Shown here: in pieces, positions 1 to 64,000 of the stretch
Numbering within the stretch: the first letter of the stretch is position 1
Layout of the letters: every line of letters begins with the position of its first letter
Source of the DNA: Ochrobactrum sp. Marseille-Q0166
GTDB lineage: Bacteria; Pseudomonadota; Alphaproteobacteria; Rhizobiales; Rhizobiaceae
Length of the DNA: 64,000 nucleotides
NCBI RefSeq assembly: GCF_014397025.1
Contig: NZ_JACJUO010000002.1
Location: 1,229,501-1,293,500, forward strand
Direction: 5' to 3'
The notes under the pieces: generated by a model
The model's input: the letters and a program-made list of their open reading frames with translations, nothing else
What the model was told of the DNA's origin: nothing
Databases searched by the model: none
Translations under genes and position numbers: made by a program

Positions 1-390
1 ATGTCAGCGCTGTCGGCGCTCGCTCAAGCTGGCATTTATGTGGTCATCCTCGCCCATCCCGAGATTGTGCGCTTCGACAGCCCGACGACAGATCCTTATT
101 CGAGGTACCAGCCGAAACTGCATAAGCGCGCCAATGCACTTGTTCGCGAAAAGTCTGACGTTGTGGCGTTCATGAACTACCGTGTTTCCATCAAGGAAAA
201 GGAAGTCGCGCGCCAGACAAAGGTCGCCCATGCCGAGGGCGGCAAAGAGCGCCAGATCCATCTGAATGAAGGCGCAGGCTTCAACGCCAAGAACCGGTAT
301 TCAATGCCCGACGCCGTTCCATACCGCAAAGGGCAGGGCTTCACCGAGCTGGCGAAATACTGGCCGGTCACGCTGCAGGAGGCTGCGTGA
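1..390 (+). CDS. Phage Sak4-like NTP-binding recombinase, C-terminal part
   Basis: The reading frame is open from the first base, so the true start lies left of the window and only the C-terminal 129 residues are present. The visible part has the RecA-fold strand ending in ILAHPEI, a DPYSRYQPKLHKRA segment, and a late AKNRYSMPD motif typical of phage AAA_24/Sak4 single-strand annealing ATPases. The Walker A loop must lie upstream. A DUF669 protein follows 630 bp later, and that pairing (Sak4 with its SSB) is common in siphoviruses. Expected role: annealing or recombination of phage DNA during replication. The family call rests on the C-terminal pattern only. Confidence 0.75.
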   Translation: MSALSALAQAGIYVVILAHPEIVRFDSPTTDPYSRYQPKLHKRANALVREKSDVVAFMNYRVSIKEKEVARQTKVAHAEGGKERQIHLNEGAGFNAKNRYSMPDAVPYRKGQGFTELAKYWPVTLQEAA

Positions 391-740
391 TGGGGTGGTT
401 CAGTCCAAATCCTATGCAGCTAAAGTTTGGAGAACCTGTCCATCAGATGGCAATCCGAGCGCTTCTTTCTGGTGCATTGAAACCCGATTCAGAAAGCATT
501 CTGACTTCAACCAAGTATCATTTTGTAGGCCCTCACGGGATTGTTTACCGCGGAAAAGATCGAACTTGGCGTCGAAATACAAGCAATTTTGCGTCTGGTT
601 TAGCTCAATTGTGCGAAGAAATTCAACAGGACTTCAACGAGCGCATAGCGGCACAAGAAAAAGCACGTGAGTACGCTCGCGACAAACTATCTGTTCCCAG
701 CCTTTTTGCGTCCGTTACTAAACAAGAGGAACCCGCATAA
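390..740 (+). CDS. Conserved phage hypothetical protein
   Basis: A 116-residue soluble protein of unknown function. AGGAGG sits 7 bases before this ATG; a GTG three bases earlier is possible but too close to the ribosome-binding site. It overlaps the upstream stop and the next ATG by one base each, so it is translationally coupled inside the early operon. The C-terminus is helical and charged (EEIQQDFNERIAAQEKAREY), consistent with a small coiled segment. I recognise no catalytic motif. Confidence 0.65.
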   Translation: MGWFSPNPMQLKFGEPVHQMAIRALLSGALKPDSESILTSTKYHFVGPHGIVYRGKDRTWRRNTSNFASGLAQLCEEIQQDFNERIAAQEKAREYARDKLSVPSLFASVTKQEEPA

Positions 741-982
741 TGGAAAAAGCACTAGCAGGACTGGTTACGGTTGCCGCCATCCTTTTCTTTGCACCGCTGA
801 TCGGCGTTCTATTTGGCGCGTTTTCGGGATGGGTGGTCGGTTTCTTCTTCACTGAAACTGTGCAGGCATTCTTCACCGCTTTGGGCGTCAATGCTGGTCA
901 CTTGTCGCTTTGGCAGATTGGCGCTGCGCTTGGATTCATCGGTGGGTTTCTCCGACCCACTGTATTTCGCGCAAAGTCTTAA
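740..982 (+). CDS. Small phage inner-membrane protein
   Basis: An 80-residue protein with two hydrophobic stretches (about residues 5-40 and 55-72), the first rich in Gly and Phe, joined by a short loop. It has no signal-peptidase site. Its ATG overlaps the preceding stop (taatg), so it is coupled to that gene. The function is unknown. Early location argues against a classical holin; membrane anchoring of replication or superinfection exclusion are guesses only. Confidence 0.6.
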   Translation: MEKALAGLVTVAAILFFAPLIGVLFGAFSGWVVGFFFTETVQAFFTALGVNAGHLSLWQIGAALGFIGGFLRPTVFRAKS

Positions 983-1015
983 TCTGCGCACTAACCACAC
1001 CACCAACACGAGGAA
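969..1015 (+). promoter_or_regulatory. Conserved leader/RBS element, weak hairpin copy
   Basis: The near-constant tail ACCACCAACACGAGGA (1000-1015) ends 7 bases before the DUF669 ATG. A short inverted repeat GCGCA (969-973) / TGCGC (985-989) lies upstream. This is the weakest hairpin of the leader family described in the findings; the tail itself is clear. Confidence 0.6.
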
Positions 1016-1022
1016 CTAACAA

Positions 1023-1583
1023 ATGGCAAGACTTGGAACGGCGTTTGACGCCACCCAACACGACACGACGCAGTCGGACTATTCCGAGCTGCCGAACGGC
1101 ACATACAAGATGGAAATCGAGGCGGCCGACGTGGTGCCGACTTCGACCGGTAGCGGCACTATCCTGAAAACAACGTTGAAGGTGCTCGAGCCCGCTGAAT
1201 ACGCCGAACGCAAGCTGTTCAACAACTACAACATCGAGAACAAAAACCCGACCGCGCAAGAAATTGGTCAAAGGCAATTTGCCAGCCTTTGCCGCGCTCT
1301 CGAGATGTCCTCGGTAGAAGACACCGACGACCTGCTCTTTAAGTCGTTCACGGTGCGAGTGGCCCTCGGCAAACCTTCAAAGGACGGGCAGTATCCCGCG
1401 CGCGCCGAGATCAAGAAATACTTCTTCCCTGACGAAAACAACGTGCCTGAGCCGAGCATTGACGCTCAACAGCCTGCGGCGGCAGCGCAGCGATCAGCCA
1501 ATGACAACCGCCCTGCAGCGGCAAACAACAACAAGCCATCGCAGCCTGCAAAAGCTGCGGGAAGCCGTCCTTGGTCTAAGTAA
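1023..1583 (+). CDS. DUF669 family single-stranded DNA-binding protein
   Basis: A 186-residue protein with the family's pattern: a GTYKMEIEAAD strand near residue 27, then LFNNYNIENKN and QRQFASLC segments, an SFTVRVALG strand and a RAEIKKYF strand near the end of the folded core. A low-complexity tail rich in Ala, Asn and Gln ends in PWSK; acidic or flexible tails are usual for phage SSBs. Placed with the Sak4-like gene, it probably coats ssDNA in the same recombination/replication pathway. It is translated from the conserved AACACGAGGA leader. Confidence 0.8.
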   Translation: MARLGTAFDATQHDTTQSDYSELPNGTYKMEIEAADVVPTSTGSGTILKTTLKVLEPAEYAERKLFNNYNIENKNPTAQEIGQRQFASLCRALEMSSVEDTDDLLFKSFTVRVALGKPSKDGQYPARAEIKKYFFPDENNVPEPSIDAQQPAAAAQRSANDNRPAAANNNKPSQPAKAAGSRPWSK

Positions 1584-1593
1584 GCACCAAAAA

Positions 1594-1641
1594 GCTGCCG
1601 GTGCTTTCGCGCCGGTAGCCCACCGAACCGAACACGAGGAG
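1594..1641 (+). promoter_or_regulatory. Conserved leader element: hairpin plus AACACGAGGAG
   Basis: An 8-bp stem, GCTGCCGG (1594-1601) with CCGGTAGC (1612-1619) including one G-U pair, precedes ACCGAACCGAACACGAGGAG (1622-1641), which ends 6 bases before the next ATG. A competing 5-bp stem (GCACC 1584-1588 / GGTGC 1600-1604) overlaps it, so two alternative folds are possible. Confidence 0.7.
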
Positions 1642-1647
1642 TTTTGT

Positions 1648-2451
1648 ATGGCATACGAATCCGAGCGCAGACAGATCGATGGTGCGCTTCCAATACGCTT
1701 CGACGGTGCGTTTGTTGCTGGCGGCGCAGTAACGAGCGTATTTACCGGTACTGACATAAATGACGTCGATTTGTATTTCAAATCTCGCCGCGCATTCGAG
1801 CGAGCTATTTATGACGCGTATGAGGAAGGCCTATGGTGCGTGGCTGCCAGTAAGCGCGCCGTGACCTTCACCGATCAGAGCAACAATATTGCTCAGCTGA
1901 TGTATTTTGACTTCTTCCCAAGTGCCCAGTCTATTTTTGACGCCTTTGATTTTACCGTTTGCATGGGAGCGGTGGATCTGGATGCAGGCGCCAAAAGTCC
2001 AGATTCCGGATTTGCGTTTCATCCTGACTTTCTGAAGCACAACAGCCAGCGCTTTCTGAAATTCAATGCTGGCACTCGCTATCCACTAGCGTCAGCTACC
2101 CGCGTCCTGAAATATCAACAGCGTGGCTACACCATCGGGAAAGGCGACATCATGAAAGTTGCCTTGGTCGTTCGTGGCGTGAAGATCGAAACTTGGGAAG
2201 ACCTGAAGGACCAGATCGGTGGCGCTTACGGTGACAAGGTTGTGCTCGGAAATGAGGACAAACCTTTCACCATTGAGGCGGCCATCAAGGCACTTACTGT
2301 TGAGGATGCCGAAAGTGAACCTTGGGTGCAACCGGCCAACGATAACATGCCGGGCAATGCAGAAGCGCTGCTTGAACAACTTGCCGATCTCAATGGCATC
2401 GAATTTGTTCCGCCTGAGCTTGATGAAGACGGCTGGCCTCTAGCAGCCTAA
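1648..2451 (+). CDS. Predicted nucleotidyltransferase-fold phage protein
   Basis: A 267-residue protein. The frame is open further upstream, but this ATG follows the conserved GAGGAG leader. Near the N-terminus FVAGGAVTS (about residues 22-30) is followed by NDVDLYF (38-44). The GG...DxD pattern resembles the head domain of poly(A) polymerases and tRNA nucleotidyltransferases (the Pol-beta superfamily). A third acidic strand may be FTVCMGAVDLD. The C-terminal region carries PANDN, a linker seen in several proteins of this phage. The substrate is unknown; RNA tailing, tRNA repair or a degenerate enzyme are all possible. The fold call comes from motif reading only. Confidence 0.55.
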   Translation: MAYESERRQIDGALPIRFDGAFVAGGAVTSVFTGTDINDVDLYFKSRRAFERAIYDAYEEGLWCVAASKRAVTFTDQSNNIAQLMYFDFFPSAQSIFDAFDFTVCMGAVDLDAGAKSPDSGFAFHPDFLKHNSQRFLKFNAGTRYPLASATRVLKYQQRGYTIGKGDIMKVALVVRGVKIETWEDLKDQIGGAYGDKVVLGNEDKPFTIEAAIKALTVEDAESEPWVQPANDNMPGNAEALLEQLADLNGIEFVPPELDEDGWPLAA

Positions 2452-2461
2452 AACCAACCAC

Positions 2462-2500
2462 GGCGCGGTCACCAGCCGCGCCTACCACCAACACGAGGAG
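2462..2500 (+). promoter_or_regulatory. Conserved leader element: hairpin plus AACACGAGGAG
   Basis: A perfect 7-bp stem, GGCGCGG (2462-2468) with CCGCGCC (2476-2482), closes a TCACCAG loop. It is followed by ACCACCAACACGAGGAG (2484-2500), 6 bases before the clamp ATG. Confidence 0.8.
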
Positions 2501-2506
2501 AAACCC

Positions 2507-3565
2507 ATGCGGGTAACGCTTGATCGAGCGCAGCTTGCGCACGCCTTGTCGACCGTGACAAAGGCAGTTGAGGCCAGAACGACAACTCCAATTCTTGGCA
2601 ACGTGCTTTTGTCCGTGGACAAAGGAAAGCTGGGCATCACCGGCACTAATCTTGATCTGGAAATCAGCACCAGCTTGCCGGTTCTGGACAGCCAGGAAGG
2701 TACTGTCACGGTTGCAGGTAAGCTACTTCTGGATATTACCAAGCGCGCCACAAGTGACGTTAACTTGGAAGCCGACGGCAATCATCTGGTCGTTAAATCT
2801 GGAAAGAGCCGTTTCAAACTAGATACATTGCCAGCTGCTGACTTCCCTTCCTTCAGTCACGGAAGCTTCGACACCACAATCGAAGTCGATCTGGCATCAC
2901 TCGTGCAGGAAGTGCAGTTCGCTGTCAGCACCGAAGAAACCCGGTATTACCTCTGCGGCGTCTTTCTGGAAGCAAAGGACGGCCATATCGTTGCCACGGC
3001 GACAGACGGGCATCGTCTCGCATCGACACGCATTGAGCAGGAAGCCACGTTTGCTCCGGTCATTCTGCCTAACAAGTTGCTCTCATTGCTGCCGACCGGC
3101 GTCGCGTCAGTTTCGCTGTCGTCAAACAAGGTGATGGTCGAGAGCGGCTCGACTGTCATCGTGTCGAAACTCGTCGACGGCACATATCCGGATTACGAGC
3201 GCGTTATTCCAAAGCCATCGGAGCGTGTAGCTACACTATCGGCAAAAGCACTACGCGAAGCTGTCGGCCGAACGTCGGTTATCGCAAGCGAACGCGGTAA
3301 GGCCGTTCGGTTCTCATTTGCTTCGGATGCTCTGACACTGAATGTCGCTAATCCAGATCGCGGCGATGCAACTGAGGAAATGGAGGTCAACTTCAGCAGC
3401 GAGCCGCTGACGATCGGTTTCAATGGTCAGTATGTCACCGACCTTATGGCGGCGTTTGGTGCGGATGAAATCACGATGTCGATGGCCGACTCCGGCTCGC
3501 CTGCGCTGATCACGTCGGCCGGTCAGCCGGGATATAGGTGCGTAATTATGCCGATGCGGGTTTAG
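2507..3565 (+). CDS. dnaN: Phage-encoded DNA polymerase III beta sliding clamp
   Basis: A 352-residue homologue of the bacterial beta clamp (hosts usually about 370). Diagnostic stretches are TTPILGNVLL near residue 27, ATATDGHRLA near 165, GTYPDYERVIP near 225 and the C-terminal VIMPMRV, which in the family forms part of the hydrophobic cleft that binds client peptides. The clamp tethers polymerase to DNA. A phage copy suggests that this phage builds its own processivity platform or diverts the host Pol III and client proteins. No phage DNA polymerase is visible in the window, so host Pol III is the likely partner. Translation uses the hairpin leader. Confidence 0.93.
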   Translation: MRVTLDRAQLAHALSTVTKAVEARTTTPILGNVLLSVDKGKLGITGTNLDLEISTSLPVLDSQEGTVTVAGKLLLDITKRATSDVNLEADGNHLVVKSGKSRFKLDTLPAADFPSFSHGSFDTTIEVDLASLVQEVQFAVSTEETRYYLCGVFLEAKDGHIVATATDGHRLASTRIEQEATFAPVILPNKLLSLLPTGVASVSLSSNKVMVESGSTVIVSKLVDGTYPDYERVIPKPSERVATLSAKALREAVGRTSVIASERGKAVRFSFASDALTLNVANPDRGDATEEMEVNFSSEPLTIGFNGQYVTDLMAAFGADEITMSMADSGSPALITSAGQPGYRCVIMPMRV

Positions 3566-3568
3566 ACC

Positions 3569-4495
3569 GTGGCCCCACTCCCCAAACCTCAATCGACAAC
3601 CGTCGGCGCGATCTATGCTGCTTACGAGGCCCAGGCGAAATCCTGGGACTCGTGGGGCATCAGCGTGGGCGAGGCTGGCACGGAATGCGACAGGGCGCTT
3701 TGGTACGGTTTCAGGTGGGCCTCGGCCCGCGAAGTCCATAGCGGACGCCAGCTGCGCTTGTTTGAAACGGGTAATATCGAAGAAGATCGGCTCGTTGCTG
3801 ATCTCGAGCGCATCGGCGTCGACGTATACGGGCAGCAAGACAAGATCCGGCTTGTATCTGGCTTTGTGCGCGGCAAGTGCGACGGCAAGGCAATGAATGT
3901 GCCGGAGGCGTCGAAGACAGAACACCTGTTAGAGTTTAAATCAAGCAATGCCAAGGGCTTCGCGCTGATTGTTAAGGGCGGCTGTCAGAAAGCAAAGCCG
4001 TTGCACTATGCGCAGTGCCAGCTTGGAATGCATGCCTTCGGTTTGAGCCGGTGCCTTTATCTTGTCTCATGCAAGGACAGCGACAGCCTTTATTCAGAGC
4101 GCATCGAATACGATCTGGAATTCTGCCTTCGGCTGGTAGCGCGCTGCGAACGCATCGTATTTTCGGACACTCCATCGAGCAGAATTAGCGAAAACCCGGA
4201 GTTCTTCGGATGCATGTTTTGCAAGCACAAGGCCGTCTGTCATCACGATGCACAGCCGCGAGTGAACTGCCGAACTTGCCTTCATGCTCAGCCTGAAAGC
4301 GGCGGAGATTGCCATATCTCATGCGCGCGATGGGCAAAGCCATTGTCGATCGACGAACAGCGCGACGGGTGCCCAGCTCATCTCTACCTACCGGGCATGG
4401 TGAATGGCGAACAGATCGACGTCGACAAGGAGGCCGAGACGATCACTTATAAGATGAAGTCGGGAGAGGTTTGGGTGGATGGCTATAAGGGTTAG
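3569..4495 (+). CDS. PD-(D/E)XK nuclease with C-terminal cysteine cluster
   Basis: A 308-residue protein starting 3 bases after the clamp stop. KCDGKAM (about residue 106) and HLLEFKSSN (about 121) give the D...ExK core of a RecB/Cas4-like nuclease. A cysteine-rich half follows: CMFCKHKAVC, NCRTCLHAQ, DCHISC and GCPAHL, nine cysteines in all, suggesting an iron-sulfur cluster plus zinc site as in Cas4/AddB-type nucleases. Such phage proteins usually sit in replication-recombination modules and are thought to process DNA ends. Which metal each cysteine group binds cannot be told from sequence. Confidence 0.75.
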   Translation: MAPLPKPQSTTVGAIYAAYEAQAKSWDSWGISVGEAGTECDRALWYGFRWASAREVHSGRQLRLFETGNIEEDRLVADLERIGVDVYGQQDKIRLVSGFVRGKCDGKAMNVPEASKTEHLLEFKSSNAKGFALIVKGGCQKAKPLHYAQCQLGMHAFGLSRCLYLVSCKDSDSLYSERIEYDLEFCLRLVARCERIVFSDTPSSRISENPEFFGCMFCKHKAVCHHDAQPRVNCRTCLHAQPESGGDCHISCARWAKPLSIDEQRDGCPAHLYLPGMVNGEQIDVDKEAETITYKMKSGEVWVDGYKG

Positions 4496-5112
4496 GACCA
4501 GTATTGGGAGAGGCGGTCTTCTTCGCGATCAATAGATGAATTAAAGTATATCAATGCGTTTGTCAGTAAAGATTTCTCGCTAAGAAATTCATCGGATTTG
4601 TAGTCTCCGTCTTCTGTTAGTTTGTTAACTCTGTTCGCAAAGATAGCAGCCAGTCTAGCGTTCTGACGTAGTTCAAAGGGAAATTGACGAGTTATTTTAT
4701 AAACTTCTTCCTCTGATATTTTGGGATATTGAATATAGTTCGAGTTCGATATTCGACCTATTTTGGTAGACCAGGAATTTTCAGCAAAAGCGACAGAACG
4801 ATAAATCTCTCTGAGTCTATCTAGATTATCTAGTTCTTCTTTCAGTGAACGCTTTACCGTCGCCACATGCTGTCGTCTATTTGCATCCAACTGCTGCTTG
4901 GCAACCACGACAGCAACCAAAACCGGGATGCCCGCAAGGATCGTTCCGTAGTCCTTCATAAGCACCAAGAACGCTTCCCCAAAGGTCGGCAGCTTTGCAT
5001 AGAGCGCACCGAAGACCATCGCGCAAACACCGACGTAGACCGCAGTCGCCACGTACAAAATCGATGAAGAAAACTGCTCGTTTTCTTTTTCTACTTTCTC
5101 TTTATCAGACAA
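4492..5112 (-). CDS. Minus-strand membrane protein inserted in early operon
   Basis: A 206-residue protein. The frame is open to 5160, but TTG at 5112 has GGGG 8 bases upstream and avoids overlapping the helicase gene. Topology: a charged N-terminus, two hydrophobic helices (about residues 19-38 and 53-72), then a basic/coiled segment (AKQQLDANRRQ) and a helical cytoplasmic domain of about 120 residues. The gene is AT-richer than its neighbours and is antisense to the operon, as expected for a moron. It resembles the gene at 8255-8995 in layout but not clearly in sequence. Superinfection exclusion or defence is a guess. Confidence 0.7.
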   Translation of the reverse strand: MSDKEKVEKENEQFSSSILYVATAVYVGVCAMVFGALYAKLPTFGEAFLVLMKDYGTILAGIPVLVAVVVAKQQLDANRRQHVATVKRSLKEELDNLDRLREIYRSVAFAENSWSTKIGRISNSNYIQYPKISEEEVYKITRQFPFELRQNARLAAIFANRVNKLTEDGDYKSDEFLSEKSLLTNALIYFNSSIDREEDRLSQYWS

Positions 5113-5126
5113 GGTAACGCCCCAAC

Positions 5127-6884
5127 ATGCTAACCTTACGAAACTACCAGTCAGAAGCAATAGACGCCGTTTTCGACTATTGGCAAGAGGAGGCAGGTAA
5201 TCCGCTTGTTGATCTTGCGACCGGCTGCGGCAAGTCGTTGGTTATGGCGTCACTTATCCAGCGCCTTGTCGAGGGCTGGCCTGATATGCGCGTGATGGTC
5301 GTTACGCACGTCGCGGAACTGATCGAACAGAATTATCTGGAATTGCTGGGCGTCTGGCCATTCGCGCCTGCAGGTATCTATTCAGCTGGCCTTGGCCGTC
5401 GTGACGCTCGCAGTCAGATCGTGTTTGCTGGCATTCAGACTGTTCATAATAAGGCGCAGCAAATCGGTCACGTCGACGTGCTTATGGTCGACGAGTGCCA
5501 CCTCATCCCGGTCAACAGCAACACGATGTATCGCAAGTTCATTGACGCGCTGCTTGAGGTTAATCCGGATATGAAAATCCTCGGACTGACTGCCACGCCT
5601 TATCGGTTGGATAGCGGTCGATTAGATGAAGGCGCAGATCGCCTGTTTGACCAGATCGTCTACACATACGGCGTTGCTGACGGGATCCGTGATGGCTTCC
5701 TTGCTCCGCTAACGAGCAAGCCAACCGCTACAGAATACGACGTCAAAGGCGTAGGAAGGCTCGGGGGCGACTACAAGCAGCGCGCGCTAGAGGAAGCGAT
5801 TAACCGAACCGACCTCAATGATGCTGTGGTTTCTGAGATCATTGCAAAGGGCACTGATCGTCGCTCCTGGCTTTGTTTCTGTGCTGGCGTAAAAGCTGCA
5901 CTGGACGTGCGCGACGTATTCAGATCACGCGGCATTACATGTGAAGCCGTAACGGGCGATACGCCGAAGGAAGAACGCCGCCGCATACTAGAGGACTTCA
6001 AAGCGTACCGCATCCAGTGTGTGACGAACAACTCAGTTCTTACCACAGGATTCAATCATAAGGGCGTTGATTTAATTGCATTTATGCGCCCAACCCTGTC
6101 ATTGAGTTTGTACGTACAGATGGCCGGCCGTGGCACTCGTCCGCTCTACAAGGCAGGTGCGCCACTAGATACGGTTGAGGAGCGGCTTGCTGCTATCTCG
6201 GCAGGACCAAAGAAGAATTGCCTGGTACTCGACTTCGCGAAACTCGTCGACCGGCATGGCCCTGTCGACATGGTCGAGCCGAAAGCGCCAAGCGCTGGCA
6301 CTGGCGAGCCGCCAATCAAGATCTGCCCAACCGTACCTGACGGCAATGGGGCGGTCGGTTGCGGTGAGAAGGTGCACATCTCGCTGATGAAGTGTCCATG
6401 CTGCGGCTATGACTTCCCTCCTAACGAGGACGAGAAGCTAACCCGACAAGCCGCTGACGTTCCGATTGTCAGCACTGCCGAGGCAGAATGGCGCAAGGTG
6501 ACCGGCCGGACGTTTCATTTCCACGAAGGTAAGGGCGACAAGCCACCGTCGGTCAAGTGCAGCTACATCGCTGGCTATACGCAGATCAATGAATGGCTTT
6601 GCCCTCAGCATACTGGTTTCGCACAAACCAAGGCGCATCGATGGTGGACGCAGCACGGAGGCCAGCGGCCGTTTCCAAAGACAGTCATGGAATGGCTTGA
6701 GCGTCAGCGCGAGTTGCTTACCACCGACGAAATAAGCGTCGTTCCGAATGGTAAATATTGGAATGTGAAAGACGTGCGGGCAGGCCTTAGTCTTGAAGCA
6801 GACAATGACAACGCTCCGGAGCCTGCGAACGACAATGTGTCGGTAGGCCTTTCGGAGATGCTAGACGACGAAATACCGTTCTAA
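5127..6884 (+). CDS. SF2 DEAD/DEAH-type phage helicase
   Basis: A 585-residue helicase. In order: a Q-like NYQSEAIDAV at the N-terminus, Walker A DLATGCGKS near residue 30, Walker B VDECHLIP near 130, motif III LTATPYRL near 155, and the C-terminal RecA domain with TTGFNHKGVDLI and QMAGRGTRP (motif VI). A Cys-rich patch (KCPCCGYDFP) follows, then a tail ending LDDEIPF. That acidic/aromatic end could dock on SSB- or clamp-like partners. It likely unwinds DNA for replication or recombination. Its ribosome-binding site overlaps the start region of the divergent membrane gene. Confidence 0.9.
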   Translation: MLTLRNYQSEAIDAVFDYWQEEAGNPLVDLATGCGKSLVMASLIQRLVEGWPDMRVMVVTHVAELIEQNYLELLGVWPFAPAGIYSAGLGRRDARSQIVFAGIQTVHNKAQQIGHVDVLMVDECHLIPVNSNTMYRKFIDALLEVNPDMKILGLTATPYRLDSGRLDEGADRLFDQIVYTYGVADGIRDGFLAPLTSKPTATEYDVKGVGRLGGDYKQRALEEAINRTDLNDAVVSEIIAKGTDRRSWLCFCAGVKAALDVRDVFRSRGITCEAVTGDTPKEERRRILEDFKAYRIQCVTNNSVLTTGFNHKGVDLIAFMRPTLSLSLYVQMAGRGTRPLYKAGAPLDTVEERLAAISAGPKKNCLVLDFAKLVDRHGPVDMVEPKAPSAGTGEPPIKICPTVPDGNGAVGCGEKVHISLMKCPCCGYDFPPNEDEKLTRQAADVPIVSTAEAEWRKVTGRTFHFHEGKGDKPPSVKCSYIAGYTQINEWLCPQHTGFAQTKAHRWWTQHGGQRPFPKTVMEWLERQRELLTTDEISVVPNGKYWNVKDVRAGLSLEADNDNAPEPANDNVSVGLSEMLDDEIPF

Positions 6885-6910
6885 AAAGAGCGGTCCGAAG
6901 ACCGCTCTTT
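6885..6910 (+). terminator. Rho-independent terminator
   Basis: AAAGAGCGGT (6885-6894) pairs perfectly with ACCGCTCTTT (6901-6910) around a CCGAAG loop, right after the helicase stop. The flanking A and T runs let it act in both directions, separating the helicase from the convergent PRC-barrel gene. Confidence 0.85.
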
Positions 6911-6930
6911 TGGTAATCACTGGTTAGGAA

Positions 6931-7326
6931 TTACTTCGCCCAACGACCTTCATACTTAAAGTCAGGGGCCTTTTCGAGATCTTCTTTGGTCGTGTCCATC
7001 TTGGCTGACCACTTCTTGTCATTCTCAGAATAAAGAATCTCAATGTTCTGGGGTGCCACTACAACATACTTCTCACCAATGCCGAGGAAACCGCCAACTG
7101 AAACGATATACCCAGTCAGCGCACCATCAGAAATTACCAAATCCTGGATTTTGCCGATGGTTTCATCTTTAGAATTAACGATGTCCAGGTTCAGGATGTT
7201 GTTAGTGATCACATCAGTCGGCTTCGCACTAACGAACACTTCAGTTTCGGTTGTCGTCGCAGTTTGAGCGTTTGCAAAAGAAGCGAGTGCAACCGTAGCG
7301 ACAGCAGCCAACAGAATACGACGCAT
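6931..7326 (-). CDS. Secreted PRC-barrel protein (lysogenic cargo)
   Basis: A 131-residue protein with a clear signal peptide (basic MRR, hydrophobic core, cleavage near ANAQ at residue 21). A PRC-barrel follows (LDIVNSKDETIGKIQDLV ... GYIVSVGGFLGIGEKYV, about residues 44-92). Such periplasmic PRC-barrel proteins are common in Rhizobiales chromosomes, often stress-linked, and are not phage structural parts. It is antisense to the early operon. Upstream is a near sigma-EcfG promoter (GGAAC, 17-base gap, CATT in place of CGTT). Probably host-derived cargo expressed from the lysogen. Confidence 0.85.
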   Translation of the reverse strand: MRRILLAAVATVALASFANAQTATTTETEVFVSAKPTDVITNNILNLDIVNSKDETIGKIQDLVISDGALTGYIVSVGGFLGIGEKYVVVAPQNIEILYSENDKKWSAKMDTTKEDLEKAPDFKYEGRWAK

Positions 7327-7369
7327 GTGAATTCTCCTAATGAAATCTAGACGTTAATGTCGGTATACA

Positions 7370-7395
7370 AATGCGGAAGGGCTTAAAAAGGTTCC
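7370..7395 (-). promoter_or_regulatory. Near-match sigma-EcfG promoter
   Basis: On the minus strand GGAAC (7395-7391) is followed after 17 bases by CATT (7373-7370), one base off the alphaproteobacterial general-stress consensus GGAAC-N16/17-CGTT. It lies about 45 bases upstream of the PRC-barrel start. The -10 mismatch keeps confidence low. Confidence 0.4.
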
Positions 7396-7463
7396 AAAGA
7401 TAATTCTAAAATTTTGCCGATGATGCGTTGCACGACCACCCATTAACACACCATTTATTATAG

Positions 7464-7498
7464 TGCCGCACCATCGGCATTACCAACCACACGAGGAG
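7464..7498 (+). promoter_or_regulatory. Conserved leader element: hairpin plus CACACGAGGAG
   Basis: Stem TGCCG (7464-7468) / CGGCA (7475-7479) with loop CACCAT, then ACCAACCACACGAGGAG (7482-7498), 6 bases before the ATG at 7505. Confidence 0.75.
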
Positions 7499-7504
7499 CA
7501 TCAA

Positions 7505-8254
7505 ATGAATAATGCAGAAACTTACGATCCGTATAACGCCAGAGGGATGGGCCACAACAACCCGCCGACCTCTGCATATGAAGAGATCAAGCAGGAAATC
7601 GAAGAACTGTTCGACGAGGCGAAAAACTTCGCGGACGGCGAAGCCATCGACAATCAGGCTCTCGCCGACGCTGTGACCGAGCTCCATGACAAGTTGCATG
7701 AGGCTGGAAAGCGCGCCGAAGAAGTTCGAAAAGAAGAGGCTAAGCCGCACGACGACGCCAAAACTGAAATCCAGGCGCGTTACAACAAGCTGATCGGCAA
7801 TACTAAGACATCAGGCAAAGGCAAGGTCGTGCTTGGCAAGGAAGTGCTTCAAGGGCTACTGACTCCATGGCGCAATAAGGTTGCTGCTGAAAAGGAAGCG
7901 GCTGCTCGGCGGGCAAGAGAAGAAGCTGACCACGTCATTCGTGAAGCGCATGAAGCTATGCAAGCAAGCAAGGGCAATCTGGAAGCACGCGAGCAGGCAG
8001 AGGAACTGGTCAAAGAAGCGAAACAGGCCGACCGTTGGGCGAAGCGTGAAGACAAGGCAGCAACGACTGGCACTGGCCTTCGTTCGGTATGGCATTGCGA
8101 TCTGGTCGACGAAGGCGTTGCGCTTGATTGGGCATACGGCCGTGCGCCAGAGCGTTTCAAAGCTGTTGTACAGGCAATGGCCGAAGAAACCGTGCGCGCC
8201 GGTATGCGGCAGGTGCCAGGCTTCAATGTGCGTGAGGAAAGGGTGGCGCGGTAA
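7505..8254 (+). CDS. Coiled-coil phage protein of the early operon
   Basis: A 249-residue protein. The frame is open 42 bases upstream, but this ATG follows the conserved GAGGAG leader. The N-terminus carries GMGHNNPP; the middle (about residues 25-190) is almost all charged helix (AEEVRKEEAKPHDDAKTEI, EAAARRAREEAD), a long coiled coil. The C-terminal domain (GLRSVWHCDLVDEGVALDWA ... VRAGMRQVPGFNV) resembles a module seen in proteins near phage recombinases and SSBs. The role is unknown; a structural or scaffolding part of the replication complex is plausible. Confidence 0.75.
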   Translation: MNNAETYDPYNARGMGHNNPPTSAYEEIKQEIEELFDEAKNFADGEAIDNQALADAVTELHDKLHEAGKRAEEVRKEEAKPHDDAKTEIQARYNKLIGNTKTSGKGKVVLGKEVLQGLLTPWRNKVAAEKEAAARRAREEADHVIREAHEAMQASKGNLEAREQAEELVKEAKQADRWAKREDKAATTGTGLRSVWHCDLVDEGVALDWAYGRAPERFKAVVQAMAEETVRAGMRQVPGFNVREERVAR

Positions 8255-8995
8255 CTAGGTTGAGTCAGTTTTTTGTTCGATAAATGGGTAATCTCGCAAG
8301 ACCAATCGTAACAGAATGCCGGATCTAATTGCCTCTTCTTTTAGCTCCTTCAATGGTATTGGGTGGCTTTGATCGATCTGAAATGTTGCGTCGTCAGATA
8401 GGTTTTGTGAGATATACCTTAAAAGATAGGCCCAAACTAAGCAATGGGCTTTCGCTTTACTGTAATCTAACAATGAATAGGAACTATTTACAAGTAGTGT
8501 CTGAGACGCGCGATAGTAATAATACGCTTTTTTGGAGAGATCAACGTTGATTACGCTAAGCTGGGCGGATGAAGTAGCTTTCAGGTTGAACATTTTTGTT
8601 GTCGAGTTGTAATTAACACCGTAAGTGCGGCGTGTATGGTTTTGGTGCTTATTTAGATCAGATATCAGATCATAAAACTCGGAGGAAACATTTGCGCAGC
8701 TAATGATCGCTGCTTGTTTGCGTCGCTTGTTTTCGGTTTGCTCCGATGCTCTAACTTGTTCTCGAGCGCTTACCAACACAAAGACCCCAGCTCCTAGAGC
8801 TAAGGACCCGCCAATCAATGTTTGATAAGGTTCAACCCACTTAAGTAAAAGTATCCATCTAGCGCCTTCAAAATAGGCACTGAAACAAGCGCCACTCAGA
8901 AACATTCCGCATGTGCTCTCATAGTGCCATGCAACAAATGCCAGCAGGGCCCATGTAGATGCAATGCCGATAGCCCAATACTTCAACTTTTCCAT
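8255..8995 (-). CDS. Second minus-strand membrane protein in early operon
   Basis: A 246-residue protein with a hydrophobic helix at residues 6-24, a Cys-containing loop (CGMFLSGACF), a second helix near 58-78, then a basic stretch (REQVRASEQTENKRRKQAA) and a cytoplasmic helical domain of about 150 residues. It is AT-rich, antisense to the operon, and its stop abuts that of the preceding gene. The plan matches the gene at 4492-5112: two helices, KQQ/REQ coiled link, helical domain. No family recognised. Likely a moron; membrane-linked exclusion or abortive infection is inference. Confidence 0.7.
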   Translation of the reverse strand: MEKLKYWAIGIASTWALLAFVAWHYESTCGMFLSGACFSAYFEGARWILLLKWVEPYQTLIGGSLALGAGVFVLVSAREQVRASEQTENKRRKQAAIISCANVSSEFYDLISDLNKHQNHTRRTYGVNYNSTTKMFNLKATSSAQLSVINVDLSKKAYYYYRASQTLLVNSSYSLLDYSKAKAHCLVWAYLLRYISQNLSDDATFQIDQSHPIPLKELKEEAIRSGILLRLVLRDYPFIEQKTDST

Positions 8996-9042
8996 TGAGG
9001 CCCCACGCCGAAGAAGAATCGCTGTTCACTTATAGCAACCAC

Positions 9043-9083
9043 CCCGCCAGCCACCAACTGGCGGGTTACCACAGCACGAGGAG
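9043..9083 (+). promoter_or_regulatory. Conserved leader element: hairpin plus GCACGAGGAG
   Basis: A perfect 8-bp stem, CCCGCCAG (9043-9050) / CTGGCGGG (9058-9065), with loop CCACCAA, then ACCACAGCACGAGGAG (9068-9083), 5 bases before the ATG. The best-formed member of the family together with the copy at 45860. Confidence 0.85.
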
Positions 9084-9088
9084 AGAAT

Positions 9089-11377
9089 ATGTCTTACGCA
9101 GAGTTGTTGGCGCGTAAAAGCGCTGATGCACCACTGCGCGGCCTGTCGTCTATTCCGTCACTACATGAAGGCATGTTTGCCTATCAGCGTGACGTGACCG
9201 AGTTTCTACTCGGTGTAGGCGGGGGTGCCGCGTTCCTGGATACAGGACTTGGGAAAAGCTTTGTCGCATTAGAATGGGCAAGAGTAGTTTCAGAGCAGAT
9301 CGGAAAGCCCGTTTTGATGCTGGCACCGCTAGCAGTTGCGCCGCAACACGTTCGTGAGGCGCAGAAATTCGGATACGAAGACGCGCGAGTTGTTCGTTCG
9401 CAAGACGATGTTGGACCGGGTATCAACGTCACTAACTACGCCAAAATAGATCATTTCGACCCCAGCGAGTTTGCAGGTGTGGTGCTTGATGAGTCCAGCG
9501 TCATCAAGAATTTCACCGGCCAGACAACCCGTAAAATGATTGCGATGTGGAAAGACACACCATTTCGTTTGGCATGCACCGCAACGCCGGCACCGAATGA
9601 CCACATGGAGTTGGGCCAGCATTCGCAGTTCTTGGGCGTAATGAATTCCAACGAGATGCTAACTCGGTGGTTTATCGCCGATCAAACGAATATGGGCCGC
9701 TATCGTCTCAAGGGACACGCCGTAAAACCATATTGGAGTTGGGTTGCGAGTTGGGCCAGATGCATTTCAAAGCCATCAGATCTCGGTTATTCCGACGATG
9801 GTTTCGGACTGCCACCTTTGGAAACATTTCGACACGAAATCAGGGCGGACTTGAGTGTCGACGCGGGAGAAATGTTGTTTCGCATTCCGGATACTAGCGC
9901 AACAGCCATTCATAAAGAAAAGCGCCTAACTGCCAACGCACGAGCTGAGGCAATCGCGGAGCAGGTCAATTCAGAGCGCTCCGAGCCTTGGGTTGTGTGG
10001 TGCGACACTGATTATGAAGCCGATGCTTTGACAAGCCGTATTCCTGATGCAGTCGAGGTTCGGGGATCGATGACGGACAAGGTAAAAGAAGATCGATTGG
10101 TTGGGTTCAGCGAAGGAAATATCCGCGTAATCGTCAGTAAGCCGTCAATAGCTGGTTTTGGCTTAAATTGGCAACACTGCGCTCGAATGGCATTTGTCGG
10201 ACTGTCGTTCAGCTACGAGGCATATTACCAGGCCGTGCGTCGCTGCTACAGATTTGGGCAGAAACGACCAGTTTATGTGCATATTGCGCTAGCAGATACC
10301 GAACGAGCGATATGGGACACAATCAATCGCAAAAGCGGCGATCACGCAAATGAAGCGCGAGATGTACTCAGCGATGCGTCGAGCCCATCAGAAACGCCAA
10401 GTCAAAATCAACTATCACCCAACTACGCCTGTAAACTTGCCCGATTGGGTGAAGGGAGCTTCTGTATGACCTATGTCCTAGACCAAGCAGCCGGTGACAA
10501 ATGGGCGGCTTACAATGCAGATTGCGTGCCATTCACACAGGGACTGCCTGATGCGTCTATAGATTTCAGTGTTTACTCCCCGCCTTTCTCTTCGCTCTAC
10601 ATTTATTCGGAGAGCGTTGCAGACATGGGAAATTGCGCGACGGACGATGAGTTCTTTGAGCAATACCGTTACTTGGTGCGCGAAAAATTCCGCGTAACTA
10701 GGCCGGGACGCCTCACTGCAATCCACGTCAAAGACCTAGTATATTACCAGAATAGCAGTGAACGTGGCACAGCAGGACTGCGCCCGTTTTCGGATGACTG
10801 CACTCGCCTTCACATTGAGGAAGGTTGGGATTTTCATTCGCGGATCACAATCTGGCGCGATCCAGTGCGGGAAATGCAAAAAACAAAAGCTCATGGGCTT
10901 CTTTGGAAAACACTTAGAGCTGACAGCACGTTTAGTCGCATGGGTATGCCTGAGTACCTGCTCGTTTTTCGGAAGTGGGCGAAAGATGGCGAAGAAGTTA
11001 AACCAGTAACCCACACTAAGGAGAGTTTTCCAGTGACGGACTGGCAGGATCATGCATCGCCAGTATGGAACTTTAGCAAGCAGGATTTGCCCGAGACTGA
11101 TGTTCTGAATGTTAAGGTTGCCAGATCGGACAAGGACGAAAAGCACCTTTGCCCCATGCCTCTAAACATCACAAAGCGCGAATTGCGTATGTGGTCAAAT
11201 GCAGGCGACACCGTTTTCTCGCCGTTTATGGGAATTGGATCTGAAGGATACGTTTCTCTGCAAAATAACCGCCGCTTTATCGGAACAGAATTAAATCCAA
11301 ACTACTTCAAACAGGCCGTGAAAAATCTAGGCGACGCCGCAGCTGTTGGCGAGGTGCCAAAGCCTCTTTGGAGATAA
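9089..11377 (+). CDS. SNF2 helicase / beta-class DNA methyltransferase fusion
   Basis: A 762-residue fusion. Residues 1 to about 440 are a SNF2-type ATPase: Walker A DTGLGKS (51-57), Walker B LDES (133-136), TATPAPND near 170, and a second RecA domain with GFGLNWQHC and QAVRRCYRFGQ. From about residue 460 a DNA amino-methyltransferase follows: YSPPF near 496 (motif IV, variant of (D/N)PPY) and then FMGIGSEG and GTELNPNYF near 712-735 (motif I). The IV-before-I order is the permuted beta class (N6-adenine or N4-cytosine). No restriction gene is adjacent. Likely role: DNA modification coupled to translocation, for example anti-restriction. The target is unknown. Confidence 0.85.
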   Translation: MSYAELLARKSADAPLRGLSSIPSLHEGMFAYQRDVTEFLLGVGGGAAFLDTGLGKSFVALEWARVVSEQIGKPVLMLAPLAVAPQHVREAQKFGYEDARVVRSQDDVGPGINVTNYAKIDHFDPSEFAGVVLDESSVIKNFTGQTTRKMIAMWKDTPFRLACTATPAPNDHMELGQHSQFLGVMNSNEMLTRWFIADQTNMGRYRLKGHAVKPYWSWVASWARCISKPSDLGYSDDGFGLPPLETFRHEIRADLSVDAGEMLFRIPDTSATAIHKEKRLTANARAEAIAEQVNSERSEPWVVWCDTDYEADALTSRIPDAVEVRGSMTDKVKEDRLVGFSEGNIRVIVSKPSIAGFGLNWQHCARMAFVGLSFSYEAYYQAVRRCYRFGQKRPVYVHIALADTERAIWDTINRKSGDHANEARDVLSDASSPSETPSQNQLSPNYACKLARLGEGSFCMTYVLDQAAGDKWAAYNADCVPFTQGLPDASIDFSVYSPPFSSLYIYSESVADMGNCATDDEFFEQYRYLVREKFRVTRPGRLTAIHVKDLVYYQNSSERGTAGLRPFSDDCTRLHIEEGWDFHSRITIWRDPVREMQKTKAHGLLWKTLRADSTFSRMGMPEYLLVFRKWAKDGEEVKPVTHTKESFPVTDWQDHASPVWNFSKQDLPETDVLNVKVARSDKDEKHLCPMPLNITKRELRMWSNAGDTVFSPFMGIGSEGYVSLQNNRRFIGTELNPNYFKQAVKNLGDAAAVGEVPKPLWR

Positions 11378-11397
11378 CGACAACGTCGGGGCTGCAA

Positions 11398-11715
11398 ATG
11401 CAGCCTGACGACATCTGCCACGTCTGCTTCCGTCACTCCGTAGGTCTCGGTGTGCAGGAAAACAAAGAACCGATCCGCTGGCTATGCAAGGAATGCGCTG
11501 ACATTGCCGAGCATATCCGCACACGCCGCAGGCTAGATCCGTACGAACTTCGCGCGCTTGATACCGGAGTTGAGGCGGTTGGGGAGTTTTTGCACTCGAT
11601 ACAGAAAACCGACCTTGCGGAATGCGACGAGCTGGAAGCGCGCATGCTGGTGAAAGCCGCATGGGAAGGGTGTGGACGAGGGATGCGGGAAGCTTTGAAG
11701 GATGCGCCGTTTTAG
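11398..11715 (+). CDS. Small zinc-finger phage protein (DUF6511-like)
   Basis: A 105-residue protein. The ATG follows GGGG; an in-frame TTG at 11368 would overlap the fusion gene. CHVC near the N-terminus and CKEC about 23 residues later form a probable zinc ribbon; the rest is helical. It resembles small alphaproteobacterial phage proteins filed under DUF6511, a tentative match from memory of the Cys spacing. It sits between the methyltransferase and the primase, so a DNA-linked role is likely. Confidence 0.6.
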   Translation: MQPDDICHVCFRHSVGLGVQENKEPIRWLCKECADIAEHIRTRRRLDPYELRALDTGVEAVGEFLHSIQKTDLAECDELEARMLVKAAWEGCGRGMREALKDAPF

Positions 11716-11716
11716 T

Positions 11717-11905
11717 TCACTGCAACGGCCCGTTTCGTCTGGCGACATAGAGACCGTTCAATAGATCGACCATGTCATCAGCCTCCTGAATATCGAGGTT
11801 GGTGATGTAGGTCTCGTTCACCATCACCACGAGGCCAGTGAATATATCAATCACAGCCCAGGTTCCGTCTGGCATCTGCTTCATATCATAGCGGGTTTCA
11901 GCCAT
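11717..11905 (-). CDS. Small conserved hypothetical protein
   Basis: A 62-residue minus-strand protein starting MAETRYDMKQ; the frame is open further, but that ATG fits best. It has strand-like repeats (DGTWAVIDIFTG, VMVNETYITNLD) and ends in an acidic helix. The stop lies one base from the convergent zinc-finger gene's stop, and the start lies 22 bases from the divergent primase start, so it fills the gap exactly. Function unknown. Confidence 0.55.
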   Translation of the reverse strand: MAETRYDMKQMPDGTWAVIDIFTGLVVMVNETYITNLDIQEADDMVDLLNGLYVARRNGPLQ

Positions 11906-11927
11906 GGCAGCGCTCCAAGGATTATTC

Positions 11928-14108
11928 ATGCAGAATATCACCACTCAGCAATTTGCAGAAGACCCAATGCTCGACGTTGCCCTGTCTTATCAGGCGCAAA
12001 GCTGGCCCGTTTTTCCGTGCCGTCACTGCGACGAAGAAATCATTGATCCTCAGACAGGCGAAATCGAAATCCTCGCCACTAAGACCCCGCTCACGAGCAA
12101 CGGGTTCCGTGGCGCGACACTGAACGAGCGCATCGTTCGCGAATACTGGCGCCGTAATCCTTCCGCGATGATCGGCGTGCCCACCGGTGCACCTATTGGT
12201 GCATGGGTTCTTGATATCGATCCCAAACACGGCGGCGACGAAACGCTTGCGGCGCTCGAGTCCGCACACGGCGCGCTGCCTGCAACGCTGACCGCAGAAA
12301 CCACCAGCGGAGGCCGTCACTATTTCTTTCGTCATCGTCAGGGCGTTCGAAACCGCGGCGCGCTTGGCTCAGGCGTCGACGTGCGCGGTGACGGCGGTTA
12401 TGTTATTGCGGCCGGGAGCGTGCCGGAGGTCGGCTTGCCTTATCGATGGGTATCCGAGCAAGAGCCGGTCGACGCGCCAGACTGGTTACTTGAGCTTGTA
12501 TTGCCACGCTCATACGAAAGCACTTACGCCGCAGCTCCGTCTGTCAGCGGCAAGATCAACGACCGTTATGTCGAGCGTGCAGTTCAATCGGAGCTTGACG
12601 ATCTTGCACTTGAACCGATGGGCAATCGCAACAATCGATTGAACGACGCCGCATTTCGTTTGGGAACTTTCGTCGGGGCGGGAGCTCTGGCTGAATCCGA
12701 AGCGCGTGCTCTGCTGCAGGATGTAGCCCGAGGATGGGGCCGCGACTGGCCGCGCTGCGTAAAGACGATCGACAACGGCCTTGCTGCTGGTGCCCGCAGC
12801 CCTCGCAGCGTGCCGCAGAATGACAACGACAACACGCGTCTGGTAGATATCAGCCGCATGATTGCCAATGGCTTGGCGAAAGCGGAGGCGCGCACCGATG
12901 GTGTTCCGGAGTCGGTTTCGGGATTTGATTCATCTAAAAAAGAACCGGAACAAACCACTGAAAATAAAAGAGCAATCATCGCGACGCCGTTCGTTTGGAA
13001 AGACCCTTCGACCCTGCCACGGCGTGAGTTTGCGTTCGGTAAGCACTTCATCCGGAAGTATGTTTCAGTGACGGTTGCGCCGGGCGGTCTCGGAAAAACT
13101 GCGAACAGTATCGTCGAGGCGCTGGCCATGGCTTCGGGTAAAGCGCTCAATGGCACGAAGCCTCCGAAGCGTCTGAAGGTCTGGTTGTTCAATGCGGAAG
13201 ATCCCCGCGACGAGCTTGAGCGCCGCATCATGGCTGCGTGTATTCATTTCAATCTGAAGCCAGCTGATATCGATGGACATCTGTTTCTAGACACAGGTCG
13301 CGAGCAGGAATTGGTCATTGCGATCGACGACAAGAAAGGCGTGCGCATTCAGGAGCCAGTCGTTGAAGCAGTCGTTGAAACGATCTCTGAGCTTGGCATT
13401 GACGTGATGATTGTTGACCCCTTCGTGTCGACGCATCAGGTCAATGAAAACGACAACGGCGCAATCGACAAGGTGGCCAAGCTTTGGGCGCAGGTTGCTG
13501 ACCGGACGAACTGCTCAATCGATATCGTGCATCATCTGCGTAAGGTGAGCGATCGTGAAGCGACTGTCGAAGACGCTCGTGGTGCTGTGTCCCTGATCGG
13601 TGCGGCACGCTCGGTGCGCGTGCTGAACCGCATGTCGGAAGCGCAAGCCAGTGAGGCTGGACTTACACACGAGGCGCGGTTTTCATATTTCAGCGTGGTC
13701 TATGGCAAATCGAACTTGTCGGCGCTTTCTCACAAGGCTGACTGGCGCAAGCTGGAAAGTGTCGCTCTGGGCAACGGGCAGGGCCTAACCAAGCCTCAAG
13801 ACCATGCGCCAGTTGTGACGTCGTGGGCGTGGCCGACGAGCGAGGAAGTGGCTGAAACACTTACCGAAGACGAACGCGACGCAATCCGTGGCGTTGTGAA
13901 CGGCGGCATGTACAAACCGGCGCCGCAGGCCAAGGAATGGGTAGGGCGTGCCGTTGCATATGCACTGCAGCTAGACGTTGACGAGGAGACAGATAAGAAG
14001 CGTGTCGGCATGATCACCAAGGCGCTGTTCGCTGAGGGCTTCTTAATGAAGGTGGAAGACCGGGACCCTGTTCAGCGCAGGGCCACGACGTTTGTTCGAG
14101 CGGCGTAA
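11928..14108 (+). CDS. Primase-polymerase / RepA-like helicase fusion
   Basis: 726 residues from an ATG preceded by AAGGA at 8 bases; an earlier in-frame ATG at 11904 would overlap the divergent gene. The N-terminal archaeo-eukaryotic primase domain shows PVFPCRHC, VLDIDPKHGGD near residue 94 (catalytic DxD) and TSGGRHYFF near 125. A helical linker follows, then a RecA/RepA-type ATPase with Walker A VAPGGLGKT near 383, Walker B VMIVDPF near 500 and HHLRK near 535. Priming and unwinding on one chain is the usual replication initiator of such phages. This gene ends the replication module. Confidence 0.9.
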   Translation: MQNITTQQFAEDPMLDVALSYQAQSWPVFPCRHCDEEIIDPQTGEIEILATKTPLTSNGFRGATLNERIVREYWRRNPSAMIGVPTGAPIGAWVLDIDPKHGGDETLAALESAHGALPATLTAETTSGGRHYFFRHRQGVRNRGALGSGVDVRGDGGYVIAAGSVPEVGLPYRWVSEQEPVDAPDWLLELVLPRSYESTYAAAPSVSGKINDRYVERAVQSELDDLALEPMGNRNNRLNDAAFRLGTFVGAGALAESEARALLQDVARGWGRDWPRCVKTIDNGLAAGARSPRSVPQNDNDNTRLVDISRMIANGLAKAEARTDGVPESVSGFDSSKKEPEQTTENKRAIIATPFVWKDPSTLPRREFAFGKHFIRKYVSVTVAPGGLGKTANSIVEALAMASGKALNGTKPPKRLKVWLFNAEDPRDELERRIMAACIHFNLKPADIDGHLFLDTGREQELVIAIDDKKGVRIQEPVVEAVVETISELGIDVMIVDPFVSTHQVNENDNGAIDKVAKLWAQVADRTNCSIDIVHHLRKVSDREATVEDARGAVSLIGAARSVRVLNRMSEAQASEAGLTHEARFSYFSVVYGKSNLSALSHKADWRKLESVALGNGQGLTKPQDHAPVVTSWAWPTSEEVAETLTEDERDAIRGVVNGGMYKPAPQAKEWVGRAVAYALQLDVDEETDKKRVGMITKALFAEGFLMKVEDRDPVQRRATTFVRAA

Positions 14109-14179
14109 AGACGCAGAAAATTGGGTAGCAAAAACGTTCGTGAGAGCTACAGTCAGCCCAAAACTAAAAGGAGACTGTT

Positions 14180-15496
14180 ATGGCGGATGGCAACTTTTCT
14201 GGCGCTAAACGTAGCGTTGTGGTTGATGGGTTCACGAATAGTGTTTTGGACCCGAAAGAGCCAATGCTCGGGCCATTGCAAAGCGGCGGCACAATCATTG
14301 CAAATACTGCTCCTGGGTGCTGGGGGCCAATGATAACTCCACGGTTGCGCGGTGGGCATGAGGTGACAAAGCCCGTTTTCATTGAAGGAGCTGAGGTTGG
14401 GGACGGAGTTGTCATTCGTATTCGAGACGTATCGGTCACGTCGTTAGCTACAGCTTCCGGTCATGACACGGTTTCCAATCAGTTTTGCTTGGGTGACCCC
14501 TTTGTAGCCGCACGATGCCCTACCTGTGACGAAGTCTGGCCTGAAACGCACATAGAAGGAGTGGGGCAAGATTCTGTCCGCTGTAATAAGTGTGGAGAGG
14601 CCATAAAGCCGTTCACCATGGAGCACGGTTACACCGTTGTTTTTGATGATACGCAGTCAGTAGGTGTAACACTGCCTCAAGATGCAGCGCGCAAGATCGC
14701 CGAAAATGCTGATCACTATGCATCTCTGCCGGATAACTCGGTGCAGCACTCAATCTTGAATTATGCTCCTTCGGACCTTGTTGGTGCAATCGTTCGAATG
14801 CGTCCATTCTTGGGGCAGCTAGGCACGACTCCGTCTATTGCTATGCCAGACTCACACAATGCAGGTGACTTTGGCTCCTTCCTTGTCGGAGCGCCTCACA
14901 GTTACGCGCTTACTCCAGAACAGCTTCTGGAGCATAAGACCGATGGTCATATGGATATCGACGCTGTTCGTGCAGGTGCGGTTTTAGTTTGTCCTGTAAA
15001 AGTTAAGGGTGCTGGCGTCTATATGGGCGACATGCATGCGTCGCAGGGGGACGGTGAAATCGCTGGTCACACCATGGACGTGGCAGGAAGTGTTACGCTT
15101 CAGGTTGAAGTTCTGAAAAAATATAACAATGACGGACCTGTATTATTTCCACTGCTGGAAGATCTTCCTCCACTGGCCCGTCCATTCACCGAGGAAGAGA
15201 GGCAGAAGGCGTTCAAATTGGCGCAACAATGGGGCGTTGAAAGAGCCGAAGAAGTGGCGCCGATCTCTGTTATTGGAACGGCACAGAATATGAATGCCGC
15301 AATCATCAACGGTTTGGAGCGTGCATCAAAGCTTCTTGGCATGACTGTTGCTGAAGTCCGTAATCGGGCCACAGTGAACGGAGCCATTGAGATTGGGCGC
15401 GACCCAGGTGTAATTCAGGTTACTTTTTTAGCGCCACTGAAGAATCTAGACGCGGCTGGTCTTGGAGACATTGCGCGCAAGCAATACAGCCTCTGA
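14180..15496 (+). CDS. Acetamidase/formamidase family enzyme
   Basis: A 438-residue protein of the FmdA/AmdA family, which hydrolyses formamide or short-chain amides to the acid and ammonia. The clear signature is GDMHASQGDGE near residue 277 with ATVNGAIEIGRDPG later. A zinc-knuckle-like insert (CPTCDEVW ... CNKCGEA) sits near residues 110-150. Length fits the family. AAGGAG precedes the ATG. A strong terminator follows, so it is a self-contained unit between replication and late genes. An amidase of nitrogen metabolism is unexpected in a phage; host-derived cargo is likely. The substrate is not predictable. Confidence 0.88.
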   Translation: MADGNFSGAKRSVVVDGFTNSVLDPKEPMLGPLQSGGTIIANTAPGCWGPMITPRLRGGHEVTKPVFIEGAEVGDGVVIRIRDVSVTSLATASGHDTVSNQFCLGDPFVAARCPTCDEVWPETHIEGVGQDSVRCNKCGEAIKPFTMEHGYTVVFDDTQSVGVTLPQDAARKIAENADHYASLPDNSVQHSILNYAPSDLVGAIVRMRPFLGQLGTTPSIAMPDSHNAGDFGSFLVGAPHSYALTPEQLLEHKTDGHMDIDAVRAGAVLVCPVKVKGAGVYMGDMHASQGDGEIAGHTMDVAGSVTLQVEVLKKYNNDGPVLFPLLEDLPPLARPFTEEERQKAFKLAQQWGVERAEEVAPISVIGTAQNMNAAIINGLERASKLLGMTVAEVRNRATVNGAIEIGRDPGVIQVTFLAPLKNLDAAGLGDIARKQYSL

Positions 15497-15518
15497 TCAT
15501 CCTATCGTAATGAGTTAG

Positions 15519-15542
15519 AGCGCCCTACGGGGCGCTTTTTTT
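15519..15542 (+). terminator. Rho-independent terminator
   Basis: AGCGCCC (15519-15525) / GGGCGCT (15530-15536) with a TACG loop and a T-run, just after the amidase stop. Confidence 0.9.
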
Positions 15543-15685
15543 GTAGAAGAAATCATCTATAGCCTCCGAAGTTTTCCTGCACAGGCATCTATCTATCCTT
15601 ATAGGAAGTTTTATATTGAATAAGGTATTAGTAGCAAATCTTCTTAATTTTATCTCGCGCTGGCTACTGGATTTTAGGTGACAAT

Positions 15686-16819
15686 ATGGACAAAAAGTTC
15701 TCCTTTCTGCATGCAGAAGGCCGGTCGGTCGACGAGATTAAAGCAGTCGATTGGAGTAGAACGCCTTTAGGTGACCCCGCCAACTGGCGACCTACACTAA
15801 AAACCGCTGTTCAGATGATGCTTTCTTCACATTTTCCGAAAGCGATTTGTTGGGGTGCTAATTACATTACACTATTTAATGACGCGTTCCGTCCTATTTT
15901 GGGAAAGAAAGCGGGCTGCATGGGGAAGCCGTTTAGTGAAATATGGGCGGAGGCCTGGTCGGACATCAGCACCATCGCCGATAAGGCGTATGGGGGAGAA
16001 GCTACATTTATCGAGGACTTTCCTCTAGTAATTGATCGTTATGGCTTCCCTGAGCAGTGCTATTTCACGTTTTGCTATAGTCCCATTCGCGATGATGATG
16101 GCAGCGTTGGAGGCTTTATGGATACAGTTGTCGAAAGCACTGGAAAGGTTGAAGCTGAAAAAAATGCGGCAGTATTTAACGCCGAGTTGGCACATCGAAT
16201 TAAAAACAATTTTAGCATCATCAATTCTATTGCGAGTCAAACGTTCGTCCATTCTGACCCCGAAGACCTCAGGGTGTTTGCCGAGCGAATAAGAGCTTTA
16301 AGCAATGCACACGATGTTTTGCGTTTAGGCAAACATTCGAACGGCCACATCAAGCAGCTGATTGCCGGCACATTGGCGGCGCTGGCTATCGAATCGCGTG
16401 TAAAGGTAGACGGTCCTGATATACTTATAGGCCCCAAGGGAGGATCCGCTCTTTCCCTCTTGGTTCATGAGCTCAGCACAAATGCAATTAAGTACGGCGC
16501 GCTCTCTAATAATATCGGCAGTGTCAGTATCGAAATATCTTCGGATTTAGTGGATGGTATTGAAACGCTGGCTTTCAGATGGAGCGAGTTTGGTGGGCCG
16601 CTGGTGGTTCAACCTGATAGAAAGGGGTTCGGTTCGAAACTCATAAGAATGGGGTTAAGTGGAGGCGGCGTCGCTAAGCTTGATTTTTTACCAACGGGAG
16701 TTGTTGCCGAGTTCACCGCGCCTCTTGTTTCTTTGATGGAAGAAAATCGTCATTTGCACGATAGCTATGACAAACGAATACACAACCCGCTGTCACAATC
16801 AAAATACAACCATAGGTAA
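15686..16819 (+). CDS. PAS-domain HWE-family sensor histidine kinase
   Basis: A 377-residue soluble kinase. Residues about 20-150 are a PAS domain (PLGDPANWRPTLKTAV, CYSPIRDDDGSVGGFMDTV). ELAHRIKNNFSIINSIA near 172 is the HWE/HisKA_2 phospho-acceptor box. VHELSTNAIKYGALS near 258 is the N box, FRWSEFGGP holds the family WxE motif, and GFGSKL is a glycine box. No membrane segments, so a cytosolic signal is sensed. HWE kinases often feed the PhyR/EcfG general stress pathway in alphaproteobacteria. A phage copy could tune host stress signalling; that is inference. No partner response regulator is visible. A remnant of a close relative lies at 51.76-52.0 kb. Confidence 0.92.
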   Translation: MDKKFSFLHAEGRSVDEIKAVDWSRTPLGDPANWRPTLKTAVQMMLSSHFPKAICWGANYITLFNDAFRPILGKKAGCMGKPFSEIWAEAWSDISTIADKAYGGEATFIEDFPLVIDRYGFPEQCYFTFCYSPIRDDDGSVGGFMDTVVESTGKVEAEKNAAVFNAELAHRIKNNFSIINSIASQTFVHSDPEDLRVFAERIRALSNAHDVLRLGKHSNGHIKQLIAGTLAALAIESRVKVDGPDILIGPKGGSALSLLVHELSTNAIKYGALSNNIGSVSIEISSDLVDGIETLAFRWSEFGGPLVVQPDRKGFGSKLIRMGLSGGGVAKLDFLPTGVVAEFTAPLVSLMEENRHLHDSYDKRIHNPLSQSKYNHR

Positions 16820-16820
16820 C

Positions 16821-16961
16821 GCGTAAGTCATGCTGCGTAAGTCTCAAAAAACCTAAAAAGACTTGCGCAAAAGCACGCTGCTTTTAGTGCGTAAGAGTTC
16901 TTATATAGAAACTTACGCACAAAGCGCGCAGCGCGTAGTTCTATGCGTTTGAGAACTACGC
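16821..16961. repeat. Cluster of inverted repeats built on TGCGTAAG/GCGTAG
   Basis: Four dyads lie in about 140 bases without a gene: TGCGTAAGTCT (16834-16844) with AGACTTGCGCA (16859-16869, one mismatch); AAAAGCA/TGCTTTT (16868-16884); GTGCGTAAG (16887-16895) with CTTACGCAC (16912-16920); GCGTAGTTCT (16933-16942) with AGAACTACGC (16952-16961). A further GCGTAAGT direct copy is at 16821. The shared half-site suggests repeated protein binding (operator array) or an origin. It lies between the kinase and the next leader. Confidence 0.7.
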
Positions 16962-17078
16962 ACTTTTGAGAAAATTTCCTGATTGAAAAATACAACCTGA
17001 TTTGAGGTTGGTTGAAATATTTGAACGCGCGGTGTCGGCCATTAACACCAGATTTATTGTGTCGGTACACACTCACAC

Positions 17079-17124
17079 TGCCGCTACCAACGGCATGAAT
17101 TACCACCGCAACAAACACGAGGAG
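17079..17124 (+). promoter_or_regulatory. Conserved leader element: hairpin plus AACACGAGGAG
   Basis: Stem TGCCG (17079-17083) / CGGCA (17091-17095) with loop CTACCAA. The tail ACCACCGC (17102-17109) and AACAAACACGAGGAG (17110-17124) ends 5 bases before the VRR-NUC ATG. Confidence 0.8.
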
Positions 17125-17129
17125 AACAC

Positions 17130-17660
17130 ATGGCTCGCAACCGCTCACGCGCGCCTGCAGCAAAAACAAAAGCCACGACGCAAACCGTCCGCATCAATGG
17201 CGTTCGAACAATCATCACGACACGAGATGGAAAGGTGACGACAAAAGCGGCCCTGCCTCTGGAATGGGAACTGCAAGCTGCACAGGTTCGGGCATTACGC
17301 AGATTGCCAGAATACGTTCACACAGCGCGAGACGTTCGACCGGGAACATTCACACTGGCTGGAGATCAAAACGCAGCCAAGCGTGGCCCCAAGGCAAGAG
17401 CCGAAGCATTAGCAGCAGGACTGACGCCGGGAGAAGCAGACGTCCGGATATACCTCTACGGTGGCGTACTGAGGCAAATCGAAAACAAGGTCGGCAAGGC
17501 CAAACTCGAACCAAGCCAGATAACCCGCCATCCGTTGCTTGATGCTCTCGGCTTTCCCGTCGTGGTCGTCAGGGCTGTCACCGAAGAAGATGCAGCAGAG
17601 CAGGCAGTCAGGTTGGTTAAAGGCTGGTTGAGTGAAAGCGCGACAAACCAAGCCGCGTAA
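17130..17660 (+). CDS. VRR-NUC-type nuclease
   Basis: A 176-residue protein with a basic N-terminus followed by an OCRE-free VRR-NUC-like core: KRGPKARAEALAAG (about 85), PGEADVRIYLYGG (about 100, acidic metal ligand), IENKVGKAKLEPSQ (about 115, the ExK pair and Q) and VVVVRAVTEEDA. These match the PD-(D/E)XK order D...ExK...Q of stand-alone phage VRR-NUC enzymes, some of which resolve Holliday junctions. It is expressed from a hairpin leader after the inverted-repeat cluster. Branched-DNA resolution before packaging is the likely job. Confidence 0.78.
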   Translation: MARNRSRAPAAKTKATTQTVRINGVRTIITTRDGKVTTKAALPLEWELQAAQVRALRRLPEYVHTARDVRPGTFTLAGDQNAAKRGPKARAEALAAGLTPGEADVRIYLYGGVLRQIENKVGKAKLEPSQITRHPLLDALGFPVVVVRAVTEEDAAEQAVRLVKGWLSESATNQAA

Positions 17661-17663
17661 GTG

Positions 17664-17682
17664 ACGAACCAAACACGAGGAG
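17664..17682 (+). promoter_or_regulatory. Conserved leader/RBS tail AACACGAGGAG
   Basis: ACGAACC and AAACACGAGGAG end 6 bases before the ATG at 17689. Only a doubtful 4-bp stem (CGCG/CGCG) with an ACCAA-containing loop lies upstream, within the previous gene's end. Confidence 0.6.
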
Positions 17683-17688
17683 AATTTT

Positions 17689-18054
17689 ATGAGCAATGCA
17701 GTAACAAACAGAATCATCCCTGAAGGCTTCTATTGGTCAAAGTTGTGCGGAATGGCTTTAAGGAAGAGACAGATTGGGTCACCAGTCACGGTAGAACGGC
17801 ACAACATGGCCCCAAATTCTTTGTTGAGGCGGGTACTTGCAGAAATATCGCCTGTCGAGAACGACGCGAATGAAGCCAAAAAACTGACATCAGAAGACGC
17901 TTCCCGTTACGGTTCCGCACTGTGGTCTGGCAAATTGAAAGAATATTTCTCTTGGAGGGCGGAGCAGGGGTTATCGTGGTGGCATGAACAAGAGCGCCTT
18001 TATCCTTTAGCAGCCAATGATAATTCGGCGGCAGCAGTCAGGAAGGCAGCATGA
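17689..18054 (+). CDS. Conserved phage hypothetical protein
   Basis: A 121-residue soluble protein with no recognised family. The N-terminal half is basic (ALRKRQIG, LLRRVL); the C-terminal half is aromatic (YFSWRAEQGLSWWHEQERLY) and then a PLAANDNSAA linker like that in other proteins here. Its stop overlaps the next ATG (atga), so the two are coupled and probably work together. Confidence 0.6.
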   Translation: MSNAVTNRIIPEGFYWSKLCGMALRKRQIGSPVTVERHNMAPNSLLRRVLAEISPVENDANEAKKLTSEDASRYGSALWSGKLKEYFSWRAEQGLSWWHEQERLYPLAANDNSAAAVRKAA

Positions 18055-18959
18055 GTAGACACAAATCTCTTGCCGGAGCCATGGCTGCTTTGATGGCTTA
18101 CAAAAAACGGCCTGAAAGCGAAATCACACCCGTTTCAACAAACTGGAATGTGGTGCCTGAGAATAGCAACGAACCCGAAGTGATATCGCAGATGCATACT
18201 GAGCGACGCATTCAAATACTTCCGACCGTTGAGGAAATCATGCGGAATGTCGGCAGTGAGGACATCGAGCGCAATGATCTAGGCCAGATAGTGCGTATTG
18301 GTCGGCTCAAATTCAGCGATGGTACGCAGGTTGAGGCTGGAAACAAATATGGACCCGGTGGCGAGGTAATCGCCACCAAACATCGGATGCCAGCTGGTGC
18401 AATGCTTGGATGCCGCGAACAGGAGAGCAGAACGCTAGGCGGAGAAGAAAACCCATCTGAAGTTGCAGCAAGTAATAGCTACTTTCTAGCTGCGTTCGAA
18501 TTGAAGCGCCGAGAGCGTATTCCATCAGGCAAAAAGACAAAGCGAACATATCAAACGCATGACCAAGCGAAAGAGGAACTAGCGAAGGCGTACGCAAACA
18601 CGCCGCAGCTGCCGCCAGTGACTTACTGCCCGCCGGGGCTGCCCAATGCTGGTAGCAAGATCGCTGATAGCTTTCTGGGCATGAAGAAAACGACGATTGG
18701 TGAATCTGGATCAATGGGGTGGCAAGACGTTTCTACTGCCTTGGTCGATCGAGAGATATGGGCGCAGGCAATTGAGGCGTTATCAGAGAGGGATCGGACG
18801 GCGCTGAATTCTGCGGCGCATGGGAAGGTGAGGAACTACGAAGGGTTAGGAATATCTTTGGGCTTCAAGCCAGAATATTCCAGACGGAGGGGTGGGCGGA
18901 AGGCTCTGACAGCCGCGAATGATAACCTCCAAGAAAATATAAAAAGATTTTCTGCTTAG
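18051..18959 (+). CDS. Putative phage regulatory protein, unknown family
   Basis: 302 residues. The N-terminus is helical, the middle holds IVRIGRLKFSDGTQVE and a Pro-rich stretch (QLPPVTYCPPGLPN), and the C-terminal 60 residues look like a sigma-like helix-turn-helix (EALSERDRTALNSAAHG, YEGLGISLGF, YSRRRGGRKAL). This is the last gene before the packaging module, where siphoviruses often encode the late-gene activator, so transcription control is a fair guess. The sequence alone does not prove it. Confidence 0.5.
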   Translation: MSRHKSLAGAMAALMAYKKRPESEITPVSTNWNVVPENSNEPEVISQMHTERRIQILPTVEEIMRNVGSEDIERNDLGQIVRIGRLKFSDGTQVEAGNKYGPGGEVIATKHRMPAGAMLGCREQESRTLGGEENPSEVAASNSYFLAAFELKRRERIPSGKKTKRTYQTHDQAKEELAKAYANTPQLPPVTYCPPGLPNAGSKIADSFLGMKKTTIGESGSMGWQDVSTALVDREIWAQAIEALSERDRTALNSAAHGKVRNYEGLGISLGFKPEYSRRRGGRKALTAANDNLQENIKRFSA

Positions 18960-19119
18960 GTCCATATTTTGCATAGTTATGGTTCTTAGATGTGAAGGGG
19001 TCGTGATGGAAGCATTACGACCCCAACCTATTTCCGGCAACGGACCCTGCGCTATGCTGCATTTCGTTGCAGCCTCTGAGTGTGGGGTAACTATCAAAAG
19101 ACAAGTCATTATCGCTTAG

Positions 19120-19390
19120 CATGCTTTGTATGATCAGTGACGCTCGTCTTCAAATCCCCGGCGCCGTTTCTCCTCCGGCAGACGGGATACGGCGGGTTGA
19201 GCTCATTCCTGTGGGCTCCCCGCCGATCAAGCGCTGGCGATGCCTACTGGATCCAAATGGGTACCCAGTCCCTCAGGCCTTCTCCTATTTAGGACGTGCC
19301 TGCCAAAAGCAGGACAGAGGCCCGGTAGGTATTTGGGGCCCTCTGGTGTCACCCATCGCCAACGGAATTTCATTAATTGAGATGTAAAAA
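19120..19390 (+). other. Gene-free, highly structured stretch upstream of packaging genes
   Basis: From the 302-residue gene to the next small gene (18960-19411) I see no convincing gene. The 3' part is unusually rich in stems. The best is CGGCGGG (19190-19196) plus GAGC (19199-19202) pairing with GCTC (19215-19218) and CCCGCCG (19219-19225). Other local stems use CCTG/CAGG around 19310 and GGCCT/AGGCC around 19277-19320. An 88-codon frame (19121-19387) crosses it but has no ribosome-binding site. A non-coding RNA, a leader or the cos region are all possible. Confidence 0.4.
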
Positions 19391-19411
19391 AAAGCAAGTG
19401 GAGATAGCTAA

Positions 19412-19588
19412 TTGTTTGATCGTCTATTCCGAATTGCAACTGACGTTGTAACAACTCCTGTCGCAGTAGTTGCTGACGTGGTTACACTAGGCGGATTGGT
19501 CAATGATCGTGATGAGCCATATATTGTCACGAAGGCTCGGCGTGTCAGCAGCGAAACGGCAAAGGTCATTGACAAATTGGCATCATGA
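19412..19588 (+). CDS. Small hypothetical protein before HNH gene
   Basis: 58 residues, starting at TTG with GGAG 8 bases upstream, and ending in an atga overlap with the HNH gene, which supports real, coupled translation. The sequence is amphipathic with valine-rich stretches (DVVTTPVAVVADVVTLGG) followed by a charged helix (VSSETAKVIDKLA). Small proteins of this pattern occur beside phage packaging genes. Function unknown. Confidence 0.65.
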   Translation: MFDRLFRIATDVVTTPVAVVADVVTLGGLVNDRDEPYIVTKARRVSSETAKVIDKLAS

Positions 19589-19869
19589 CACAACGCACAT
19601 GGCTTCGCCTCTATAAGACTGCCAAATGGCAGCGAATGCGCGAGCGACAACTGACCGAGCAACCGCTTTGCATGTTCTGCTTACAGGTAGGCGACGTTGA
19701 ACCGGCGACGGTATGCGATCATGTCATCGCTCATAAGGGCGACGAGTTCCTCTTCTGGGATGCAGGCAACCTTCAGTCACTTTGCAAGACGTGCCATGAC
19801 CGAACCAAGCAACGCTTGGAGCGAGGCCAGGACATCGTGACCTTCGGGGCCGACGGGTGGCCGATTTGA
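19585..19869 (+). CDS. HNH endonuclease
   Basis: 94 residues. CMFC (about 30), VCDHVIAHKGD (about 44-54, the first H of the HNH), NLQSLCKTCHDRTK (about 62-75) give the HNH core with two CxxC zinc pairs. Placed directly before the terminase small subunit, as in HK97-type phages, where the HNH protein works with terminase at cos cleavage. A short gene-free gap with a T-rich stretch (19870-19973) separates it from TerS; a cos site could lie here. Confidence 0.92.
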   Translation: MTQRTWLRLYKTAKWQRMRERQLTEQPLCMFCLQVGDVEPATVCDHVIAHKGDEFLFWDAGNLQSLCKTCHDRTKQRLERGQDIVTFGADGWPI

Positions 19870-19973
19870 CCCCTGGGGGCATCAAAAAGTTGACGAAGGT
19901 CGTAAACCCCGGAACGGCGAGGGACTGTCGAACGCGATCCCGCAAGTTTTCAAAGTTTTTTTACAGGTGAATA

Positions 19974-20444
19974 ATGGGCGCAAGAGGGCCAAGGCCTGAA
20001 ACGCCTGAAATTCAGGCGCTGAAGGGCAATCCGGGCAAGCGAAAGAAGCGTGCCCCGTCGATACGTCCTAACGGCGATGTTTATATTCCAAACTATTTAG
20101 ATGACGATGCCCGCGAGTGCTTCGAGATGATCGTCTCGGCTATGCCGCCAAGCACTTACGCGGCGACAGATGCGGGCGGTATTGCCGTTTACGCGGCCGC
20201 ATGGGCCGACCATAAGCGCGCGACAGAAGCGTTAAAAACATTACCGGCATTGGTGCCAGGGTCGACCGGGAATCTGTCAGTAAACCCATGGTTCAAAATC
20301 AAGAATGAAGCTGCACGCATTATGATGGCGATGGGCGACCGCTTAGGGTTGGATCCAAAATCGCGTGCTGGTCTTGTTGCGCCAGAGGAGAAGCCAAAAT
20401 CGAAGTTCGCAGGCCTGATTGGGCAAAGCGCGGTGAAGGCGTAA
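19974..20444 (+). CDS. Terminase small subunit (P27 family)
   Basis: 156 residues beginning MGARGPRPETPEIQALKGNP, the family's N-terminal signature, then a helical body (ECFEMIVSAMPP, DAGGIAVYAAAWADHKRA) and WFKIKNEAARIMMAMGDRLGLDP near 110. It recognises phage DNA and recruits the large subunit at the packaging start site. The 3' end lies close to the TerL start. Length is normal. Confidence 0.92.
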   Translation: MGARGPRPETPEIQALKGNPGKRKKRAPSIRPNGDVYIPNYLDDDARECFEMIVSAMPPSTYAATDAGGIAVYAAAWADHKRATEALKTLPALVPGSTGNLSVNPWFKIKNEAARIMMAMGDRLGLDPKSRAGLVAPEEKPKSKFAGLIGQSAVKA

Positions 20445-20473
20445 CCCAACTGGGGCTGAACCGTGCAGAACGT

Positions 20474-22021
20474 GTGATCCAGTTCATTGAGCTGTTGCGC
20501 GTACCGAGCGGTGAAGGACAGGGCGGGCAACTACTGCTTAGACCTTGGCAAAAGCAGTTCATATCCGATTTGTATGCGCCGCATGACGCGAAAGGCCTTC
20601 GACGCGTGAGGCGGGCCTTGCTGTCAGTTGCGCGTAAAAACGGCAAGACGGCGATTATTGCTGCCATTGCACTGGCTCATCTTATCGGGCCTGAGGCTAT
20701 ACAGAATGGAGAAATCTATTCAGCCGCTAATGATCGAGAGCAGGCGGCACAGGTTTTCAAATTTATTCGCCAGTTGGTGGAAGCTGATGAAGAATTAAGC
20801 CAAGCGCTTGACGTCGTACCGTCGACCAAAACTGTTGTGTGCAAGAGCAATGGCTCCTTTTACAGGGCGCTGAGCGCCGAAGCAGGCACAAAGCACGGAT
20901 TAAACCCATCTGTTTGGATTTACGACGAGCTTGCCCAGTCTAAAAATCAAGAGCTCTATGAGGTAATGAATACTTCTCAGGGCGCTCGGCAAGAGCCGCT
21001 TGGGATCGTCATTTCTACACAGTCGCCAGATCCTGAACATCCGCTTTCAAAGTTGATCGATGATGGCCTTGTAGCCGACGATCAAACCGTTCTAGTTCAC
21101 CTGTATTGCGCAGATGACGACGCCGATATCATGGACGTAGATGCGTGGAACGCAGCAAATCCGGCTTTAGGAGACTTCAGGTCTATTGAAGATCTCAAGG
21201 CGCTTGCTGTGCAGGCGTCTCGCATGAAGACAATGGAATCGAGTTTTCGGAACCTGTATCTCAACCAGCGTGTAGATCAGACGTCCCCGCTGATTCCTCG
21301 TTCCGAATGGAAGGCGTGCCAGACAGGCGGAACACTTATAGCTGGAGAACGAGCCTTTTTTGCCCTCGATCTTTCGGGCGTGCATGATCTGACCTCTCTT
21401 GTCGGTGTGAGCGCCGACGCGAGTGAGGATAGGTTAAAGGCGTGGAACTGGAAGCCACAAGAGTTTCTGCTAGATCATGCAAAACGCGATCGTGCACCTT
21501 ACGATGTTTGGGCAGCGGAAGGGTGGCTAGATACGCCTCCGGGCCGTGCTATTGATTATGCGTATGTTGCTCAGCGAATAGCTGAAATTCGCGAAGAATA
21601 TGATGTTGTCGGGTTGGCATATGATCGCTGGCGCATCGAACAGCTGCTTGTCGAATTTCAGCGCATTGGTGTCGACGTCTATATCGACGGTAAGGATAAG
21701 CCATTTGATGGCGCGTTGCGCCTTGTTCCGTGGGGGCAGGGATATCGCGATATGTCACCAGCGGTTGAAGCACTTGAAGCTTCAGTGATTCATCGTCGCT
21801 TAAAGCACGATGGCAATCCCGTGCTGACTTTCTGCTTTGCGAACGCGATCGTGGCAACTGACGCATCCGGTAATCGCAAACTCGATAAGAGCAAAACTAG
21901 ATTTCGTATCGACGGCGCCGTCGCATCAGCGATGGCGATCGGCCTGAAGGCTCGCGAAGTTACACCCGAAGAGCGGGAAAACCTCGATGACTTTATCAAT
22001 AACATGGTCGTCATCGCCTAA
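20474..22021 (+). CDS. Terminase large subunit
   Basis: 515 residues from a GTG. The same frame stays open upstream and reads as plausible terminase sequence (LGLNRAER), but no ATG, GTG or TTG is available there, so the start is uncertain. RPWQKQFI (Q-like motif), Walker A SVARKNGKTA near residue 52, Walker B VWIYDELAQ near 150, and the RNase H-like nuclease with FALDLSGVHDL near 297 and later acidic residues. ATP-driven translocation of DNA into proheads and cutting at headful or cos ends. Confidence 0.93.
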   Translation: MIQFIELLRVPSGEGQGGQLLLRPWQKQFISDLYAPHDAKGLRRVRRALLSVARKNGKTAIIAAIALAHLIGPEAIQNGEIYSAANDREQAAQVFKFIRQLVEADEELSQALDVVPSTKTVVCKSNGSFYRALSAEAGTKHGLNPSVWIYDELAQSKNQELYEVMNTSQGARQEPLGIVISTQSPDPEHPLSKLIDDGLVADDQTVLVHLYCADDDADIMDVDAWNAANPALGDFRSIEDLKALAVQASRMKTMESSFRNLYLNQRVDQTSPLIPRSEWKACQTGGTLIAGERAFFALDLSGVHDLTSLVGVSADASEDRLKAWNWKPQEFLLDHAKRDRAPYDVWAAEGWLDTPPGRAIDYAYVAQRIAEIREEYDVVGLAYDRWRIEQLLVEFQRIGVDVYIDGKDKPFDGALRLVPWGQGYRDMSPAVEALEASVIHRRLKHDGNPVLTFCFANAIVATDASGNRKLDKSKTRFRIDGAVASAMAIGLKAREVTPEERENLDDFINNMVVIA

Positions 22022-22038
22022 CTCACGACGGAGCGATT

Positions 22039-23283
22039 ATGGGCTTCATTGATAGATGGGTCGGAAAACCCATCAAGCTCACCGACGGCGAGTTCTGGCG
22101 AGGTTTCTTCGGCCTTGGAACTACGTCAGGTGAAACAGTCACTTATGAAAAGGCTCTAGAGCTCGATGCCGTATGGGCGTGCGTAAATCTCATAGCTAAT
22201 TCTGTGAAGACGCTGCCCTGCAACGTGTTCAAAGACGACGGCGTCACCATTGATCGTGAAAACGTTCTCTATGAGCTACTCCACGATATGCCCAATCTTG
22301 ATGACACAGCGTCTGATTTTTGGGCGATGGTGGCCATGTGCCTTTGTCTGGACGGTAACTTTTTCGCCGAAAAGAAGATGAACGGCGGTCGCCTTACAGC
22401 TTTGAATCCGTTTCATCCACTAGCTGTTAAGGTCTGCCGTGACGATCGGAACAATCGCTATTACGAAGTGACTGAAACCACCAAAGGCAAGTCAGGCACC
22501 ATCCGCCGTATCAGCGAAGATAAGATGTTCCACGTTCGGGGCATGGTTATTCCTGGTTGTGATCGTGGTCTTTCGCCAATTGGCGTTGTCAGGAACACTG
22601 TCGGCAACGCGCTTGCGGGTGAAAAGACGGCTGGCAAGATGTTTGCCAACGGCATGCAGGTTGCGGGCGTTCTTTCATCTGACCAGATCCTTAAGTCGGA
22701 TCAACGTAAGCAGCTTGGTGAAGTGCTTAGCCAGTTCGCAGGGTCCGATAAGGCTGGCAAGATTGCCGTTCTCGAAGCTGGACTTAAATACCAGCAGCTA
22801 ACGATCAATCCACAAGATGCACAGATGCTCGAAACGCGGCAATTCAGCGTTGAGCAGATCTGCCGCATCTTCGGCGTGCCCCCTGTCATGATTGGCCATG
22901 CGTCGAACGGGACGACCACTTGGGGCAGCGGGATTGAGCAGCTAATCCTGCAGTTTACCAAGACATGCCTCACTCCGTTACTGCGCAGTATTGAATCGGC
23001 AGTCTATCGCGATTTGCTGGACGCAAAGACGCGCAAAACGACTGTTGTAAAGTTCAATATGGAAGGCTTGCTGAGAGGCGATAGCCAAGCGCGCGCTGAC
23101 TTCCTGCAGAAGATGGTCAATACCGGCATTTATACGCCAGATGAGGCCCGCAGTTACGAAAACAAGGCGTCCAAACCAGGGGGCGATCAGCTCATCGTCA
23201 ACGGAACAATGCAACCTTTGCACGGCATCGGCCACAACGGCGGACCATCGATTGATGACGCGCCCGAAACGAGCGCTGCTTAA
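22039..23283 (+). CDS. HK97-family portal protein
   Basis: 414 residues. VWACVNLIANSVKTLPCNV near 48, YYEVTETTKG in the clip region, and FGVPPVMIGH near 280 are characteristic. It forms the dodecameric DNA gate at one head vertex and docks terminase and then the connector. The tail end carries HGIGHNGGPSIDDAP, like the GMGHNNPP of the 7.5 kb gene, a motif frequent in alphaproteobacterial phage proteins. Start ATG with GGAGCG upstream. Confidence 0.95.
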   Translation: MGFIDRWVGKPIKLTDGEFWRGFFGLGTTSGETVTYEKALELDAVWACVNLIANSVKTLPCNVFKDDGVTIDRENVLYELLHDMPNLDDTASDFWAMVAMCLCLDGNFFAEKKMNGGRLTALNPFHPLAVKVCRDDRNNRYYEVTETTKGKSGTIRRISEDKMFHVRGMVIPGCDRGLSPIGVVRNTVGNALAGEKTAGKMFANGMQVAGVLSSDQILKSDQRKQLGEVLSQFAGSDKAGKIAVLEAGLKYQQLTINPQDAQMLETRQFSVEQICRIFGVPPVMIGHASNGTTTWGSGIEQLILQFTKTCLTPLLRSIESAVYRDLLDAKTRKTTVVKFNMEGLLRGDSQARADFLQKMVNTGIYTPDEARSYENKASKPGGDQLIVNGTMQPLHGIGHNGGPSIDDAPETSAA

Positions 23284-23292
23284 GGGATTTCA

Positions 23293-24408
23293 ATGAAGTA
23301 TCAGAATATCCTCTCGGCATTTGCTGCCGAGCCTTGGGCAATTGCGCCTGAAAAACTCGAAGCGATGACCGCCTTCCTTCTATTTAAGGCAGAAGGAGGT
23401 TGCTTTTCGCCAGATGAGGTTGCGGCCCGTATCAGCAACAAGCGCGCGAGTGAACTCGCAAAGACCGAAGGCGCTACAGCGGTAATCCCTGTTTATGGTG
23501 TACTTGCGCAGCGCATGGATCTCATGTCTGAGATCAGTGGCGGCGTGTCATACCAGTCTTTGAAACGAAGCATTCATGAAGCGTTGGCCAACGACGATGT
23601 GAAAGCCGTTATTCTGGATATTGATAGCCCTGGCGGGGCTGTCCCGGGAACAGACGAGCTCGCTTCTGAAATCCGCGCCCTTCGCGGCGGTGACAAGCCA
23701 ATCATTGCACAGGTCAACAGTTTGGCGGCAAGTGCCGCGTACTGGATTGCATCTGCGGCTGACGAGATTGTTGTCACGCCTTCCGGCCGGGCTGGCTCTA
23801 TTGGCGTTTATACATCGCATGATGATGTATCTGCATATCTCGAAAAGAATGGTGTGAAGCGCACGTATATTTCAGCGGGCAAATACAAGGTCGAAGGCAA
23901 CGAAGTTGAGCCTTTGGGTGAGGATGCCCGACAATTTATTCAGGATCGCGTTGATTATTCTTATCGTCGTTTTGTTGAGGCGGTGGCGGAGGGTCGCGGC
24001 GTCACAAAGGCTAAAGTAGAAGACGGCTTCGGCCAAGGCCGCGTGTTTTTCGCACAGGAACTTATTGATCGTGGAATGGCTGACCGGATCGCCACGCTAG
24101 ACGAAACGCTGGCGCGGTATGGTTCCGATGCAACACCTCAGCCGGTTCGTCGCATCAAGGCTGCAAACACGGCGCGTGCGCAGGATGCTGACACCCTGAT
24201 CGCGAAGATCCGTGCTGGTGACGAAGTTTCAAAACGTGAATTCGAGAACGGCCTCAAGGGGCTTGTTGGCTGTTCCAATTCAGAGGCAGAGCGGGCCGCT
24301 CGGCTCTACCTCAAGTCTGATCAGGGGGAACCTGATGTCGATGCGGATGCTGCTGTTTCGGCGGCGCTAGATCAGCTCATCGCTGAAACAAAATCGTTCA
24401 AAATTTAA
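23293..24408 (+). CDS. S49-family (SppA-like) prohead protease
   Basis: 371 residues. The ClpP/SppA fold shows VILDIDSPGG near 115, the serine in NSLAASAAYWIASAAD near 148, GSIGVYTSHDD near 170 and the lysine region SAGKYKVEGN near 198. In phages this enzyme processes scaffold and capsid during head maturation. The C-terminal 100 residues (from AKIRAGDEVSKREF) are extra and helical, and may be the scaffold fused to the protease; no separate scaffold gene is seen before the capsid. Confidence 0.92.
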   Translation: MKYQNILSAFAAEPWAIAPEKLEAMTAFLLFKAEGGCFSPDEVAARISNKRASELAKTEGATAVIPVYGVLAQRMDLMSEISGGVSYQSLKRSIHEALANDDVKAVILDIDSPGGAVPGTDELASEIRALRGGDKPIIAQVNSLAASAAYWIASAADEIVVTPSGRAGSIGVYTSHDDVSAYLEKNGVKRTYISAGKYKVEGNEVEPLGEDARQFIQDRVDYSYRRFVEAVAEGRGVTKAKVEDGFGQGRVFFAQELIDRGMADRIATLDETLARYGSDATPQPVRRIKAANTARAQDADTLIAKIRAGDEVSKREFENGLKGLVGCSNSEAERAARLYLKSDQGEPDVDADAAVSAALDQLIAETKSFKI

Positions 24409-24423
24409 CATCAGGAGGGCTTT

Positions 24424-25629
24424 ATGCCTGAATTTAATATTGCTGAAAAGATTGGCGAACTTGGCCAGTCGATTGCTGCCATCAAAGAACAGGTTGGTAA
24501 TCTGGGTTCGGAATACACTGCAAAGCTGGAACAGGCCGGCGCGGTTTCGACGGACCTTAAGGACAAGACCGATAAGGCGCTATCGCAGCTTGGTGAAGCC
24601 ACTACTCGTATCAGTGAACTTGAAAAGCGCGCTGCTCGCGAAAAGGAAGTCGAAACCGCTGGCTTTAAGGGCCTCGGCGACTACCTGGTCGAATCCGAGA
24701 AGTTCCTCGCCATGGACAAGGGCGGTCGTGGTTCCGTTCGAGTGAAGGCAGAGCGCGCGGATATCACTTCTGCCAACACAACTGTCGGTGCCGGTCGTTC
24801 GGATACAACGTCGCTTGTGTCGGGTCATCGCGTTCCAGGCATCATTGCACCGCCTAACCGCACCTTCACGATCCGTGATCTGCTTGCACAGGGTGAAACC
24901 TCGAGCAACAGCATCGAATACGTGAAGGAAACTGGGTTCACGAACAACGCCGCTCCGGTGGCGGAAGCGCCAACTACGCCGAAGCCGAAGTCGGATATCA
25001 CATTCGATCTTGAAACGACGCCTGTTCGCACGATCGCCCATATCTTTAAGGCTTCCCGCCAGATCATGGACGACGCGCCAGCACTTGCTTCGTATATCAA
25101 TGCACGGGGCACGTACGGACTTAAGTTCGTTGAAGAAAATCAGCTTCTCAACGGTGACGGCACTGGTCAGAACCTGAACGGTCTTCTCCCGCAGGCTACT
25201 GCCTTTGCTCCAGCGTTTACGCCAGCATCCGCAAACGGCATTGATCGTCTGCGCCTCGCAGTGCTGCAAGTCATTCTTGCTGAATATCCAGCGACCGGCT
25301 TTGTTCTCAATCCTACTGATTGGGCCAAGCTGGAACTGACGAAGGATGGCGAAGGTCGTTACATCATCGGCAACGCTCAGGGCTCGACCGCTCCGACCCT
25401 CTGGAATCTTCCAGTTGTTCAGACGCAGGCCATGGCAGTCAATGAGTTCCTGACTGGAGCATTCAATCTTGCCGCTCAGATCTTCGACCGCCAGGATGTT
25501 GAAGTTCTGCTGTCGAGCGAGAACGAAGACGACTTCGTCAAGAACATGCTGACGATCCGCGTGGAAGAGCGTCTTGCTCTTGCTGTTTATCGTCCTGAAG
25601 CCTTTGTTAAGGGCGATGTCGAGGAATAA
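24424..25629 (+). CDS. HK97-fold major capsid protein
   Basis: 401 residues. Residues 1 to about 85 form a helical, coiled delta domain (IGELGQSIAAIKEQVGNLG, ISELEKRAAREKE), expected to be cut off by the protease. Then VPGIIAPPNRTFTIRDLLA, the E-loop/P-domain segments, and GFVLNPTDWAKLELTKDGEG, a strong HK97 family signature. AGGAGG precedes the ATG. Forms the icosahedral head. Confidence 0.95.
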   Translation: MPEFNIAEKIGELGQSIAAIKEQVGNLGSEYTAKLEQAGAVSTDLKDKTDKALSQLGEATTRISELEKRAAREKEVETAGFKGLGDYLVESEKFLAMDKGGRGSVRVKAERADITSANTTVGAGRSDTTSLVSGHRVPGIIAPPNRTFTIRDLLAQGETSSNSIEYVKETGFTNNAAPVAEAPTTPKPKSDITFDLETTPVRTIAHIFKASRQIMDDAPALASYINARGTYGLKFVEENQLLNGDGTGQNLNGLLPQATAFAPAFTPASANGIDRLRLAVLQVILAEYPATGFVLNPTDWAKLELTKDGEGRYIIGNAQGSTAPTLWNLPVVQTQAMAVNEFLTGAFNLAAQIFDRQDVEVLLSSENEDDFVKNMLTIRVEERLALAVYRPEAFVKGDVEE

Positions 25630-25637
25630 TAGCGGCT

Positions 25638-25671
25638 GGGAGGCTTCGGCCTCCCTCCCTTTTGGGAGGGT
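25638..25671 (+). terminator. Hairpins after the capsid gene
   Basis: GGGAGGC (25638-25644) pairs with GCCTCCC (25649-25655) around a TTCG tetraloop. A second, overlapping stem CCTCCC/GGGAGG (25650-25670) competes with it and would cover the ribosome-binding site of the next gene. A partial terminator or processing/attenuation site that sets a high capsid-to-connector ratio is likely. Confidence 0.65.
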
Positions 25672-25674
25672 TTA

Positions 25675-26007
25675 ATGGCGCTATTAGAGCTTGAAGCAGT
25701 CAAACGTCACTTACGCGTCTTTCATGATGACGAAGACAGCCAGATTGAAATCTACACGGCTGCTGCGGAATCTATCGTTACGGAATATCTCGACCGAGAA
25801 GTCGTTGCTACTGGCGTAACTCCTGCTTTGCCTGATGGCATAGTAGTGAACCCGGCCATTACCGCGGCGATTTTACTGGTCGCAGCCGACCTGTACGAGA
25901 ACAGAGAGCCTGATATGAGCGCGCAAAGCGAGGTTGTATTGCCTCGACACGTTCGCGCGCTGTTGGCTCCGTGGCGTGTTTGGCGATCAATCCCAGATGA
26001 GGATTAA
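25675..26007 (+). CDS. Head-tail connector (HK97 gp6-like)
   Basis: 110 residues, all-helical: LELEAVKRHLRVFHDDEDSQ at the N-terminus, YTAAAESIVTEYL, and ILLVAADLYENRE. This is the pattern of phage gp6-like adaptors that bind below the portal. Position directly after capsid agrees. Confidence 0.88.
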   Translation: MALLELEAVKRHLRVFHDDEDSQIEIYTAAAESIVTEYLDREVVATGVTPALPDGIVVNPAITAAILLVAADLYENREPDMSAQSEVVLPRHVRALLAPWRVWRSIPDED

Positions 26008-26010
26008 AGA

Positions 26011-26325
26011 ATGCAACCAAAGAATTACAGAACCGACGGCGGTGACACGCTCGTCATCGGCGGCACTCTGAAAGTTGAAGCCGGTGCAACGGTTGAAGGC
26101 CTTGAGGGCAGCGGCGGCGGTTCGACCGCATGGGCCGATATTACGGGAAAGCCGACGACTTTTGCGCCGACGATTGGTGCAACAGCCTCTACTGCCGCCG
26201 CTGGCAACCACAACCACGCAGTGACAGCTGACGCTGGGAGTAGTCTTGCAGCAGCTGCAAATATTCAGGCTGCCTTTGTGGCGCTGTCGGCGCGCGTTAA
26301 GGCGCTCGAAGACGCCGCCGGCTAA
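26011..26325 (+). CDS. Head fibre-like protein
   Basis: 104 residues. VIGGTLKVEAGATVEGLEG, then a glycine-serine linker and a DITGKPTTFAPTIGAT segment, ending in a helix. This fits the head-fibre family also found as small decorations in other tailed phages. It starts 3 bases after the connector stop and its own stop overlaps the next ATG. Confidence 0.7.
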   Translation: MQPKNYRTDGGDTLVIGGTLKVEAGATVEGLEGSGGGSTAWADITGKPTTFAPTIGATASTAAAGNHNHAVTADAGSSLAAAANIQAAFVALSARVKALEDAAG

Positions 26326-26504
26326 TGCCTTGGATTAGGTTCTTCGAAGACTTCGATTGGAAGCCGCTCCCGCAAATCACCATCGCTTATAAGGCTGGAT
26401 GGTCCGGCCCTGTTACTACACCTTGCGCAAATTCTGCCGTCGCAATCAATAAGGCTGTGCGGCTGAAAACTCCCAAAAAGGGCGAGAAGGATGGCGACAC
26501 GTAA
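26325..26504 (+). CDS. Small hypothetical protein in head operon
   Basis: 59 residues starting MPWIRFFEDFDWKPLP and ending in a lysine-rich tail. Its ATG overlaps the head-fibre stop (taatg), and its 3' end overlaps the head-closure gene by 14 bases, so it fills the operon tightly. The aromatic N-terminus and basic tail are common in tiny alphaproteobacterial phage proteins. Function unknown. Confidence 0.65.
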   Translation: MPWIRFFEDFDWKPLPQITIAYKAGWSGPVTTPCANSAVAINKAVRLKTPKKGEKDGDT

Positions 26505-26841
26505 AGGAGCCGGTGCGCTCAATAACATCGTGGTCTTTCAGCAGCGCGAAGCGGTGAGGGACGAAGGCGGGGGCACGAGCCAGGATTGGGTAGACAAGTT
26601 CGAAACTGCCGCTCGTTTACAACCCCGACTTGGTTCTGAAACCGACATTGCGGCCCGCACGCAGGGCATCCAGCCTTATACGCTCGTTGTAAGAAGCGAA
26701 CCGCGAACAAGGGGCGTCACGCCGTCTTGGCGGGCCAGAAACAAGCGAACCGGAGTCCTTTACGAGATCCAGTCATGTGCGAACCCGGACGAAGTTAATC
26801 AGTACATCGAAATGCGCGCTGTTGTGCAGGGCGGTGGTTGA
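26491..26841 (+). CDS. Phage head closure / head-tail joining protein
   Basis: 116 residues. NNIVVFQQREAVRDEGGGTSQDWVD at the N-terminus and LVVRSEPRTRGVTPSWR ... YEIQSCANPDE in the barrel match the head-tail joining (gpFII/HK97 gp7-like) family. It seals the head after packaging. Confidence 0.88.
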   Translation: MATRKGAGALNNIVVFQQREAVRDEGGGTSQDWVDKFETAARLQPRLGSETDIAARTQGIQPYTLVVRSEPRTRGVTPSWRARNKRTGVLYEIQSCANPDEVNQYIEMRAVVQGGG

Positions 26842-27356
26842 TGGCTATCGGCGCTCGTGTTTTGGGGCTTGCTAAACTCGAACAGAAATTCAAGCGCTTG
26901 CCGAAAATCGCTCGCGACATGGTTCGCGGTGCTATGGAGCAGGGCGCCGACGATATCGTCGACATGATGAAGCGACTCGCACCAGTCGACGACGGGAAGC
27001 TCCGTGACAGCATTGGATGGCGGTGGGGAAAGAAGGCTCCCAGAGGCAGCGATGCAATCGCAACAATGGAAACTGGCCTTGCAGCTGACTGGACGATAAC
27101 GATCTATGCTGGCAACAAAGAAGCTTTCTACGCTCGATGGGTCGAGTTCGGTACGCAAGCTAGTATGTCTGTCGCACCGCGCGTGGATCGCAGATATAAA
27201 TCTGGTAAGGTAATGACGCAAGGTAAGGCCGCTCATGCTGCTACCCCTGCTCAACCATTCTTCTACGTGACGTGGCGCGCAAAAGACAAAGAAACAAAAC
27301 GCCGTATTCGTCGAGCCATCACCAAAGCAGCGAAAACAGTAGCCGCAGGAGGCTGA
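26841..27356 (+). CDS. HK97 gp10-like tail-component protein
   Basis: 171 residues; the ATG overlaps the previous stop (tgatg). VLGLAKLEQKFKRLPK, GADDIVDMMKRLAPVDDGKLRDSI, YARWVEFGTQ and AHAATPAQPFF are the family's landmarks. Acts at the head-tail joint or tail completion. Confidence 0.9.
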   Translation: MAIGARVLGLAKLEQKFKRLPKIARDMVRGAMEQGADDIVDMMKRLAPVDDGKLRDSIGWRWGKKAPRGSDAIATMETGLAADWTITIYAGNKEAFYARWVEFGTQASMSVAPRVDRRYKSGKVMTQGKAAHAATPAQPFFYVTWRAKDKETKRRIRRAITKAAKTVAAGG

Positions 27357-27359
27357 TGG

Positions 27360-27779
27360 ATGGACCCTGTATGGGAACTTCAAACCGCGATCTATGCGCG
27401 GTTATCGCAGAATGCTGCGCTGACCTCGCTAATCGGCGCGGACAGGGTCTATGACAATCCTCCCGCCGACCCTAATGGCAATATACCGGCCGCAACTTAT
27501 CCGTATGTTTCATTCGGCAGCGCTTCGTCTTCTGATGACAGTGCCGATTGCGTCGATGCGGTCGACGTTACGTTCCAAATTAATTGCTGGTCGTCTCTGC
27601 CAAGCCAGAAACAGGTTAGGCAAATCGCTGACGCCGTCACCAAGGCACTTAGACGATGGGAGCCGCCGTTCGCGGTGAACGCTCTCGTCACCTTCGATTA
27701 TTGGCGGACTGACTACATCCGCGCTCCCGGCATCAATCAGGTTTCGATCCAATACACGGCCATCATCGAGACGCCGTAG
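27360..27779 (+). CDS. DUF3168 tail completion/terminator protein
   Basis: 139 residues. LQTAIYARLSQNAALTSLIG near the start, RVYDNPP, YPYVSFGS and DVTFQINCWS follow the DUF3168 pattern. Caps the tail tube at its head end. The position between gp10-like and tube genes is the standard order. Confidence 0.88.
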   Translation: MDPVWELQTAIYARLSQNAALTSLIGADRVYDNPPADPNGNIPAATYPYVSFGSASSSDDSADCVDAVDVTFQINCWSSLPSQKQVRQIADAVTKALRRWEPPFAVNALVTFDYWRTDYIRAPGINQVSIQYTAIIETP

Positions 27780-27790
27780 TTCGCGCCGCA

Positions 27791-27811
27791 ACCACCCCCA
27801 AAACACGAGGA
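27791..27811 (+). promoter_or_regulatory. Conserved leader/RBS tail before tail-tube gene
   Basis: ACCACCCCC followed by AAAACACGAGGA, 5 bases before the ATG. It is the only copy of the leader tail in the structural operon, and no clear hairpin accompanies it. Confidence 0.55.
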
Positions 27812-27816
27812 CCAAT

Positions 27817-28257
27817 ATGGCCCAAGCTACGACGATCAAGTCGGGCAAGATCCGCGTCTTGCTCGGCAATGACGCCACCCCGACAGTTTACTCCGCACCT
27901 TGCGGTTTTACACAGCGATCAATCACTATCACCAAGGGCCTCGAAGAGGTCAATGTTCCCGACTGCACCGATCCTGATAAGGTCGATTGGGTTGGTCGCG
28001 ACGCAACCAGCCTTTCGATGAGTGTAAGCGGCGAGGGTGTTCTTGCTGCTGAAAGTGTGGATACATGGCTAGATGCTGTTGATAGCATTGATTCAGTGCC
28101 GGTGAAGATTGAATGGGAATTCCCTTTGAAGACGATCACATGGACTGGGTCGATGCATGTCGAAAGCATGGAAGTTGGTGCAACCAACGGCCAGCGTGCC
28201 ACGAACAACGTCAGCCTACAGTCTGACGGCGTTATGGTTCGCGTGGCTACACCATAA
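27817..28257 (+). CDS. Major tail tube protein
   Basis: 146 residues, mostly strands. GKIRVLLGND and ITKGLEEVNVPDC at the N-terminus, SMSVSGEGVLA in the middle and SLQSDGVMVRV at the end are typical of siphovirus tube proteins (TP901-1/lambda gpV class). Polymerises as hexamer rings around the tape measure. The next gene's ATG overlaps its stop. Confidence 0.85.
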   Translation: MAQATTIKSGKIRVLLGNDATPTVYSAPCGFTQRSITITKGLEEVNVPDCTDPDKVDWVGRDATSLSMSVSGEGVLAAESVDTWLDAVDSIDSVPVKIEWEFPLKTITWTGSMHVESMEVGATNGQRATNNVSLQSDGVMVRVATP

Positions 28258-28670
28258 TGAGCCGGGACGCATCGATCGAGCTAACCTGGGCAGATGATGA
28301 TTACAAATTCCGCCTTGGGTGGAGCGAACTTGAAGCACTTCAGGAGGCCTGCAACGCGGGCCCCTGGGTTATTCTTGAGCGCTTGATTTCGAAACAGTGT
28401 AACGTTGGTGATATTTCACATGTCATCAGGCAGGGGCTTATCGGCGGCGATATGAAGCCGACTGATGCAACAAAGCTCGTGCAACGTTATGTTGAAAGCC
28501 GTCCTCCTGCCGAAAACCTTTTGTTTGCCATCGCGATCCTGCAAGCTGGCATTCAAGGCGTACCGGAGGAGCCAGTGGGGGAGCAGGGAGCGGCAAGTCA
28601 GAGCAAATCGACAGTCTCCCCAACGGAAAGATCAGATTTGCCGCCATCTACGGAAACGGAGCTGCAATAG
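28257..28670 (+). CDS. Tail assembly chaperone, N-terminal product (GTA gp10-like)
   Basis: 137 residues. ELTWADDDYKFRLGWSELEA and NVGDISHVIRQGLIGGDM follow the GTA-gp10 family. The frame ends in a Ser/Thr/Glu-rich tail. A second frame begins to look like protein just before this stop and has no start codon of its own, so this protein is probably the short form of a frameshifted pair, like lambda gpG. Confidence 0.85.
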   Translation: MSRDASIELTWADDDYKFRLGWSELEALQEACNAGPWVILERLISKQCNVGDISHVIRQGLIGGDMKPTDATKLVQRYVESRPPAENLLFAIAILQAGIQGVPEEPVGEQGAASQSKSTVSPTERSDLPPSTETELQ

Positions 28671-28819
28671 GCTTTAGTCCGCAAGACGTTGGTAAAATGT
28701 CTATGTGGAAGTACATGGCTGCACTTGATGGTTACATCAAGGCGAATACCCCAGACGAGCCAGGTAAGCTTTCAGAATCCGAAAAAGACGATCTTTGGGA
28801 TTGGATTAAGGCTGGGTGA
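28257..28819 (+). CDS. Tail assembly chaperone, -1 frameshift long form (inferred)
   Basis: From about 28625 the -1 frame reads GKIRFAAIYGNGAAIGFSPQ and then a helix DVGKMSMWKYMAALDGYIKA and LSESEKDDLWDWIKAG, stop at 28817-28819. This matches the small C-terminal chaperone module in alphaproteobacterial phages. The frame is open back to at least 28502 but has no ATG, GTG or TTG before an internal ATG that would cut the domain. A run of five G at 28577-28581 (codons gtg-ggg-gag) is the best slip site. Equivalent to lambda gpG-GT: it recruits tube protein to the tape measure. Confidence 0.65.
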
Positions 28820-28832
28820 TGCTGGTGACTAG

Positions 28833-29288
28833 CTATTGCAACCGTAATGGGTACGCCACATCAAGTTTAACCCCGAAGTGTCCGTCGCCGCGACGACCTC
28901 TTACCCATCCTCCTACAATGACTGCGTCTACTGACGCGGATCTTCCGTTTAGGATGTTGTGAAAATCAGATGTTTCGTCCCGAGGAATATAACCTACGGG
29001 GCGTCCATCTATATCCACACGGATAGCTCGCTTATCGTATTCATTAGTAGGTTCAGGGATTAGCTGAGCTGTGCAGTAATATTCAGCAGATTCGTCGCTT
29101 CGTCCAGCGATGGCTTCAAGCGCATGCTGATAGTTAGATTCTCCGACAACATTAAAGTCATAATCACCGTCGCCTGAAACTATAATCTGACCCGAAAGTG
29201 CGGGTAGCCCGTCGTCGTGTTTAGTGCTTTTTGCTAAACCCCACACAATTCCAATTAAAACGCCGACGCCAACTAAAAACCAAAGCAT
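28833..29288 (-). CDS. Membrane-anchored HIRAN-domain protein
   Basis: 151 residues. One N-terminal transmembrane helix (residues 2-19), then a HIRAN-like domain from about 45: NVVGESNYQHALEAIAG, AQLIPEPTNEYDKRAIRVDI and VGYIPRDE. HIRAN domains bind DNA 3' ends in helicases such as HLTF; here the domain is alone and tethered to the membrane. GGGGGAT lies 5 bases before the ATG. Antisense to the tail operon, so a moron. The role is unknown; sensing incoming linear DNA at the membrane is a hypothesis. Confidence 0.75.
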   Translation of the reverse strand: MLWFLVGVGVLIGIVWGLAKSTKHDDGLPALSGQIIVSGDGDYDFNVVGESNYQHALEAIAGRSDESAEYYCTAQLIPEPTNEYDKRAIRVDIDGRPVGYIPRDETSDFHNILNGRSASVDAVIVGGWVRGRRGDGHFGVKLDVAYPLRLQ

Positions 29289-29362
29289 AATATCCCCCGA
29301 CTATGTGATGCATTAGACTTGCAAAAACAATTTGGGGTTGTCCAGTTTTTATTCTGGAATCT

Positions 29363-29587
29363 CTATTTCTTGTCGGAAAGGTAGTCTTCGATAAATTGCT
29401 CGTAGATAGACTTTTCCATATTGCCCGACTCAACCGCATTTTGCGTTGCAAGGCCAGCAAGTAGAAGCTGCCGTATAGCCTCGCCTCGCGACCTTATCCT
29501 GTGCGCGAAAGACCAGTCATCAACAGCCTCCAACTCTGAAGGCGTGAGCATAACTGCAATGCGCTGATCTTTAAGCTCTTTTGTCAT
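29363..29587 (-). CDS. Arc/CopG-like ribbon-helix-helix regulator
   Basis: 74 residues. The strand RIAVMLTPSEL is followed by helices EAVDDWSFAHRIRSR and GEAIRQLLLAGL, the RHH DNA-binding fold that works as a dimer on short direct or inverted repeats. A C-terminal acidic helix follows. It is divergent from the Ant-like gene, with strong operators between them, as Arc and Ant are arranged in phage P22. Probably represses the divergent promoter. Confidence 0.75.
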   Translation of the reverse strand: MTKELKDQRIAVMLTPSELEAVDDWSFAHRIRSRGEAIRQLLLAGLATQNAVESGNMEKSIYEQFIEDYLSDKK

Positions 29588-29600
29588 GCCGATTTAATAA

Positions 29601-29683
29601 CCCAAGTTTACAACTTGGGCAAGTTTGTTGACATGTCCAATTCTTCATGGCAACTTGTGCAAGTGTGAATGTTGCACAAGTTG
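29601..29683. promoter_or_regulatory. Operator region between RHH and antirepressor-like genes
   Basis: CCCAAGTT (29601-29608) / AACTTGGG (29612-29619) and CAACTTGTGCAA (29651-29662) / TTGCACAAGTTG (29672-29683) are perfect dyads sharing the half-site AACTTG(G/T)GCAA; another GGGCAAGTTTG copy lies at 29617-29627. A -35-like TTGACA (29628-29633) reads rightward with its -10 window inside the second dyad. This fits repressor binding over the promoter. Confidence 0.75.
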
Positions 29684-29735
29684 CGGTGAGGCTGTTGGTA
29701 GCAGTCCTCACCGCTGGCCCCAGAAGGATTAAAAA

Positions 29736-30650
29736 ATGACCAGAGCCGAAACAATTGATACCAGAAGATTGATCTCTGTCGCAGACCTAAATACCGAAAT
29801 TGACAAAGAGCCGCGTGTTGTTGACGTGCGTCTCGGCGAGGCTCTAGGCTTTGCTAGACCGCGTAAAATACGAGAAATTATCGAAAGAAACCTCGAAGAA
29901 ATAGAGGTGTATGGCTCTAGCGCCCCACGGCGGGGCGCTTATCGCGGCAATGCTTTTACAGAGTATTATTTGAATGAACCACAGGCGCTACTGATTTGCA
30001 TGTTTGCGAGGACAGTTGCAGCCGCAGCAGTTCGCAAGGCTCTGATCGACGTATTTATGGAATACCGACTTGGACGAATCGAAAAGCCAGTCAAGGTGCA
30101 GGCGCACAATCGCCGCACATCTACGAAGATTGATGACGCGCTTCGTCTCAAGCAGAACGTCGACCGGCTAGAGAGGGTTGCAGCTTCCTTGCAGCAACCC
30201 GAACTAAAGCCCCAAAATGTGTGCGCCATGATAATCGACGGCGAACCAGTCTGGGTTGATGTAAACAAATATGATGGAGATGGACGTGCCGTTGTGATTG
30301 AGCACGACGGTCGCATGCGTATTCAATCAGTCGAGCGCGAAACGATAAATCTTAAACCGTTTGGAGAGCGCACAGCGCTCGGTCCGCGATTCCGATCACC
30401 ATATGGCGGCACTTGCCGAAACTCTGTTGCGGTCGTCGGTATGGTGATTGAGAATCGAAGCGACCAATCTTCAATCGTGCATCACGGCAAAACAATCGAT
30501 CACGAAGCAATACGTAAGCCGAAAGCGCCTTACCGTGATCGTATCATTCCGTTGTTAGGGACTGGCCTTTCAAAGCGGCAAATAGCTGAGAAGGTTGGAT
30601 GCAGCGTTCATGGCGTAGATTACTGGCAACGGCGCGTTAGTGCCGTGTAG
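29736..30650 (+). CDS. Ant/Rha-like phage regulatory protein
   Basis: 304 residues. The N-terminal domain (LGEALGFARPRKIREIIERN ... AFTEYYLNEPQALLICMFAR ... VRKALIDVFMEYR) is the pattern of phage antirepressor/Rha-type proteins. The middle is strand-rich, and the C-terminus ends in a helix-turn-helix (GLSKRQIAEKVGCSVHGVDYW). AAGGAT precedes the ATG. With the divergent RHH gene it forms an immunity-I-like module in the tail operon. Probably counteracts a repressor on induction or superinfection. Confidence 0.75.
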   Translation: MTRAETIDTRRLISVADLNTEIDKEPRVVDVRLGEALGFARPRKIREIIERNLEEIEVYGSSAPRRGAYRGNAFTEYYLNEPQALLICMFARTVAAAAVRKALIDVFMEYRLGRIEKPVKVQAHNRRTSTKIDDALRLKQNVDRLERVAASLQQPELKPQNVCAMIIDGEPVWVDVNKYDGDGRAVVIEHDGRMRIQSVERETINLKPFGERTALGPRFRSPYGGTCRNSVAVVGMVIENRSDQSSIVHHGKTIDHEAIRKPKAPYRDRIIPLLGTGLSKRQIAEKVGCSVHGVDYWQRRVSAV

Positions 30651-30861
30651 GCAGTTTGCCGGTTTTGAGAAAATCAACGCAATCTTGAATTCTTTTTGAC
30701 GCTAGGCGCTTGTCGCTTGGCGTCTCATCTGGTGGGCCGTTCTGCGCAATTGAATGACAATTGGCAGCGAATTGCTGTCGTTCAACTTTTTGCCCATTCC
30801 AAAAATAGTAGCCAACGAACGCGATAATCGCGATGCAGGCTGCACCAATCAATAATTTCAT
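30637..30861 (-). CDS. Small single-pass membrane/secreted protein
   Basis: 74 residues; the ATG at 30861 has GGGAAG upstream, and the longer open frame has no better start. MKLLIGAACIAIIAFVGYYF is a signal-anchor, followed by a periplasmic part with two cysteines (ANCHSIAQ, QDCVDFLK) that could form a disulfide. Convergent with the Ant-like gene and overlapping its end by 14 bases. Function unknown; likely lysogen-expressed cargo. Confidence 0.65.
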   Translation of the reverse strand: MKLLIGAACIAIIAFVGYYFWNGQKVERQQFAANCHSIAQNGPPDETPSDKRLASKRIQDCVDFLKTGKLPTRH

Positions 30862-30873
30862 CAGCTTCCCCAA

Positions 30874-30900
30874 GCTCGCATTCGTGCGGGCTTTTTTCTT
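30874..30900 (+). terminator. Rho-independent terminator before tape measure
   Basis: GCTCGCA (30874-30880) / TGCGGGC (30885-30891, one T-G) with a TTCG loop, followed by TTTTTTCTT. Ends the accessory transcript, so the tape measure needs read-through or antitermination from upstream. Confidence 0.8.
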
Positions 30901-30918
30901 ATCAGGACATCGTTGACC

Positions 30919-33912
30919 ATGGCAAGAACCGACCTTGAAAGTCTGGTTGTTCAGCTTTCTGCTGACTTCAAGTCGTTTGAAAAAAGCTTGGCGCGCGCCA
31001 ACGATGTTTCTAATCGCCAATTTAATGCGATTGAACGACGCGCCCGCCAGATGAACAAGAATTTGGATAGTATTTTCACGCGCTCGTTTAGCGGCCTCAC
31101 GGCACCGCTCGCCGGAATCGGCGCTGCACTGGGTGTCGATCAGCTTCGCAAGATGACTGATACGTGGACGGATATGACGTCCCGCGTTAATCTTGCAGCA
31201 GGTTCTATCGATAAGGGTACTGAGGTTATGGGCCGTCTCGGAGAGATGGCTCGGCGTACCTATTTGGATTTTTCGCAGACTGCTGAGAGTTACCTATCGA
31301 ATGCTACAGCACTGAAAGAACTTGGTTACAACACCGATGAATCTCTGAACTACACCGAAGCGTTGAACAACGCTCTCGTCGTGTCAGGCGCTAAGGGTGA
31401 TCGAGCTAAACGAGTTATCGATGCTCTTGCCAAAGCTATGGCTCTTGGAAAGCTTCAAGGCGACAACCTCAACACAGTGATTGATTCTGGCGGTCGTGCT
31501 GCTAAAGCATTAGCCGCAGGCCTTGGAACAACCGTTGGCGGGCTGCGCAAGCTCGGCGCAGAAGGTAAAATCACAGGTCAAGACATTGTTCGCGGATTGT
31601 CGAGCCAGATGGAGAAGCTGCGGCAAGAAGCATCTGACATGCCTGCTACCATCGGCGACGGCTTCACTCTACTGAATAATGCTCTGTTGCAATACGTTGG
31701 CAATGCCGACAGTGCTGCTGGTGTCTCGGCCAAGATTTCTGAAGCACTGGTCATAATTGCTGACAACTTCGACAAGGTTGCTGACAATGGATTAAGGCTT
31801 GCAGGAGTTATCGCTGGCGCCTTGGTTGGTAGATCGCTTCTTGGCATGATCCGTACACTTGGACTTGGAATAACGGCTCTTGGTCAATTTAGAAAAGCAC
31901 TTGCCGCTGCTCAGACGATGGGCGGCTTGGCCACTGCTTTTGGTGGCCTTGGCGCAGCTGCTGGCCCAGTAGGCATGATTATTGGCGGCGCAGTTGTCTC
32001 ATCGCTCATTCTCTACAATAACACCGTGGGCAAGGCCAGTGAGGCGTCAGAAGTTTATGCTGCGGCCCTAAAAGAAGTTCAGGACGCTGCAAAAAACACA
32101 GGCGATGCAGTCGAAGAGGCGGGCGGAAAAGTCGCCCGCGGACTCCCTGAGAAGCTTGAGGGCGGTATCGCTTTTTCGTTGGAAGAAATAGCACAAGCCA
32201 CTCAAACCGTTACAGATCAGTTCGATAATCTTCGAAATGTTAGTTTTGAAGGCGTCCCGCAAGATGAAGTCGATAAGGTGAGATCACTTGGCGAACAGTT
32301 CCGTTCAGGTGCAATTACAGCGCAAAAGTTAGCATCAGAGCTTGACGGCATCACACGCGCAAACCCTGCCTGGGAATCTCTCACAAGTTCCGTGGAGCTT
32401 TTCGTTGGTAAGCTGGTTGAAGCAGAGAAAGCCGCTCGCTTATTACAGGCAAGGCTGGCGGACACGCGTGCCGATATGGGGCGCTCTGCCAAAGATGACG
32501 TTATCAAAGTCGATTTAAACGAGATTGCTGCGGGAACTTACGAGAAAGAAGCTCTTCGCCGGGCTGCACTTGGTAAAAGCCAACTCACACTTGAAAACGA
32601 GATTGCCAAGGTTCGCAATGATGCCCTCAAAGAAGGTATTACGCTAACAGAAAAGCAGATCGAGACGATTGCTAAGGCTAATATCGCAGGTGATGCGGCA
32701 CGGTCAGCCGAAGGCAAGAAGCCGAAGAAGGAGAAGAAGGAAAAAGAAACGCCAGAGGAAAAATTCTCTAAAGGCGACCTTCAGTCCATCACGGATCGCA
32801 CTGCCGCACTTGTCGCTGAAACCGAGGCTTTGCGTCAGCTTAATCCTTTGATTGACGACTATGGCTTCGCTGCTGAAATGGCTCGAACTGAGCAAGAGCT
32901 TCTTAATGCTGCTCAGAAGGCCGGTATCGAGCTTACACCAGCCCTCAAGGAAGAAATCAGGCAAACTGCTGAACAGTGGTCACTAGCAACCGTTGAGGCG
33001 AATAAGCTTGCAGAGGCTCAAGGCGAACTTCGTCAAAAGGCGGAAGAATGGCGCGATGCTGAGAAGGATGCATTGGGTGGCCTCGTTTCTGATCTTGCTG
33101 CTGGGAAGAATATGGCCGACGCCCTTGCCGATGCGCTCCAGAAGGTTCTCGATAAGCTGTTAAGCTTCGCATTCGATGGCTTGTTTGATGGCATTTTCGG
33201 TAAAACGGGCTCAATCTTTGGCGGTCTATTCCGTAAGGACGGTGGCCCTGTCAAAGCTGCAACTGGTGGCTTGATCCGTGGCCCCGGTGGCCCGCGTACA
33301 GACAGTATTCCAGCAATGCTCTCGGATGGCGAATACGTCATTAATGCCAAGGCTACAAAGCAGAACCGCGCGCTGCTTGAGGCAATCAACAGTGGACGAT
33401 CACTAGCGCTTGCTGGTGGCGGTATGGCTTCGCTTCGTGCTCCAACCATGCCGGTTTTGCAGGCGCCGCAGCGCCAGGGCGTTATGGACAGAACAAGAAT
33501 TGATATTGGCGTTAGCGTAGATGAGAAGGGCAATCTTCTCGCTAAAGTCAAAGACATAGCGAAGGCGGAAAGCAAGAAGGAAGTTGGGAGGTATGACAAG
33601 AGCGGTGCATATCGCTTTAAGCGGGATAGCCGTGAGGCATCAAGACGAGGTTATCGTCTGAGAGTTCAACCCAAAGAGGTAAATATGAAACTGTTTTTTG
33701 TTACGAACGATCCGTCAGGCGATGATGATGGCGAGTTCAACTTTGCCGCAGCACCTCAGAACGTTTCAGCTTTCCTCACTTATGAGGATGCAGTTGAGGA
33801 AGCAGAGTTTAACGCCCGTTCATATCCGGGAACTAAATTCGTAATCCATGAGGCTAAAGCGCTCGCATCGTTTGAATGCGAAGCTTTACCTGTCAAAAAG
33901 ACTGATCTGTAA
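30919..33912 (+). CDS. Tape measure protein, with in-frame C-terminal extension
   Basis: 997 residues from the ATG MARTDLESLVVQLSADF. It has the tape-measure N-domain (LVVSGAKGDRAKRVIDALAKAM), glycine/alanine-rich hydrophobic segments near 310-360 (GMIIGGAVVSSLILY), coiled stretches, and a C-terminal GGLIRGPGGPRTDSIPAMLS motif near 785 that normally ends such proteins. At the family's usual length (about 1.5 angstrom per residue) the tail would be near 150 nm. The last 75 residues (from MKLFFVTNDPSGDD) have their own AGAGGT ribosome-binding site and look like a separate small protein fused in frame. Confidence 0.88.
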   Translation: MARTDLESLVVQLSADFKSFEKSLARANDVSNRQFNAIERRARQMNKNLDSIFTRSFSGLTAPLAGIGAALGVDQLRKMTDTWTDMTSRVNLAAGSIDKGTEVMGRLGEMARRTYLDFSQTAESYLSNATALKELGYNTDESLNYTEALNNALVVSGAKGDRAKRVIDALAKAMALGKLQGDNLNTVIDSGGRAAKALAAGLGTTVGGLRKLGAEGKITGQDIVRGLSSQMEKLRQEASDMPATIGDGFTLLNNALLQYVGNADSAAGVSAKISEALVIIADNFDKVADNGLRLAGVIAGALVGRSLLGMIRTLGLGITALGQFRKALAAAQTMGGLATAFGGLGAAAGPVGMIIGGAVVSSLILYNNTVGKASEASEVYAAALKEVQDAAKNTGDAVEEAGGKVARGLPEKLEGGIAFSLEEIAQATQTVTDQFDNLRNVSFEGVPQDEVDKVRSLGEQFRSGAITAQKLASELDGITRANPAWESLTSSVELFVGKLVEAEKAARLLQARLADTRADMGRSAKDDVIKVDLNEIAAGTYEKEALRRAALGKSQLTLENEIAKVRNDALKEGITLTEKQIETIAKANIAGDAARSAEGKKPKKEKKEKETPEEKFSKGDLQSITDRTAALVAETEALRQLNPLIDDYGFAAEMARTEQELLNAAQKAGIELTPALKEEIRQTAEQWSLATVEANKLAEAQGELRQKAEEWRDAEKDALGGLVSDLAAGKNMADALADALQKVLDKLLSFAFDGLFDGIFGKTGSIFGGLFRKDGGPVKAATGGLIRGPGGPRTDSIPAMLSDGEYVINAKATKQNRALLEAINSGRSLALAGGGMASLRAPTMPVLQAPQRQGVMDRTRIDIGVSVDEKGNLLAKVKDIAKAESKKEVGRYDKSGAYRFKRDSREASRRGYRLRVQPKEVNMKLFFVTNDPSGDDDGEFNFAAAPQNVSAFLTYEDAVEEAEFNARSYPGTKFVIHEAKALASFECEALPVKKTDL
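33685..33912 (+). CDS. Possible internal start: small protein nested at tape-measure end
   Basis: 75 residues in the same frame as the tape measure, starting at an ATG with AGAGGT 5 bases upstream. The composition (acidic, NDPSGDDDGEFNFAA, TYEDAVEEAEFNAR) differs from the basic tape-measure end just before it (RRGYRLRVQPKEV). Either a second product or a gene whose upstream stop was lost. Function unknown. Confidence 0.45.
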   Translation: MKLFFVTNDPSGDDDGEFNFAAAPQNVSAFLTYEDAVEEAEFNARSYPGTKFVIHEAKALASFECEALPVKKTDL

Positions 33913-33942
33913 ATCGCTTGAAACATAGAATTTAGAAATTAG

Positions 33943-33966
33943 GCATCCTCAGCGGTGCTTTTTTTA
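33943..33966 (+). terminator. Weak rho-independent terminator
   Basis: GCATC (33943-33947) / GGTGC (33954-33958) followed by seven or more T. A short stem with one G-T pair after the tape-measure stop. Confidence 0.55.
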
Positions 33967-33977
33967 TTGGGGTTTTC

Positions 33978-34595
33978 ATGATCGACCTTCCTTCAAATAT
34001 CCGCTTTGCACCTTCTTATCCGCAGCTGACTATTCCTGTCAGTCAGACAAAATTCGGCGGTCGGGTAATCTCGACCGTTGAATATGCTGATCGGTATCGC
34101 ACCGTGGACATGGAAACGCTGCCGATGAAGGCAAGTGAGGCCGTACAGCTTCAAGCCTTCATTGCAGCGGCGCAGGGTGGCATGGAAACGATAGTTTACC
34201 GTCCAAAGCATATCTGCATCCCTCGTGCATACTGGGGCGATCCTGATAATGCGCACATCACTGGCACCGGATCACGCGGCACTGTGACGGGCGGATACAC
34301 GGTTCAATTAACCGGAGTTGCTCCCGGCTTGCAGCTTATGGACGGTGATATGTTCTCGCTCAAGAGCGGCGACTATCGCCAGTTCTTGCAGGTCGCCTAT
34401 GGCGGAGGCGCTACAGCTGTCGGCACGACAATAACCGTTAAGGTCGATCAGCCAATTGCGTCTTATATCGCGACCGGAGCAACGGTGCGGTTCAAGCAGC
34501 CGGAGATGAACACGCGTCTGGTGAAAGACAGCTTTCAAATGACAAAAGGCCCACGGCCTACAGCATCTTTCCAACTGATTGAGGTGCCGAAGTAG
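33978..34595 (+). CDS. Minor tail protein (lambda gpM-like position)
   Basis: 205 residues, strand-rich. FGGRVISTVEYADRYRTVDM and LQAFIAAAQGGMETIVYRP at the N-terminus; MNTRLVKDSFQ and PTASFQLIEVP at the end. It is the first gene after the tape measure and begins the M-L-K-J order. Probably part of the tail tip ring (distal tail). Its last 38 bases overlap the antisense cargo gene. Confidence 0.7.
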   Translation: MIDLPSNIRFAPSYPQLTIPVSQTKFGGRVISTVEYADRYRTVDMETLPMKASEAVQLQAFIAAAQGGMETIVYRPKHICIPRAYWGDPDNAHITGTGSRGTVTGGYTVQLTGVAPGLQLMDGDMFSLKSGDYRQFLQVAYGGGATAVGTTITVKVDQPIASYIATGATVRFKQPEMNTRLVKDSFQMTKGPRPTASFQLIEVPK

Positions 34596-34938
34596 CTCGT
34601 GTTGGTTCATTCTCATTAAACTTAAATGGAACAACAATTGGACCCGATATGGAAGTTTTATATGGCTCGCATCTTTTGATTGCTCGTATCGCGAATACAC
34701 CAACGATGTAGTTGATCAAATTTCCTGATTTTACGACTTTCGCATCAGTGACCGTACCGTCAGAGTTTAATTGAAATTCAATCGTTGCCTCACCTGATTG
34801 CTTGATTGGCATAATAACACATCTTCTAATCTGCTGAGCCAAAGACCATGCCTCATCACGGCCTGGCTGTCCGCTTGCAAGTGCTGCATTTGCACCTATG
34901 CAGATCATGAAGACGATCAGACAAGATATGAGCTTCAT
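34558..34938 (-). CDS. Secreted TonB/TolA C-terminal-like protein
   Basis: 126 residues from MKLISCLIVFM; the open frame runs further but this start gives a proper signal peptide (cleavage near ALAS). The mature part, LAQQIRRCVIMP, TIEFQLNSDGTVTDAKVVKSG and FAIRAIKRCEPYK, follows the TonB/TolA C-terminal domain with two conserved Cys. It lacks the membrane anchor and long spacer of a true TonB. Antisense to the tail genes. A soluble periplasmic TolA-like domain could block TolA-dependent entry of competing phages or bacteriocins; that is hypothesis. Confidence 0.72.
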   Translation of the reverse strand: MKLISCLIVFMICIGANAALASGQPGRDEAWSLAQQIRRCVIMPIKQSGEATIEFQLNSDGTVTDAKVVKSGNLINYIVGVFAIRAIKRCEPYKTSISGPIVVPFKFNENEPTRATSAPQSVGKML

Positions 34939-35004
34939 TGGATATCCTCTGTTAAACTCGATTTCTGCAACATAGTCGTTTGTCATAGAAAGAATATAGC
35001 AACT

Positions 35005-35574
35005 ATGGCTTTCCCAACTCGTCTACAGCAATTGCTGGAAGAGGGGCGCATTGTTGTGCGCTCCCTTGGTGATTTCCACTTCGGAACCGGCTTCTGGTAC
35101 ATGTGGAATGGATCGTCGGAACTGGTCTGGAACGGCAATACCTATATTCCGAACCAGCTTATTGCGATTGAAGAGCCGCCTTACCAGATGGGCGCGGAGG
35201 CTTTGCCAATCACCATAACTATGCCGACAGCGGCGGATTACGGTGTGACGCCGGATAAACTCGCTGAGATTGAAAGCGTTGATTACAAAGGCCGCACGGT
35301 CATTCTGTATGATGCTTACTTCGATCCTGATACGCGTGAACTACTTCACGTCGAGCCGATGTATCGCGGATATATCGATACAATTGATCATGTGATTGAC
35401 GATGGCGAAATGGTGCTGAAAGCAAACATTGAAACGTCAGCACTGGAAAACCACCGTGACGGTTACCGCACCGCCTCGCACGAAGATCAGCAGCTTATCT
35501 CACCCGGCGACAAGTTCTTTGAATATGCCTCAACCGTGAAGCGCGAAAACTTCTACATCACGCCTTATCAATAA
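35005..35574 (+). CDS. Minor tail protein (lambda gpL-like position)
   Basis: 189 residues from MAFPTRLQQLLEEGRIVVR; an in-frame upstream extension lies over the cargo gene and is not convincing. ALPITITMPTAADYGVT and GRTVILYDAYFDPDTRELL, then HVEPMYRGYIDTIDHVIDDG, ending KRENFYITPY. The DUF2163-like layout fits a tail-tip protein. The ribosome-binding site is weak. Confidence 0.72.
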   Translation: MAFPTRLQQLLEEGRIVVRSLGDFHFGTGFWYMWNGSSELVWNGNTYIPNQLIAIEEPPYQMGAEALPITITMPTAADYGVTPDKLAEIESVDYKGRTVILYDAYFDPDTRELLHVEPMYRGYIDTIDHVIDDGEMVLKANIETSALENHRDGYRTASHEDQQLISPGDKFFEYASTVKRENFYITPYQ

Positions 35575-35576
35575 GC

Positions 35577-35873
35577 CTATTCATCAGGATATATCGTCAA
35601 TGAAAGCTGCTCTGACTGCACACGAAGGTCATGTGCTGGTGTGTCTGCGTAATTGGACACAACGGCGCGTAATTGATCCATCGCTTTTTTCAGAAGAAGC
35701 TCTTCGATCTGCGAAAGCGTTAAATCGTCGTGGGATTGTATCCGCAGATCAATTGAAATGCCTTGATGTACTGCCACGTCACCGGCTTCGTCGGGTAGGT
35801 TGAATTCGACTTTCCCGCCAATAATGCCGCTTTCAATATCGAATTTGGTAATGTCTTTGATAATGAATTCCAT
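35577..35873 (-). CDS. Small hypothetical protein (cargo in tail operon)
   Basis: 98 residues from MEFIIKDITKFDIESG; the open frame extends but this ATG fits. The predicted fold is strands then an amphipathic helix (LSQIEELLLKKAMDQLRAVV). It sits antisense exactly between the L-like and K-like genes. No family recognised. A cytosolic accessory protein of unknown role. Confidence 0.6.
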   Translation of the reverse strand: MEFIIKDITKFDIESGIIGGKVEFNLPDEAGDVAVHQGISIDLRIQSHDDLTLSQIEELLLKKAMDQLRAVVSNYADTPAHDLRVQSEQLSLTIYPDE

Positions 35874-35941
35874 CGATGCGGCTCCACTTCGCATGAGTGC
35901 GATGGCAGATAAGCACACCCTTTCCAACTAAGGCAACAGAT

Positions 35942-36331
35942 ATGCACCAGCAATGGGAAAAACGCCTCGTGGCAGTCACGGAGGCGCACATAAACACGCC
36001 TTTGGTTTGGGGGAAGTCTGATTGTCTCCTGACCACCTGTGACGCGATAGAAGCCATGACTGGCGTTGATCCGGCTGCGGATATTCGTGGCAAATACAAG
36101 AGCACGGCCGGAGCTTATCGTCTGATTAAACAGCGTGGCTATGACAGCTTGGGTGCTGTTCTGGCTGATCGATTTGCCGAAATCCCGGTTGCAATGGCGG
36201 GGCGCGGCGATGTTGGCATTTACCAGAACACGGTCGGCTACTTCTGTGAATATGGCTTCGCTGTGAAAGGCGAGGACGGGTTGCGTTTCCTGCCACGCAC
36301 GATGGCTGAGCGAGCTTTCAAGGTTTCCTGA
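35942..36331 (+). CDS. NlpC/P60-like tail peptidase (DUF6950-like)
   Basis: 129 residues from MHQQWEKRLVAVTEAH. PLVWGKSDCLLTTCDAI holds the probable catalytic Cys, AMAGRGDVGIYQ the His-equivalent region. It matches the DUF6950 proteins found at the lambda gpK site, which cut peptidoglycan or mature the tail tip. Stop overlaps the next ATG (tgatg... coupling). Confidence 0.8.
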   Translation: MHQQWEKRLVAVTEAHINTPLVWGKSDCLLTTCDAIEAMTGVDPAADIRGKYKSTAGAYRLIKQRGYDSLGAVLADRFAEIPVAMAGRGDVGIYQNTVGYFCEYGFAVKGEDGLRFLPRTMAERAFKVS

Positions 36332-39300
36332 TGATTTACATTCTGGTGGCATTCTTCGCGCTTCTGGCCTCGCCAGCGGTGGCGGACCCTGTTTCTATTG
36401 TGACGGGCATTGTCGGCCTTGGTTCATGGCTGTTCGGCGGTACGGTTCTTGCGAATATCGTGCTGGGTGGACTTCTGGTTGCGGCTAAATACGCCCTGAC
36501 TTCAATCTTCCAACAGACGCCGAAGTCATCCGCATCGGCTACGGAAACCAAGTACGGCGAAAACCTCGTGCGTGAGGTCGGGCTCGGTATCTTTGGCACC
36601 ATGGGCCATCACGTCTACCGAAACGCGTTCGACAAGGGCAATCATATTGTCCAGGACGTGTTCAAGCTGTCTGACTTTCGCTGTCTTGAACTGCTGCGCT
36701 TTCAGATGGATGGTGAATGGAAATCACTGTCTCCCGATCAGCAGGGCGACGAAGGCCGCATCTATGGGCAGCGTATCCTTGGTGTAGAAAACGGCGGTCA
36801 GTGCTTCGTGCGCTTCTATCACGGTACGCTAGACCAGACTGCCGGTCCTGCTTTTATTGCTTTCGCCAATCCTCCAGGCCGCTGGGCTTCTGCGCATCGC
36901 GGCGCCGGCCTTTGCTATGCAATCGTCACGACTATAACAGACGTAGACAATCTCACATCTGTTCCGAACCTCATGTTCGAGGTGCGTGGCGCACCGCTTT
37001 ACGATCCTCGCAAGGATAGCTCGGTCGGCGGTTCTGGCTCGCATCGCTGGAACGATCAAAGCACATGGGAATTCAGCAACAACAACGCCGTCATGATGTA
37101 TAATCTTGAACGCGGCTTGTTTAACGGCGCTGAAAAGATTGTAGGGCGAGGCGTGGCAGCAAGTCGTCTGCCTTTGTCTGAATGGTTCACCGCAATGAAT
37201 ATCTGCGATGAAACCATGCCAGACGGCAGCAAGCGCTACACAGCTGCATTGATCGCTTCCTCTGGCGATGGCGTAACGCACGAAACCAATATGACACCGT
37301 TACGCGAAGCGTGTGCCGGGTCATGGATTGAAGGTGTAACAGGCGAATACCCGCTCGTTGGTGCAAATCAGGCTATTGTTGCGACGATCACCGATGATGA
37401 CATTGCATGGGAAAAGTCGTTTCAGGTTTCGTTTTCACGTACCCGTACAGAATTGGTGAACACAGTTGCGGCTTCCTATGTCAGCCCCGATTTGTTCTAT
37501 GAGACGACTTCACTCACCACGCGTATTGATGCAGTGGCTCTGGCTGAAGATCGGGAGCGTCTGGCGTCAAAAGTTGATTATACCGCTGTCACCGACCCTC
37601 GTGTGGGCGACCGGCTGGCAGACATTGCAATCCGTGCATCGCGCTATCAGCCGAATGGCGGCTTCACGATACGTCCGAAGTTTCTTTCACTTCAGGTCGG
37701 GCAATGGGTGCAGTGGGTTTCTGCCCGTTACAATCGCACAATCAGGATGCAGATCCATTCCAAGTCTCTTGGAGCGATGGGGAGTGACAGCGTTCGCGAT
37801 GTCTCTATCTCTTGGCAGGAGGTCGGTGATGGCATCTTTGATCCGACTGCTTATGAAACCAATCCGCCTGTCTTAGTCCCAAATGGACAGCCAGATTATC
37901 AGTCGCAACTTGTCAACTTCAATGCAGTGCCGAACAAGGTCATTGGCGATGACGGTCAGGAACACCCCGGCATTCGTTTGTTTTGGGATGAAATCACTGA
38001 CACGACAGTCGAAGGCGTAGAAATCCAGTATTGGCCGGAGAATGACCCGGACCAGATATTCACGGCCTACGTGCCGCGTGATGTGACTGTTTTCCAGATC
38101 GTCAACGGCCTTACCAGTTTGTCAGATTGGTGGGTTCGCACTCGGTTACGCGTAGCCGCTGGCACGCGTCCGGTTTCTTGGTCCACAGCTATTAAGGTCC
38201 GAACACTGAATGCACAGAGTGAGCAGAACCCGATCGATTACAGTGGGCTTGCTGAGGATTTGAAAGGCTATTTGGGATGGATCGGTCCCCAGTTACGCGA
38301 AATCATTCGTCAGGCAGAAGAACTCGCAACGCTGACTTCCGACAATCACAACTCGACCCATTCAAATATCCAAACCCTTAGCAGGAAACTGACCAGCACT
38401 TTCAACAATGCAAAGGCACAATGGGAAGAAGAGATCCTCGTTGCAACTGGCCCAAACAGTGCGATTGGTCAGCAACTAACCCTTATAAACGCGCAGCTGT
38501 GGGACAGCACTGGCGCCAGTATTACCCAACTTTTACAGGCACGTGTTGATGGTGTTGAGGATGAGATTGAGGCCCAGACAAATGCAATCACCAGTTTGAC
38601 GGCGGTCGTCAATAATGTCAGCGCGAATGCGACATTCCGCATGGCAACGTCTGTCGCACCGTCTGGCTGGAACTCTCGTATTGGTATGCAGGTTGAGGGC
38701 GGGACGGTCGGCGACTGGAAAAGTGCAGGGCTGTTTCTTGATGCCAATGCATCGGGCGCTCGGATAGCCATGATTGCAGAGCAGATCGTTTTCACGAATG
38801 GCGAAGATTACTTCAAACCCTTCGTGATCCAAGACGGTGTGATGTATGGCGATGCCTTTGTTATGGATTGGGCAAAAATCCATAATGTTGAAATCACATG
38901 GGCGCAGATTGGTACGGCTGTTGTCGATAATCTGATCGTCGGAACGAGCAACCTCGACTTCAACGCCGTCACGCGTTCCTATTCCAATTCTGGTTCCGCC
39001 TCGGCTGCGGGTGCTTTCGTCACATTGAACACGACAAGTGGCCAGGGAAATACAGCTCTCATAGATTGTCAATTTACCACTTCCTTCACGACGACTGGCG
39101 GTAGCAATACCGTTACGATCAGACTGGAAAACCTAACCACAAACACTGTGCTTCGTTCATTCACTCAACAGTATGGGAATGGGGGACAGTCCTTTAACGG
39201 AAACTCAATGGCTATCGATAGCTCTGCCGTGGTTGGTCAAAATGTCTACAGACTAATGTTTGTATGGAATGGCACAGGAACCGGCAGCATTAACGCATCG

Positions 39301-39333
39301 GGCGCTTTGAAAGCCCTGATCTGGAACCGCTAA
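36331..39333 (+). CDS. Tail tip / host-specificity protein (gpJ-like)
   Basis: 1000 residues. The N-terminus MIYILVAFFALLASPAVADP resembles a signal peptide but is followed by two more hydrophobic segments (about 20-65) and the typical gpJ-like core (VREVGLGIFGTMGHHVYRNA, RFYHGTLDQTAGPAFIAF). The middle has fibronectin-like strands (GIRLFWDEITDTTVEGVEI). From about residue 680 coiled helices lead to a DUF1983-like fibre stem and a C-terminal beta-rich tip. Forms the central tail hub that contacts the host and anchors the fibre. Confidence 0.85.
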   Translation: MIYILVAFFALLASPAVADPVSIVTGIVGLGSWLFGGTVLANIVLGGLLVAAKYALTSIFQQTPKSSASATETKYGENLVREVGLGIFGTMGHHVYRNAFDKGNHIVQDVFKLSDFRCLELLRFQMDGEWKSLSPDQQGDEGRIYGQRILGVENGGQCFVRFYHGTLDQTAGPAFIAFANPPGRWASAHRGAGLCYAIVTTITDVDNLTSVPNLMFEVRGAPLYDPRKDSSVGGSGSHRWNDQSTWEFSNNNAVMMYNLERGLFNGAEKIVGRGVAASRLPLSEWFTAMNICDETMPDGSKRYTAALIASSGDGVTHETNMTPLREACAGSWIEGVTGEYPLVGANQAIVATITDDDIAWEKSFQVSFSRTRTELVNTVAASYVSPDLFYETTSLTTRIDAVALAEDRERLASKVDYTAVTDPRVGDRLADIAIRASRYQPNGGFTIRPKFLSLQVGQWVQWVSARYNRTIRMQIHSKSLGAMGSDSVRDVSISWQEVGDGIFDPTAYETNPPVLVPNGQPDYQSQLVNFNAVPNKVIGDDGQEHPGIRLFWDEITDTTVEGVEIQYWPENDPDQIFTAYVPRDVTVFQIVNGLTSLSDWWVRTRLRVAAGTRPVSWSTAIKVRTLNAQSEQNPIDYSGLAEDLKGYLGWIGPQLREIIRQAEELATLTSDNHNSTHSNIQTLSRKLTSTFNNAKAQWEEEILVATGPNSAIGQQLTLINAQLWDSTGASITQLLQARVDGVEDEIEAQTNAITSLTAVVNNVSANATFRMATSVAPSGWNSRIGMQVEGGTVGDWKSAGLFLDANASGARIAMIAEQIVFTNGEDYFKPFVIQDGVMYGDAFVMDWAKIHNVEITWAQIGTAVVDNLIVGTSNLDFNAVTRSYSNSGSASAAGAFVTLNTTSGQGNTALIDCQFTTSFTTTGGSNTVTIRLENLTTNTVLRSFTQQYGNGGQSFNGNSMAIDSSAVVGQNVYRLMFVWNGTGTGSINASGALKALIWNR

Positions 39334-39383
39334 TCATCAAAATTCAATCATTCGCACCGCATGAATACGCGGGGAGGTAACTC

Positions 39384-40400
39384 ATGGCTGTATTGCCTGA
39401 TTATGTCAGTGGCACCATTACACTCGCCAATGGCTCAACAAATGTGACCGGATCAGGGACGGCGTTTCAACTCGCAGCTTTCAAGTCTGGTGACACACTT
39501 CAAATCCAGAACCTGACCGCTGTCATTGCGAGTGTCAACAGTGATACATCGCTGACACTGACCTCGCCGTGGACAGGAACAACGCTGACCAACGCAGTCT
39601 ACCGCGCTCGCTATCTGCCAGACGGTGCGCGTGTGACTGCGCAGACAACCACACTGATTGAACTTTTGGGCAACGGCAATCTTCAATCCATCGCGGGTCT
39701 GACAGGTGCCGCCGACAAAGGAATTTATTTCACTGGTGCCGGAACGGTTGATACGTTTAATCTGACTTCATACGCAAGGACGTTGCTAGGAAGGTCGTCC
39801 GGCTCTCAGGTCTATAGTGATTTGGGAACTGTTCCAGAAGCGCAAATTCCCGAAAGAATTAGAGCCGCTCAAACAAACGCTGTTACCGATTGTAATTCTG
39901 TGCAGTCTAGTGGATGGTCTTACGCTGGAGGAACTGCGCTAAATAAACCAACATCAAATGTTGGTATGTTGTTAACTTTGTTTCAGATTTCCGGTTACGG
40001 AACACAAATTTTCTTCGATCGTTCAAATGGTGCGGACACATACAGAAGGGTGTGCAATAATAATGTTTGGACGAATTGGTTACGTTTATCAGCAAACGAC
40101 TTCACGCAAGGATTTAACGGTGATAACGGTTGGTGTCGATTACCTAACGATTTAATAATCCAATGGGGTAGACCTATAGTAACCTTAAACACTGGTAGTG
40201 CCGGAACAATAGTTTTACCGACTACTTTTCCTAACAATCACTTTACACATGTATTATCAAACGGTGATTGGGGCGTTGCAAACGCTAGAGCAGGAACATT
40301 TGTGACATTTAGCAAAGCAAACAATAATATAGGTTTTGCATGTAACGGGGTTCCTGCAAATGGAACTGTGAGAGTGAATTTTTGGGCGGTAGGAAATTAA
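39384..40400 (+). CDS. Tail fibre / receptor-binding protein
   Basis: 338 residues. The N-terminal part (GTITLANGSTNVTGSGTAF ... SGDTLQIQNLTAVIASV) is a carbohydrate-lyase-like or shaft domain shared by many phage fibres. From about residue 150 the sequence becomes AT-rich and ends in a gp53-like tip (DLIIQWGRPIVTLNTG ... RVNFWAVGN). GGAGG precedes the ATG. The base-composition break points to a recently swapped receptor-binding tip. Confidence 0.82.
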   Translation: MAVLPDYVSGTITLANGSTNVTGSGTAFQLAAFKSGDTLQIQNLTAVIASVNSDTSLTLTSPWTGTTLTNAVYRARYLPDGARVTAQTTTLIELLGNGNLQSIAGLTGAADKGIYFTGAGTVDTFNLTSYARTLLGRSSGSQVYSDLGTVPEAQIPERIRAAQTNAVTDCNSVQSSGWSYAGGTALNKPTSNVGMLLTLFQISGYGTQIFFDRSNGADTYRRVCNNNVWTNWLRLSANDFTQGFNGDNGWCRLPNDLIIQWGRPIVTLNTGSAGTIVLPTTFPNNHFTHVLSNGDWGVANARAGTFVTFSKANNNIGFACNGVPANGTVRVNFWAVGN

Positions 40401-40401
40401 C

Positions 40402-40935
40402 ATGACAAATTTTGCGATATTTGATGAGCATGGGTTTCCTGAAGCCTTCTTTTCCGAGGAGATCCTCGGATACAAAGAAATCGTAATCTCGGAAACGCCG
40501 ATTTATGGTGAGAAGCCGGAAGCAACTGAAGATGATCCTCATCCGGTTGCACCTGTTATTGGTTTTACTCCCGTAATGGGTCCAAATCCCGATTGTCGAA
40601 TTCCTGAAAACGCCATCCGTCTGACAGACGAGCAGTGGTTAGAATTCATCAACAACGCCGGTTTGCGCAAGTGGAATGGTAGCGAGGTGGTTGTTTACGA
40701 TCCGCCGCAAGTTGATCCCATTACAATCCTTCCAGCCGTCACCCTCTGGGAGCGTATGACGGAAGCTGAGGCCAAACAAGTGGCGGAAGCGATGGCGACG
40801 CAGCCTTTCCGCACGCGTAAGATATTTGAGACAGCCGCAACATTCCGATCAGACCATGAGCTTTGGCCGCTTCTAGATCAGATAGCAAACGAGCTTTTTG
40901 GCGCAGAGAGAGCGGCTGAACTGCTGGCACCATAA
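40402..40935 (+). CDS. Putative tail fibre chaperone or accessory protein
   Basis: 177 residues. IFDEHGFPEAFFSEEIL and LTDEQWLEFINNAGLRKWNG resemble the N- and C-parts of phage fibre-assembly proteins; the C-terminal half is helical (TEAEAKQVAEAMATQPFR). Position directly after the fibre supports fibre assembly, but the family match is not firm. Confidence 0.55.
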   Translation: MTNFAIFDEHGFPEAFFSEEILGYKEIVISETPIYGEKPEATEDDPHPVAPVIGFTPVMGPNPDCRIPENAIRLTDEQWLEFINNAGLRKWNGSEVVVYDPPQVDPITILPAVTLWERMTEAEAKQVAEAMATQPFRTRKIFETAATFRSDHELWPLLDQIANELFGAERAAELLAP

Positions 40936-41050
40936 GCCATCCACAATTGATCTAGTCGACCGCGCCGCCTTATGAGGCGGTCTTCATGCGCGCCTATCCC
41001 CGTCACGCTGGCGCAGGGTAATGTGGTGGGGTGACAGTACTAATAATCTG

Positions 41051-41079
41051 AGGCCCTGCATTACGGGCCTTTTCTTTTG
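41051..41079 (+). terminator. Terminator after tail genes
   Basis: AGGCCC (41051-41056) / GGGCCT (41065-41070) followed by TTTTCTTTT. It closes the tail operon before lysis. The rest of the 40936-41152 gap holds GCC/GGC-rich stems but no gene I can support. Confidence 0.8.
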
Positions 41080-41152
41080 CCGGAAGGAAAGCTCCGAGAC
41101 ACGACGCATCAATGCGGCGGGGCTTTCGCTTAGCTAATTCAAGGACAATCAA

Positions 41153-42016
41153 ATGAACAAAACAACGTTCTTCGCGTATGCGAGGCGCGCGCCTTTTGGC
41201 GGCCGTTTGAGCCAGGCTCAGGTTGATGGCACATCGGCTATCTTGGCCGAAGCCGAGCGCCGTAATTTGCCCGACGAGCAAATCTCTTATATTCTGGCGA
41301 CCGTCTTTCATGAGACCGGCGGCAAGATGCAGCCTGTTGTCGAGAATCTGAATTACACAAGTGCGGCCCAAATTCGGAAAACATGGCCGAAGCGCTTTTC
41401 GTCCATCGCAGCAGCCCAGCCTTATGTTAAGAACCCGCAAGCCCTTGCTAACAAGGTCTACGGCGGTCGCATGGGGAACAACGATGTCAACGACGGCTGG
41501 ACCTATCGCGGACGTGGTCTGCCTCAGATCACCGGCAAGGATAATTACAAGAAATTCGGCATTGCTGATGCACCTGAGAAAGCGCTGGAGCTAGCCACGG
41601 CAATCCGCATCCTCTTTGAAGGCATGGTGTTGGGCAAGTTCACCGGCCGCAAACTGAGTGACTATTTTGGCGATGGCAAAGCAGATCCAGAAGGCGCGCG
41701 AGTCATCGTCAACGGAACCGATAAGGCCACGCTTATCGCTGGGTATTATCGCAACTTCCTCGACAGTCTGACCGCTGCGCGCGAAATGAAAGCCGCTGCT
41801 CCTGATGACGCCAAGCCAGACGACGTGCCTTTGCTCAAGGACAAGACGGTGCAGACCATTGTTGCAGCCGGCGGCGGTACGTTTGTGACCGGCCTTATTG
41901 GTGCGGTTTCAAATCCGTGGGCATTTCTGACTGTAGCCTTAATCGTGGTGGCATTGGGTGGCGGCTTTTGGCTCTGGCATACAGGCAGGCTGGAACTGAA
42001 GAGGGTGGCGGCGTGA
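41153..42016 (+). CDS. Endolysin, GH19-like, with C-terminal membrane segments
   Basis: 287 residues. FHETGGKMQPVVENLNY near 52 (catalytic Glu in HETGG), RKTWPKRF, and TYRGRGLPQITGKDNYKKFG near 118 match chitinase/GH19-type phage lysozymes. The C-terminal 60 residues hold two hydrophobic stretches (FVTGLIGAVSNPWAFLTVAL, LIVVALGGGFWLWH), so the enzyme is membrane-tethered by its C-terminus. No signal peptide. Cleaves peptidoglycan once released by the holin. Confidence 0.9.
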   Translation: MNKTTFFAYARRAPFGGRLSQAQVDGTSAILAEAERRNLPDEQISYILATVFHETGGKMQPVVENLNYTSAAQIRKTWPKRFSSIAAAQPYVKNPQALANKVYGGRMGNNDVNDGWTYRGRGLPQITGKDNYKKFGIADAPEKALELATAIRILFEGMVLGKFTGRKLSDYFGDGKADPEGARVIVNGTDKATLIAGYYRNFLDSLTAAREMKAAAPDDAKPDDVPLLKDKTVQTIVAAGGGTFVTGLIGAVSNPWAFLTVALIVVALGGGFWLWHTGRLELKRVAA

Positions 42017-42201
42017 AAATCGTAATTGAATACGACGCTGAAGCGCAGACTGCAGAAGTCGCAATTGATGGGAAGGTACAGCGTTGGACCCATGCGAGGC
42101 TAACTCTAGCGCAAGACATCACCGAAACACGCGACGGGTATCTGATCCGCCGCGAATGCGACGGCTCTAAGTCCTTGCTTCTTACAGGAGAGCAGACATG
42201 A
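42013..42201 (+). CDS. Small lysis-operon protein
   Basis: 62 residues from a GTG overlapping the endolysin stop (gtga), with GGTGG upstream. Compact and strand-rich (KIVIEYDAEAQTAEVAIDG), ending in CDGSKSLLL. Its stop overlaps the Rz-like ATG (atga). Both overlaps argue for coupled translation. Function unknown. Confidence 0.6.
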   Translation: MKIVIEYDAEAQTAEVAIDGKVQRWTHARLTLAQDITETRDGYLIRRECDGSKSLLLTGEQT

Positions 42202-42434
42202 CCTTCCTCTTAGCCCTCCGCTCCAAACTGACAGGCTATGCCGTTGCTCTTAGCGCGGCGCTGGCCGTCCTTGTCAGCGCGTATCTGAAAGGCCGGTCTG
42301 ACAGCAGAACAGCGCAGACCGCACGAGACGCGCAATCGGCAACCAAAGCACGGAAGATAGAAAATGAAGTCAGCCGTCTTGATGACAGCGCTGTTGACGC
42401 TCGGCTTGCTAAGTGGATGCGCGACAAGCGGTAA
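42198..42434 (+). CDS. i-spanin (Rz-like)
   Basis: 78 residues: an N-terminal transmembrane helix (YAVALSAALAVLVSAYL) then a charged periplasmic coiled coil (ARKIENEVSRLDDSAVDAR). Short for Rz but usual for alphaproteobacterial phages. A lipoprotein gene is nested in another frame over its 3' end, the classic Rz/Rz1 arrangement. Spans the periplasm and fuses membranes in the last lysis step. Confidence 0.8.
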   Translation: MTFLLALRSKLTGYAVALSAALAVLVSAYLKGRSDSRTAQTARDAQSATKARKIENEVSRLDDSAVDARLAKWMRDKR

Positions 42435-42549
42435 TTACTGCGACGTGGCGCGGGCGATCTATGCCAGCCACAACGACACATCAGAAACCAAGCGCCAGAT
42501 CCTGGCCGAGAATGAGAAAATAGAAAAGCTGTGCGGGGTACGGCCTTGA
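42364..42549 (+). CDS. o-spanin lipoprotein (Rz1-like)
   Basis: 61 residues starting inside the Rz-like gene in another frame, with GGAAG upstream. The signal peptide MKSAVLMTALLTLGLLSGC ends in the lipobox LLSGC, so the mature protein is an outer-membrane lipoprotein of about 43 residues with a second Cys pair candidate (NYCDVA, KLCGV). Nested overlap plus lipobox makes the spanin call firm. Confidence 0.85.
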   Translation: MKSAVLMTALLTLGLLSGCATSGNYCDVARAIYASHNDTSETKRQILAENEKIEKLCGVRP

Positions 42550-42586
42550 GGAATGCTGCAATGAACGAACTGATGGGTAAAACGAA

Positions 42587-42868
42587 ATGACTGGAGCCGA
42601 AATTATGGGGGCTGTCGGCTTTATGGTGATGCTGTTCGGCGCAATCGGTGGTTTTTGGTATCGCTTAAACGGTGGCATAGACAAAAATAGAGCCGACCTT
42701 GCAGCCCACAAGCTTCACGTCGCTGAAACTTATGTGACAAAGGCAGGCATGTCTGAGCAAACAGCGCAGATCATGAAGGCAATCGACGGCGTTGGCTCCA
42801 AGATCGATCGAACAAATGATCGGCTGGATACCTTCATGCAGCCTAAGACAACGCGGGCGAGGGGGTAG
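42587..42868 (+). CDS. Holin candidate
   Basis: 93 residues: an N-terminal hydrophobic helix (IMGAVGFMVMLFGAIGGFWY), then a hydrophilic helix (SEQTAQIMKAIDGVGSKIDR) and a basic C-terminus (KTTRARG). One transmembrane segment, downstream of the spanins, fits class III holins or antiholins of alphaproteobacterial phages. No direct proof; it is the only free membrane protein in the lysis cassette. Confidence 0.55.
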   Translation: MTGAEIMGAVGFMVMLFGAIGGFWYRLNGGIDKNRADLAAHKLHVAETYVTKAGMSEQTAQIMKAIDGVGSKIDRTNDRLDTFMQPKTTRARG

Positions 42869-43003
42869 GGCAGTAACCCGACAGGAATTAATGAGTTCGC
42901 GTAATGGATCAACATTAGCTAAGTAAAACATCGTGCGGCGACTTCCCGCCAGATCAAAAAAACAAGCTATTGTTTCATCTCGTGTGGATCGTGGTACTTC
43001 TCA

Positions 43004-43234
43004 CTAATGTTGTTTACGCGCCCTCTTCTTTTTTGCCACTGGAGGAACAATAGTTTCTTCATATTCCATCCGAGCTTTCCTGAGGCGCAAGGTCTTTGCA
43101 ATTCGAGCATCTGTCTCGACCTTCTGAATGGAACGTGCAGTACGATCTATTCTTTCCGCGATCGACTCTCTAACAGATGAGGTTGGCTTAAATAGTGTCT
43201 CTTTTGTGTAGGTTGGTTGCATTTCAATGGACAT
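43004..43234 (-). CDS. Small basic hypothetical protein
   Basis: 76 residues with AAGGA 9 bases before the ATG. A long charged helix (RESIAERIDRTARSIQKVET, RIAKTLRLRKARMEYEE) and a KKKRARK tail. A DNA- or RNA-binding helper is plausible; no family recognised. Antisense to the lysis genes and next to the cold-shock gene in the same direction, probably co-expressed in the lysogen. Confidence 0.55.
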   Translation of the reverse strand: MSIEMQPTYTKETLFKPTSSVRESIAERIDRTARSIQKVETDARIAKTLRLRKARMEYEETIVPPVAKKKRARKQH

Positions 43235-43343
43235 AAAAGAATTCCTTTTTAAATAAAAAAGGTTAGGTCATTGCCTGACCTCTAAAGCAAACTTCTTTCA
43301 ACAGTGCCAGTACATCCGTGGTCAAAGGAAAGAAGGATAATAT

Positions 43344-43553
43344 TTATGCAGCCTGGAGGTTGCCAGCCGACATCCTGCCCGACTTGCTGTCGCGTTCCAG
43401 ATCGTAGCCGATTTTCTGGCCTTCGATGAGTTCGCGCATTCCGGCGCGCTCGACAGCAGATATGTGAACAAACGCATGGAGGCCGCCATTATCAGGCTGA
43501 ATAAAGCCGAATCCCTTGGTGGAATCGAACCATTTAACTGTGCCAGTGCTCAT
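43344..43553 (-). CDS. Cold-shock domain protein (CspA family)
   Basis: 69 residues from MSTGTVKWFDSTKGFGFI; RNP1 is KGFGFI, RNP2 is AFVHIS. The single OB-fold binds ssRNA/ssDNA and melts RNA structure. Phages of alphaproteobacteria carry such copies. Given the many hairpin leaders in this phage, an RNA chaperone is an interesting neighbour. GGG-rich upstream region and no membrane parts. Confidence 0.93.
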   Translation of the reverse strand: MSTGTVKWFDSTKGFGFIQPDNGGLHAFVHISAVERAGMRELIEGQKIGYDLERDSKSGRMSAGNLQAA

Positions 43554-43593
43554 AATGAACCCTTTCTTAGCAATAAAGATAGCAGCACGCATT

Positions 43594-43996
43594 TGCGTGA
43601 CGCAAATTGATAACGATTTTTAAAAGGGGGTTCGTTCAGGGCGCGTTGCTAAACGCGCAATAAGCAAAACACATCAAGAAAATATCGATAAATAATGAAT
43701 AAAGATTTATTTTGTTTTTGTCAAATTATATTTATTTTTGTTATTAAGGTGACAATCGTAGTTAGATTTTTTACATGTATTTATTCTTTAATTATTTTAA
43801 AAATTGCGAAAGAATATCTTTGGAAAGTCGGGTAGCTGCGGTATTTGCCACTCAGAGAATTAGGGACTTGCTGCCGTTATTTCGTCGACACACTTGACGC
43901 CCCTTTCACTTCCACCACAATGAAAATTGTGTAAATGTCTCTTGACATGTTGTCTCGAGACCCTTTCCATCCTTCGCGTCGGACAACCAATCCGAC
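43594..43996. other. AT-rich gene-free regulatory interval
   Basis: No gene is supported between the cold-shock gene (minus) and the next plus-strand gene. 43660-43810 is strongly AT-rich, with T-runs. Near the right edge TTGACA (43942-43947) is a possible -35, and GTCTCGAGAC (43952-43961) is a perfect palindrome that could bind a regulator. Divergent promoters for both sides most likely lie here. Confidence 0.45.
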
Positions 43997-44031
43997 TCTG
44001 CCGCCAAGCAGAACAAAACCAACACGAGGAG
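43997..44031 (+). promoter_or_regulatory. Conserved leader element: hairpin plus AACACGAGGAG
   Basis: Stem TCTGC (43997-44001) / GCAGA (44008-44012) with loop CGCCAA, then AAACCAACACGAGGAG (44016-44031), 5 bases before the ATG at 44037. Confidence 0.75.
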
Positions 44032-44036
44032 ACTGT

Positions 44037-44315
44037 ATGTGTGAACAGGCACAGGGCGCGGGTGCGCGCGCAAATACGGGTGGTAACGCCTTTCCTTCAC
44101 CAGACTGGAACGGCGACTGGAAAGGTCCAGAGGCCAGCCATGGCATGACGCTGCGTGATCATTTTGCTGGGCAAGCACTTCCGGCGCTAATCGAAAACGC
44201 CGATCTTTCTATTCTTGACAAGATAGCCAAGGTGCGCAGCGTCTCTATTATGCAGGTTTTTGGCATCATAGCCTGCGAATACGCCGACGCCATGATTGCT
44301 GCCAGAGGACACTAA
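44037..44315 (+). CDS. Small phage hypothetical protein
   Basis: 92 residues; an in-frame ATG lies further upstream, but this start follows the conserved leader. The N-terminus is Gly/Ala-rich (CEQAQGAGARANTGG). The middle MTLRDHFAGQALPALI looks like a known phage-hypothetical motif also found alone in many genomes. Directly abuts the phosphoesterase ATG. Function unknown. Confidence 0.65.
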   Translation: MCEQAQGAGARANTGGNAFPSPDWNGDWKGPEASHGMTLRDHFAGQALPALIENADLSILDKIAKVRSVSIMQVFGIIACEYADAMIAARGH

Positions 44316-45569
44316 ATGCTCTCAAAACAAGAACTATCCCGCCGTGTTGCTGCGTATCAGCAGCACGGCACTATAACAAAGGCCGCTGCGGCTTGTGGCG
44401 TCAAGAAGTCTGCTTTTCACGACAGCATCAAACGCGCGGCTGAGCTTGGCTTGATGGGCCCGAAAGAAACGCTGCCGGGCTATGCAATCAAAAGCCTGAC
44501 CGAGACGCCTAACGGCACATACATGCGCCAGACGAAAGAGGCTGGCCCTGTTTATGAGGCGACTGCCGGTCTGGCGGTGAAAGGCAAGACGACTCTCGTA
44601 AACAGCGAAGGTCGGATCGTTACGCAGCACATCATAGAGCGTGCGGACGCCGACCAACTGCGAGCCGCAATCACGGCCATGGTTGAAGCGCTTAAAGAGG
44701 ATTTGCCCCGTGTTTCGATCATGCCGGCACCGAAGGGATGTCGCGAGGATCTGTTGAATCAGTTCACAATCACTGACAACCATTTCGGAATGATGTCGTG
44801 GCGCGAAGAGACTGGCAGCGATTACGATCTGCGGATTGCCGAGCAGCTATTGCTGGATTGGTTCTCTGCCGCTGTAGCGCAAGCGCCTGACGCTCACACC
44901 GCAATTCTGGCGCAGCTCGGCGACCTTATGCATCACGATGCGCTTGAAAGCGTCACGCCCGCCCACAAGCATGTCCTGGACGCCGACAGCAGGCTTCAAA
45001 AAGTCATTCGTATTGTGATCCGCACAATCAGGCGCATCATTGATATGCTGTTGCAGAAGCACGAGCGCGTTCATGTCGTGATGGCTTCGGGCAATCACGA
45101 CCCGGCCTCATCTGCATGGCTGCGCGAAATGCTGGCCGTTATGTATGAAAACGAGCCGCGCATCACTGTCGATAATTCACCGTCACTCTATTACGCATTC
45201 GAGTGGGGCAGCACGATGCTTGCCTATCATCACGGGCACAAGCGAGGTGTCGCAAATATCGAGGGCACGATTGCTGGCATGTTCCGTGGGATGTTTGGAC
45301 GTTCGCTACAAGCTTATGTGCATATCGGACACAGACACAGCGACGACGCAAGAAAAGGTACTCTGATGTACGTCGAGCAGCATGAAACGCTGGCGGCACC
45401 AGACGCTTATGCAGCTGGCGGCGGCTGGCTGTCGGGCAGATCAGCGAAGCGGATTACCTACAGCAAGCAATTCGGCGAAGTCGGCCGCGACATTCTTCGG
45501 CCCGAGATGGTCGCAGGAAAATATCAGGCTGCGAATGACAATGCGGCAAGCGAGAGGAGGGTGGCTTGA
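44316..45569 (+). CDS. Calcineurin-like metallophosphoesterase with N-terminal HTH
   Basis: 417 residues. Residues 1-50 form a helix-turn-helix (QHGTITKAAAACGVKKSAFH). The phosphoesterase core has TDNHFGM (about 150), LGDLMHHD (about 205), ASGNHDP (about 263) and IGHRHSD (about 340), the D-x-H, GD, GNHD and GHxH metal motifs. A PANDN-like AANDNAA linker is near the C-terminus. DNA binding plus a phosphodiesterase suggests a nucleic-acid substrate, but the target is unknown. Starts directly after the previous stop. Confidence 0.85.
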   Translation: MLSKQELSRRVAAYQQHGTITKAAAACGVKKSAFHDSIKRAAELGLMGPKETLPGYAIKSLTETPNGTYMRQTKEAGPVYEATAGLAVKGKTTLVNSEGRIVTQHIIERADADQLRAAITAMVEALKEDLPRVSIMPAPKGCREDLLNQFTITDNHFGMMSWREETGSDYDLRIAEQLLLDWFSAAVAQAPDAHTAILAQLGDLMHHDALESVTPAHKHVLDADSRLQKVIRIVIRTIRRIIDMLLQKHERVHVVMASGNHDPASSAWLREMLAVMYENEPRITVDNSPSLYYAFEWGSTMLAYHHGHKRGVANIEGTIAGMFRGMFGRSLQAYVHIGHRHSDDARKGTLMYVEQHETLAAPDAYAAGGGWLSGRSAKRITYSKQFGEVGRDILRPEMVAGKYQAANDNAASERRVA

Positions 45570-45853
45570 GAAAAATTGTACGATGGATTCTGACTAGGGC
45601 GGCCAATCTTACTCCGAACGTTACCTATTATGCGAAGTCATGGCCCATGCGAATAAATAACCAATTGGCTGAAGTCGCATCGCAACGTGGAGGCAAGTCA
45701 ACTCCGATGACCGTTGCAGCGATCTCATTATGCTGCGCGATGCATGAAAGTCTTCGCGTCGGTGATGAGGCCACTATAGATCTGACAGGCGTTACAACGG
45801 GCGGATTAGACGTGGGAAGCTTCACTGTAACTCTGAAACGGGTCGCCGCTTAA
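45566..45853 (+). CDS. Small phage hypothetical protein
   Basis: 95 residues, overlapping the phosphoesterase stop by 4 bases. It has a basic N-terminus, a short non-polar stretch (MTVAAISLCCAMHES) and a strand-rich end (TVTLKRVAA). Followed by a hairpin leader for the next gene. Function unknown. Confidence 0.55.
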   Translation: MRKIVRWILTRAANLTPNVTYYAKSWPMRINNQLAEVASQRGGKSTPMTVAAISLCCAMHESLRVGDEATIDLTGVTTGGLDVGSFTVTLKRVAA

Positions 45854-45859
45854 CGACCC

Positions 45860-45899
45860 ACGCCGCCCACCAAGCGGCGTTTCACCACAACATGAGGAG
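45860..45899 (+). promoter_or_regulatory. Conserved leader element: hairpin plus AACATGAGGAG
   Basis: A perfect 7-bp stem, ACGCCGC (45860-45866) / GCGGCGT (45874-45880), with loop CCACCAA identical to the copy at 9051, then ACCACAACATGAGGAG (45884-45899), 5 bases before the ATG at 45905. Confidence 0.85.
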
Positions 45900-45904
45900 T
45901 GAAT

Positions 45905-46408
45905 ATGCTTGAAGAAGCAGAAGACAAAGCTGCGCGTGCAGCTGTTGAAGGGCGTCCCATAGCGGAGTCGGCTACGCGCATTACATTCGGTGCCAGCGGC
46001 ATAACGCTTAGCTCAAAAGACGAGCACGGCGTCTGGCATAGTGTGCCGTGGATATTCAATCTCGCGCCTGTGAAACAGCCTGCCGACCTCGTCATCATCG
46101 AAACGCCTTACAGCGGCGATGTGGAAGCCAACACCGCATATGCACGAGCTTGCCTTCTAGACAGCCTGCAACGAGGTGAGGCACCGATTGCCAGCCATTT
46201 GCTACATACTCAAGTGCTGGATGACACGCAGCCTGATGAACGGTCGTTGGGCATTGAGGCTGGCCTTGCCTGGTATCGCGTTGCAACGAAATGCGTTGTT
46301 TACACTGATCGTGGTATCAGCGGTGGAATGAGAAAGGGGCTAGTTCAAGCGATGCAGCACGATGTGACAGTTGAGTATCGAAGCATTGATGCGAGGGCAG
46401 CAGCATGA
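45905..46408 (+). CDS. DUF7768-like, nucleoside deoxyribosyltransferase-fold protein
   Basis: 167 residues from the ATG after the leader. The C-terminal domain VIIETPYSGDVEANTAYARA ... GLAWYRVATKCVVYTDRGIS looks like the DUF7768/NDT-like Rossmann fold that handles nucleotides or NAD-like ligands. The N-terminal part is strand-rich. A function in nucleotide metabolism or counter-defence is possible; the catalytic residues cannot be assigned by eye. Confidence 0.65.
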   Translation: MLEEAEDKAARAAVEGRPIAESATRITFGASGITLSSKDEHGVWHSVPWIFNLAPVKQPADLVIIETPYSGDVEANTAYARACLLDSLQRGEAPIASHLLHTQVLDDTQPDERSLGIEAGLAWYRVATKCVVYTDRGISGGMRKGLVQAMQHDVTVEYRSIDARAAA

Positions 46409-46632
46409 CTGAGCGAGCATACACTGTGTCGGAATTAGACGCCCTTCGTTCTGCGATCGAATACAAATGGCTGTTTGGAAGCTACACGCCGCAAAGGCAT
46501 GAAAGCGGAATAACATTTGGCCGCTCTTACAAGGAAAGCGAGAAAGCGGCGTGTGTCGAGGAGTTGGTGCGCACTCACATGGTGGCTGGTCACACTGCCG
46601 AAGACCTATATGCATCAGAGGAATCCGCATGA
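46405..46632 (+). CDS. Small phage hypothetical protein
   Basis: 75 residues, ATG overlapping the previous stop (atga). Helical, acidic, with YTVSELDALRSAIEYKWLFG near the start. One of four tightly overlapping small genes here. No family recognised. Confidence 0.6.
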   Translation: MTERAYTVSELDALRSAIEYKWLFGSYTPQRHESGITFGRSYKESEKAACVEELVRTHMVAGHTAEDLYASEESA

Positions 46633-46856
46633 CGATCCCAGAAGACATTATGGCCGCAGCAGAAAAGGCGTGCTTACGTCCAACGACGGCGCAAGACCGC
46701 ATTAACAATGTCGCCAAAGCCATCCTCGCAGAGCGCCAGCGTTGCGCGGATGTAGCAAAGTCCGTTTGGAAAGATGCGCAAAGGCAAGGGCATTTCGACA
46801 TAGTGAAGGCCATATCACAGATCCGCAGTCGCATTGATACAGGAGCAGCAGCATGA
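46629..46856 (+). CDS. Small phage hypothetical protein
   Basis: 75 residues from MTIPEDIMAAAEKACL; the start overlaps the previous stop (atga). Helical, with RINNVAKAILAERQRCADVA, a pattern of small phage proteins of unknown role. Stop overlaps the next ATG. Confidence 0.6.
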   Translation: MTIPEDIMAAAEKACLRPTTAQDRINNVAKAILAERQRCADVAKSVWKDAQRQGHFDIVKAISQIRSRIDTGAAA

Positions 46857-47185
46857 ACCAATTCCACGTTGGCCAGAAAGTGGTCTGCATCGATTCAGTC
46901 GTTGGCTTTGAGCAATATCTTGAGGTGAAGGAAGGCGAGATTTACGAAATCGAGTGGATCGGACCTTTCGAACATTATATTCATGGCTCCTACATCGGCG
47001 TACGCCTCAAGAGCGTCGATCGCGGAACTTGCCCGCAGTTTGGTTATGAAAACCCGCCTTTTGCCGCGAGACGCTTCCGGCCGCTTGTGGAAGATAAGTT
47101 GTCAGCGTTGCGCGGTCTGCTTGCTGACGGGCCTGTGACAGAGAAGTTCGAAGAGCCGAAGCGTAAGGTGAGGGAGGATGTGTGA
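46853..47185 (+). CDS. Phage hypothetical protein, beta-rich
   Basis: 110 residues. FHVGQKVVCIDSVV and EVKEGEIYEIEWIGPF look like an SH3-like barrel; the C-terminus is basic and ends REDV. Overlaps both neighbours by 4 bases or less. Function unknown. Confidence 0.6.
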   Translation: MNQFHVGQKVVCIDSVVGFEQYLEVKEGEIYEIEWIGPFEHYIHGSYIGVRLKSVDRGTCPQFGYENPPFAARRFRPLVEDKLSALRGLLADGPVTEKFEEPKRKVREDV

Positions 47186-47412
47186 TGGTTGTGAGTGACG
47201 GCGGCTCCACCAGCTATTACGAGCTGCCCGAGGGCGCGAGCGAGCTCAATGATCTGATCGAACACAAGGGCATGTCCTTTGCGCTCGGGAATATCTTTAA
47301 GGCTTGTTATCGATTTGGCGAAAAGGACGCGGCCAGCCGAATGTATGATCTGAACAAGATCATATTCTTTGCCGAGCGGTTGAAGGCTGTGGAACGAAAA
47401 CGGGCGCAATAA
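47185..47412 (+). CDS. DUF3310-like phage protein
   Basis: 75 residues (a GTG 3 bases earlier is possible). ELNDLIEHKGMSFALGNIFK and ACYRFGEKDAASRMYDLNKI resemble the DUF3310/SaV-like nucleotide-linked phage helper, in which GNxxKY and a GKKD-like turn are conserved. Last plus-strand gene of the accessory block, followed by a strong terminator. Confidence 0.6.
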   Translation: MVVSDGGSTSYYELPEGASELNDLIEHKGMSFALGNIFKACYRFGEKDAASRMYDLNKIIFFAERLKAVERKRAQ

Positions 47413-47467
47413 ACGCCGTCCCTCCCGGCACCGGTAGTATCCTCGTAGTCCACAGTCGAAAAGAAAA

Positions 47468-47491
47468 GGGCTTCGGATTTAACCGAAGCCC
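47468..47491. terminator. Bidirectional terminator
   Basis: GGGCTTCGG (47468-47476) / CCGAAGCCC (47483-47491), loop ATTTAA, with A-rich and T-rich flanks. Separates the last plus-strand accessory gene from the convergent stress cluster. Confidence 0.85.
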
Positions 47492-47520
47492 TGCTCTCAA
47501 TTTTTATTAATCGTCGGATC

Positions 47521-48615
47521 TTACTTGCGGTAAGCTAAGCCACCCCAAATTCTGCCTTCATCGCGATGACGACCACCGTGTACGGCTCCGATATATGCGG
47601 CAGCTGCGGCAACAAGTGCAGATGCTGCAAGAAGGAATGCAGTGAGAATGCCAGTTATCCGAGCCTTTTCAGCAGCGTCTGCTGCTTTAGCTTTTACTTC
47701 TTCTGCCGTTTTTTGAGCCTGTGCCTGTATGTCAGCAAGTGTCTTTTGAGCTTCGTCAACCTTCTTTTGAGCGTCAGTGCGCAGAGTCTGAACGCGTTCA
47801 ATCGTTTGGTTTACACGAGTTTGAGCATCGTTTTGACTTAAGCCGGTTCGAGCGGCAACCTGATTGGTGAGCCATGCGCGATCTGTATCGGAGATTTCAC
47901 CAGTGGTAAGCAAGTTTCCAAGAATACCACTTATCTGCCGCTGAAAATCCGCCAAATTCTGCGTTTCCTGACCGGCAACAGAGTTACCTTGGCTATCTGT
48001 GCGTAGCAGAGTATCGGTGAGGTAATCTAACGGATTGGTTTTCAATCCTTGAGGCAGCATCTGTTCGACAGATGGAGCGGCAGCTTGTCCTGCACCCTGA
48101 GCCAAACCTGATACTGCCTGTCCAGCTCCTGAAATGACGCCACCTGCCAACTGACCAGCTCCTTGAGCTGAACCGCCAACAACAGTGCCTGCGGTTTGGA
48201 CTGCTGTTTCAGCGGCACTTCCAACAGCTTTCGCACCGCCTGAAATAACGCTGATAAGCATGAGAGCAGATACGATTGTACCAAGGCCCCAAACCACTAG
48301 GCCATTCAATCCGTCTCGAACGGTTGCTTCATCGCGCGTTGCCGTTCCAGACGGGCGGCGCATTCTTCCGGTGATATAACCACCGAGCATATAAGAAGCT
48401 ACCATTGATATGATAATAAAAAGGGCAGTAATCACTAGCCAAACTGCACTAATGTCTCCTCCATCATCGACGGAGAACGAACTTAAACCAAGTCCACCAG
48501 CAAATGTGGTCAGAACAACCATTACACCTGATGCGACCGTTGCTCCAGCAAAAATAGCCGCCCAATCGACATAGCTGCGATCAGGTGCGTTTTCTACGAC
48601 AGTTGGATCTACCAT
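47521..48615 (-). CDS. PhnA-like membrane stress protein
   Basis: 364 residues from MVDPTVVENAPDRS; this ATG overlaps the stop of the 24-residue peptide upstream (tgatg), so the two are coupled. Two hydrophobic helices near 22-45 and 62-85, a GlyAla-rich stretch (QGAGQLAGGVISGAGQAVSG), a long coiled coil (RTDAQKKVDEAQKTLADI) and a C-terminal transmembrane helix before a GGRHRDE tail. This pattern is the 'PhnA-like' family of Rhizobiales chromosomes, often next to DUF892 ferritin-like genes. Host-type cargo or host island. Confidence 0.75.
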   Translation of the reverse strand: MVDPTVVENAPDRSYVDWAAIFAGATVASGVMVVLTTFAGGLGLSSFSVDDGGDISAVWLVITALFIIISMVASYMLGGYITGRMRRPSGTATRDEATVRDGLNGLVVWGLGTIVSALMLISVISGGAKAVGSAAETAVQTAGTVVGGSAQGAGQLAGGVISGAGQAVSGLAQGAGQAAAPSVEQMLPQGLKTNPLDYLTDTLLRTDSQGNSVAGQETQNLADFQRQISGILGNLLTTGEISDTDRAWLTNQVAARTGLSQNDAQTRVNQTIERVQTLRTDAQKKVDEAQKTLADIQAQAQKTAEEVKAKAADAAEKARITGILTAFLLAASALVAAAAAYIGAVHGGRHRDEGRIWGGLAYRK

Positions 48616-48689
48616 CAACGTAATCCCAGAAAAGAGAGGATGAACAACACAATGACTACTAGTCCCACTAAATAGATGATGGAGTTCAT
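48615..48689 (-). CDS. 24-residue membrane peptide coupled to PhnA-like gene
   Basis: Starting MNSIIYLVGLVVIVLFILSF, with a strong AAGGAG 8-9 bases before the ATG and a stop overlapping the next ATG (tgatg). Almost the whole chain is one hydrophobic helix. Too short for usual gene callers. Small membrane peptides like this sit before PhnA-like genes in related genomes as far as I know; the role is unknown. Confidence 0.75.
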   Translation of the reverse strand: MNSIIYLVGLVVIVLFILSFLGLR

Positions 48690-48819
48690 GTTGGTTATCT
48701 CCTTTAAATAGTAACAGTGTCCGGCTGGCCGGCATATTATGTGTCGGGATTTACTCTCTCTTTGACAAAACTCGTTAGTCAGTAAAAGGTTTCAGTGATT
48801 GCTAAACTTATTTAAGCTA

Positions 48820-49002
48820 TCAATCCTTTGATCGATCTGGATAGGGCTCATTCGGCAGCTTTTTCTTCGGATTACCTGGAGCATTGGTTTGCTCGTGCGT
48901 AGGCTTTTCCTGATGATCTCTTTGTTCAATTGGCGAAGGGTCAGTCGCTTGGTGCTCACGATGAAGATCATGGTCTGACCATGGGCTTTTCTTTTTATTC
49001 AT
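48820..49002 (-). CDS. Small hydrophilic stress-type protein
   Basis: 60 residues with AGGAG before the ATG. Almost no hydrophobic residues (KKKSPWSDHDLHREHQAT, PNEPYPDRSKD), so probably disordered, as in hydrophilin-like proteins of desiccation and stress clusters. Lies downstream of DUF892 in the same direction. Confidence 0.6.
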   Translation of the reverse strand: MNKKKSPWSDHDLHREHQATDPSPIEQRDHQEKPTHEQTNAPGNPKKKLPNEPYPDRSKD

Positions 49003-49024
49003 TTAATCACTCCTGAAATGGGAA

Positions 49025-49044
49025 AACCCCGCCGAAGCGGGGTT
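49025..49044 (-). terminator. Terminator of the DUF892 gene
   Basis: AACCCCGC (49025-49032) / GCGGGGTT (49037-49044) with a CGAA loop. On the minus strand it is followed by TTTT, right after the DUF892 stop. Confidence 0.85.
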
Positions 49045-49051
49045 CAAGAAG

Positions 49052-49549
49052 TTAGGCAGCCTTCAAATTAATTTTGGTTTCTGCCAGTTTGGTCAAATCA
49101 TGATCGGTTTGACCCTCTTCCTGGAGTGTTGCATCGAGAAGCTTAGCTATATCTTTATGACCTAGTTCAATGGCCCAGCGCTTGAGCGTGCCGTATCGTG
49201 TAATTTCGTAATGTTCGACAGCCTGTGCGGACGATATGAGCCCGGCGTCAAGCGCTTTTGTACCCTTGAATTCGTCGATAATTTCTTCGCCCTCGGCGAT
49301 AATCCCCTCAATTGCATCGCAGGTTTTTCCCTGAGCGCGCTTGCCGAGAAGTTCAAACACCTGCTGAAGCCGTTCAATGTGCTCCTGAGTTTGTTCCTTA
49401 TGTTTTTCGAATGCTGTTTTGAGTTCAGGCGCTACAGCCGCCCTTGCCATCTTTGGTAACGCTTTAACGATTTTTCGCTCGGCGTAATAAATGTCCTTGA
49501 GCGTGTCGTAGAACAGATCGTCGAGGGTTTTTTCCTTGGAAGTTGGCAT
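49052..49549 (-). CDS. DUF892 (YciF-type) ferritin-like stress protein
   Basis: 165 residues from MPTSKEKTLDDLF, with GGAG 7 bases upstream. TLKDIYYAERKIVKALPKMA, a four-helix bundle with the Glu/His pattern of the family (EKHKEQTQEHIERLQQVF, AVEHYEITRYGTL), ending near TDHDLTKLAE. Family members are induced by general stress and probably bind a di-metal site. An EcfG promoter lies upstream. Confidence 0.92.
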   Translation of the reverse strand: MPTSKEKTLDDLFYDTLKDIYYAERKIVKALPKMARAAVAPELKTAFEKHKEQTQEHIERLQQVFELLGKRAQGKTCDAIEGIIAEGEEIIDEFKGTKALDAGLISSAQAVEHYEITRYGTLKRWAIELGHKDIAKLLDATLQEEGQTDHDLTKLAETKINLKAA

Positions 49550-49589
49550 TTTTCTCTCCATTAGAGTTTATGCCCCTGCATGGATAGTC

Positions 49590-49614
49590 AACGCTCTTGG
49601 ATGCTCTTGGTTCC
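49590..49614 (-). promoter_or_regulatory. Sigma-EcfG general-stress promoter
   Basis: On the minus strand GGAAC (49614-49610), a 16-base gap, then CGTT (49593-49590): a perfect match to the alphaproteobacterial EcfG consensus. It sits about 40 bases upstream of the DUF892 start and would place that gene under the PhyR/EcfG stress response. Confidence 0.8.
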
Positions 49615-49680
49615 TCGGCTGAAACCTAATTTATTTTGACGCAGATAGGATAAACTATTCATTCTTGAGGAATTAAATTC

Positions 49681-50355
49681 CTAAAACAGCTTAGGCTGGC
49701 CGTCATTGTCATTGCTTGGCGTTAGATCGATCAAGTCAGTGTCAGGCAATGGCTTCTGCATTTTCTTGGCTTCATCCCATGGCGCACTTAACCAGGTATC
49801 GATTTCCTCTGTCGTGCGCAGGATTACTGGCATCGCCTTGGGATGGACCGGCTTGACCACGGCATTGGGCTCGCTTGTCAGGAAGCCGAATATATCAACT
49901 TCAACTAGGCCTTCCTTCTTCTTCCGCACACCTTTCCAAGTCGTCCAAATGCCAGCGAAGGCAAAGAGCGGCTTTTCCTCGTTCAGAGCGAACCAGTGTA
50001 ATGGTTTGCGTTTTGTCTTTGGGTCGGGTTCTTGCCCGTATTCTGAGAATGAAGTGGCGGGCACAACGCAGCGACTTTCAATGCCCTGCCAGCGCCGCCA
50101 ATGAGGAGAGGTGAGGTTGCGTATGTTTGTCACGCCGCTGTCGGCTTCGCCCTTAACGTACATTGGCGGCGTAGGCATTCCCCAGCGAAGATGCGAAAGC
50201 TCGTGCTCACCGTCTGCTATATTTCGCAGCACAGGAGCGGGATAATCTGGGTACACATCCAATTGAGGATCAACGCGATTCGTCACATCGCCAAACTTTG
50301 GGAAAAGACGGCGCATAGCCTCATGTGTGGTGGTTAAATTATAAAGATTGCACAT
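49681..50355 (-). CDS. SRAP (YedK/HMCES) abasic-site protein
   Basis: 224 residues from MCNLYNLTT, with AGGAGG before the ATG; the catalytic Cys2 is in place. NIRNLTSPHWRRW and RCVVPATSFSEYG (Glu), and KAMPVILRTTEEIDTWL (His region) follow the family order. SRAP proteins form a covalent link to abasic sites in ssDNA and are often carried by prophages. Longer open frame upstream is not used. Confidence 0.92.
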   Translation of the reverse strand: MCNLYNLTTTHEAMRRLFPKFGDVTNRVDPQLDVYPDYPAPVLRNIADGEHELSHLRWGMPTPPMYVKGEADSGVTNIRNLTSPHWRRWQGIESRCVVPATSFSEYGQEPDPKTKRKPLHWFALNEEKPLFAFAGIWTTWKGVRKKKEGLVEVDIFGFLTSEPNAVVKPVHPKAMPVILRTTEEIDTWLSAPWDEAKKMQKPLPDTDLIDLTPSNDNDGQPKLF

Positions 50356-50390
50356 GCGCTCCTCCTGCTCCGAAGAGAATAGGGCGCAGT

Positions 50391-50573
50391 TTATCGCCGT
50401 CCAGCTAACGCGTCTTCGCCTTGCTGCTGGTGCTCGCAGCAGAACCAAAGCTGTCCATATTTTGTTTTGTATCCGTATGTGCCCCAAGCTTTGCAGCCGT
50501 CAGCATCGCACCAATGCTCAAACTTGCCACCACTTGTTACTGCGACACCACTATCAGCTTTATATCCTGACAT
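50391..50573 (-). CDS. Small Cys-containing hypothetical protein
   Basis: 60 residues with GAGG upstream. EHWCDADGCKAWG and LWFCCEHQ give a likely zinc site. Such mini zinc proteins are common in Rhizobiales chromosomes and prophages. Function unknown. Confidence 0.6.
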   Translation of the reverse strand: MSGYKADSGVAVTSGGKFEHWCDADGCKAWGTYGYKTKYGQLWFCCEHQQQGEDALAGRR

Positions 50574-50576
50574 TCT

Positions 50577-50819
50577 TTACCTCGGCGCTCGATAGACTAC
50601 GAATTCGCTTTCACCCTTCATGGTGCAATCTTCACAGCGCAGCTTCCATTGATGAGTTTTCAATGGGTCGTGCGCAGCAATTTTGCGCCCGATGGATTTT
50701 TTATTAATGTCGCTAACGTGTCCGCACCTCGTACATAGTCCGCAAAGCATAGCCCACGGCTCTAAATCGGCTAGACATGTGAAAGCAGTGATCTTTTCAT
50801 AGGTAGGTGGTCTTGCCAT
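50577..50819 (-). CDS. Small zinc-ribbon protein
   Basis: 80 residues from MARPPTYEKITAF. CGLCTRCG and, about 35 residues later, LRCEDC form a zinc ribbon with basic residues between. Nucleic-acid binding is likely. Next gene of the same operon starts immediately downstream. Confidence 0.6.
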   Translation of the reverse strand: MARPPTYEKITAFTCLADLEPWAMLCGLCTRCGHVSDINKKSIGRKIAAHDPLKTHQWKLRCEDCTMKGESEFVVYRAPR

Positions 50820-50824
50820 ACGTT

Positions 50825-51061
50825 TTACCGAACGACGATTTGGTCCCAATTGCCATCATCCAAAGGCTTACCGCCATGGCGATTCATAAAGACGCTCATT
50901 CGCCTTTCTGATGGGAAGCTAAATACACAGAAGTCGATTCCAGCCTTACGCGCCATGCGATGAGGTAGATGGGCGCCAAGGCGACCGGCGTCTCTATGAA
51001 CTTCTCGTCGAGCACACTTCAGTGCGTACGCTTCAGGAAGAGCTACTTGGAAAGTCTTCAT
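50825..51061 (-). CDS. Small hypothetical protein
   Basis: 78 residues. Basic, with LKCARREVHRDAGRLG near the start and FSFPSERRMSVFMNRHGG in the second half. Its ATG overlaps the stop of the gene before it (taatg), so these small genes form one operon reading leftward. Confidence 0.55.
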   Translation of the reverse strand: MKTFQVALPEAYALKCARREVHRDAGRLGAHLPHRMARKAGIDFCVFSFPSERRMSVFMNRHGGKPLDDGNWDQIVVR

Positions 51062-51246
51062 TAAGCCGCCCTCTTAAAAGAATTGGTGCGTTTGCCGTGG
51101 GTGACAGCAATGGCCGCGTACTCAACTTCCTTGATCAGAAATTCCCGATCCTTGAGCAGTGATTCGATTGACGCACGCACGTCCCCCTTATGGTAAGCTA
51201 ATATCAGATCAATCTCGGCGTCGTAGTTTTGCAATACTCCATTCAT
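51061..51246 (-). CDS. Small hypothetical protein, operon leader
   Basis: 61 residues from MNGVLQNYDAEIDLILAY, with GGAG 6 bases upstream (an ATG 12 bases earlier lacks spacing). Helical, with VRASIESLLKDREFLIKEVE. First gene of the leftward operon next to the integrase scar. Function unknown. Confidence 0.55.
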   Translation of the reverse strand: MNGVLQNYDAEIDLILAYHKGDVRASIESLLKDREFLIKEVEYAAIAVTHGKRTNSFKRAA

Positions 51247-51545
51247 GGCATACTCCATAGCTTATTAACATTTGCTAATGTTCTTGTTGTGTTCTAATTT
51301 TAGGAGCGTGTCAACGGCTTGATTTGTACTGAAAATACAGGCTACATTTTGGGTTACATTTAGGTTGTTATTGAAGGTAACTAAGTTGCATATATAATTG
51401 AAATTATTGATAAAAGAGTTTGGTTCGATTTCCCTGAATAATCCGGCCCGGGGAGCCACTTCTCTTCAGAGGTTGCTTATTTCTCAGTATTTTCAATGCC
51501 TAAGGCTTCCTTTCAGTACACAGCGCGGTACGCTGAGGGATACAC

Positions 51546-51757
51546 ATGGGGCTTATCTTGAAATACGTTCAGAAGACCGCTGCTGGAACATTCCGATATC
51601 GTCGGCGGGTTTCCGAGGAACTGAGAGCAACCATTGGCAAAAGAGAATTGACCGAGTTTTTGGGTGATACTCAGAAGCAAGCGGCGGTTCGTTATGCTAA
51701 AACCCACAGCAAATTTGAAACCACCATCAAAAACGCATTGCTGAAATCAGCCGGTGC
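51546..51757 (+). pseudogene. Tyrosine integrase, N-terminal fragment
   Basis: About 70 residues starting MGLILKYVQKTAAGTFRYRR with GAGGG upstream. ELRATIGKRELTEFLGDTQ is the SAM-like N-terminal DNA-arm domain usual for Rhizobiales prophage integrases (normally about 350-450 residues). The core and catalytic domains are missing. The sequence runs straight into kinase-like sequence in another frame, so it is a deletion junction, not a gene. Without it the element would need another integrase, probably left of the window. Confidence 0.75.
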
Positions 51758-52003
51758 CACGCACGCATCGAGATCGACATTGCTAATCGAGATGACGTCG
51801 ACCCACTGATTTTTAGATGGGTAGAAGCAAATGGTCCTCAGGTGACTAAACCCGAGCGAATTGGGTTTGGATTAAAACTTGTCCGAATGGAATTGAACGG
51901 CGGCGGTGTTAAAATGGAATTCCTGCCGACTGGTTTGAAGAGTGAGTTTTCTGGCCCACTGTATTCATTGTCAGAAGAAGCACGTCATTTACGTGAGATG
52001 TAG
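51758..52003 (+). pseudogene. HWE histidine kinase, C-terminal remnant
   Basis: About 81 codons from a different frame than the integrase: RIEIDIANRDDVDPLIFRW, then GFGLKLVRMELNGGGV, FLPTG, and SLSEEARHLREM to a stop. Aligned with the end of the 15.7 kb kinase, about 39 of 63 positions are the same by eye. It lacks the H and N boxes and has no start. The remnant shows that a second HWE kinase once lay here. Confidence 0.8.
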
Positions 52004-52091
52004 TTGCAATTATTCCGATACCAGCGCGTTGCTGATTTTTATCCAAATCGGTTATATTATTTTTGGCATTTAATATAGCGGAGAAAAATCA

Positions 52092-53051
52092 ATGAGTGGC
52101 TTGTTAGCCCTTCTGGACGACGTGGCAGCAATTTCAAAAATTGCGGCAGCGTCTGTTGATGATATATCCGCTAATGCTATGAAAGCCGGTAGCAAGACCA
52201 TTGGTGTATTGATCGATGATGCTGCCGTGACGCCGAATTACGTTGTCGGAATAGCCGCGGCGCGTGAACTGCCTATGATTGGAAGAATTGCGCTAGGAAG
52301 CTTGCGGAATAAAGCGCTTTTGATACCTGCGCTTTTGGCGCTAGATTATTTCTTACCAGTCGCAATAACGGTGCTACTTATGATCGGTGGCGCTTATCTA
52401 TGTTTTGAAGGTGCTGAGAAGGTTTGGCACAAGTTTTTTCTGACTGAAGAGCATGATGGACACAGCAAGAGTGAAGAGAATGATCCCACCGCTCTTGAAG
52501 AAAAGCGTGTTGCGGGTGCTATAAAAACAGATCTTATTCTTTCAGCGGAAATTATGACTTTAGCTCTTTCTATGATTGAAACAGATTCAATTTGGATAGA
52601 GCTGGCTACGCTAATATGTGTAGGTATAATTATTACTGTTATGGTTTATGGAGTTGTTGCATTTATTGTTAAAATTGACGATTTTGGCGTATTCTTAGCA
52701 AGAAAAGGATATTTTTATGTTACAAGAGTATTTGGGCGATGGATCGTCAAAGGTGTTCCGAAATTGCTTGCCCTATTGACAGTTATTGGCACTGCAGCTA
52801 TGCTTTGGGTAGGTGGTAATATATTTATTCATGGTTTGCATGAGCTTGGCATTCACCAGCCGTTTGCTTGGATTTCATCTTTTTCCACGATTTTAGCAGG
52901 TCAAGTAACATTGAGCCTTCGTAGTGCAACGAGCTGGCTGGTAACAGCATTCGCGGATGGTGTTTTTGGCTTCATTCTGGGATCGCTAATTACAGCCTGC
53001 TTATTAAAAATTATTACGCCAATTTGGAAACCGGTCAGTAGAAAAGCATGA
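52092..53051 (+). CDS. DUF808 membrane protein (YedI-like)
   Basis: 319 residues. MSGLLALLDDVAAISKIAAA at the N-terminus is the family signature. Membrane helices near 75-105 (LLIPALLALDYFLPVAIT), 155-185, 215-240 and 280-310, with a charged loop (EKVWHKFFLTEEHDGHSKSE). First clear host gene right of the scar. Function unknown in the family. Confidence 0.88.
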   Translation: MSGLLALLDDVAAISKIAAASVDDISANAMKAGSKTIGVLIDDAAVTPNYVVGIAAARELPMIGRIALGSLRNKALLIPALLALDYFLPVAITVLLMIGGAYLCFEGAEKVWHKFFLTEEHDGHSKSEENDPTALEEKRVAGAIKTDLILSAEIMTLALSMIETDSIWIELATLICVGIIITVMVYGVVAFIVKIDDFGVFLARKGYFYVTRVFGRWIVKGVPKLLALLTVIGTAAMLWVGGNIFIHGLHELGIHQPFAWISSFSTILAGQVTLSLRSATSWLVTAFADGVFGFILGSLITACLLKIITPIWKPVSRKA

Positions 53052-53121
53052 CATGATAAGAAACCTAGACATTTCTAAGTATGTCTGGCCATTGTTTTGT
53101 CTGCGCTTAATAGGGGGGGTA

Positions 53122-54012
53122 TTAGATACTCTCGTTGAGCAATTCCATGCACAAAGTTTGTACATGATCAAAAGTTTCGGGGTTCCACACGAGCCAATAG
53201 CCCTTAGTGCTAGTAATGGTAATATCACATGCAGGAACCAATTGGCCTCGTTTGATGGCGCCGTCAATAAGACCTGACCAGCCAAGCGCTATTCCTTGAT
53301 TTGCGATGGCCGCCTCCAGAACCAAGTTATAAGTGTTAAAGATCAGTCCGTAGTTTCTGTCGTCGATTTCTTCGTTGATCTTGTTAAGCCAGCTTTGCCA
53401 CGTATACCACCGATCACCTTGCAATGTGTCGAGATGCAAGAGCGCCGATGATTTAAGTCCTTTTCCGTTGGGAAATGGACCATGTTGGCGGAGAAATGCT
53501 GGAGAGCAGACAGGAGTAACTGCCTCTGGAATAAATGGGATGGAATTTTTGGGAAAATCTTCGCGAGCGCCAAACAAAATCGCAATATCAGATTCTTTGT
53601 TATCTAAAGGCTGGAGCATGGACGATGCGGTAATACGAACATCCACATCTGGATGTTTAGAGCGGAATTGCGCTACCCTCGGCATCAGCCAAAACGCTGC
53701 GAAACCGTAATCGGTTGCAATGCGAAGACCGGGTGTTCGCTTTTTACGCAAGATTTGCTGCATCGCTTCGTCGATACCCTCAAGTCCATGTCGTACAGCT
53801 TCTAAAAGTATACGGCCGTCTGGTAAAAGTTCGACGCCTCTTGCACGGCGCGCAAATAACGCAACACCTAATTGATCTTCTATACGCTTTATTTGATAGC
53901 TGACAGCAGGTTGAGTCATTCCCAGTTCACGCGCGGCAAGAGTTAAATTTTCTAATCTGCCGACAGCTTCGAATACACTGAGGTTGCCGACTTCCCAAAA
54001 CGGAGAAACCAT
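53122..54012 (-). CDS. LysR regulator of choline-sulfate use
   Basis: 296 residues. The N-terminal winged helix (LTLAARELGMTQPAVSYQIK) and a substrate domain with ATDYGFAAFWLMPRV. Its divergent place before choX and betC matches the choline-sulfate regulator family (TIGR03418). Likely activates or represses the two transport/hydrolysis genes in response to choline-O-sulfate or choline. Its stop lies near the convergent DUF808 gene. Confidence 0.9.
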   Translation of the reverse strand: MVSPFWEVGNLSVFEAVGRLENLTLAARELGMTQPAVSYQIKRIEDQLGVALFARRARGVELLPDGRILLEAVRHGLEGIDEAMQQILRKKRTPGLRIATDYGFAAFWLMPRVAQFRSKHPDVDVRITASSMLQPLDNKESDIAILFGAREDFPKNSIPFIPEAVTPVCSPAFLRQHGPFPNGKGLKSSALLHLDTLQGDRWYTWQSWLNKINEEIDDRNYGLIFNTYNLVLEAAIANQGIALGWSGLIDGAIKRGQLVPACDITITSTKGYWLVWNPETFDHVQTLCMELLNESI

Positions 54013-54149
54013 AAAAAAATTTTATCCCTTTTATAAAAAATGAATGTCTTTCCCCTTCACTATAAAGATGTTTCTTTAAAAGAATCCAGAGAAGACATAA
54101 CGATTTTTGATTGAAAATATCGTTTCGTTAAAGCGAAAAGGGAGTTTCA
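54013..54149. promoter_or_regulatory. LysR-choX divergent control region
   Basis: An AT-rich 137-base gap. Near the choX side TTTCG/CGAAA (54122-54137 area) is a short dyad. The geometry is that of a LysR autoregulated divergent promoter; I cannot place the exact boxes. GGGAG precedes the choX ATG. Confidence 0.45.
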
Positions 54150-55094
54150 ATGCGTTCTTTCAAACTTATTTCTTTAACGCTGGCGGCGTTTACCGGGCTC
54201 GCCGGTGCAGCCTACGCAGGCGATCCGGAAGCATGTGCAACTATTCGGTTGTCGGATCCAGGCTGGACAGACATTACATCAACCAATTCGATCGCTAGCG
54301 TTCTGCTTGACGGACTCGGCTATAAAACAGATATAAAAACCATGTCGGTGCCTATTGGATACGAAGCACTTAAAACCGGGAAAATAGATGTTTTTCTCGG
54401 TAACTGGATGCCTGCGCAGCAGAAATTCAGAGATGATCTTGATAAGTTAAATGCTGCTGAAGTTCTGGTTAAAAACCTCGAAGGTGCGAAATTTACGTTG
54501 GCCGTGCCTGATTATGTAGCACGTGAAGGCGTAAAGGATTTTGCTGATCTTGCAACACATGCTGAAAAATTTGATAAACAGATATTTGGCATTGAGCCGG
54601 GAGCGCCAGCTAATGAGAATATTCAGAAAATAATTGAAGACAAAAAATTCAATCTGGATGGCTGGAGCATCGTTGAATCGAGCGAACAAGCCATGCTGGC
54701 CCAAGTGGATCGGAAAAATCGCGACAAGCAATGGGTTGTTTTTCTGGCGTGGGCTCCTCATCCGATGAATACCAAGCTTAACATCGCGTATCTCACTGGT
54801 GGTGATGATTACTTTGGTGCAAATTATGGTGGTGCAGAAGTTTATAGTGTTTCACGAACTGGCTGGACCGCAGAATGTCCAAATGCGGCGAAGTTCTTTC
54901 AGCAATTAACATTCACTATCGATACAGAAAATGAGCTCATGGATAAAATCCTGAATGAGGGAGTTGACGGGCCTACAGCGGCCACAGAATGGCTTAAGAA
55001 AAACCCCGAACAGATCGATGCATGGTTGCAAGGTATAACCACTTTCGATGGTAAGCCGGGCGCTGCTGCCGTGAGGGCAAAGCTGGGACTTTAA
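54150..55094 (+). CDS. choX: Choline/betaine ABC transporter binding protein ChoX
   Basis: 314 residues. Signal peptide (MRSFKLISLTLAAFTG ... AYAGD, cleavage near 23), then a type II solute-binding fold with tryptophans that would line an aromatic cage: DPGWTDI, LGNWMPAQ and FLAWAPHPM. The length and DPGWTDITSTN match ChoX of rhizobia, which binds choline. The permease and ATPase genes (choW, choV) are not in the window. Works with the sulfatase gene that follows. Confidence 0.93.
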   Translation: MRSFKLISLTLAAFTGLAGAAYAGDPEACATIRLSDPGWTDITSTNSIASVLLDGLGYKTDIKTMSVPIGYEALKTGKIDVFLGNWMPAQQKFRDDLDKLNAAEVLVKNLEGAKFTLAVPDYVAREGVKDFADLATHAEKFDKQIFGIEPGAPANENIQKIIEDKKFNLDGWSIVESSEQAMLAQVDRKNRDKQWVVFLAWAPHPMNTKLNIAYLTGGDDYFGANYGGAEVYSVSRTGWTAECPNAAKFFQQLTFTIDTENELMDKILNEGVDGPTAATEWLKKNPEQIDAWLQGITTFDGKPGAAAVRAKLGL

Positions 55095-55116
55095 TCGTTT
55101 TTTGTATGGAGCAATC

Positions 55117-55140
55117 AACGGGCGTTAAGGCGCCCGTTTT
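55117..55140 (+). terminator. Terminator after choX
   Basis: AACGGGCG (55117-55124) / CGCCCGTT (55131-55138), loop TTAAGG, followed by TTTTCTG. A partial terminator between choX and betC would give more binding protein than enzyme. Confidence 0.8.
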
Positions 55141-55172
55141 CTGTATTTTTATTATTACCAGTGGTTATCAAA

Positions 55173-56681
55173 ATGAAAAAACCAAATATTCTTATTCTGA
55201 TGGCCGATCAGTTAAACGGAACTTTTTTCTCCGATGGGCCTGCAAATTTCCTTCATGTTCCTCATCTGCGTAAATTAGCGATTAGATCGGCTCGATTTTC
55301 AAATTGTTATACGGCAAGCCCGTTGTGCGCGCCTGCTCGAGCTTCATTCATGTCTGGTCAGTTACCGTCGCGTACTGGAGTTTATGACAATGCTGCGGAG
55401 TTCTCTTCAGAGATACCTACCTATGCGCATCATTTGCGAAACGCTGGTTATCAAACTGCACTGTCGGGAAAAATGCATTTTGTGGGACCAGATCAGCTGC
55501 ATGGATTTGAACAGCGCTTGACCACAGATATATACCCCGCAGACTTTGGCTGGACTCCAGATTATCGAAAACCTGGTGAGAGAATTGACTGGTGGTATCA
55601 TAACCTTGGGTCAATCTCGGGTGCAGGAATTGCTGAAATCACAAATCAGTTAGAATATGACGACGAGGTTGCCTACCAAGCTGAGGCAAAGCTTTATGAC
55701 CTCGCTCGTGGTCATGACGAGCGCCCATGGTGTCTTACGGTAAGTTTCACCCATCCACATGACCCGTATGTTGCGAGAAAACGCTTTTTTGATCTTTACG
55801 CGGGCATACCGCAGCTTGATCCTGAGATAAAATTCTTATCGGCAGAAGATATTGATCCTCATAGTGAGCGTCTGTTGCGGGCGTGTAAAGCTGAAGATTA
55901 TGAATTAACCGAGGATCAAATCAGAGCTGCCCGTCAGGCGTATTTCGCTAATATTTCTTATATTGATGATAAGGTTGGTATTCTTCTTGATGTACTTGGA
56001 CGTTGTGGGATGGCGGATAATACGATTATCGTATTTACATCAGATCATGGCGATATGCTTGGTGAGCGGGGGCTATGGTTCAAGATGAATTTTTTTGAGG
56101 GTTCGGCCCGCGTACCTTTGCTTATTGCTGCTCCGCAGTTGCAACCGAAATGTATTAATAGTGCAGTATCGACACTTGATGTGCTGCCAACGATTTCGCA
56201 ACTTGCAGGCATAGACCTTAACGATATCATGCCTTGGACTGACGGCGTATCGTTGGTTGATGTTGTATCCGGTATTAAGTCGCGTGGTGATGTCCCTATG
56301 GAATATGCTGCAGAAGGAACGATAGCACCGATGGTCTCGTTACGCGCCGGTGAATGGAAGCTCAACTTGTGTCGGGTCGATCCACCACAACTATTCAATA
56401 TAGCCAAAGACCCTAACGAATTGGATAATCTTGCGTTTAAGCCTGCGTATTTTGAAATTTTGAATGAACTCGTTAAACAGGCAGAAAAGCGTTGGGATCT
56501 CGAGTCATATGATAAGCAGGTCAGGGCCAGTCAGGCTCGTCGACAGGTGGTCTACAAGGCGCTGCGTAATGGAGCTTATTATCCTTGGGACTATCAGCCG
56601 CTACAGAAAGCATCAGAACGCTATATGCGAAACCATATGGATTTGAATATTCTAGAGGAAAGTCAGAGATTTCCACGATGA
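55173..56681 (+). CDS. betC: Choline-sulfatase BetC
   Basis: 502 residues from MKKPNILILMADQLNGTFF. LCAPARASF near 55 holds the CxxxR sulfatase motif whose Cys becomes formylglycine; metal ligands ADQ near 13, FTSDHGDM near 290, and GKMHFVG. Hydrolyses choline-O-sulfate to choline and sulfate in the cytoplasm; choline then goes to glycine betaine, an osmoprotectant and carbon source. The C-terminal part YDKQVRASQARRQ is the usual BetC tail. The short in-frame extension from GTG 55161 is not used. Confidence 0.95.
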   Translation: MKKPNILILMADQLNGTFFSDGPANFLHVPHLRKLAIRSARFSNCYTASPLCAPARASFMSGQLPSRTGVYDNAAEFSSEIPTYAHHLRNAGYQTALSGKMHFVGPDQLHGFEQRLTTDIYPADFGWTPDYRKPGERIDWWYHNLGSISGAGIAEITNQLEYDDEVAYQAEAKLYDLARGHDERPWCLTVSFTHPHDPYVARKRFFDLYAGIPQLDPEIKFLSAEDIDPHSERLLRACKAEDYELTEDQIRAARQAYFANISYIDDKVGILLDVLGRCGMADNTIIVFTSDHGDMLGERGLWFKMNFFEGSARVPLLIAAPQLQPKCINSAVSTLDVLPTISQLAGIDLNDIMPWTDGVSLVDVVSGIKSRGDVPMEYAAEGTIAPMVSLRAGEWKLNLCRVDPPQLFNIAKDPNELDNLAFKPAYFEILNELVKQAEKRWDLESYDKQVRASQARRQVVYKALRNGAYYPWDYQPLQKASERYMRNHMDLNILEESQRFPR

Positions 56682-56850
56682 ATTTAATCAAGCGACTTTT
56701 TGTGAACTGCATTTGTATGAAAATGGAGTAGGGATAGTTCTTACGCTTATGGATAAGTTATGGATATCGTATATGATTTTTTATCTTCATTGAGCGCGGA
56801 AGAAATTGCGTTCACAGTTAACACTGCCACTCCAGTTTAAATGAGATGTT

Positions 56851-57912
56851 ATGTCGGTCCAGCGCGTAAGCTTTTTTATTCTCCTTGCTCTGGTCACGAT
56901 AGCTTTTGCGTGGCTACTTATTCCTTATTATTCCGCTGTTCTTTGGGGTGTTATTCTCGCCATTATATTCTATCCGGTGCAGCTGTGGTTCGTGCGCATC
57001 TTCAATGGAAAACGCAATTTTGCAGCACTCCTTTCCGTCTTGATGTGTTTATGTCTGGTTATTCTGCCGGCACTCGTAATTTTCGGGTCTTTGGTTCAGG
57101 AGGGCAATTCCGTTTATCAGCGATTGAGTACGCGTGAGTTCGATTTGAATAGCTATATTACAAGCATTCTGGGTGCTCTGCCTGAATCTCTGGAAGAGTG
57201 GATGGTGCGTTTCGAGTTGGGCAATTTTGCAGATTGGCGCTCACGTATATCTTCCGCAATCTTGCAGGGAAGTCAGATTTTTGCCGGCAGGCTCGTAAGC
57301 CTCGGTCAGAATACGCTGCAATTTTTCGTCAGCTTCGGCATCATGATCTACCTTTTGTTTTTTCTTTTTCGCGATGGAGCAGAATTGGGGGTAAAAATTC
57401 GTCAAGCCATACCGCTTAGCGATGAATACACCACACAGATAGTGGAAAAATTTACCGCAGTGATCCGCGCGACAGTAAAAGGCAATATTATTATTGCTCT
57501 TATTCAAGGGACGATCGGTGGTGTTACTTTTTGGTTGCTGGGGATCGAGGCTGCATTGCTCTGGGGCGTAATGATGACAATTTTCTCGCTTCTCCCTGTT
57601 GTCGGAGCATCATTGGTATGGGCGCCTGCTGCGATTTGGTTTGCCGCTAATGGCATATGGTTCAAGGCTGGATTTTTGATTTTTGTCGGAGTTTTTGTAA
57701 TTGGTCTGATCGATAATTTCCTTCGTCCGCCATTGGTCGGCAAGGGAACGCGAATGCCCGACTTCGTCGTGCTTATTTCAACGATTGGTGGCATATCTCT
57801 TGTCGGCATTAACGGGTTTGTCGTGGGCCCGATGATTGCAGCGATGTTTATAGCTGCATGGTCACTTCTCGCGGAAGAGCAGAATGCGCCAGTAATATCT
57901 GAAGATAGATAG
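56851..57912 (+). CDS. AI-2E family permease
   Basis: 353 residues with eight hydrophobic segments in the family's spacing (FFILLALVTIAFAWLLIPYY at the N-terminus; FVGVFVIGLIDNFLRPPLVG near 290). The family includes YdiK/PerM-type proteins and autoinducer-2 exporters; substrate here is unknown. GAGAT lies before the ATG. The preceding gap (56682-56850) holds no gene I can support. Confidence 0.88.
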   Translation: MSVQRVSFFILLALVTIAFAWLLIPYYSAVLWGVILAIIFYPVQLWFVRIFNGKRNFAALLSVLMCLCLVILPALVIFGSLVQEGNSVYQRLSTREFDLNSYITSILGALPESLEEWMVRFELGNFADWRSRISSAILQGSQIFAGRLVSLGQNTLQFFVSFGIMIYLLFFLFRDGAELGVKIRQAIPLSDEYTTQIVEKFTAVIRATVKGNIIIALIQGTIGGVTFWLLGIEAALLWGVMMTIFSLLPVVGASLVWAPAAIWFAANGIWFKAGFLIFVGVFVIGLIDNFLRPPLVGKGTRMPDFVVLISTIGGISLVGINGFVVGPMIAAMFIAAWSLLAEEQNAPVISEDR

Positions 57913-57939
57913 CCGAGAGAATAGGCAACTTTTTATAAG

Positions 57940-58065
57940 TGCTAGAAATAGAAAGCCCGCTGCACTGGGAGGAGGAGTGTGCAGCGGGCTGATCTGAAAA
58001 GCGCGACTGGGAGGAGGAGTGCCGCGCTTCGAGTTCAGTCTCTGGGAGGAGGAGTGAAACTGAAC
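57940..58065 (-). ncRNA. Three tandem anti-SD hairpins (cuckoo-type sRNA array)
   Basis: On the minus strand three hairpins carry the loop ACUCCUCCUCCCA, complementary to ribosome-binding sites: stem 57954-57965/57979-57990 (12 bp), 57999-58005/58023-58029 and 58033-58039/58059-58065. Stems 2 and 3 extend by G-U pairs only when read on the minus strand, which fixes the strand. The last hairpin in reading order is followed by TTTCTATTTC, a terminator. CTTGTAAATG upstream (around 58100) is a possible heat-shock/RpoH -35. This matches alphaproteobacterial CcsR/'cuckoo' sRNAs induced by stress. Confidence 0.75.
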
Positions 58066-58141
58066 AATTTGAAAATAGGTGCGAGGCGATACATTTACAA
58101 GCGCTGATGCTGCAGGGCAGATATGCATTTCTGAATAGCTA

Positions 58142-58185
58142 AAAAAAGAAACCGCCCCGCTGCGATATACGCGCTGGGGCGGTTC
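58142..58185 (-). terminator. GC-rich terminator-like hairpin upstream of sRNA array
   Basis: AACCGCCCC and GGGGCGGTT pair around a GCG-rich loop within 58150-58185; on the minus strand it is followed by TTTCTTTTTTT. Ends a transcript coming from the right, or forms a first sRNA before the array. Upstream GGAGG-like bases suggest a relation to the array. Confidence 0.55.
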
Positions 58186-58414
58186 TAACTCCTCCAAGTC
58201 GCGAGACAATAACAAGAGAATATTAAAAAGCAACCATTTTATAATCCAGAGCATATTTCACTAATTACTGAAAATTATGTAACCAGCTACCTCTTTAAAA
58301 AGTTTGTTACTGGCCCCAGGAAATCCTATAAAAGAAGACACGCAATACAGATCGATTTTTTGAACATCGAAATTTACAAATATGCAAAATTTTACATAAA
58401 CTGTAATTTATTGC

Positions 58415-58538
58415 CGATTTTATAAATCGATTTAATGGTGTTTGATTTCCGCATTGGAGATGGCTTCTTATCAGCCAAAAAAGCGTTGATATTGCGGGCA
58501 TAAATAAAGTTGACTCTGTAAATCAAGATTAATATAGC
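58415..58538 (+). promoter_or_regulatory. Promoter region of the heme receptor
   Basis: TTGACT (58510-58515), 17 bases, TATAGC (58533-58538): a good sigma-70 type promoter about 42 bases before the ATG at 58581. Upstream, CGATTTTATAAATCG (58415-58429) is a perfect palindrome that may bind an iron regulator such as Irr or Fur; no textbook Irr/IRO box is visible. Confidence 0.6.
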
Positions 58539-58580
58539 CTCCATTAACTTGAGTCTTTTTATCATCTTAATGAGTTGACG

Positions 58581-60710
58581 ATGAAGGTCGTCACGGGGGT
58601 CGAAATGCAATCGAAGCGTGGTCGTTCTGGTTATTTGCTCGGGACAACTTTTCTCTGTGGTGTCGCGAGTTTAGGATTTTTGGTTTCAGGTCCTGCAGGC
58701 GCTCAAACAGCGAAGCTGCAAGATGAGAAGCAAAAACAAGAACAGCATAAGGAACAAGTGCTTCAACTTGACACGATTACCATTTCGCCAACGATTCAAA
58801 ATGCTGCTGCAATCGACACGATGGCTTCAACAAGTGTGCTCACTCAGCGGGATATTGATCGCATTCAGGCGACAACTGCGGCTGATTTATTCCGGGCGAT
58901 GCCGGGCGTTCATGCGTCGCTTAATGGTGACGATCCGGCGACCTCGATCAATATTCGAGGCCTTCAGGAAAAAGGTCGTGTTGCTGTGACGGTGGATGGT
59001 GCGCGTCAGGATTATTGGCGTGTTGGTCACGGTTCTGGATCGTTTTATATAGAACCTGAAATGCTAAAGCAGGTGACCGTAATTCGCGGCCCCGTATCCA
59101 ATGCTTATGGAAATGGTGGAATTGGCGGTCTGGTAGCTTTCGAAACCAAGGATGCAAGCGACTTTTTACGCGATAGCGAAACCTGGGCGATAAGTGAAAA
59201 ACTACGTTATGAAACGAATGGCAAGGGCTGGCTGACCAGCACTGTCGGCGCTTATCGCTTTAATGAAAATGTCGATGTCATCGGCAATCTGAATTACCGT
59301 GATAGCAGTGCATATAAGAATGGTGACGGCGATTTCGTTCGTTGGACGGGTGAACGTGTTGTTAGTGGGCTTGGTAAGATCACAATCCGTCCAGCTGAGG
59401 GGCACGAACTGAAGTTTGGTTATTCCCGTCAGAAATATAATGACGTTATGACCGGCAGCAGCGGTTCTAACTCCAAAACGCTCTCTACCTATGATGCAGA
59501 TACAGTCGTTAATACCTATACCGGAAATTACACTTATAAGCCCGAGGACAACCCATTCTGGGACCTGTCCGTTAACGCTTACTACAGCGAGACGGATAAT
59601 GATCAGTACCAAATCTGGACGAAAGCAAATATTGGAAAAACGCGTTTCTATAATGTTTCCACCGCTGGATTCCGTGCTTACAACAGCTCAAAAATAGAAA
59701 CCGATGCTATGATCCACACCATTACCTATGGCGTTGATTATTATAAGATGCGCGGCGAGTCAGACACTGACAACTTCGGTAACGGTGATCAGCAGGCTTA
59801 TGGTGGCGTTCTGCAGTGGCAGGGTGATTACCAGAAGTGGCTCGAATTGATCGCTGCAGTGCGTTACGACGGATACCGTCTTGACGGTACTATCAAGTCC
59901 GATGGCGCCAATCCAGCCCAGGATGTTAATGTTGATGGGCATCGTTTCTCACCACGCTTAAGCATTGGTGTGACGCCATGGGACGGTGTGCAGTTCTATG
60001 GTCTTTATTCGCAGGGCTATCGTGTACCGCATATGCAGGACATGTTCCGCCAAAACGGCGCACATGGCTCGGGGTATGAGCCAAATCTGCTGCTCGAGCC
60101 TGAAGTTGCAACATCGTTTGAAGCTGGTATTAATTTGCGACAGGATGGCTTGCTCGACGCTGGCGATCAGGTGCGTGCAAAGATAAACTTCTTCCACACC
60201 GATGTGAAAGACTACATCGAGACCGTATCCAAGGGCACTTACACAACCTCTGAGAATGTCGGTACTGCGCGCCTGCGCGGTTTAGAACTTGAAGCCACCT
60301 ACGATAACTGGTGGGGATACATCAATCTGGGTGCTTCGTTCACGGACGCTGAAATGAAGGACGGCATCTACAAAGGTAACAGCCTGACGAATACGCCGCT
60401 CGACAATGTAAGCGCTACACTCGGCCTCAAGGCATTTGAGGAAAAGCTTGTCTATGGTGTTGAGTATGAAAGCGTTGGAAAAGTTAATCGGATAAGCAGT
60501 AATACGATCTATACTTACCCGCGGCACGATCTCGTCAACCTGTTCGCTAATTGGCAGGTTAATGACAATGTAAAGCTTGATCTTGGGGTCGATAACCTTT
60601 TCAACAAGGCATATACGGACCCACAGACGGGCTGGGCAACAACGTCGGATCAGAACCAGGGTAAGGGACGAACCTTCAAGATAGCGATTACTGGCCGCAT
60701 TGGCGGCTGA
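58581..60710 (+). CDS. bhuA: TonB-dependent heme/hemoglobin receptor
   Basis: About 709 residues. Start could also be the ATG at 58605. Signal peptide ends near GAQTAK. The TonB box-like LDTITIS, plug domain (TTAADLFRAMPGVHASLNGD, INIRGLQEKGRVAVTVDGAR), then a 22-strand barrel. YRVPHMQDMF and EPNLLLEPE resemble the FRAP and NPNL boxes of heme receptors, and the C-terminus KIAITGRIG is barrel-like. Imports heme across the outer membrane. Neighbours are iron-linked. The bhuA symbol is by analogy with Brucella. Confidence 0.85.
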   Translation: MKVVTGVEMQSKRGRSGYLLGTTFLCGVASLGFLVSGPAGAQTAKLQDEKQKQEQHKEQVLQLDTITISPTIQNAAAIDTMASTSVLTQRDIDRIQATTAADLFRAMPGVHASLNGDDPATSINIRGLQEKGRVAVTVDGARQDYWRVGHGSGSFYIEPEMLKQVTVIRGPVSNAYGNGGIGGLVAFETKDASDFLRDSETWAISEKLRYETNGKGWLTSTVGAYRFNENVDVIGNLNYRDSSAYKNGDGDFVRWTGERVVSGLGKITIRPAEGHELKFGYSRQKYNDVMTGSSGSNSKTLSTYDADTVVNTYTGNYTYKPEDNPFWDLSVNAYYSETDNDQYQIWTKANIGKTRFYNVSTAGFRAYNSSKIETDAMIHTITYGVDYYKMRGESDTDNFGNGDQQAYGGVLQWQGDYQKWLELIAAVRYDGYRLDGTIKSDGANPAQDVNVDGHRFSPRLSIGVTPWDGVQFYGLYSQGYRVPHMQDMFRQNGAHGSGYEPNLLLEPEVATSFEAGINLRQDGLLDAGDQVRAKINFFHTDVKDYIETVSKGTYTTSENVGTARLRGLELEATYDNWWGYINLGASFTDAEMKDGIYKGNSLTNTPLDNVSATLGLKAFEEKLVYGVEYESVGKVNRISSNTIYTYPRHDLVNLFANWQVNDNVKLDLGVDNLFNKAYTDPQTGWATTSDQNQGKGRTFKIAITGRIGG

Positions 60711-60778
60711 AGTCTTCGATCAGGCATGAAACCATAAGGCTTTATTCTTTCAATCTAACACATAAATCGAGAAACTCC

Positions 60779-61876
60779 TTGTCGCAGTCAACTCTTGAAA
60801 ATTCGCACGCACTGCTAAGCCATGCAAATATCGCTCTGCAAAATGGCCGCTCATATCTGCCCAATATCATTGATCGCCTGAATTCATATCATGCTCAATA
60901 TGATATGGATGGTGACAGTCATAGGTTTGATTTTTCTTTCGGTCGTATTGAGATTGATAACAAAACAGACGGTTATCGCGTGGCGCTTCATGCTGAAGAC
61001 GATACTGGCTTATATCGTCTCAAAGATCTTGCAGCTGTTGCAATCAAGCTTTACACCAAGGAAGAAGCCCCGGAAATTGTCTGGCAAGGAGACAGGGCAG
61101 GGCACCAGGTTTTACCGCAGTTTCGTCTGATGCAGGTTGTGTCAAGCAGTCTATTGACGCCGCGCATGTTGCGCGTGCGCCTAACAGGCGAAGACCTGAA
61201 GCGCTTTTCGATGTTTGGCGCCATGCATATTCGGTTGCTTCTTCCAACTGACGAGGTTCCACAGCCGGTTTGGCCAATTATGGGGCCGAATGGATTGCCT
61301 TTCTGGCCGGATGACTCTCGAAAGCCGCTATCTCGTGCTTATACGGTCCGTAATCTCGACATAGACCAAGGCTGGCTTGAAATTGACTTCTACCTTCACG
61401 ACGTTGAAGGACTTGCTTGTGCGTGGGCGAAAAATGCAAAGGCAGGGGATCAGGTTGGTTTGATGGGGCCTGTCGGGCGTCCTCTCCGCCAGGCAGAACG
61501 CTATCTCATGGGTGCGGATGCAACCGGCCTTCCGGCGATCGGACGTATGCTTGCAGAGTTCCCTGAAGACGTGACCGGGCGTGTTGTGATTGCGGTGGAT
61601 AGCCAGGCCGACGTTCAGAATCTGGTTCATCCATCGGGCATCTCTGTGGACTGGATTATCGATTCTAACCAGACACGTGCCGCGGAAACGTTGACACAGG
61701 TGCTTTGTGAAGCTGAGTGGCCCGAGGGACCGGATAGTTTTGGCTGGTTTGCAGGAGAGGCTGATCAAGCGAAGATTGTCAGAAAGCACTGGCGCGAAAA
61801 ACTCGGTAAAAGCCGTGAAGAAACGCTGGTCGCAGGTTACTGGCACAAGGATGCGGTCGGTTTTATGGCCGGTTAA
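60779..61876 (+). CDS. Siderophore-interacting reductase fused to DUF2218
   Basis: 365 residues from a TTG; no better start is visible. Residues 1-95 are DUF2218 (IIDRLNSYHAQYDMDGD ... KDLAAVAIKLYTK). From about 100 on: the SIP flavin domain (LTPRMLRVRLTGEDLKRF, PLSRAYTVRNLD for FAD) and the NADH-like part (GPVGRP, YLMGADATGLPAIGRML, GYWHKDAV). Reduces ferric siderophores or heme iron after uptake. Lies between the receptor and the ABC gene, likely one iron operon. Confidence 0.9.
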   Translation: MSQSTLENSHALLSHANIALQNGRSYLPNIIDRLNSYHAQYDMDGDSHRFDFSFGRIEIDNKTDGYRVALHAEDDTGLYRLKDLAAVAIKLYTKEEAPEIVWQGDRAGHQVLPQFRLMQVVSSSLLTPRMLRVRLTGEDLKRFSMFGAMHIRLLLPTDEVPQPVWPIMGPNGLPFWPDDSRKPLSRAYTVRNLDIDQGWLEIDFYLHDVEGLACAWAKNAKAGDQVGLMGPVGRPLRQAERYLMGADATGLPAIGRMLAEFPEDVTGRVVIAVDSQADVQNLVHPSGISVDWIIDSNQTRAAETLTQVLCEAEWPEGPDSFGWFAGEADQAKIVRKHWREKLGKSREETLVAGYWHKDAVGFMAG

Positions 61877-61980
61877 AGTATCAAGTCATAACAATGCTGA
61901 GCAAAGAGGTCATAATAACCTTTCGCTCAACCATATAATGCGCTAGGCACCCTATAAATTGTGATTGAAGGAGCCTCGCC

Positions 61981-63729
61981 ATGGCTGAATTGTTGAAGCG
62001 CTTTGCGGGTTATTACAAGCCGCATCGCGCTTTGTTTATGCTCGACTTTTCATGCGCTGTGGCGGCAGGCCTTCTTGAGTTGGCGTTCCCTATTGCTGTG
62101 ACGGTTTTTATTGATCGTCTGCTGCCGACAGGTCAGCTCGGTATTATCGGTTTGGCAGCAGTTGGGCTTTTTGCAATCTACGTCTTCAACGCTTTTCTAC
62201 AGGTTGTTGTGACATATTGGGGCCACATGCTCGGCATCCGCATTGAAACGGAAATGCGGCGGAAGGCATTTGATCATCTCCAGAAGCTATCATTCGGCTT
62301 TTTCGATAATCAGAAAACGGGCCATCTCGTCGGACGCTTGACGAAAGATCTGGAGGAAATCGGCGAAGTTGCACACCACGGACCGGAAGATCTCTTCATT
62401 GCGGTTATGACCCTTATCGGCGCTTTTGCATTGATGATATGGGTACATGTTCCTCTGGCGTTGATTACAGCACTTATCGTGCCGTTGTCGGCATATGTCA
62501 CGCTACGCTACGGTGGGCGGATGACATCGAATTGGCACGCGCTTTATCGGCGGGTTGGCGACTTCAATGCACGCATTGAAGAAAACGTCGGCGGTATTCG
62601 TGTGGTTCAGGCCTTTACCAATGAAGACCATGAACGCAAGCTGTTTGCCGAAAGTAACGAAAACTATCAGAAGACCAAGCTTGCCGCCTATAAAATCATG
62701 GCAGCGTCGATGTCGCTCTCTTATCTGTCCATGCGTTTTGTGCAGGTAGTCGTGATGTTGGCCGGCGCTTGGTTTGTCGTGCGTGGTGAAATGACCGCGG
62801 GTGGTTTTGTCGGCTTCCTTCTGTTGGTCAACGTGTTTTTCCGCCCTATCGATAAGATCAACTCCGTTATCGAAAGCTATCCGAAAGGCATTGCTGGCTT
62901 TCAGCGTTATATTGATTTTATGGATACGCGTCCTGACATTGCAGACCGTCCGAATGCCCAATCGGTTTCGCGTCTGAAAGGCGATATCGAGTATCGTGAC
63001 GTCAGTTTTGGTTACAGCGACAAACGTCCAATTTTGAGCCATCTCAATATTGCAATTAAAGCCGGTGAAACGATTGCGTTTGTCGGGGCGTCTGGCGCAG
63101 GAAAAACCACGATCTGTTCCATGCTTCCTCGTTTTTATGAAGTGACAGATGGTGGCATTTTCATAGACGGTATCGATATTCGCGATATGACGCTAAAGTC
63201 ACTTCGTTCAAATATCGGCATTGTCAGTCAGGATGTGTTTTTGTTTGCTGGTAGTATTCGAGAGAATATTGCTTATGGCCGCCTTGAAGCAACCGATAAG
63301 GAAATTGTCGAAGCGGCACGTCGCGCGCGTCTTGACGACGTAATAGCCAATCTTCCCGACGGCTATGATACTGTTATCGGCGAACGCGGCGTAAAGCTCT
63401 CAGGTGGGCAGAAACAGCGCTTGGCTATTGCGCGTATTTTTCTGAAGAACCCACCGATCCTCATTCTGGATGAGGCAACGTCTGCATTGGATACCGAGAC
63501 CGAACGTGCAATTCAGCAATCGCTCGCAGACCTTTCGGTGGGCCGTACAACACTTGTTATCGCGCATCGTCTCGCAACTATTGTAAATTCAGATCGTATT
63601 CTGGTGGTTGAGGGCGGCGAGATCGTAGAGCAGGGAAGCCACAAAGAATTGCTCAATATAAATAATGGCCGTTATCAGCGCCTGCATAGCGTACAGTCAA
63701 CATCGATCAATGGATTGCTGTCGGCCTGA
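61981..63729 (+). CDS. ABC transporter, fused permease-ATPase (exporter type)
   Basis: 582 residues. Six membrane helices to about 300 (AGLLELAFPIAVTVFIDRL ...). NBD: Walker A GASGAGKTT near 370, signature LSGGQKQR near 475, Walker B LILDEAT near 495, H-loop VIAHRLAT. A homodimeric exporter, MsbA-like in plan. In this iron neighbourhood it may export a siderophore, but the substrate is unproven. Confidence 0.92.
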   Translation: MAELLKRFAGYYKPHRALFMLDFSCAVAAGLLELAFPIAVTVFIDRLLPTGQLGIIGLAAVGLFAIYVFNAFLQVVVTYWGHMLGIRIETEMRRKAFDHLQKLSFGFFDNQKTGHLVGRLTKDLEEIGEVAHHGPEDLFIAVMTLIGAFALMIWVHVPLALITALIVPLSAYVTLRYGGRMTSNWHALYRRVGDFNARIEENVGGIRVVQAFTNEDHERKLFAESNENYQKTKLAAYKIMAASMSLSYLSMRFVQVVVMLAGAWFVVRGEMTAGGFVGFLLLVNVFFRPIDKINSVIESYPKGIAGFQRYIDFMDTRPDIADRPNAQSVSRLKGDIEYRDVSFGYSDKRPILSHLNIAIKAGETIAFVGASGAGKTTICSMLPRFYEVTDGGIFIDGIDIRDMTLKSLRSNIGIVSQDVFLFAGSIRENIAYGRLEATDKEIVEAARRARLDDVIANLPDGYDTVIGERGVKLSGGQKQRLAIARIFLKNPPILILDEATSALDTETERAIQQSLADLSVGRTTLVIAHRLATIVNSDRILVVEGGEIVEQGSHKELLNINNGRYQRLHSVQSTSINGLLSA

Positions 63730-63740
63730 ATTCGCCGTGT

Positions 63741-63903
63741 TAATCCGCAAACTGCTTCTCACCAAACCATATATGGAGGAAGCTAAAATGCAGATTGCCG
63801 GTGTTAGATTGCGCCGCGAAAAGTGTGAAGCGGTTTTCGGGAAAAGATGCGAGATAAACAGAAGGATAGAGTGTCTATCTGATCCAATCAGATAGACACT
63901 CTA
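63741..63903. repeat. Rhizobiales intergenic repeat with long palindrome
   Basis: TAGAGTGTCTATCT (63867-63880) pairs with AGATAGACACTCTA (63890-63903), 14 bp perfect, loop GATCCAATC. The sequence before it (AAGTGTGAAGCGGTTTTCGG) resembles a mosaic element scattered through Rhizobiales genomes. A short peptide frame (63789-63895) through it is not convincing. The remaining 100 bases to the window end look like the start of a gene that is cut off. Confidence 0.6.
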
Positions 63904-64000
63904 AATCAGCTTGTTGAAGGCTTTGCGGGAAAGCACATGAGTTTGCTTTATGGTGCAAAAGACGAGTACGATTACAAGCAATCTTATTGGGGAAATTCCT

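What the first reader, a model, noticed from the sequence alone, without database searches (positions are those of the whole stretch)
969..45899. Start-associated hairpin leaders on ~10 phage genes (SAS/ESAS-like)
At least seven genes (1648, 2507, 7505, 9089, 17130, 44037, 45905) start after a hairpin whose stem sequence differs at every copy but whose loop is (C)(C/T)ACCAA-like (CCACCAA at 9051 and 45867; CTACCAA, CACCAT, TCACCAG, CGCCAA elsewhere), followed by a near-constant AACACGAGGAG tail 5-6 bases before the ATG. Three more genes (1023, 17689, 27817) have the tail with weak or no stem. Changing stems with a constant loop is the mark of a conserved RNA structure, not of plain repeats. 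The architecture matches the SAS/ESAS elements reported for Cluster K mycobacteriophages, but here in an alphaproteobacterial siphovirus. They cover mainly early and accessory genes. A phage or host protein (or RNA) reading the loop would coordinate their translation; alternatively they are recombination linkers.
Basis: partly seen in the sequence, partly recalled or inferred. Interest (0 to 1): 0.9.

Follow-up and report, generated by a model that had tools for sequence, protein, structure and literature searches.

The report
Conserved RNA hairpin leaders of phages
A family of temperate viruses of soil bacteria places a small RNA hairpin, with a changing stem and a nearly constant loop, just before many of its early genes, which suggests a shared, so far unstudied switch for making those proteins.

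Summary
The window is a prophage related to Rhizobium phage 16-3, in the Brucella/Ochrobactrum genus. A hairpin-plus-ribosome-site leader recurs before early and accessory genes, and the same design occurs in 16-3-like phages whose clamp proteins are 41-47% identical. Stems differ between genes of one phage and change with pairing kept at the same gene across phages; the loop, mostly 7 nt, tends to keep ACCA. Tested hairpin-first, NYACCAR hairpins precede a ribosome site and start codon in 39 of 43 and 11 of 14 cases (all 7-nt-loop hairpins: 202 of 4503 and 116 of 2149). A covariance model finds 7 copies with E below 0.01 in the 4.44 Mb genome, all in the window. In two annotated phages 0 of 31 late genes have the tail. 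It is not a member of Cluster K SAS/ESAS. Corrections: one of the seven hairpins has a TTTC loop, a minority of orthologous leaders use other loops, and many tail sites lack a hairpin. Best reading: an RNA translation-initiation leader, probably read through its loop by an unknown factor.

The parts
1005..1015 (+). Tail AACACGAGGAA before gene 1023-1583 (DUF669 / ssDNA-binding-like); no strong hairpin
   Evidence: fold z -1.48
1594..1619 (+). 11-bp hairpin with TTTC loop (not ACCA) before gene 1648; tail at 1631-1641
   Evidence: z -4.05; orthologs with a strong hairpin carry TTTC, TTGC or TAAC loops
2462..2482 (+). Hairpin GGCGCGG / TCACCAG / CCGCGCC before gene 2507-3565 (DNA polymerase processivity clamp); tail at 2490-2500
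   Evidence: model R1 E 2e-13 (a near-identical phage leader is among the model's rows); fold z -3.60; orthologous leaders
7461..7482 (+). Hairpin with loop CACCAT before gene 7505-8254 (phage exonuclease family); tail at 7488-7498
   Evidence: z -4.63; gene
9043..9065 (+). Hairpin CCCGCCAG / CCACCAA / CTGGCGGG before gene 9089-11377 (helicase-methyltransferase); tail at 9073-9083
   Evidence: R1 E 5.1e-12; z -4.78; same stem before different genes in other phages
17079..17095 (+). Hairpin TGCCG / CTACCAA / CGGCA before gene 17130-17660 (homolog annotated VRR-NUC endonuclease in relatives); tail at 17114-17124
   Evidence: R1 E 2.9e-9; z -2.07
17639..17682 (+). Degenerate leader of gene 17689: broken GCGCG..CGCG stem round AAACCAA, plus tail 17672-17682
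   Evidence: R1 E 4.4e-4; weak fold; phage contig L114 has an unbroken 7-bp stem in a similar leader
27802..27812 (+). Tail AACACGAGGAC without hairpin before gene 27817-28257 (major tail protein): a late gene with a tail-like leader
43978..44012 (+). Two tandem hairpins (loops CAACCAA at 43978-43996 and CGCCAA at 43997-44012) before gene 44037; tail at 44021-44031
   Evidence: z -4.05; R1 E 1.6e-5
45840..45880 (+). Two tandem hairpins; the second, CGCCGC / CCACCAA / GCGGCG at 45860-45880, is the element; before gene 45905-46408 (nucleoside 2-deoxyribosyltransferase family); tail AACATGAGGAG 45889-45899
   Evidence: R1 E 8.2e-10; z -4.44; gene
11368..11715 (+). Small DUF6511 / zinc-ribbon-like protein with relatives in all five named element-bearing phages compared; a lead for a trans-acting factor, not shown

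Best explanation
It is a cis-acting mRNA leader module for translation initiation, used at early and accessory genes of 16-3-like temperate phages (8 model hits with E 0.01 or below in the window, 10-15 in four named phages). From 5' to 3': upstream stop codon, often 4-15 nt, a 5-10 bp hairpin of almost any sequence with a mostly 7-nt loop usually containing ACCA, an unstructured A/C-rich linker, a strong Shine-Dalgarno sequence, start codon. Shown: the parts, their order and spacing, selection on pairing rather than stem sequence, the loop bias, preference for non-late genes, absence from the rest of the host genome. Inferred: the hairpin sits between the footprint of a ribosome ending the upstream gene and that of a 30S subunit starting the next, so each gene block starts on its own; the constant loop, perhaps with the ACCA-rich linker, is bound by one phage or host factor that sets the translation of early mRNAs as a group.
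For: Hairpin-first tests: 39/43 and 11/14 NYACCAR hairpins precede GGAG plus start, against 202/4503 and 116/2149 for all 7-nt-loop hairpins; ACCA is the top loop tetramer of 256 in both clades. In 80 loci fetched by another gene, 27/48 against 115/2784. Pairing not used in selection: 15/126 and 16/92 ACCA sites flanked by 5 or more pairs, shuffled mean 0.94 each; with other ribosome sites 6/77 (0.37) and 1/18 (0.20). Clamp orthologs: 49 of 67 distinct leaders carry an ACCA-loop hairpin, 11 distinct inner stems, shuffled 0.9%. Model R1: 7 hits with E<0.01 in the own genome, all in the window, next best E 1.95; no hit below E 1 in 1.03 Mb of other alphaproteobacterial DNA. 172/172 hits lie on the strand of the marker gene, in 52/52 loci given. 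Geometry: stem to GGAG 11-19 nt in 202/237; upstream stop 4-15 nt before the hairpin in 82 of the 148 sites that have an assigned upstream ORF. Tail at 0/31 late genes (two phages), 13/25 early or accessory genes with 40-160 nt gaps, 5/75 with gaps of 10 nt or less (three phages). A/C-only loops of 5-9 nt contain ACCA in 11/11 and 14/15.
Against: No expression, probing or binding data. No reader identified. Some leaders use TTTC, TTCG, GNRA or GCCA loops, and many tail sites have no hairpin of 6 pairs, so neither loop nor hairpin is essential everywhere. Of all distinct hairpins of 6 or more pairs before GAGGA+start, ACCA loops are the commonest but not the majority: 16 of 66 and 23 of 61; the rest are mostly single kinds, many perhaps chance. 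Fourteen of 237 sites put the hairpin within 8 nt of GGAG, where it would clash with the ribosome unless it melts. In 18 of 67 clamp leaders no ACCA hairpin was found. Related sequences are counted more than once, so p-values overstate the evidence.
Confidence: 0.6

Rival explanations
1. Structure only: the hairpin is a generic insulator or 5' stabiliser of mRNA fragments, and the A/C loop and linker merely stay unpaired; nothing reads the loop.
For: Tetraloop hairpins (TTTC, TTCG, GNRA) stand in place of ACCA hairpins at some genes; linker is 82% A+C with little G; the hairpin often lies snugly between stop codon and ribosome site.
Against: A/C-only loops of 5-9 nt bear ACCA in 11/11 and 14/15 cases, well above what composition alone would give (my estimate, about a quarter for 7-nt loops); none of the 10 late genes with 40-160 nt gaps has the tail and one has an ACCA hairpin; the loop is kept while the stem is replaced at the same gene.
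Confidence: 0.25
2. Recombination linkers: short shared leaders that let phages swap genes by homologous exchange, as proposed for stem-loop cassettes of T4-type phages (recalled).
For: 15 of 71 stems stand before more than one unrelated gene cluster; CGCCAG/CTGGCG precedes seven, among them different methyltransferase-like genes.
Against: A linker needs sequence identity, not base pairing; stems differ between copies in one genome, pairing is kept by compensation, and the element is oriented and spaced to the start codon.
Confidence: 0.05
3. Loop-loop (kissing) control by an antisense RNA with a UUGGU loop.
For: Seven-nt loops suit kissing complexes; CTACCAA and CTACCAG resemble loops of ColE1-type RNA II (both recalled, not checked).
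Against: Reading through the TGGT-loop hairpins of six phages, I saw none shared by all apart from complements of the elements themselves (one, AGGCGC/TTGGTCG/GCGCCT, is shared by 16-3, AP-16-3 and NV1.1.1 and is itself the complement of a CGACCAA-loop hairpin); no Rfam match in the elements. The host genome was not examined for partners.
Confidence: 0.07
4. DNA-level site: operator, promoter or DNA-binding inverted repeat, as for ESAS.
For: Inverted repeats near starts; some phages have TTGACAAATTTGTA-like sequences upstream of a few genes.
Against: Repeat sequence is not conserved between copies in a genome; sigma70-like pattern at 7/216; spacing to the start codon and orientation follow the gene.
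Confidence: 0.03
5. Transcription terminators between genes.
For: GC-rich hairpins after stop codons.
Against: Run of four or more T within 10 nt after the stem at 1/237 sites (one further site, L295:9422, has its T run partly in the stem); the next start codon follows a median 26 nt later.
Confidence: 0.02

Closest known systems
[quoted passage not shown]
   Same: Short conserved tail a few nt before starts of many non-structural genes; a subset with an inverted repeat just upstream; kept at the same gene families; rare or absent in the host.
   Different: SAS is GGGATAGGAGCCC; ESAS repeats are conserved in sequence, departures do not support RNA pairing, and Adephagia's contain putative SigA-like promoters. 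Here stems vary with pairing kept, the loop is near-constant, and promoter-like sequences are rare.
T4 RegA and RegB control of early mRNAs (PMC3014915, passages read)
   Same: A class of early mRNAs handled together at the ribosome-binding region.
   Different: RegA sites are A+U-rich, unstructured and overlap or abut the AUG; RegB cuts in the Shine-Dalgarno sequence. No RegA or RegB relative was sought here.
PeSL cassettes of T4-type phages (recalled; the searches listed only papers that hold some of the terms, none read)
   Same: Variable stem-loops between genes, associated with gene swapping (recalled).
   Different: PeSLs include early promoters (recalled); these do so rarely.
Coat-protein operator hairpins of RNA phages and boxB hairpins of lambdoid phages (recalled)
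   Same: A hairpin loop read by a protein.
   Different: One or a few copies per genome and unrelated loops (recalled); no such reader is known here.

Membership tests
Cluster K SAS/ESAS | 13-bp GGGATAGGAGCCC at gene starts | tested here: not met
   one match with 2 mismatches in the window, 0.73 expected
Cluster K SAS/ESAS | imperfect inverted repeat with a conserved consensus | tested here: not met
   stems differ between genes of one phage
Cluster K SAS/ESAS | putative SigA-like promoter inside ESAS | tested here: not met
   sigma70-like pattern within 90 nt upstream at 7 of 216 sites; no transcript data
Cluster K SAS/ESAS | near starts of non-structural genes | tested here: met
   tail at 0 of 31 late genes examined in two annotated phages, one with an ACCA hairpin; one tail-like exception before 27817 in the window
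intrinsic terminators | U-run after the hairpin | tested here: not met
   1 of 237
described Rfam families | match at the gathering score | tested here: not met
   window, L007, 16-3 (L295) and AP-16-3 (L298) stretches: only ar14 (window) and a tRNA (L007)
T4 PeSL cassettes | early promoter joined to a stem-loop | tested here: not met
   7 of 216; definition recalled
translational operator read by a protein | a protein that binds the hairpin | not testable with these tools
   needs binding experiments

The most novel reading that the evidence does not exclude
A phage-wide post-transcriptional regulon: one RNA-binding factor of the phage (or recruited from the host) recognises the YNACCAR heptaloop, held up by almost any stem, on several leaders per genome, and switches translation of early and accessory genes together. 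The code is older than the split between Brucella-group and Rhizobium-group phages and persists when the genes behind it are swapped.
Probability: 0.35. Interest if true: 0.87.

Novelty: new variant of a known kind. Interest (0 to 1): 0.72.

Why it matters
The role of genome-wide start-associated elements of temperate phages, described in 2011, was still called unclear in 2024 (PMC11373665, passages). This is a separate case in another bacterial class with RNA-level selection, and it includes a classical model phage (16-3 of Sinorhizobium meliloti), so mechanism and reader are directly testable. It could reveal a new RNA-recognition module and a compact, stem-independent translation control element.

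Tried and rejected
Host ribosome site: rejected. Plain repeats and DNA operators: rejected by stem variation with pairing. Terminators: rejected. A conserved antisense partner loop in the phages: none seen. Known RNA family: none. A DNA search of phage records with one leader gave only short matches with E near 4. A pattern search of 297 genomes of the family gave matches in 20: many copies in four genomes of the own genus (9, 14, 10 and 8), 7 in G003 (mostly a tandem repeat), single ones elsewhere, and the reversed control also gave scattered one or two. A linker pattern in 397 genomes of the order found 4, too strict to be useful. The covariance model gave 22 of 247 genomes of the family with a hit at E 0.001 or below, 7 of them with two or more, and 14 of 259 of the order, only the own genome with more than one. 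Single hits there may be chance. Clamp-bearing phages AmM-1 and RR1-A gave one hit with E below 0.01, RR1-A 7e-4; the clamp loci L289 and L291-L294 gave none at 0.01.

Candidate reader: a DUF6511 protein (window 11368-11715). 10 of 13 genomes with it have an element hit, against 12 of 234 without it, taking the 247 genomes to be the same (arithmetic); both may simply mark the phage clade. Its structure was not predicted. Paper searches: ten answered; no listed title or abstract opening describes this element. In PMC10460002 (AP-16-3), PMC5537653 (LM21 prophages) and PMC5492332 (Ochrobactrum phages) the word hairpin does not occur, nor stem-loop in the first two (passages only). Most subscription journals are not in that library.

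Rows dropped or selected: one search kept only hairpins with ACCA, at least 5 pairs and a ribosome site, so its 237 sites and alignment A1 are paired by construction; A2 took 44 of the 79 leaders listed, and nine misaligned rows of A2 were left out of A3, from which model R1 was built, so R1 matches its own rows by construction; one search was given 53 of the 76 distant loci 30 of the 42 loci 52 of the 80 loci (those longer than 19.9 kb).
Full report
WHAT THE WINDOW IS. The window lies at G000:C2:1229501-1293500 of a 4.44 Mb genome. Four named Brucella/Ochrobactrum genomes carry a clamp gene 90-94% identical to gene 2507, so the host is taken to be of that genus. Among annotated phages the closest by the clamp protein are Rhizobium phage 16-3 (46.6%), RHph_X2_25, RHph_TM3_3_14B, AP-16-3 (44.8-44.9%) and NV1.1.1 (40.9%). 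Genes in the window encode a DUF669 protein, a clamp, a Cas4-type exonuclease, helicases, a primase, a methyltransferase, a terminase, a capsid and tail proteins. The prophage begins upstream of the window, where more tails lie on both strands; its ends were not mapped.

THE OBSERVATION. All ten leaders exist. Seven fold with z from -2.07 to -4.78 and three do not. One of the seven, at 1648, has a TTTC loop, so the loop statement holds for six of seven. Genes 44037 and 45905 carry two hairpins in tandem. The tail AACACGAGGAG occurs six times in the whole genome, always on the + strand, five in the window and one about 3 kb before it, with no copy of the reversed control.

IS IT MORE THAN CHANCE. 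Starting from hairpins, without using the tail: among 0.59 Mb of Ochrobactrum-phage loci, 43 distinct hairpins have a loop NYACCAR and five or more pairs; 39 are followed by GGAG and a start codon. For all 7-nt-loop hairpins it is 202 of 4503. In stretches of four annotated Rhizobium/Sinorhizobium phages it is 11 of 14 against 116 of 2149. Of all 256 tetramers at that loop position ACCA ranks first in both sets. Near-identical orthologs count separately there, and three of the Ochrobactrum loci (L059, L072, L113) had also been hits of the tail-pattern scan. In 80 loci fetched by a different gene, 27 of 48 ACCA hairpins against 115 of 2784 others. Starting from ribosome sites, without using pairing: 15 of 126 and 16 of 92 ACCA occurrences are flanked by five or more pairs, while re-dealt 3' arms give means of 0.94 and maxima of 5 and 4; before other GGAG sites it is 6 of 77 (mean 0.37, maximum 2) and 1 of 18 (0.20, maximum 2). 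Fisher tests on the three hairpin-first tables give 7e-50, 2e-12 and 6e-24, but relatives are not independent, so these overstate.

HAIRPINS OF OTHER KINDS. Taking every hairpin of six or more pairs before GAGGA+start, ACCA loops are the commonest class but not the majority: 16 of 66 distinct hairpins in Ochrobactrum loci and 23 of 61 in the Rhizobium group; the rest are mostly one of a kind, and 112 and 49 distinct sites have no such hairpin. Some genes keep another stable loop: TTTC/TTGC at gene 1648 and its orthologs, TTCG or a TTTC hairpin at two genes upstream of the window. Among loops of 5-9 nt made of A and C only, 11 of 11 and 14 of 15 contain ACCA.

CONSERVATION AND COVARIATION. Clamp genes were located by protein in 97 loci and their leaders read without selection: 49 of 67 distinct leaders contain an ACCA-loop hairpin, with 11 different inner stems; shuffled leaders do so in 0.9%. 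Five of the 18 without it are the most distant loci (L289, L291-L294, 31-48% identity). Several of the other 13 still show a hairpin: GCCA loops in three leaders (nine loci), GNRA or other 4-nt loops in three. In 13 clamp leaders chosen for pairing, five of six stem pairs change on both sides and the sixth on one side. In the wider set of 237 ACCA sites the downstream genes fall in 58 protein clusters, and 210 loops have exactly 7 nt. Rhizobium-group phages have a different tail, typically ACCACCACA then AGAGGAGAC, with the same loop. At the clamp gene the loop TCACCAG is shared by the window and TM3_3_14B although the stems differ.

WHERE IT OCCURS. A covariance model built from 35 leaders finds 7 hits with E below 0.01 in the own genome, all in the window, the next best having E 1.95. 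It gives 8 such hits in the window searched alone, and 10-15 in each of the stretches of 16-3, AP-16-3, X2_25 and TM3_3_14B. Fifty-three loci of other alphaproteobacteria (1.03 Mb) give none below E 1. In 247 genomes of the family 22 have a hit at E 0.001 or better and seven have two or more; in 259 genomes of the order only the own genome has more than one. In 52 of 52 long loci fetched by a DUF6511 gene the model finds at least one copy, 172 in all, every one on the strand of that gene.

GEOMETRY AND GENE CLASS. From the 3' end of the stem to GGAG there are 11-19 nt in 202 of 237 sites, and to the start codon a median of 26 nt. Where an upstream ORF could be assigned (148 of 216), its stop lies 4-15 nt before the hairpin in 82. 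The linker is 82% A+C. In three annotated phages the tail precedes 13 of 25 early or accessory genes with gaps of 40-160 nt, 4 of 7 with 11-39 nt, 6 of 12 with more than 160 nt and 5 of 75 with up to 10 nt; an ACCA hairpin precedes 11, 1, 1 and 2 of them. Of 31 late genes in two of these phages, 0 have the tail and 1 an ACCA hairpin. So the module serves mainly independently initiated genes of the non-late operons. The window has one tail-like exception before the major tail protein gene at 27817.

HOW IT MAY WORK. A ribosome ending the upstream gene covers about a dozen nt past the stop, and a 30S subunit about 20 nt before the start (established knowledge, recalled). The hairpin often fits between the two. 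That suits separate initiation of each gene block. The near-absence from late genes with equal gaps (0 of 10 tails), and ACCA in 25 of 26 A/C-only loops, are hard to explain by structure alone and point to recognition. No reader was found. The DUF6511 protein is only a lead: 10 of 13 genomes carrying it have the element, 12 of 234 without it, as might hold for any gene of the clade. No shared antisense partner was seen in the phages.

GENE SWAPPING. Fifteen of 71 stems stand before more than one unrelated gene cluster; the CGCCAG/CTGGCG stem precedes seven. The leader seems to stay while genes are exchanged behind it, which fits a regulatory element that also serves as a junction.

AGAINST KNOWN SYSTEMS. 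SAS/ESAS share the two-tier layout and gene class, but the SAS 13-mer is absent beyond chance, ESAS repeats are conserved DNA sequences with putative promoters, and these are neither. No Rfam family matches the elements. Ten searches of the paper library listed no description of it, within the limits of that library.

Noticed in passing
window 43978-44012 and 45840-45880: Two genes carry two hairpins in tandem before the tail; only one of each pair has an ACCA loop.
   Followed up: partly
window 14180-15496 and 15686-16819: An acetamidase/formamidase-family gene and an HWE histidine kinase gene lie between primase and endonuclease genes of the prophage; unusual cargo.
   Followed up: no
window 57950-58072 (-): Alphaproteobacterial sRNA ar14 (Rfam RF02344).
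   Followed up: no
L295 29331-29369, L297 15574-15612, L298 29477-29515: A sub-class places the hairpin (GCCGTGCGC or GCCGTGCGG arm) directly on AGAGGAG, with the CACCACA stretch upstream of the hairpin instead of after it.
   Followed up: partly
L295 39018 and 47226, L298 39081, L297 31236, L296 31796 (genes starting there): TTGACAAATTTGTA-like sequence upstream of several genes in 16-3-like phages; may be a repressor-controlled promoter.
   Followed up: no
   Followed up: no
L007 5467-5538 (+) and 7368-8501 (-): A tRNA gene and, nearby, a 377-aa leftward ORF upstream of the window; possibly the attachment site and integrase of the prophage (not tested).
   Followed up: no
window 9043-9065 and equivalents in other phages: The same hairpin precedes different, unrelated genes (several methyltransferase-like) in different phages, a gene slot behind a fixed leader.
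   Followed up: partly
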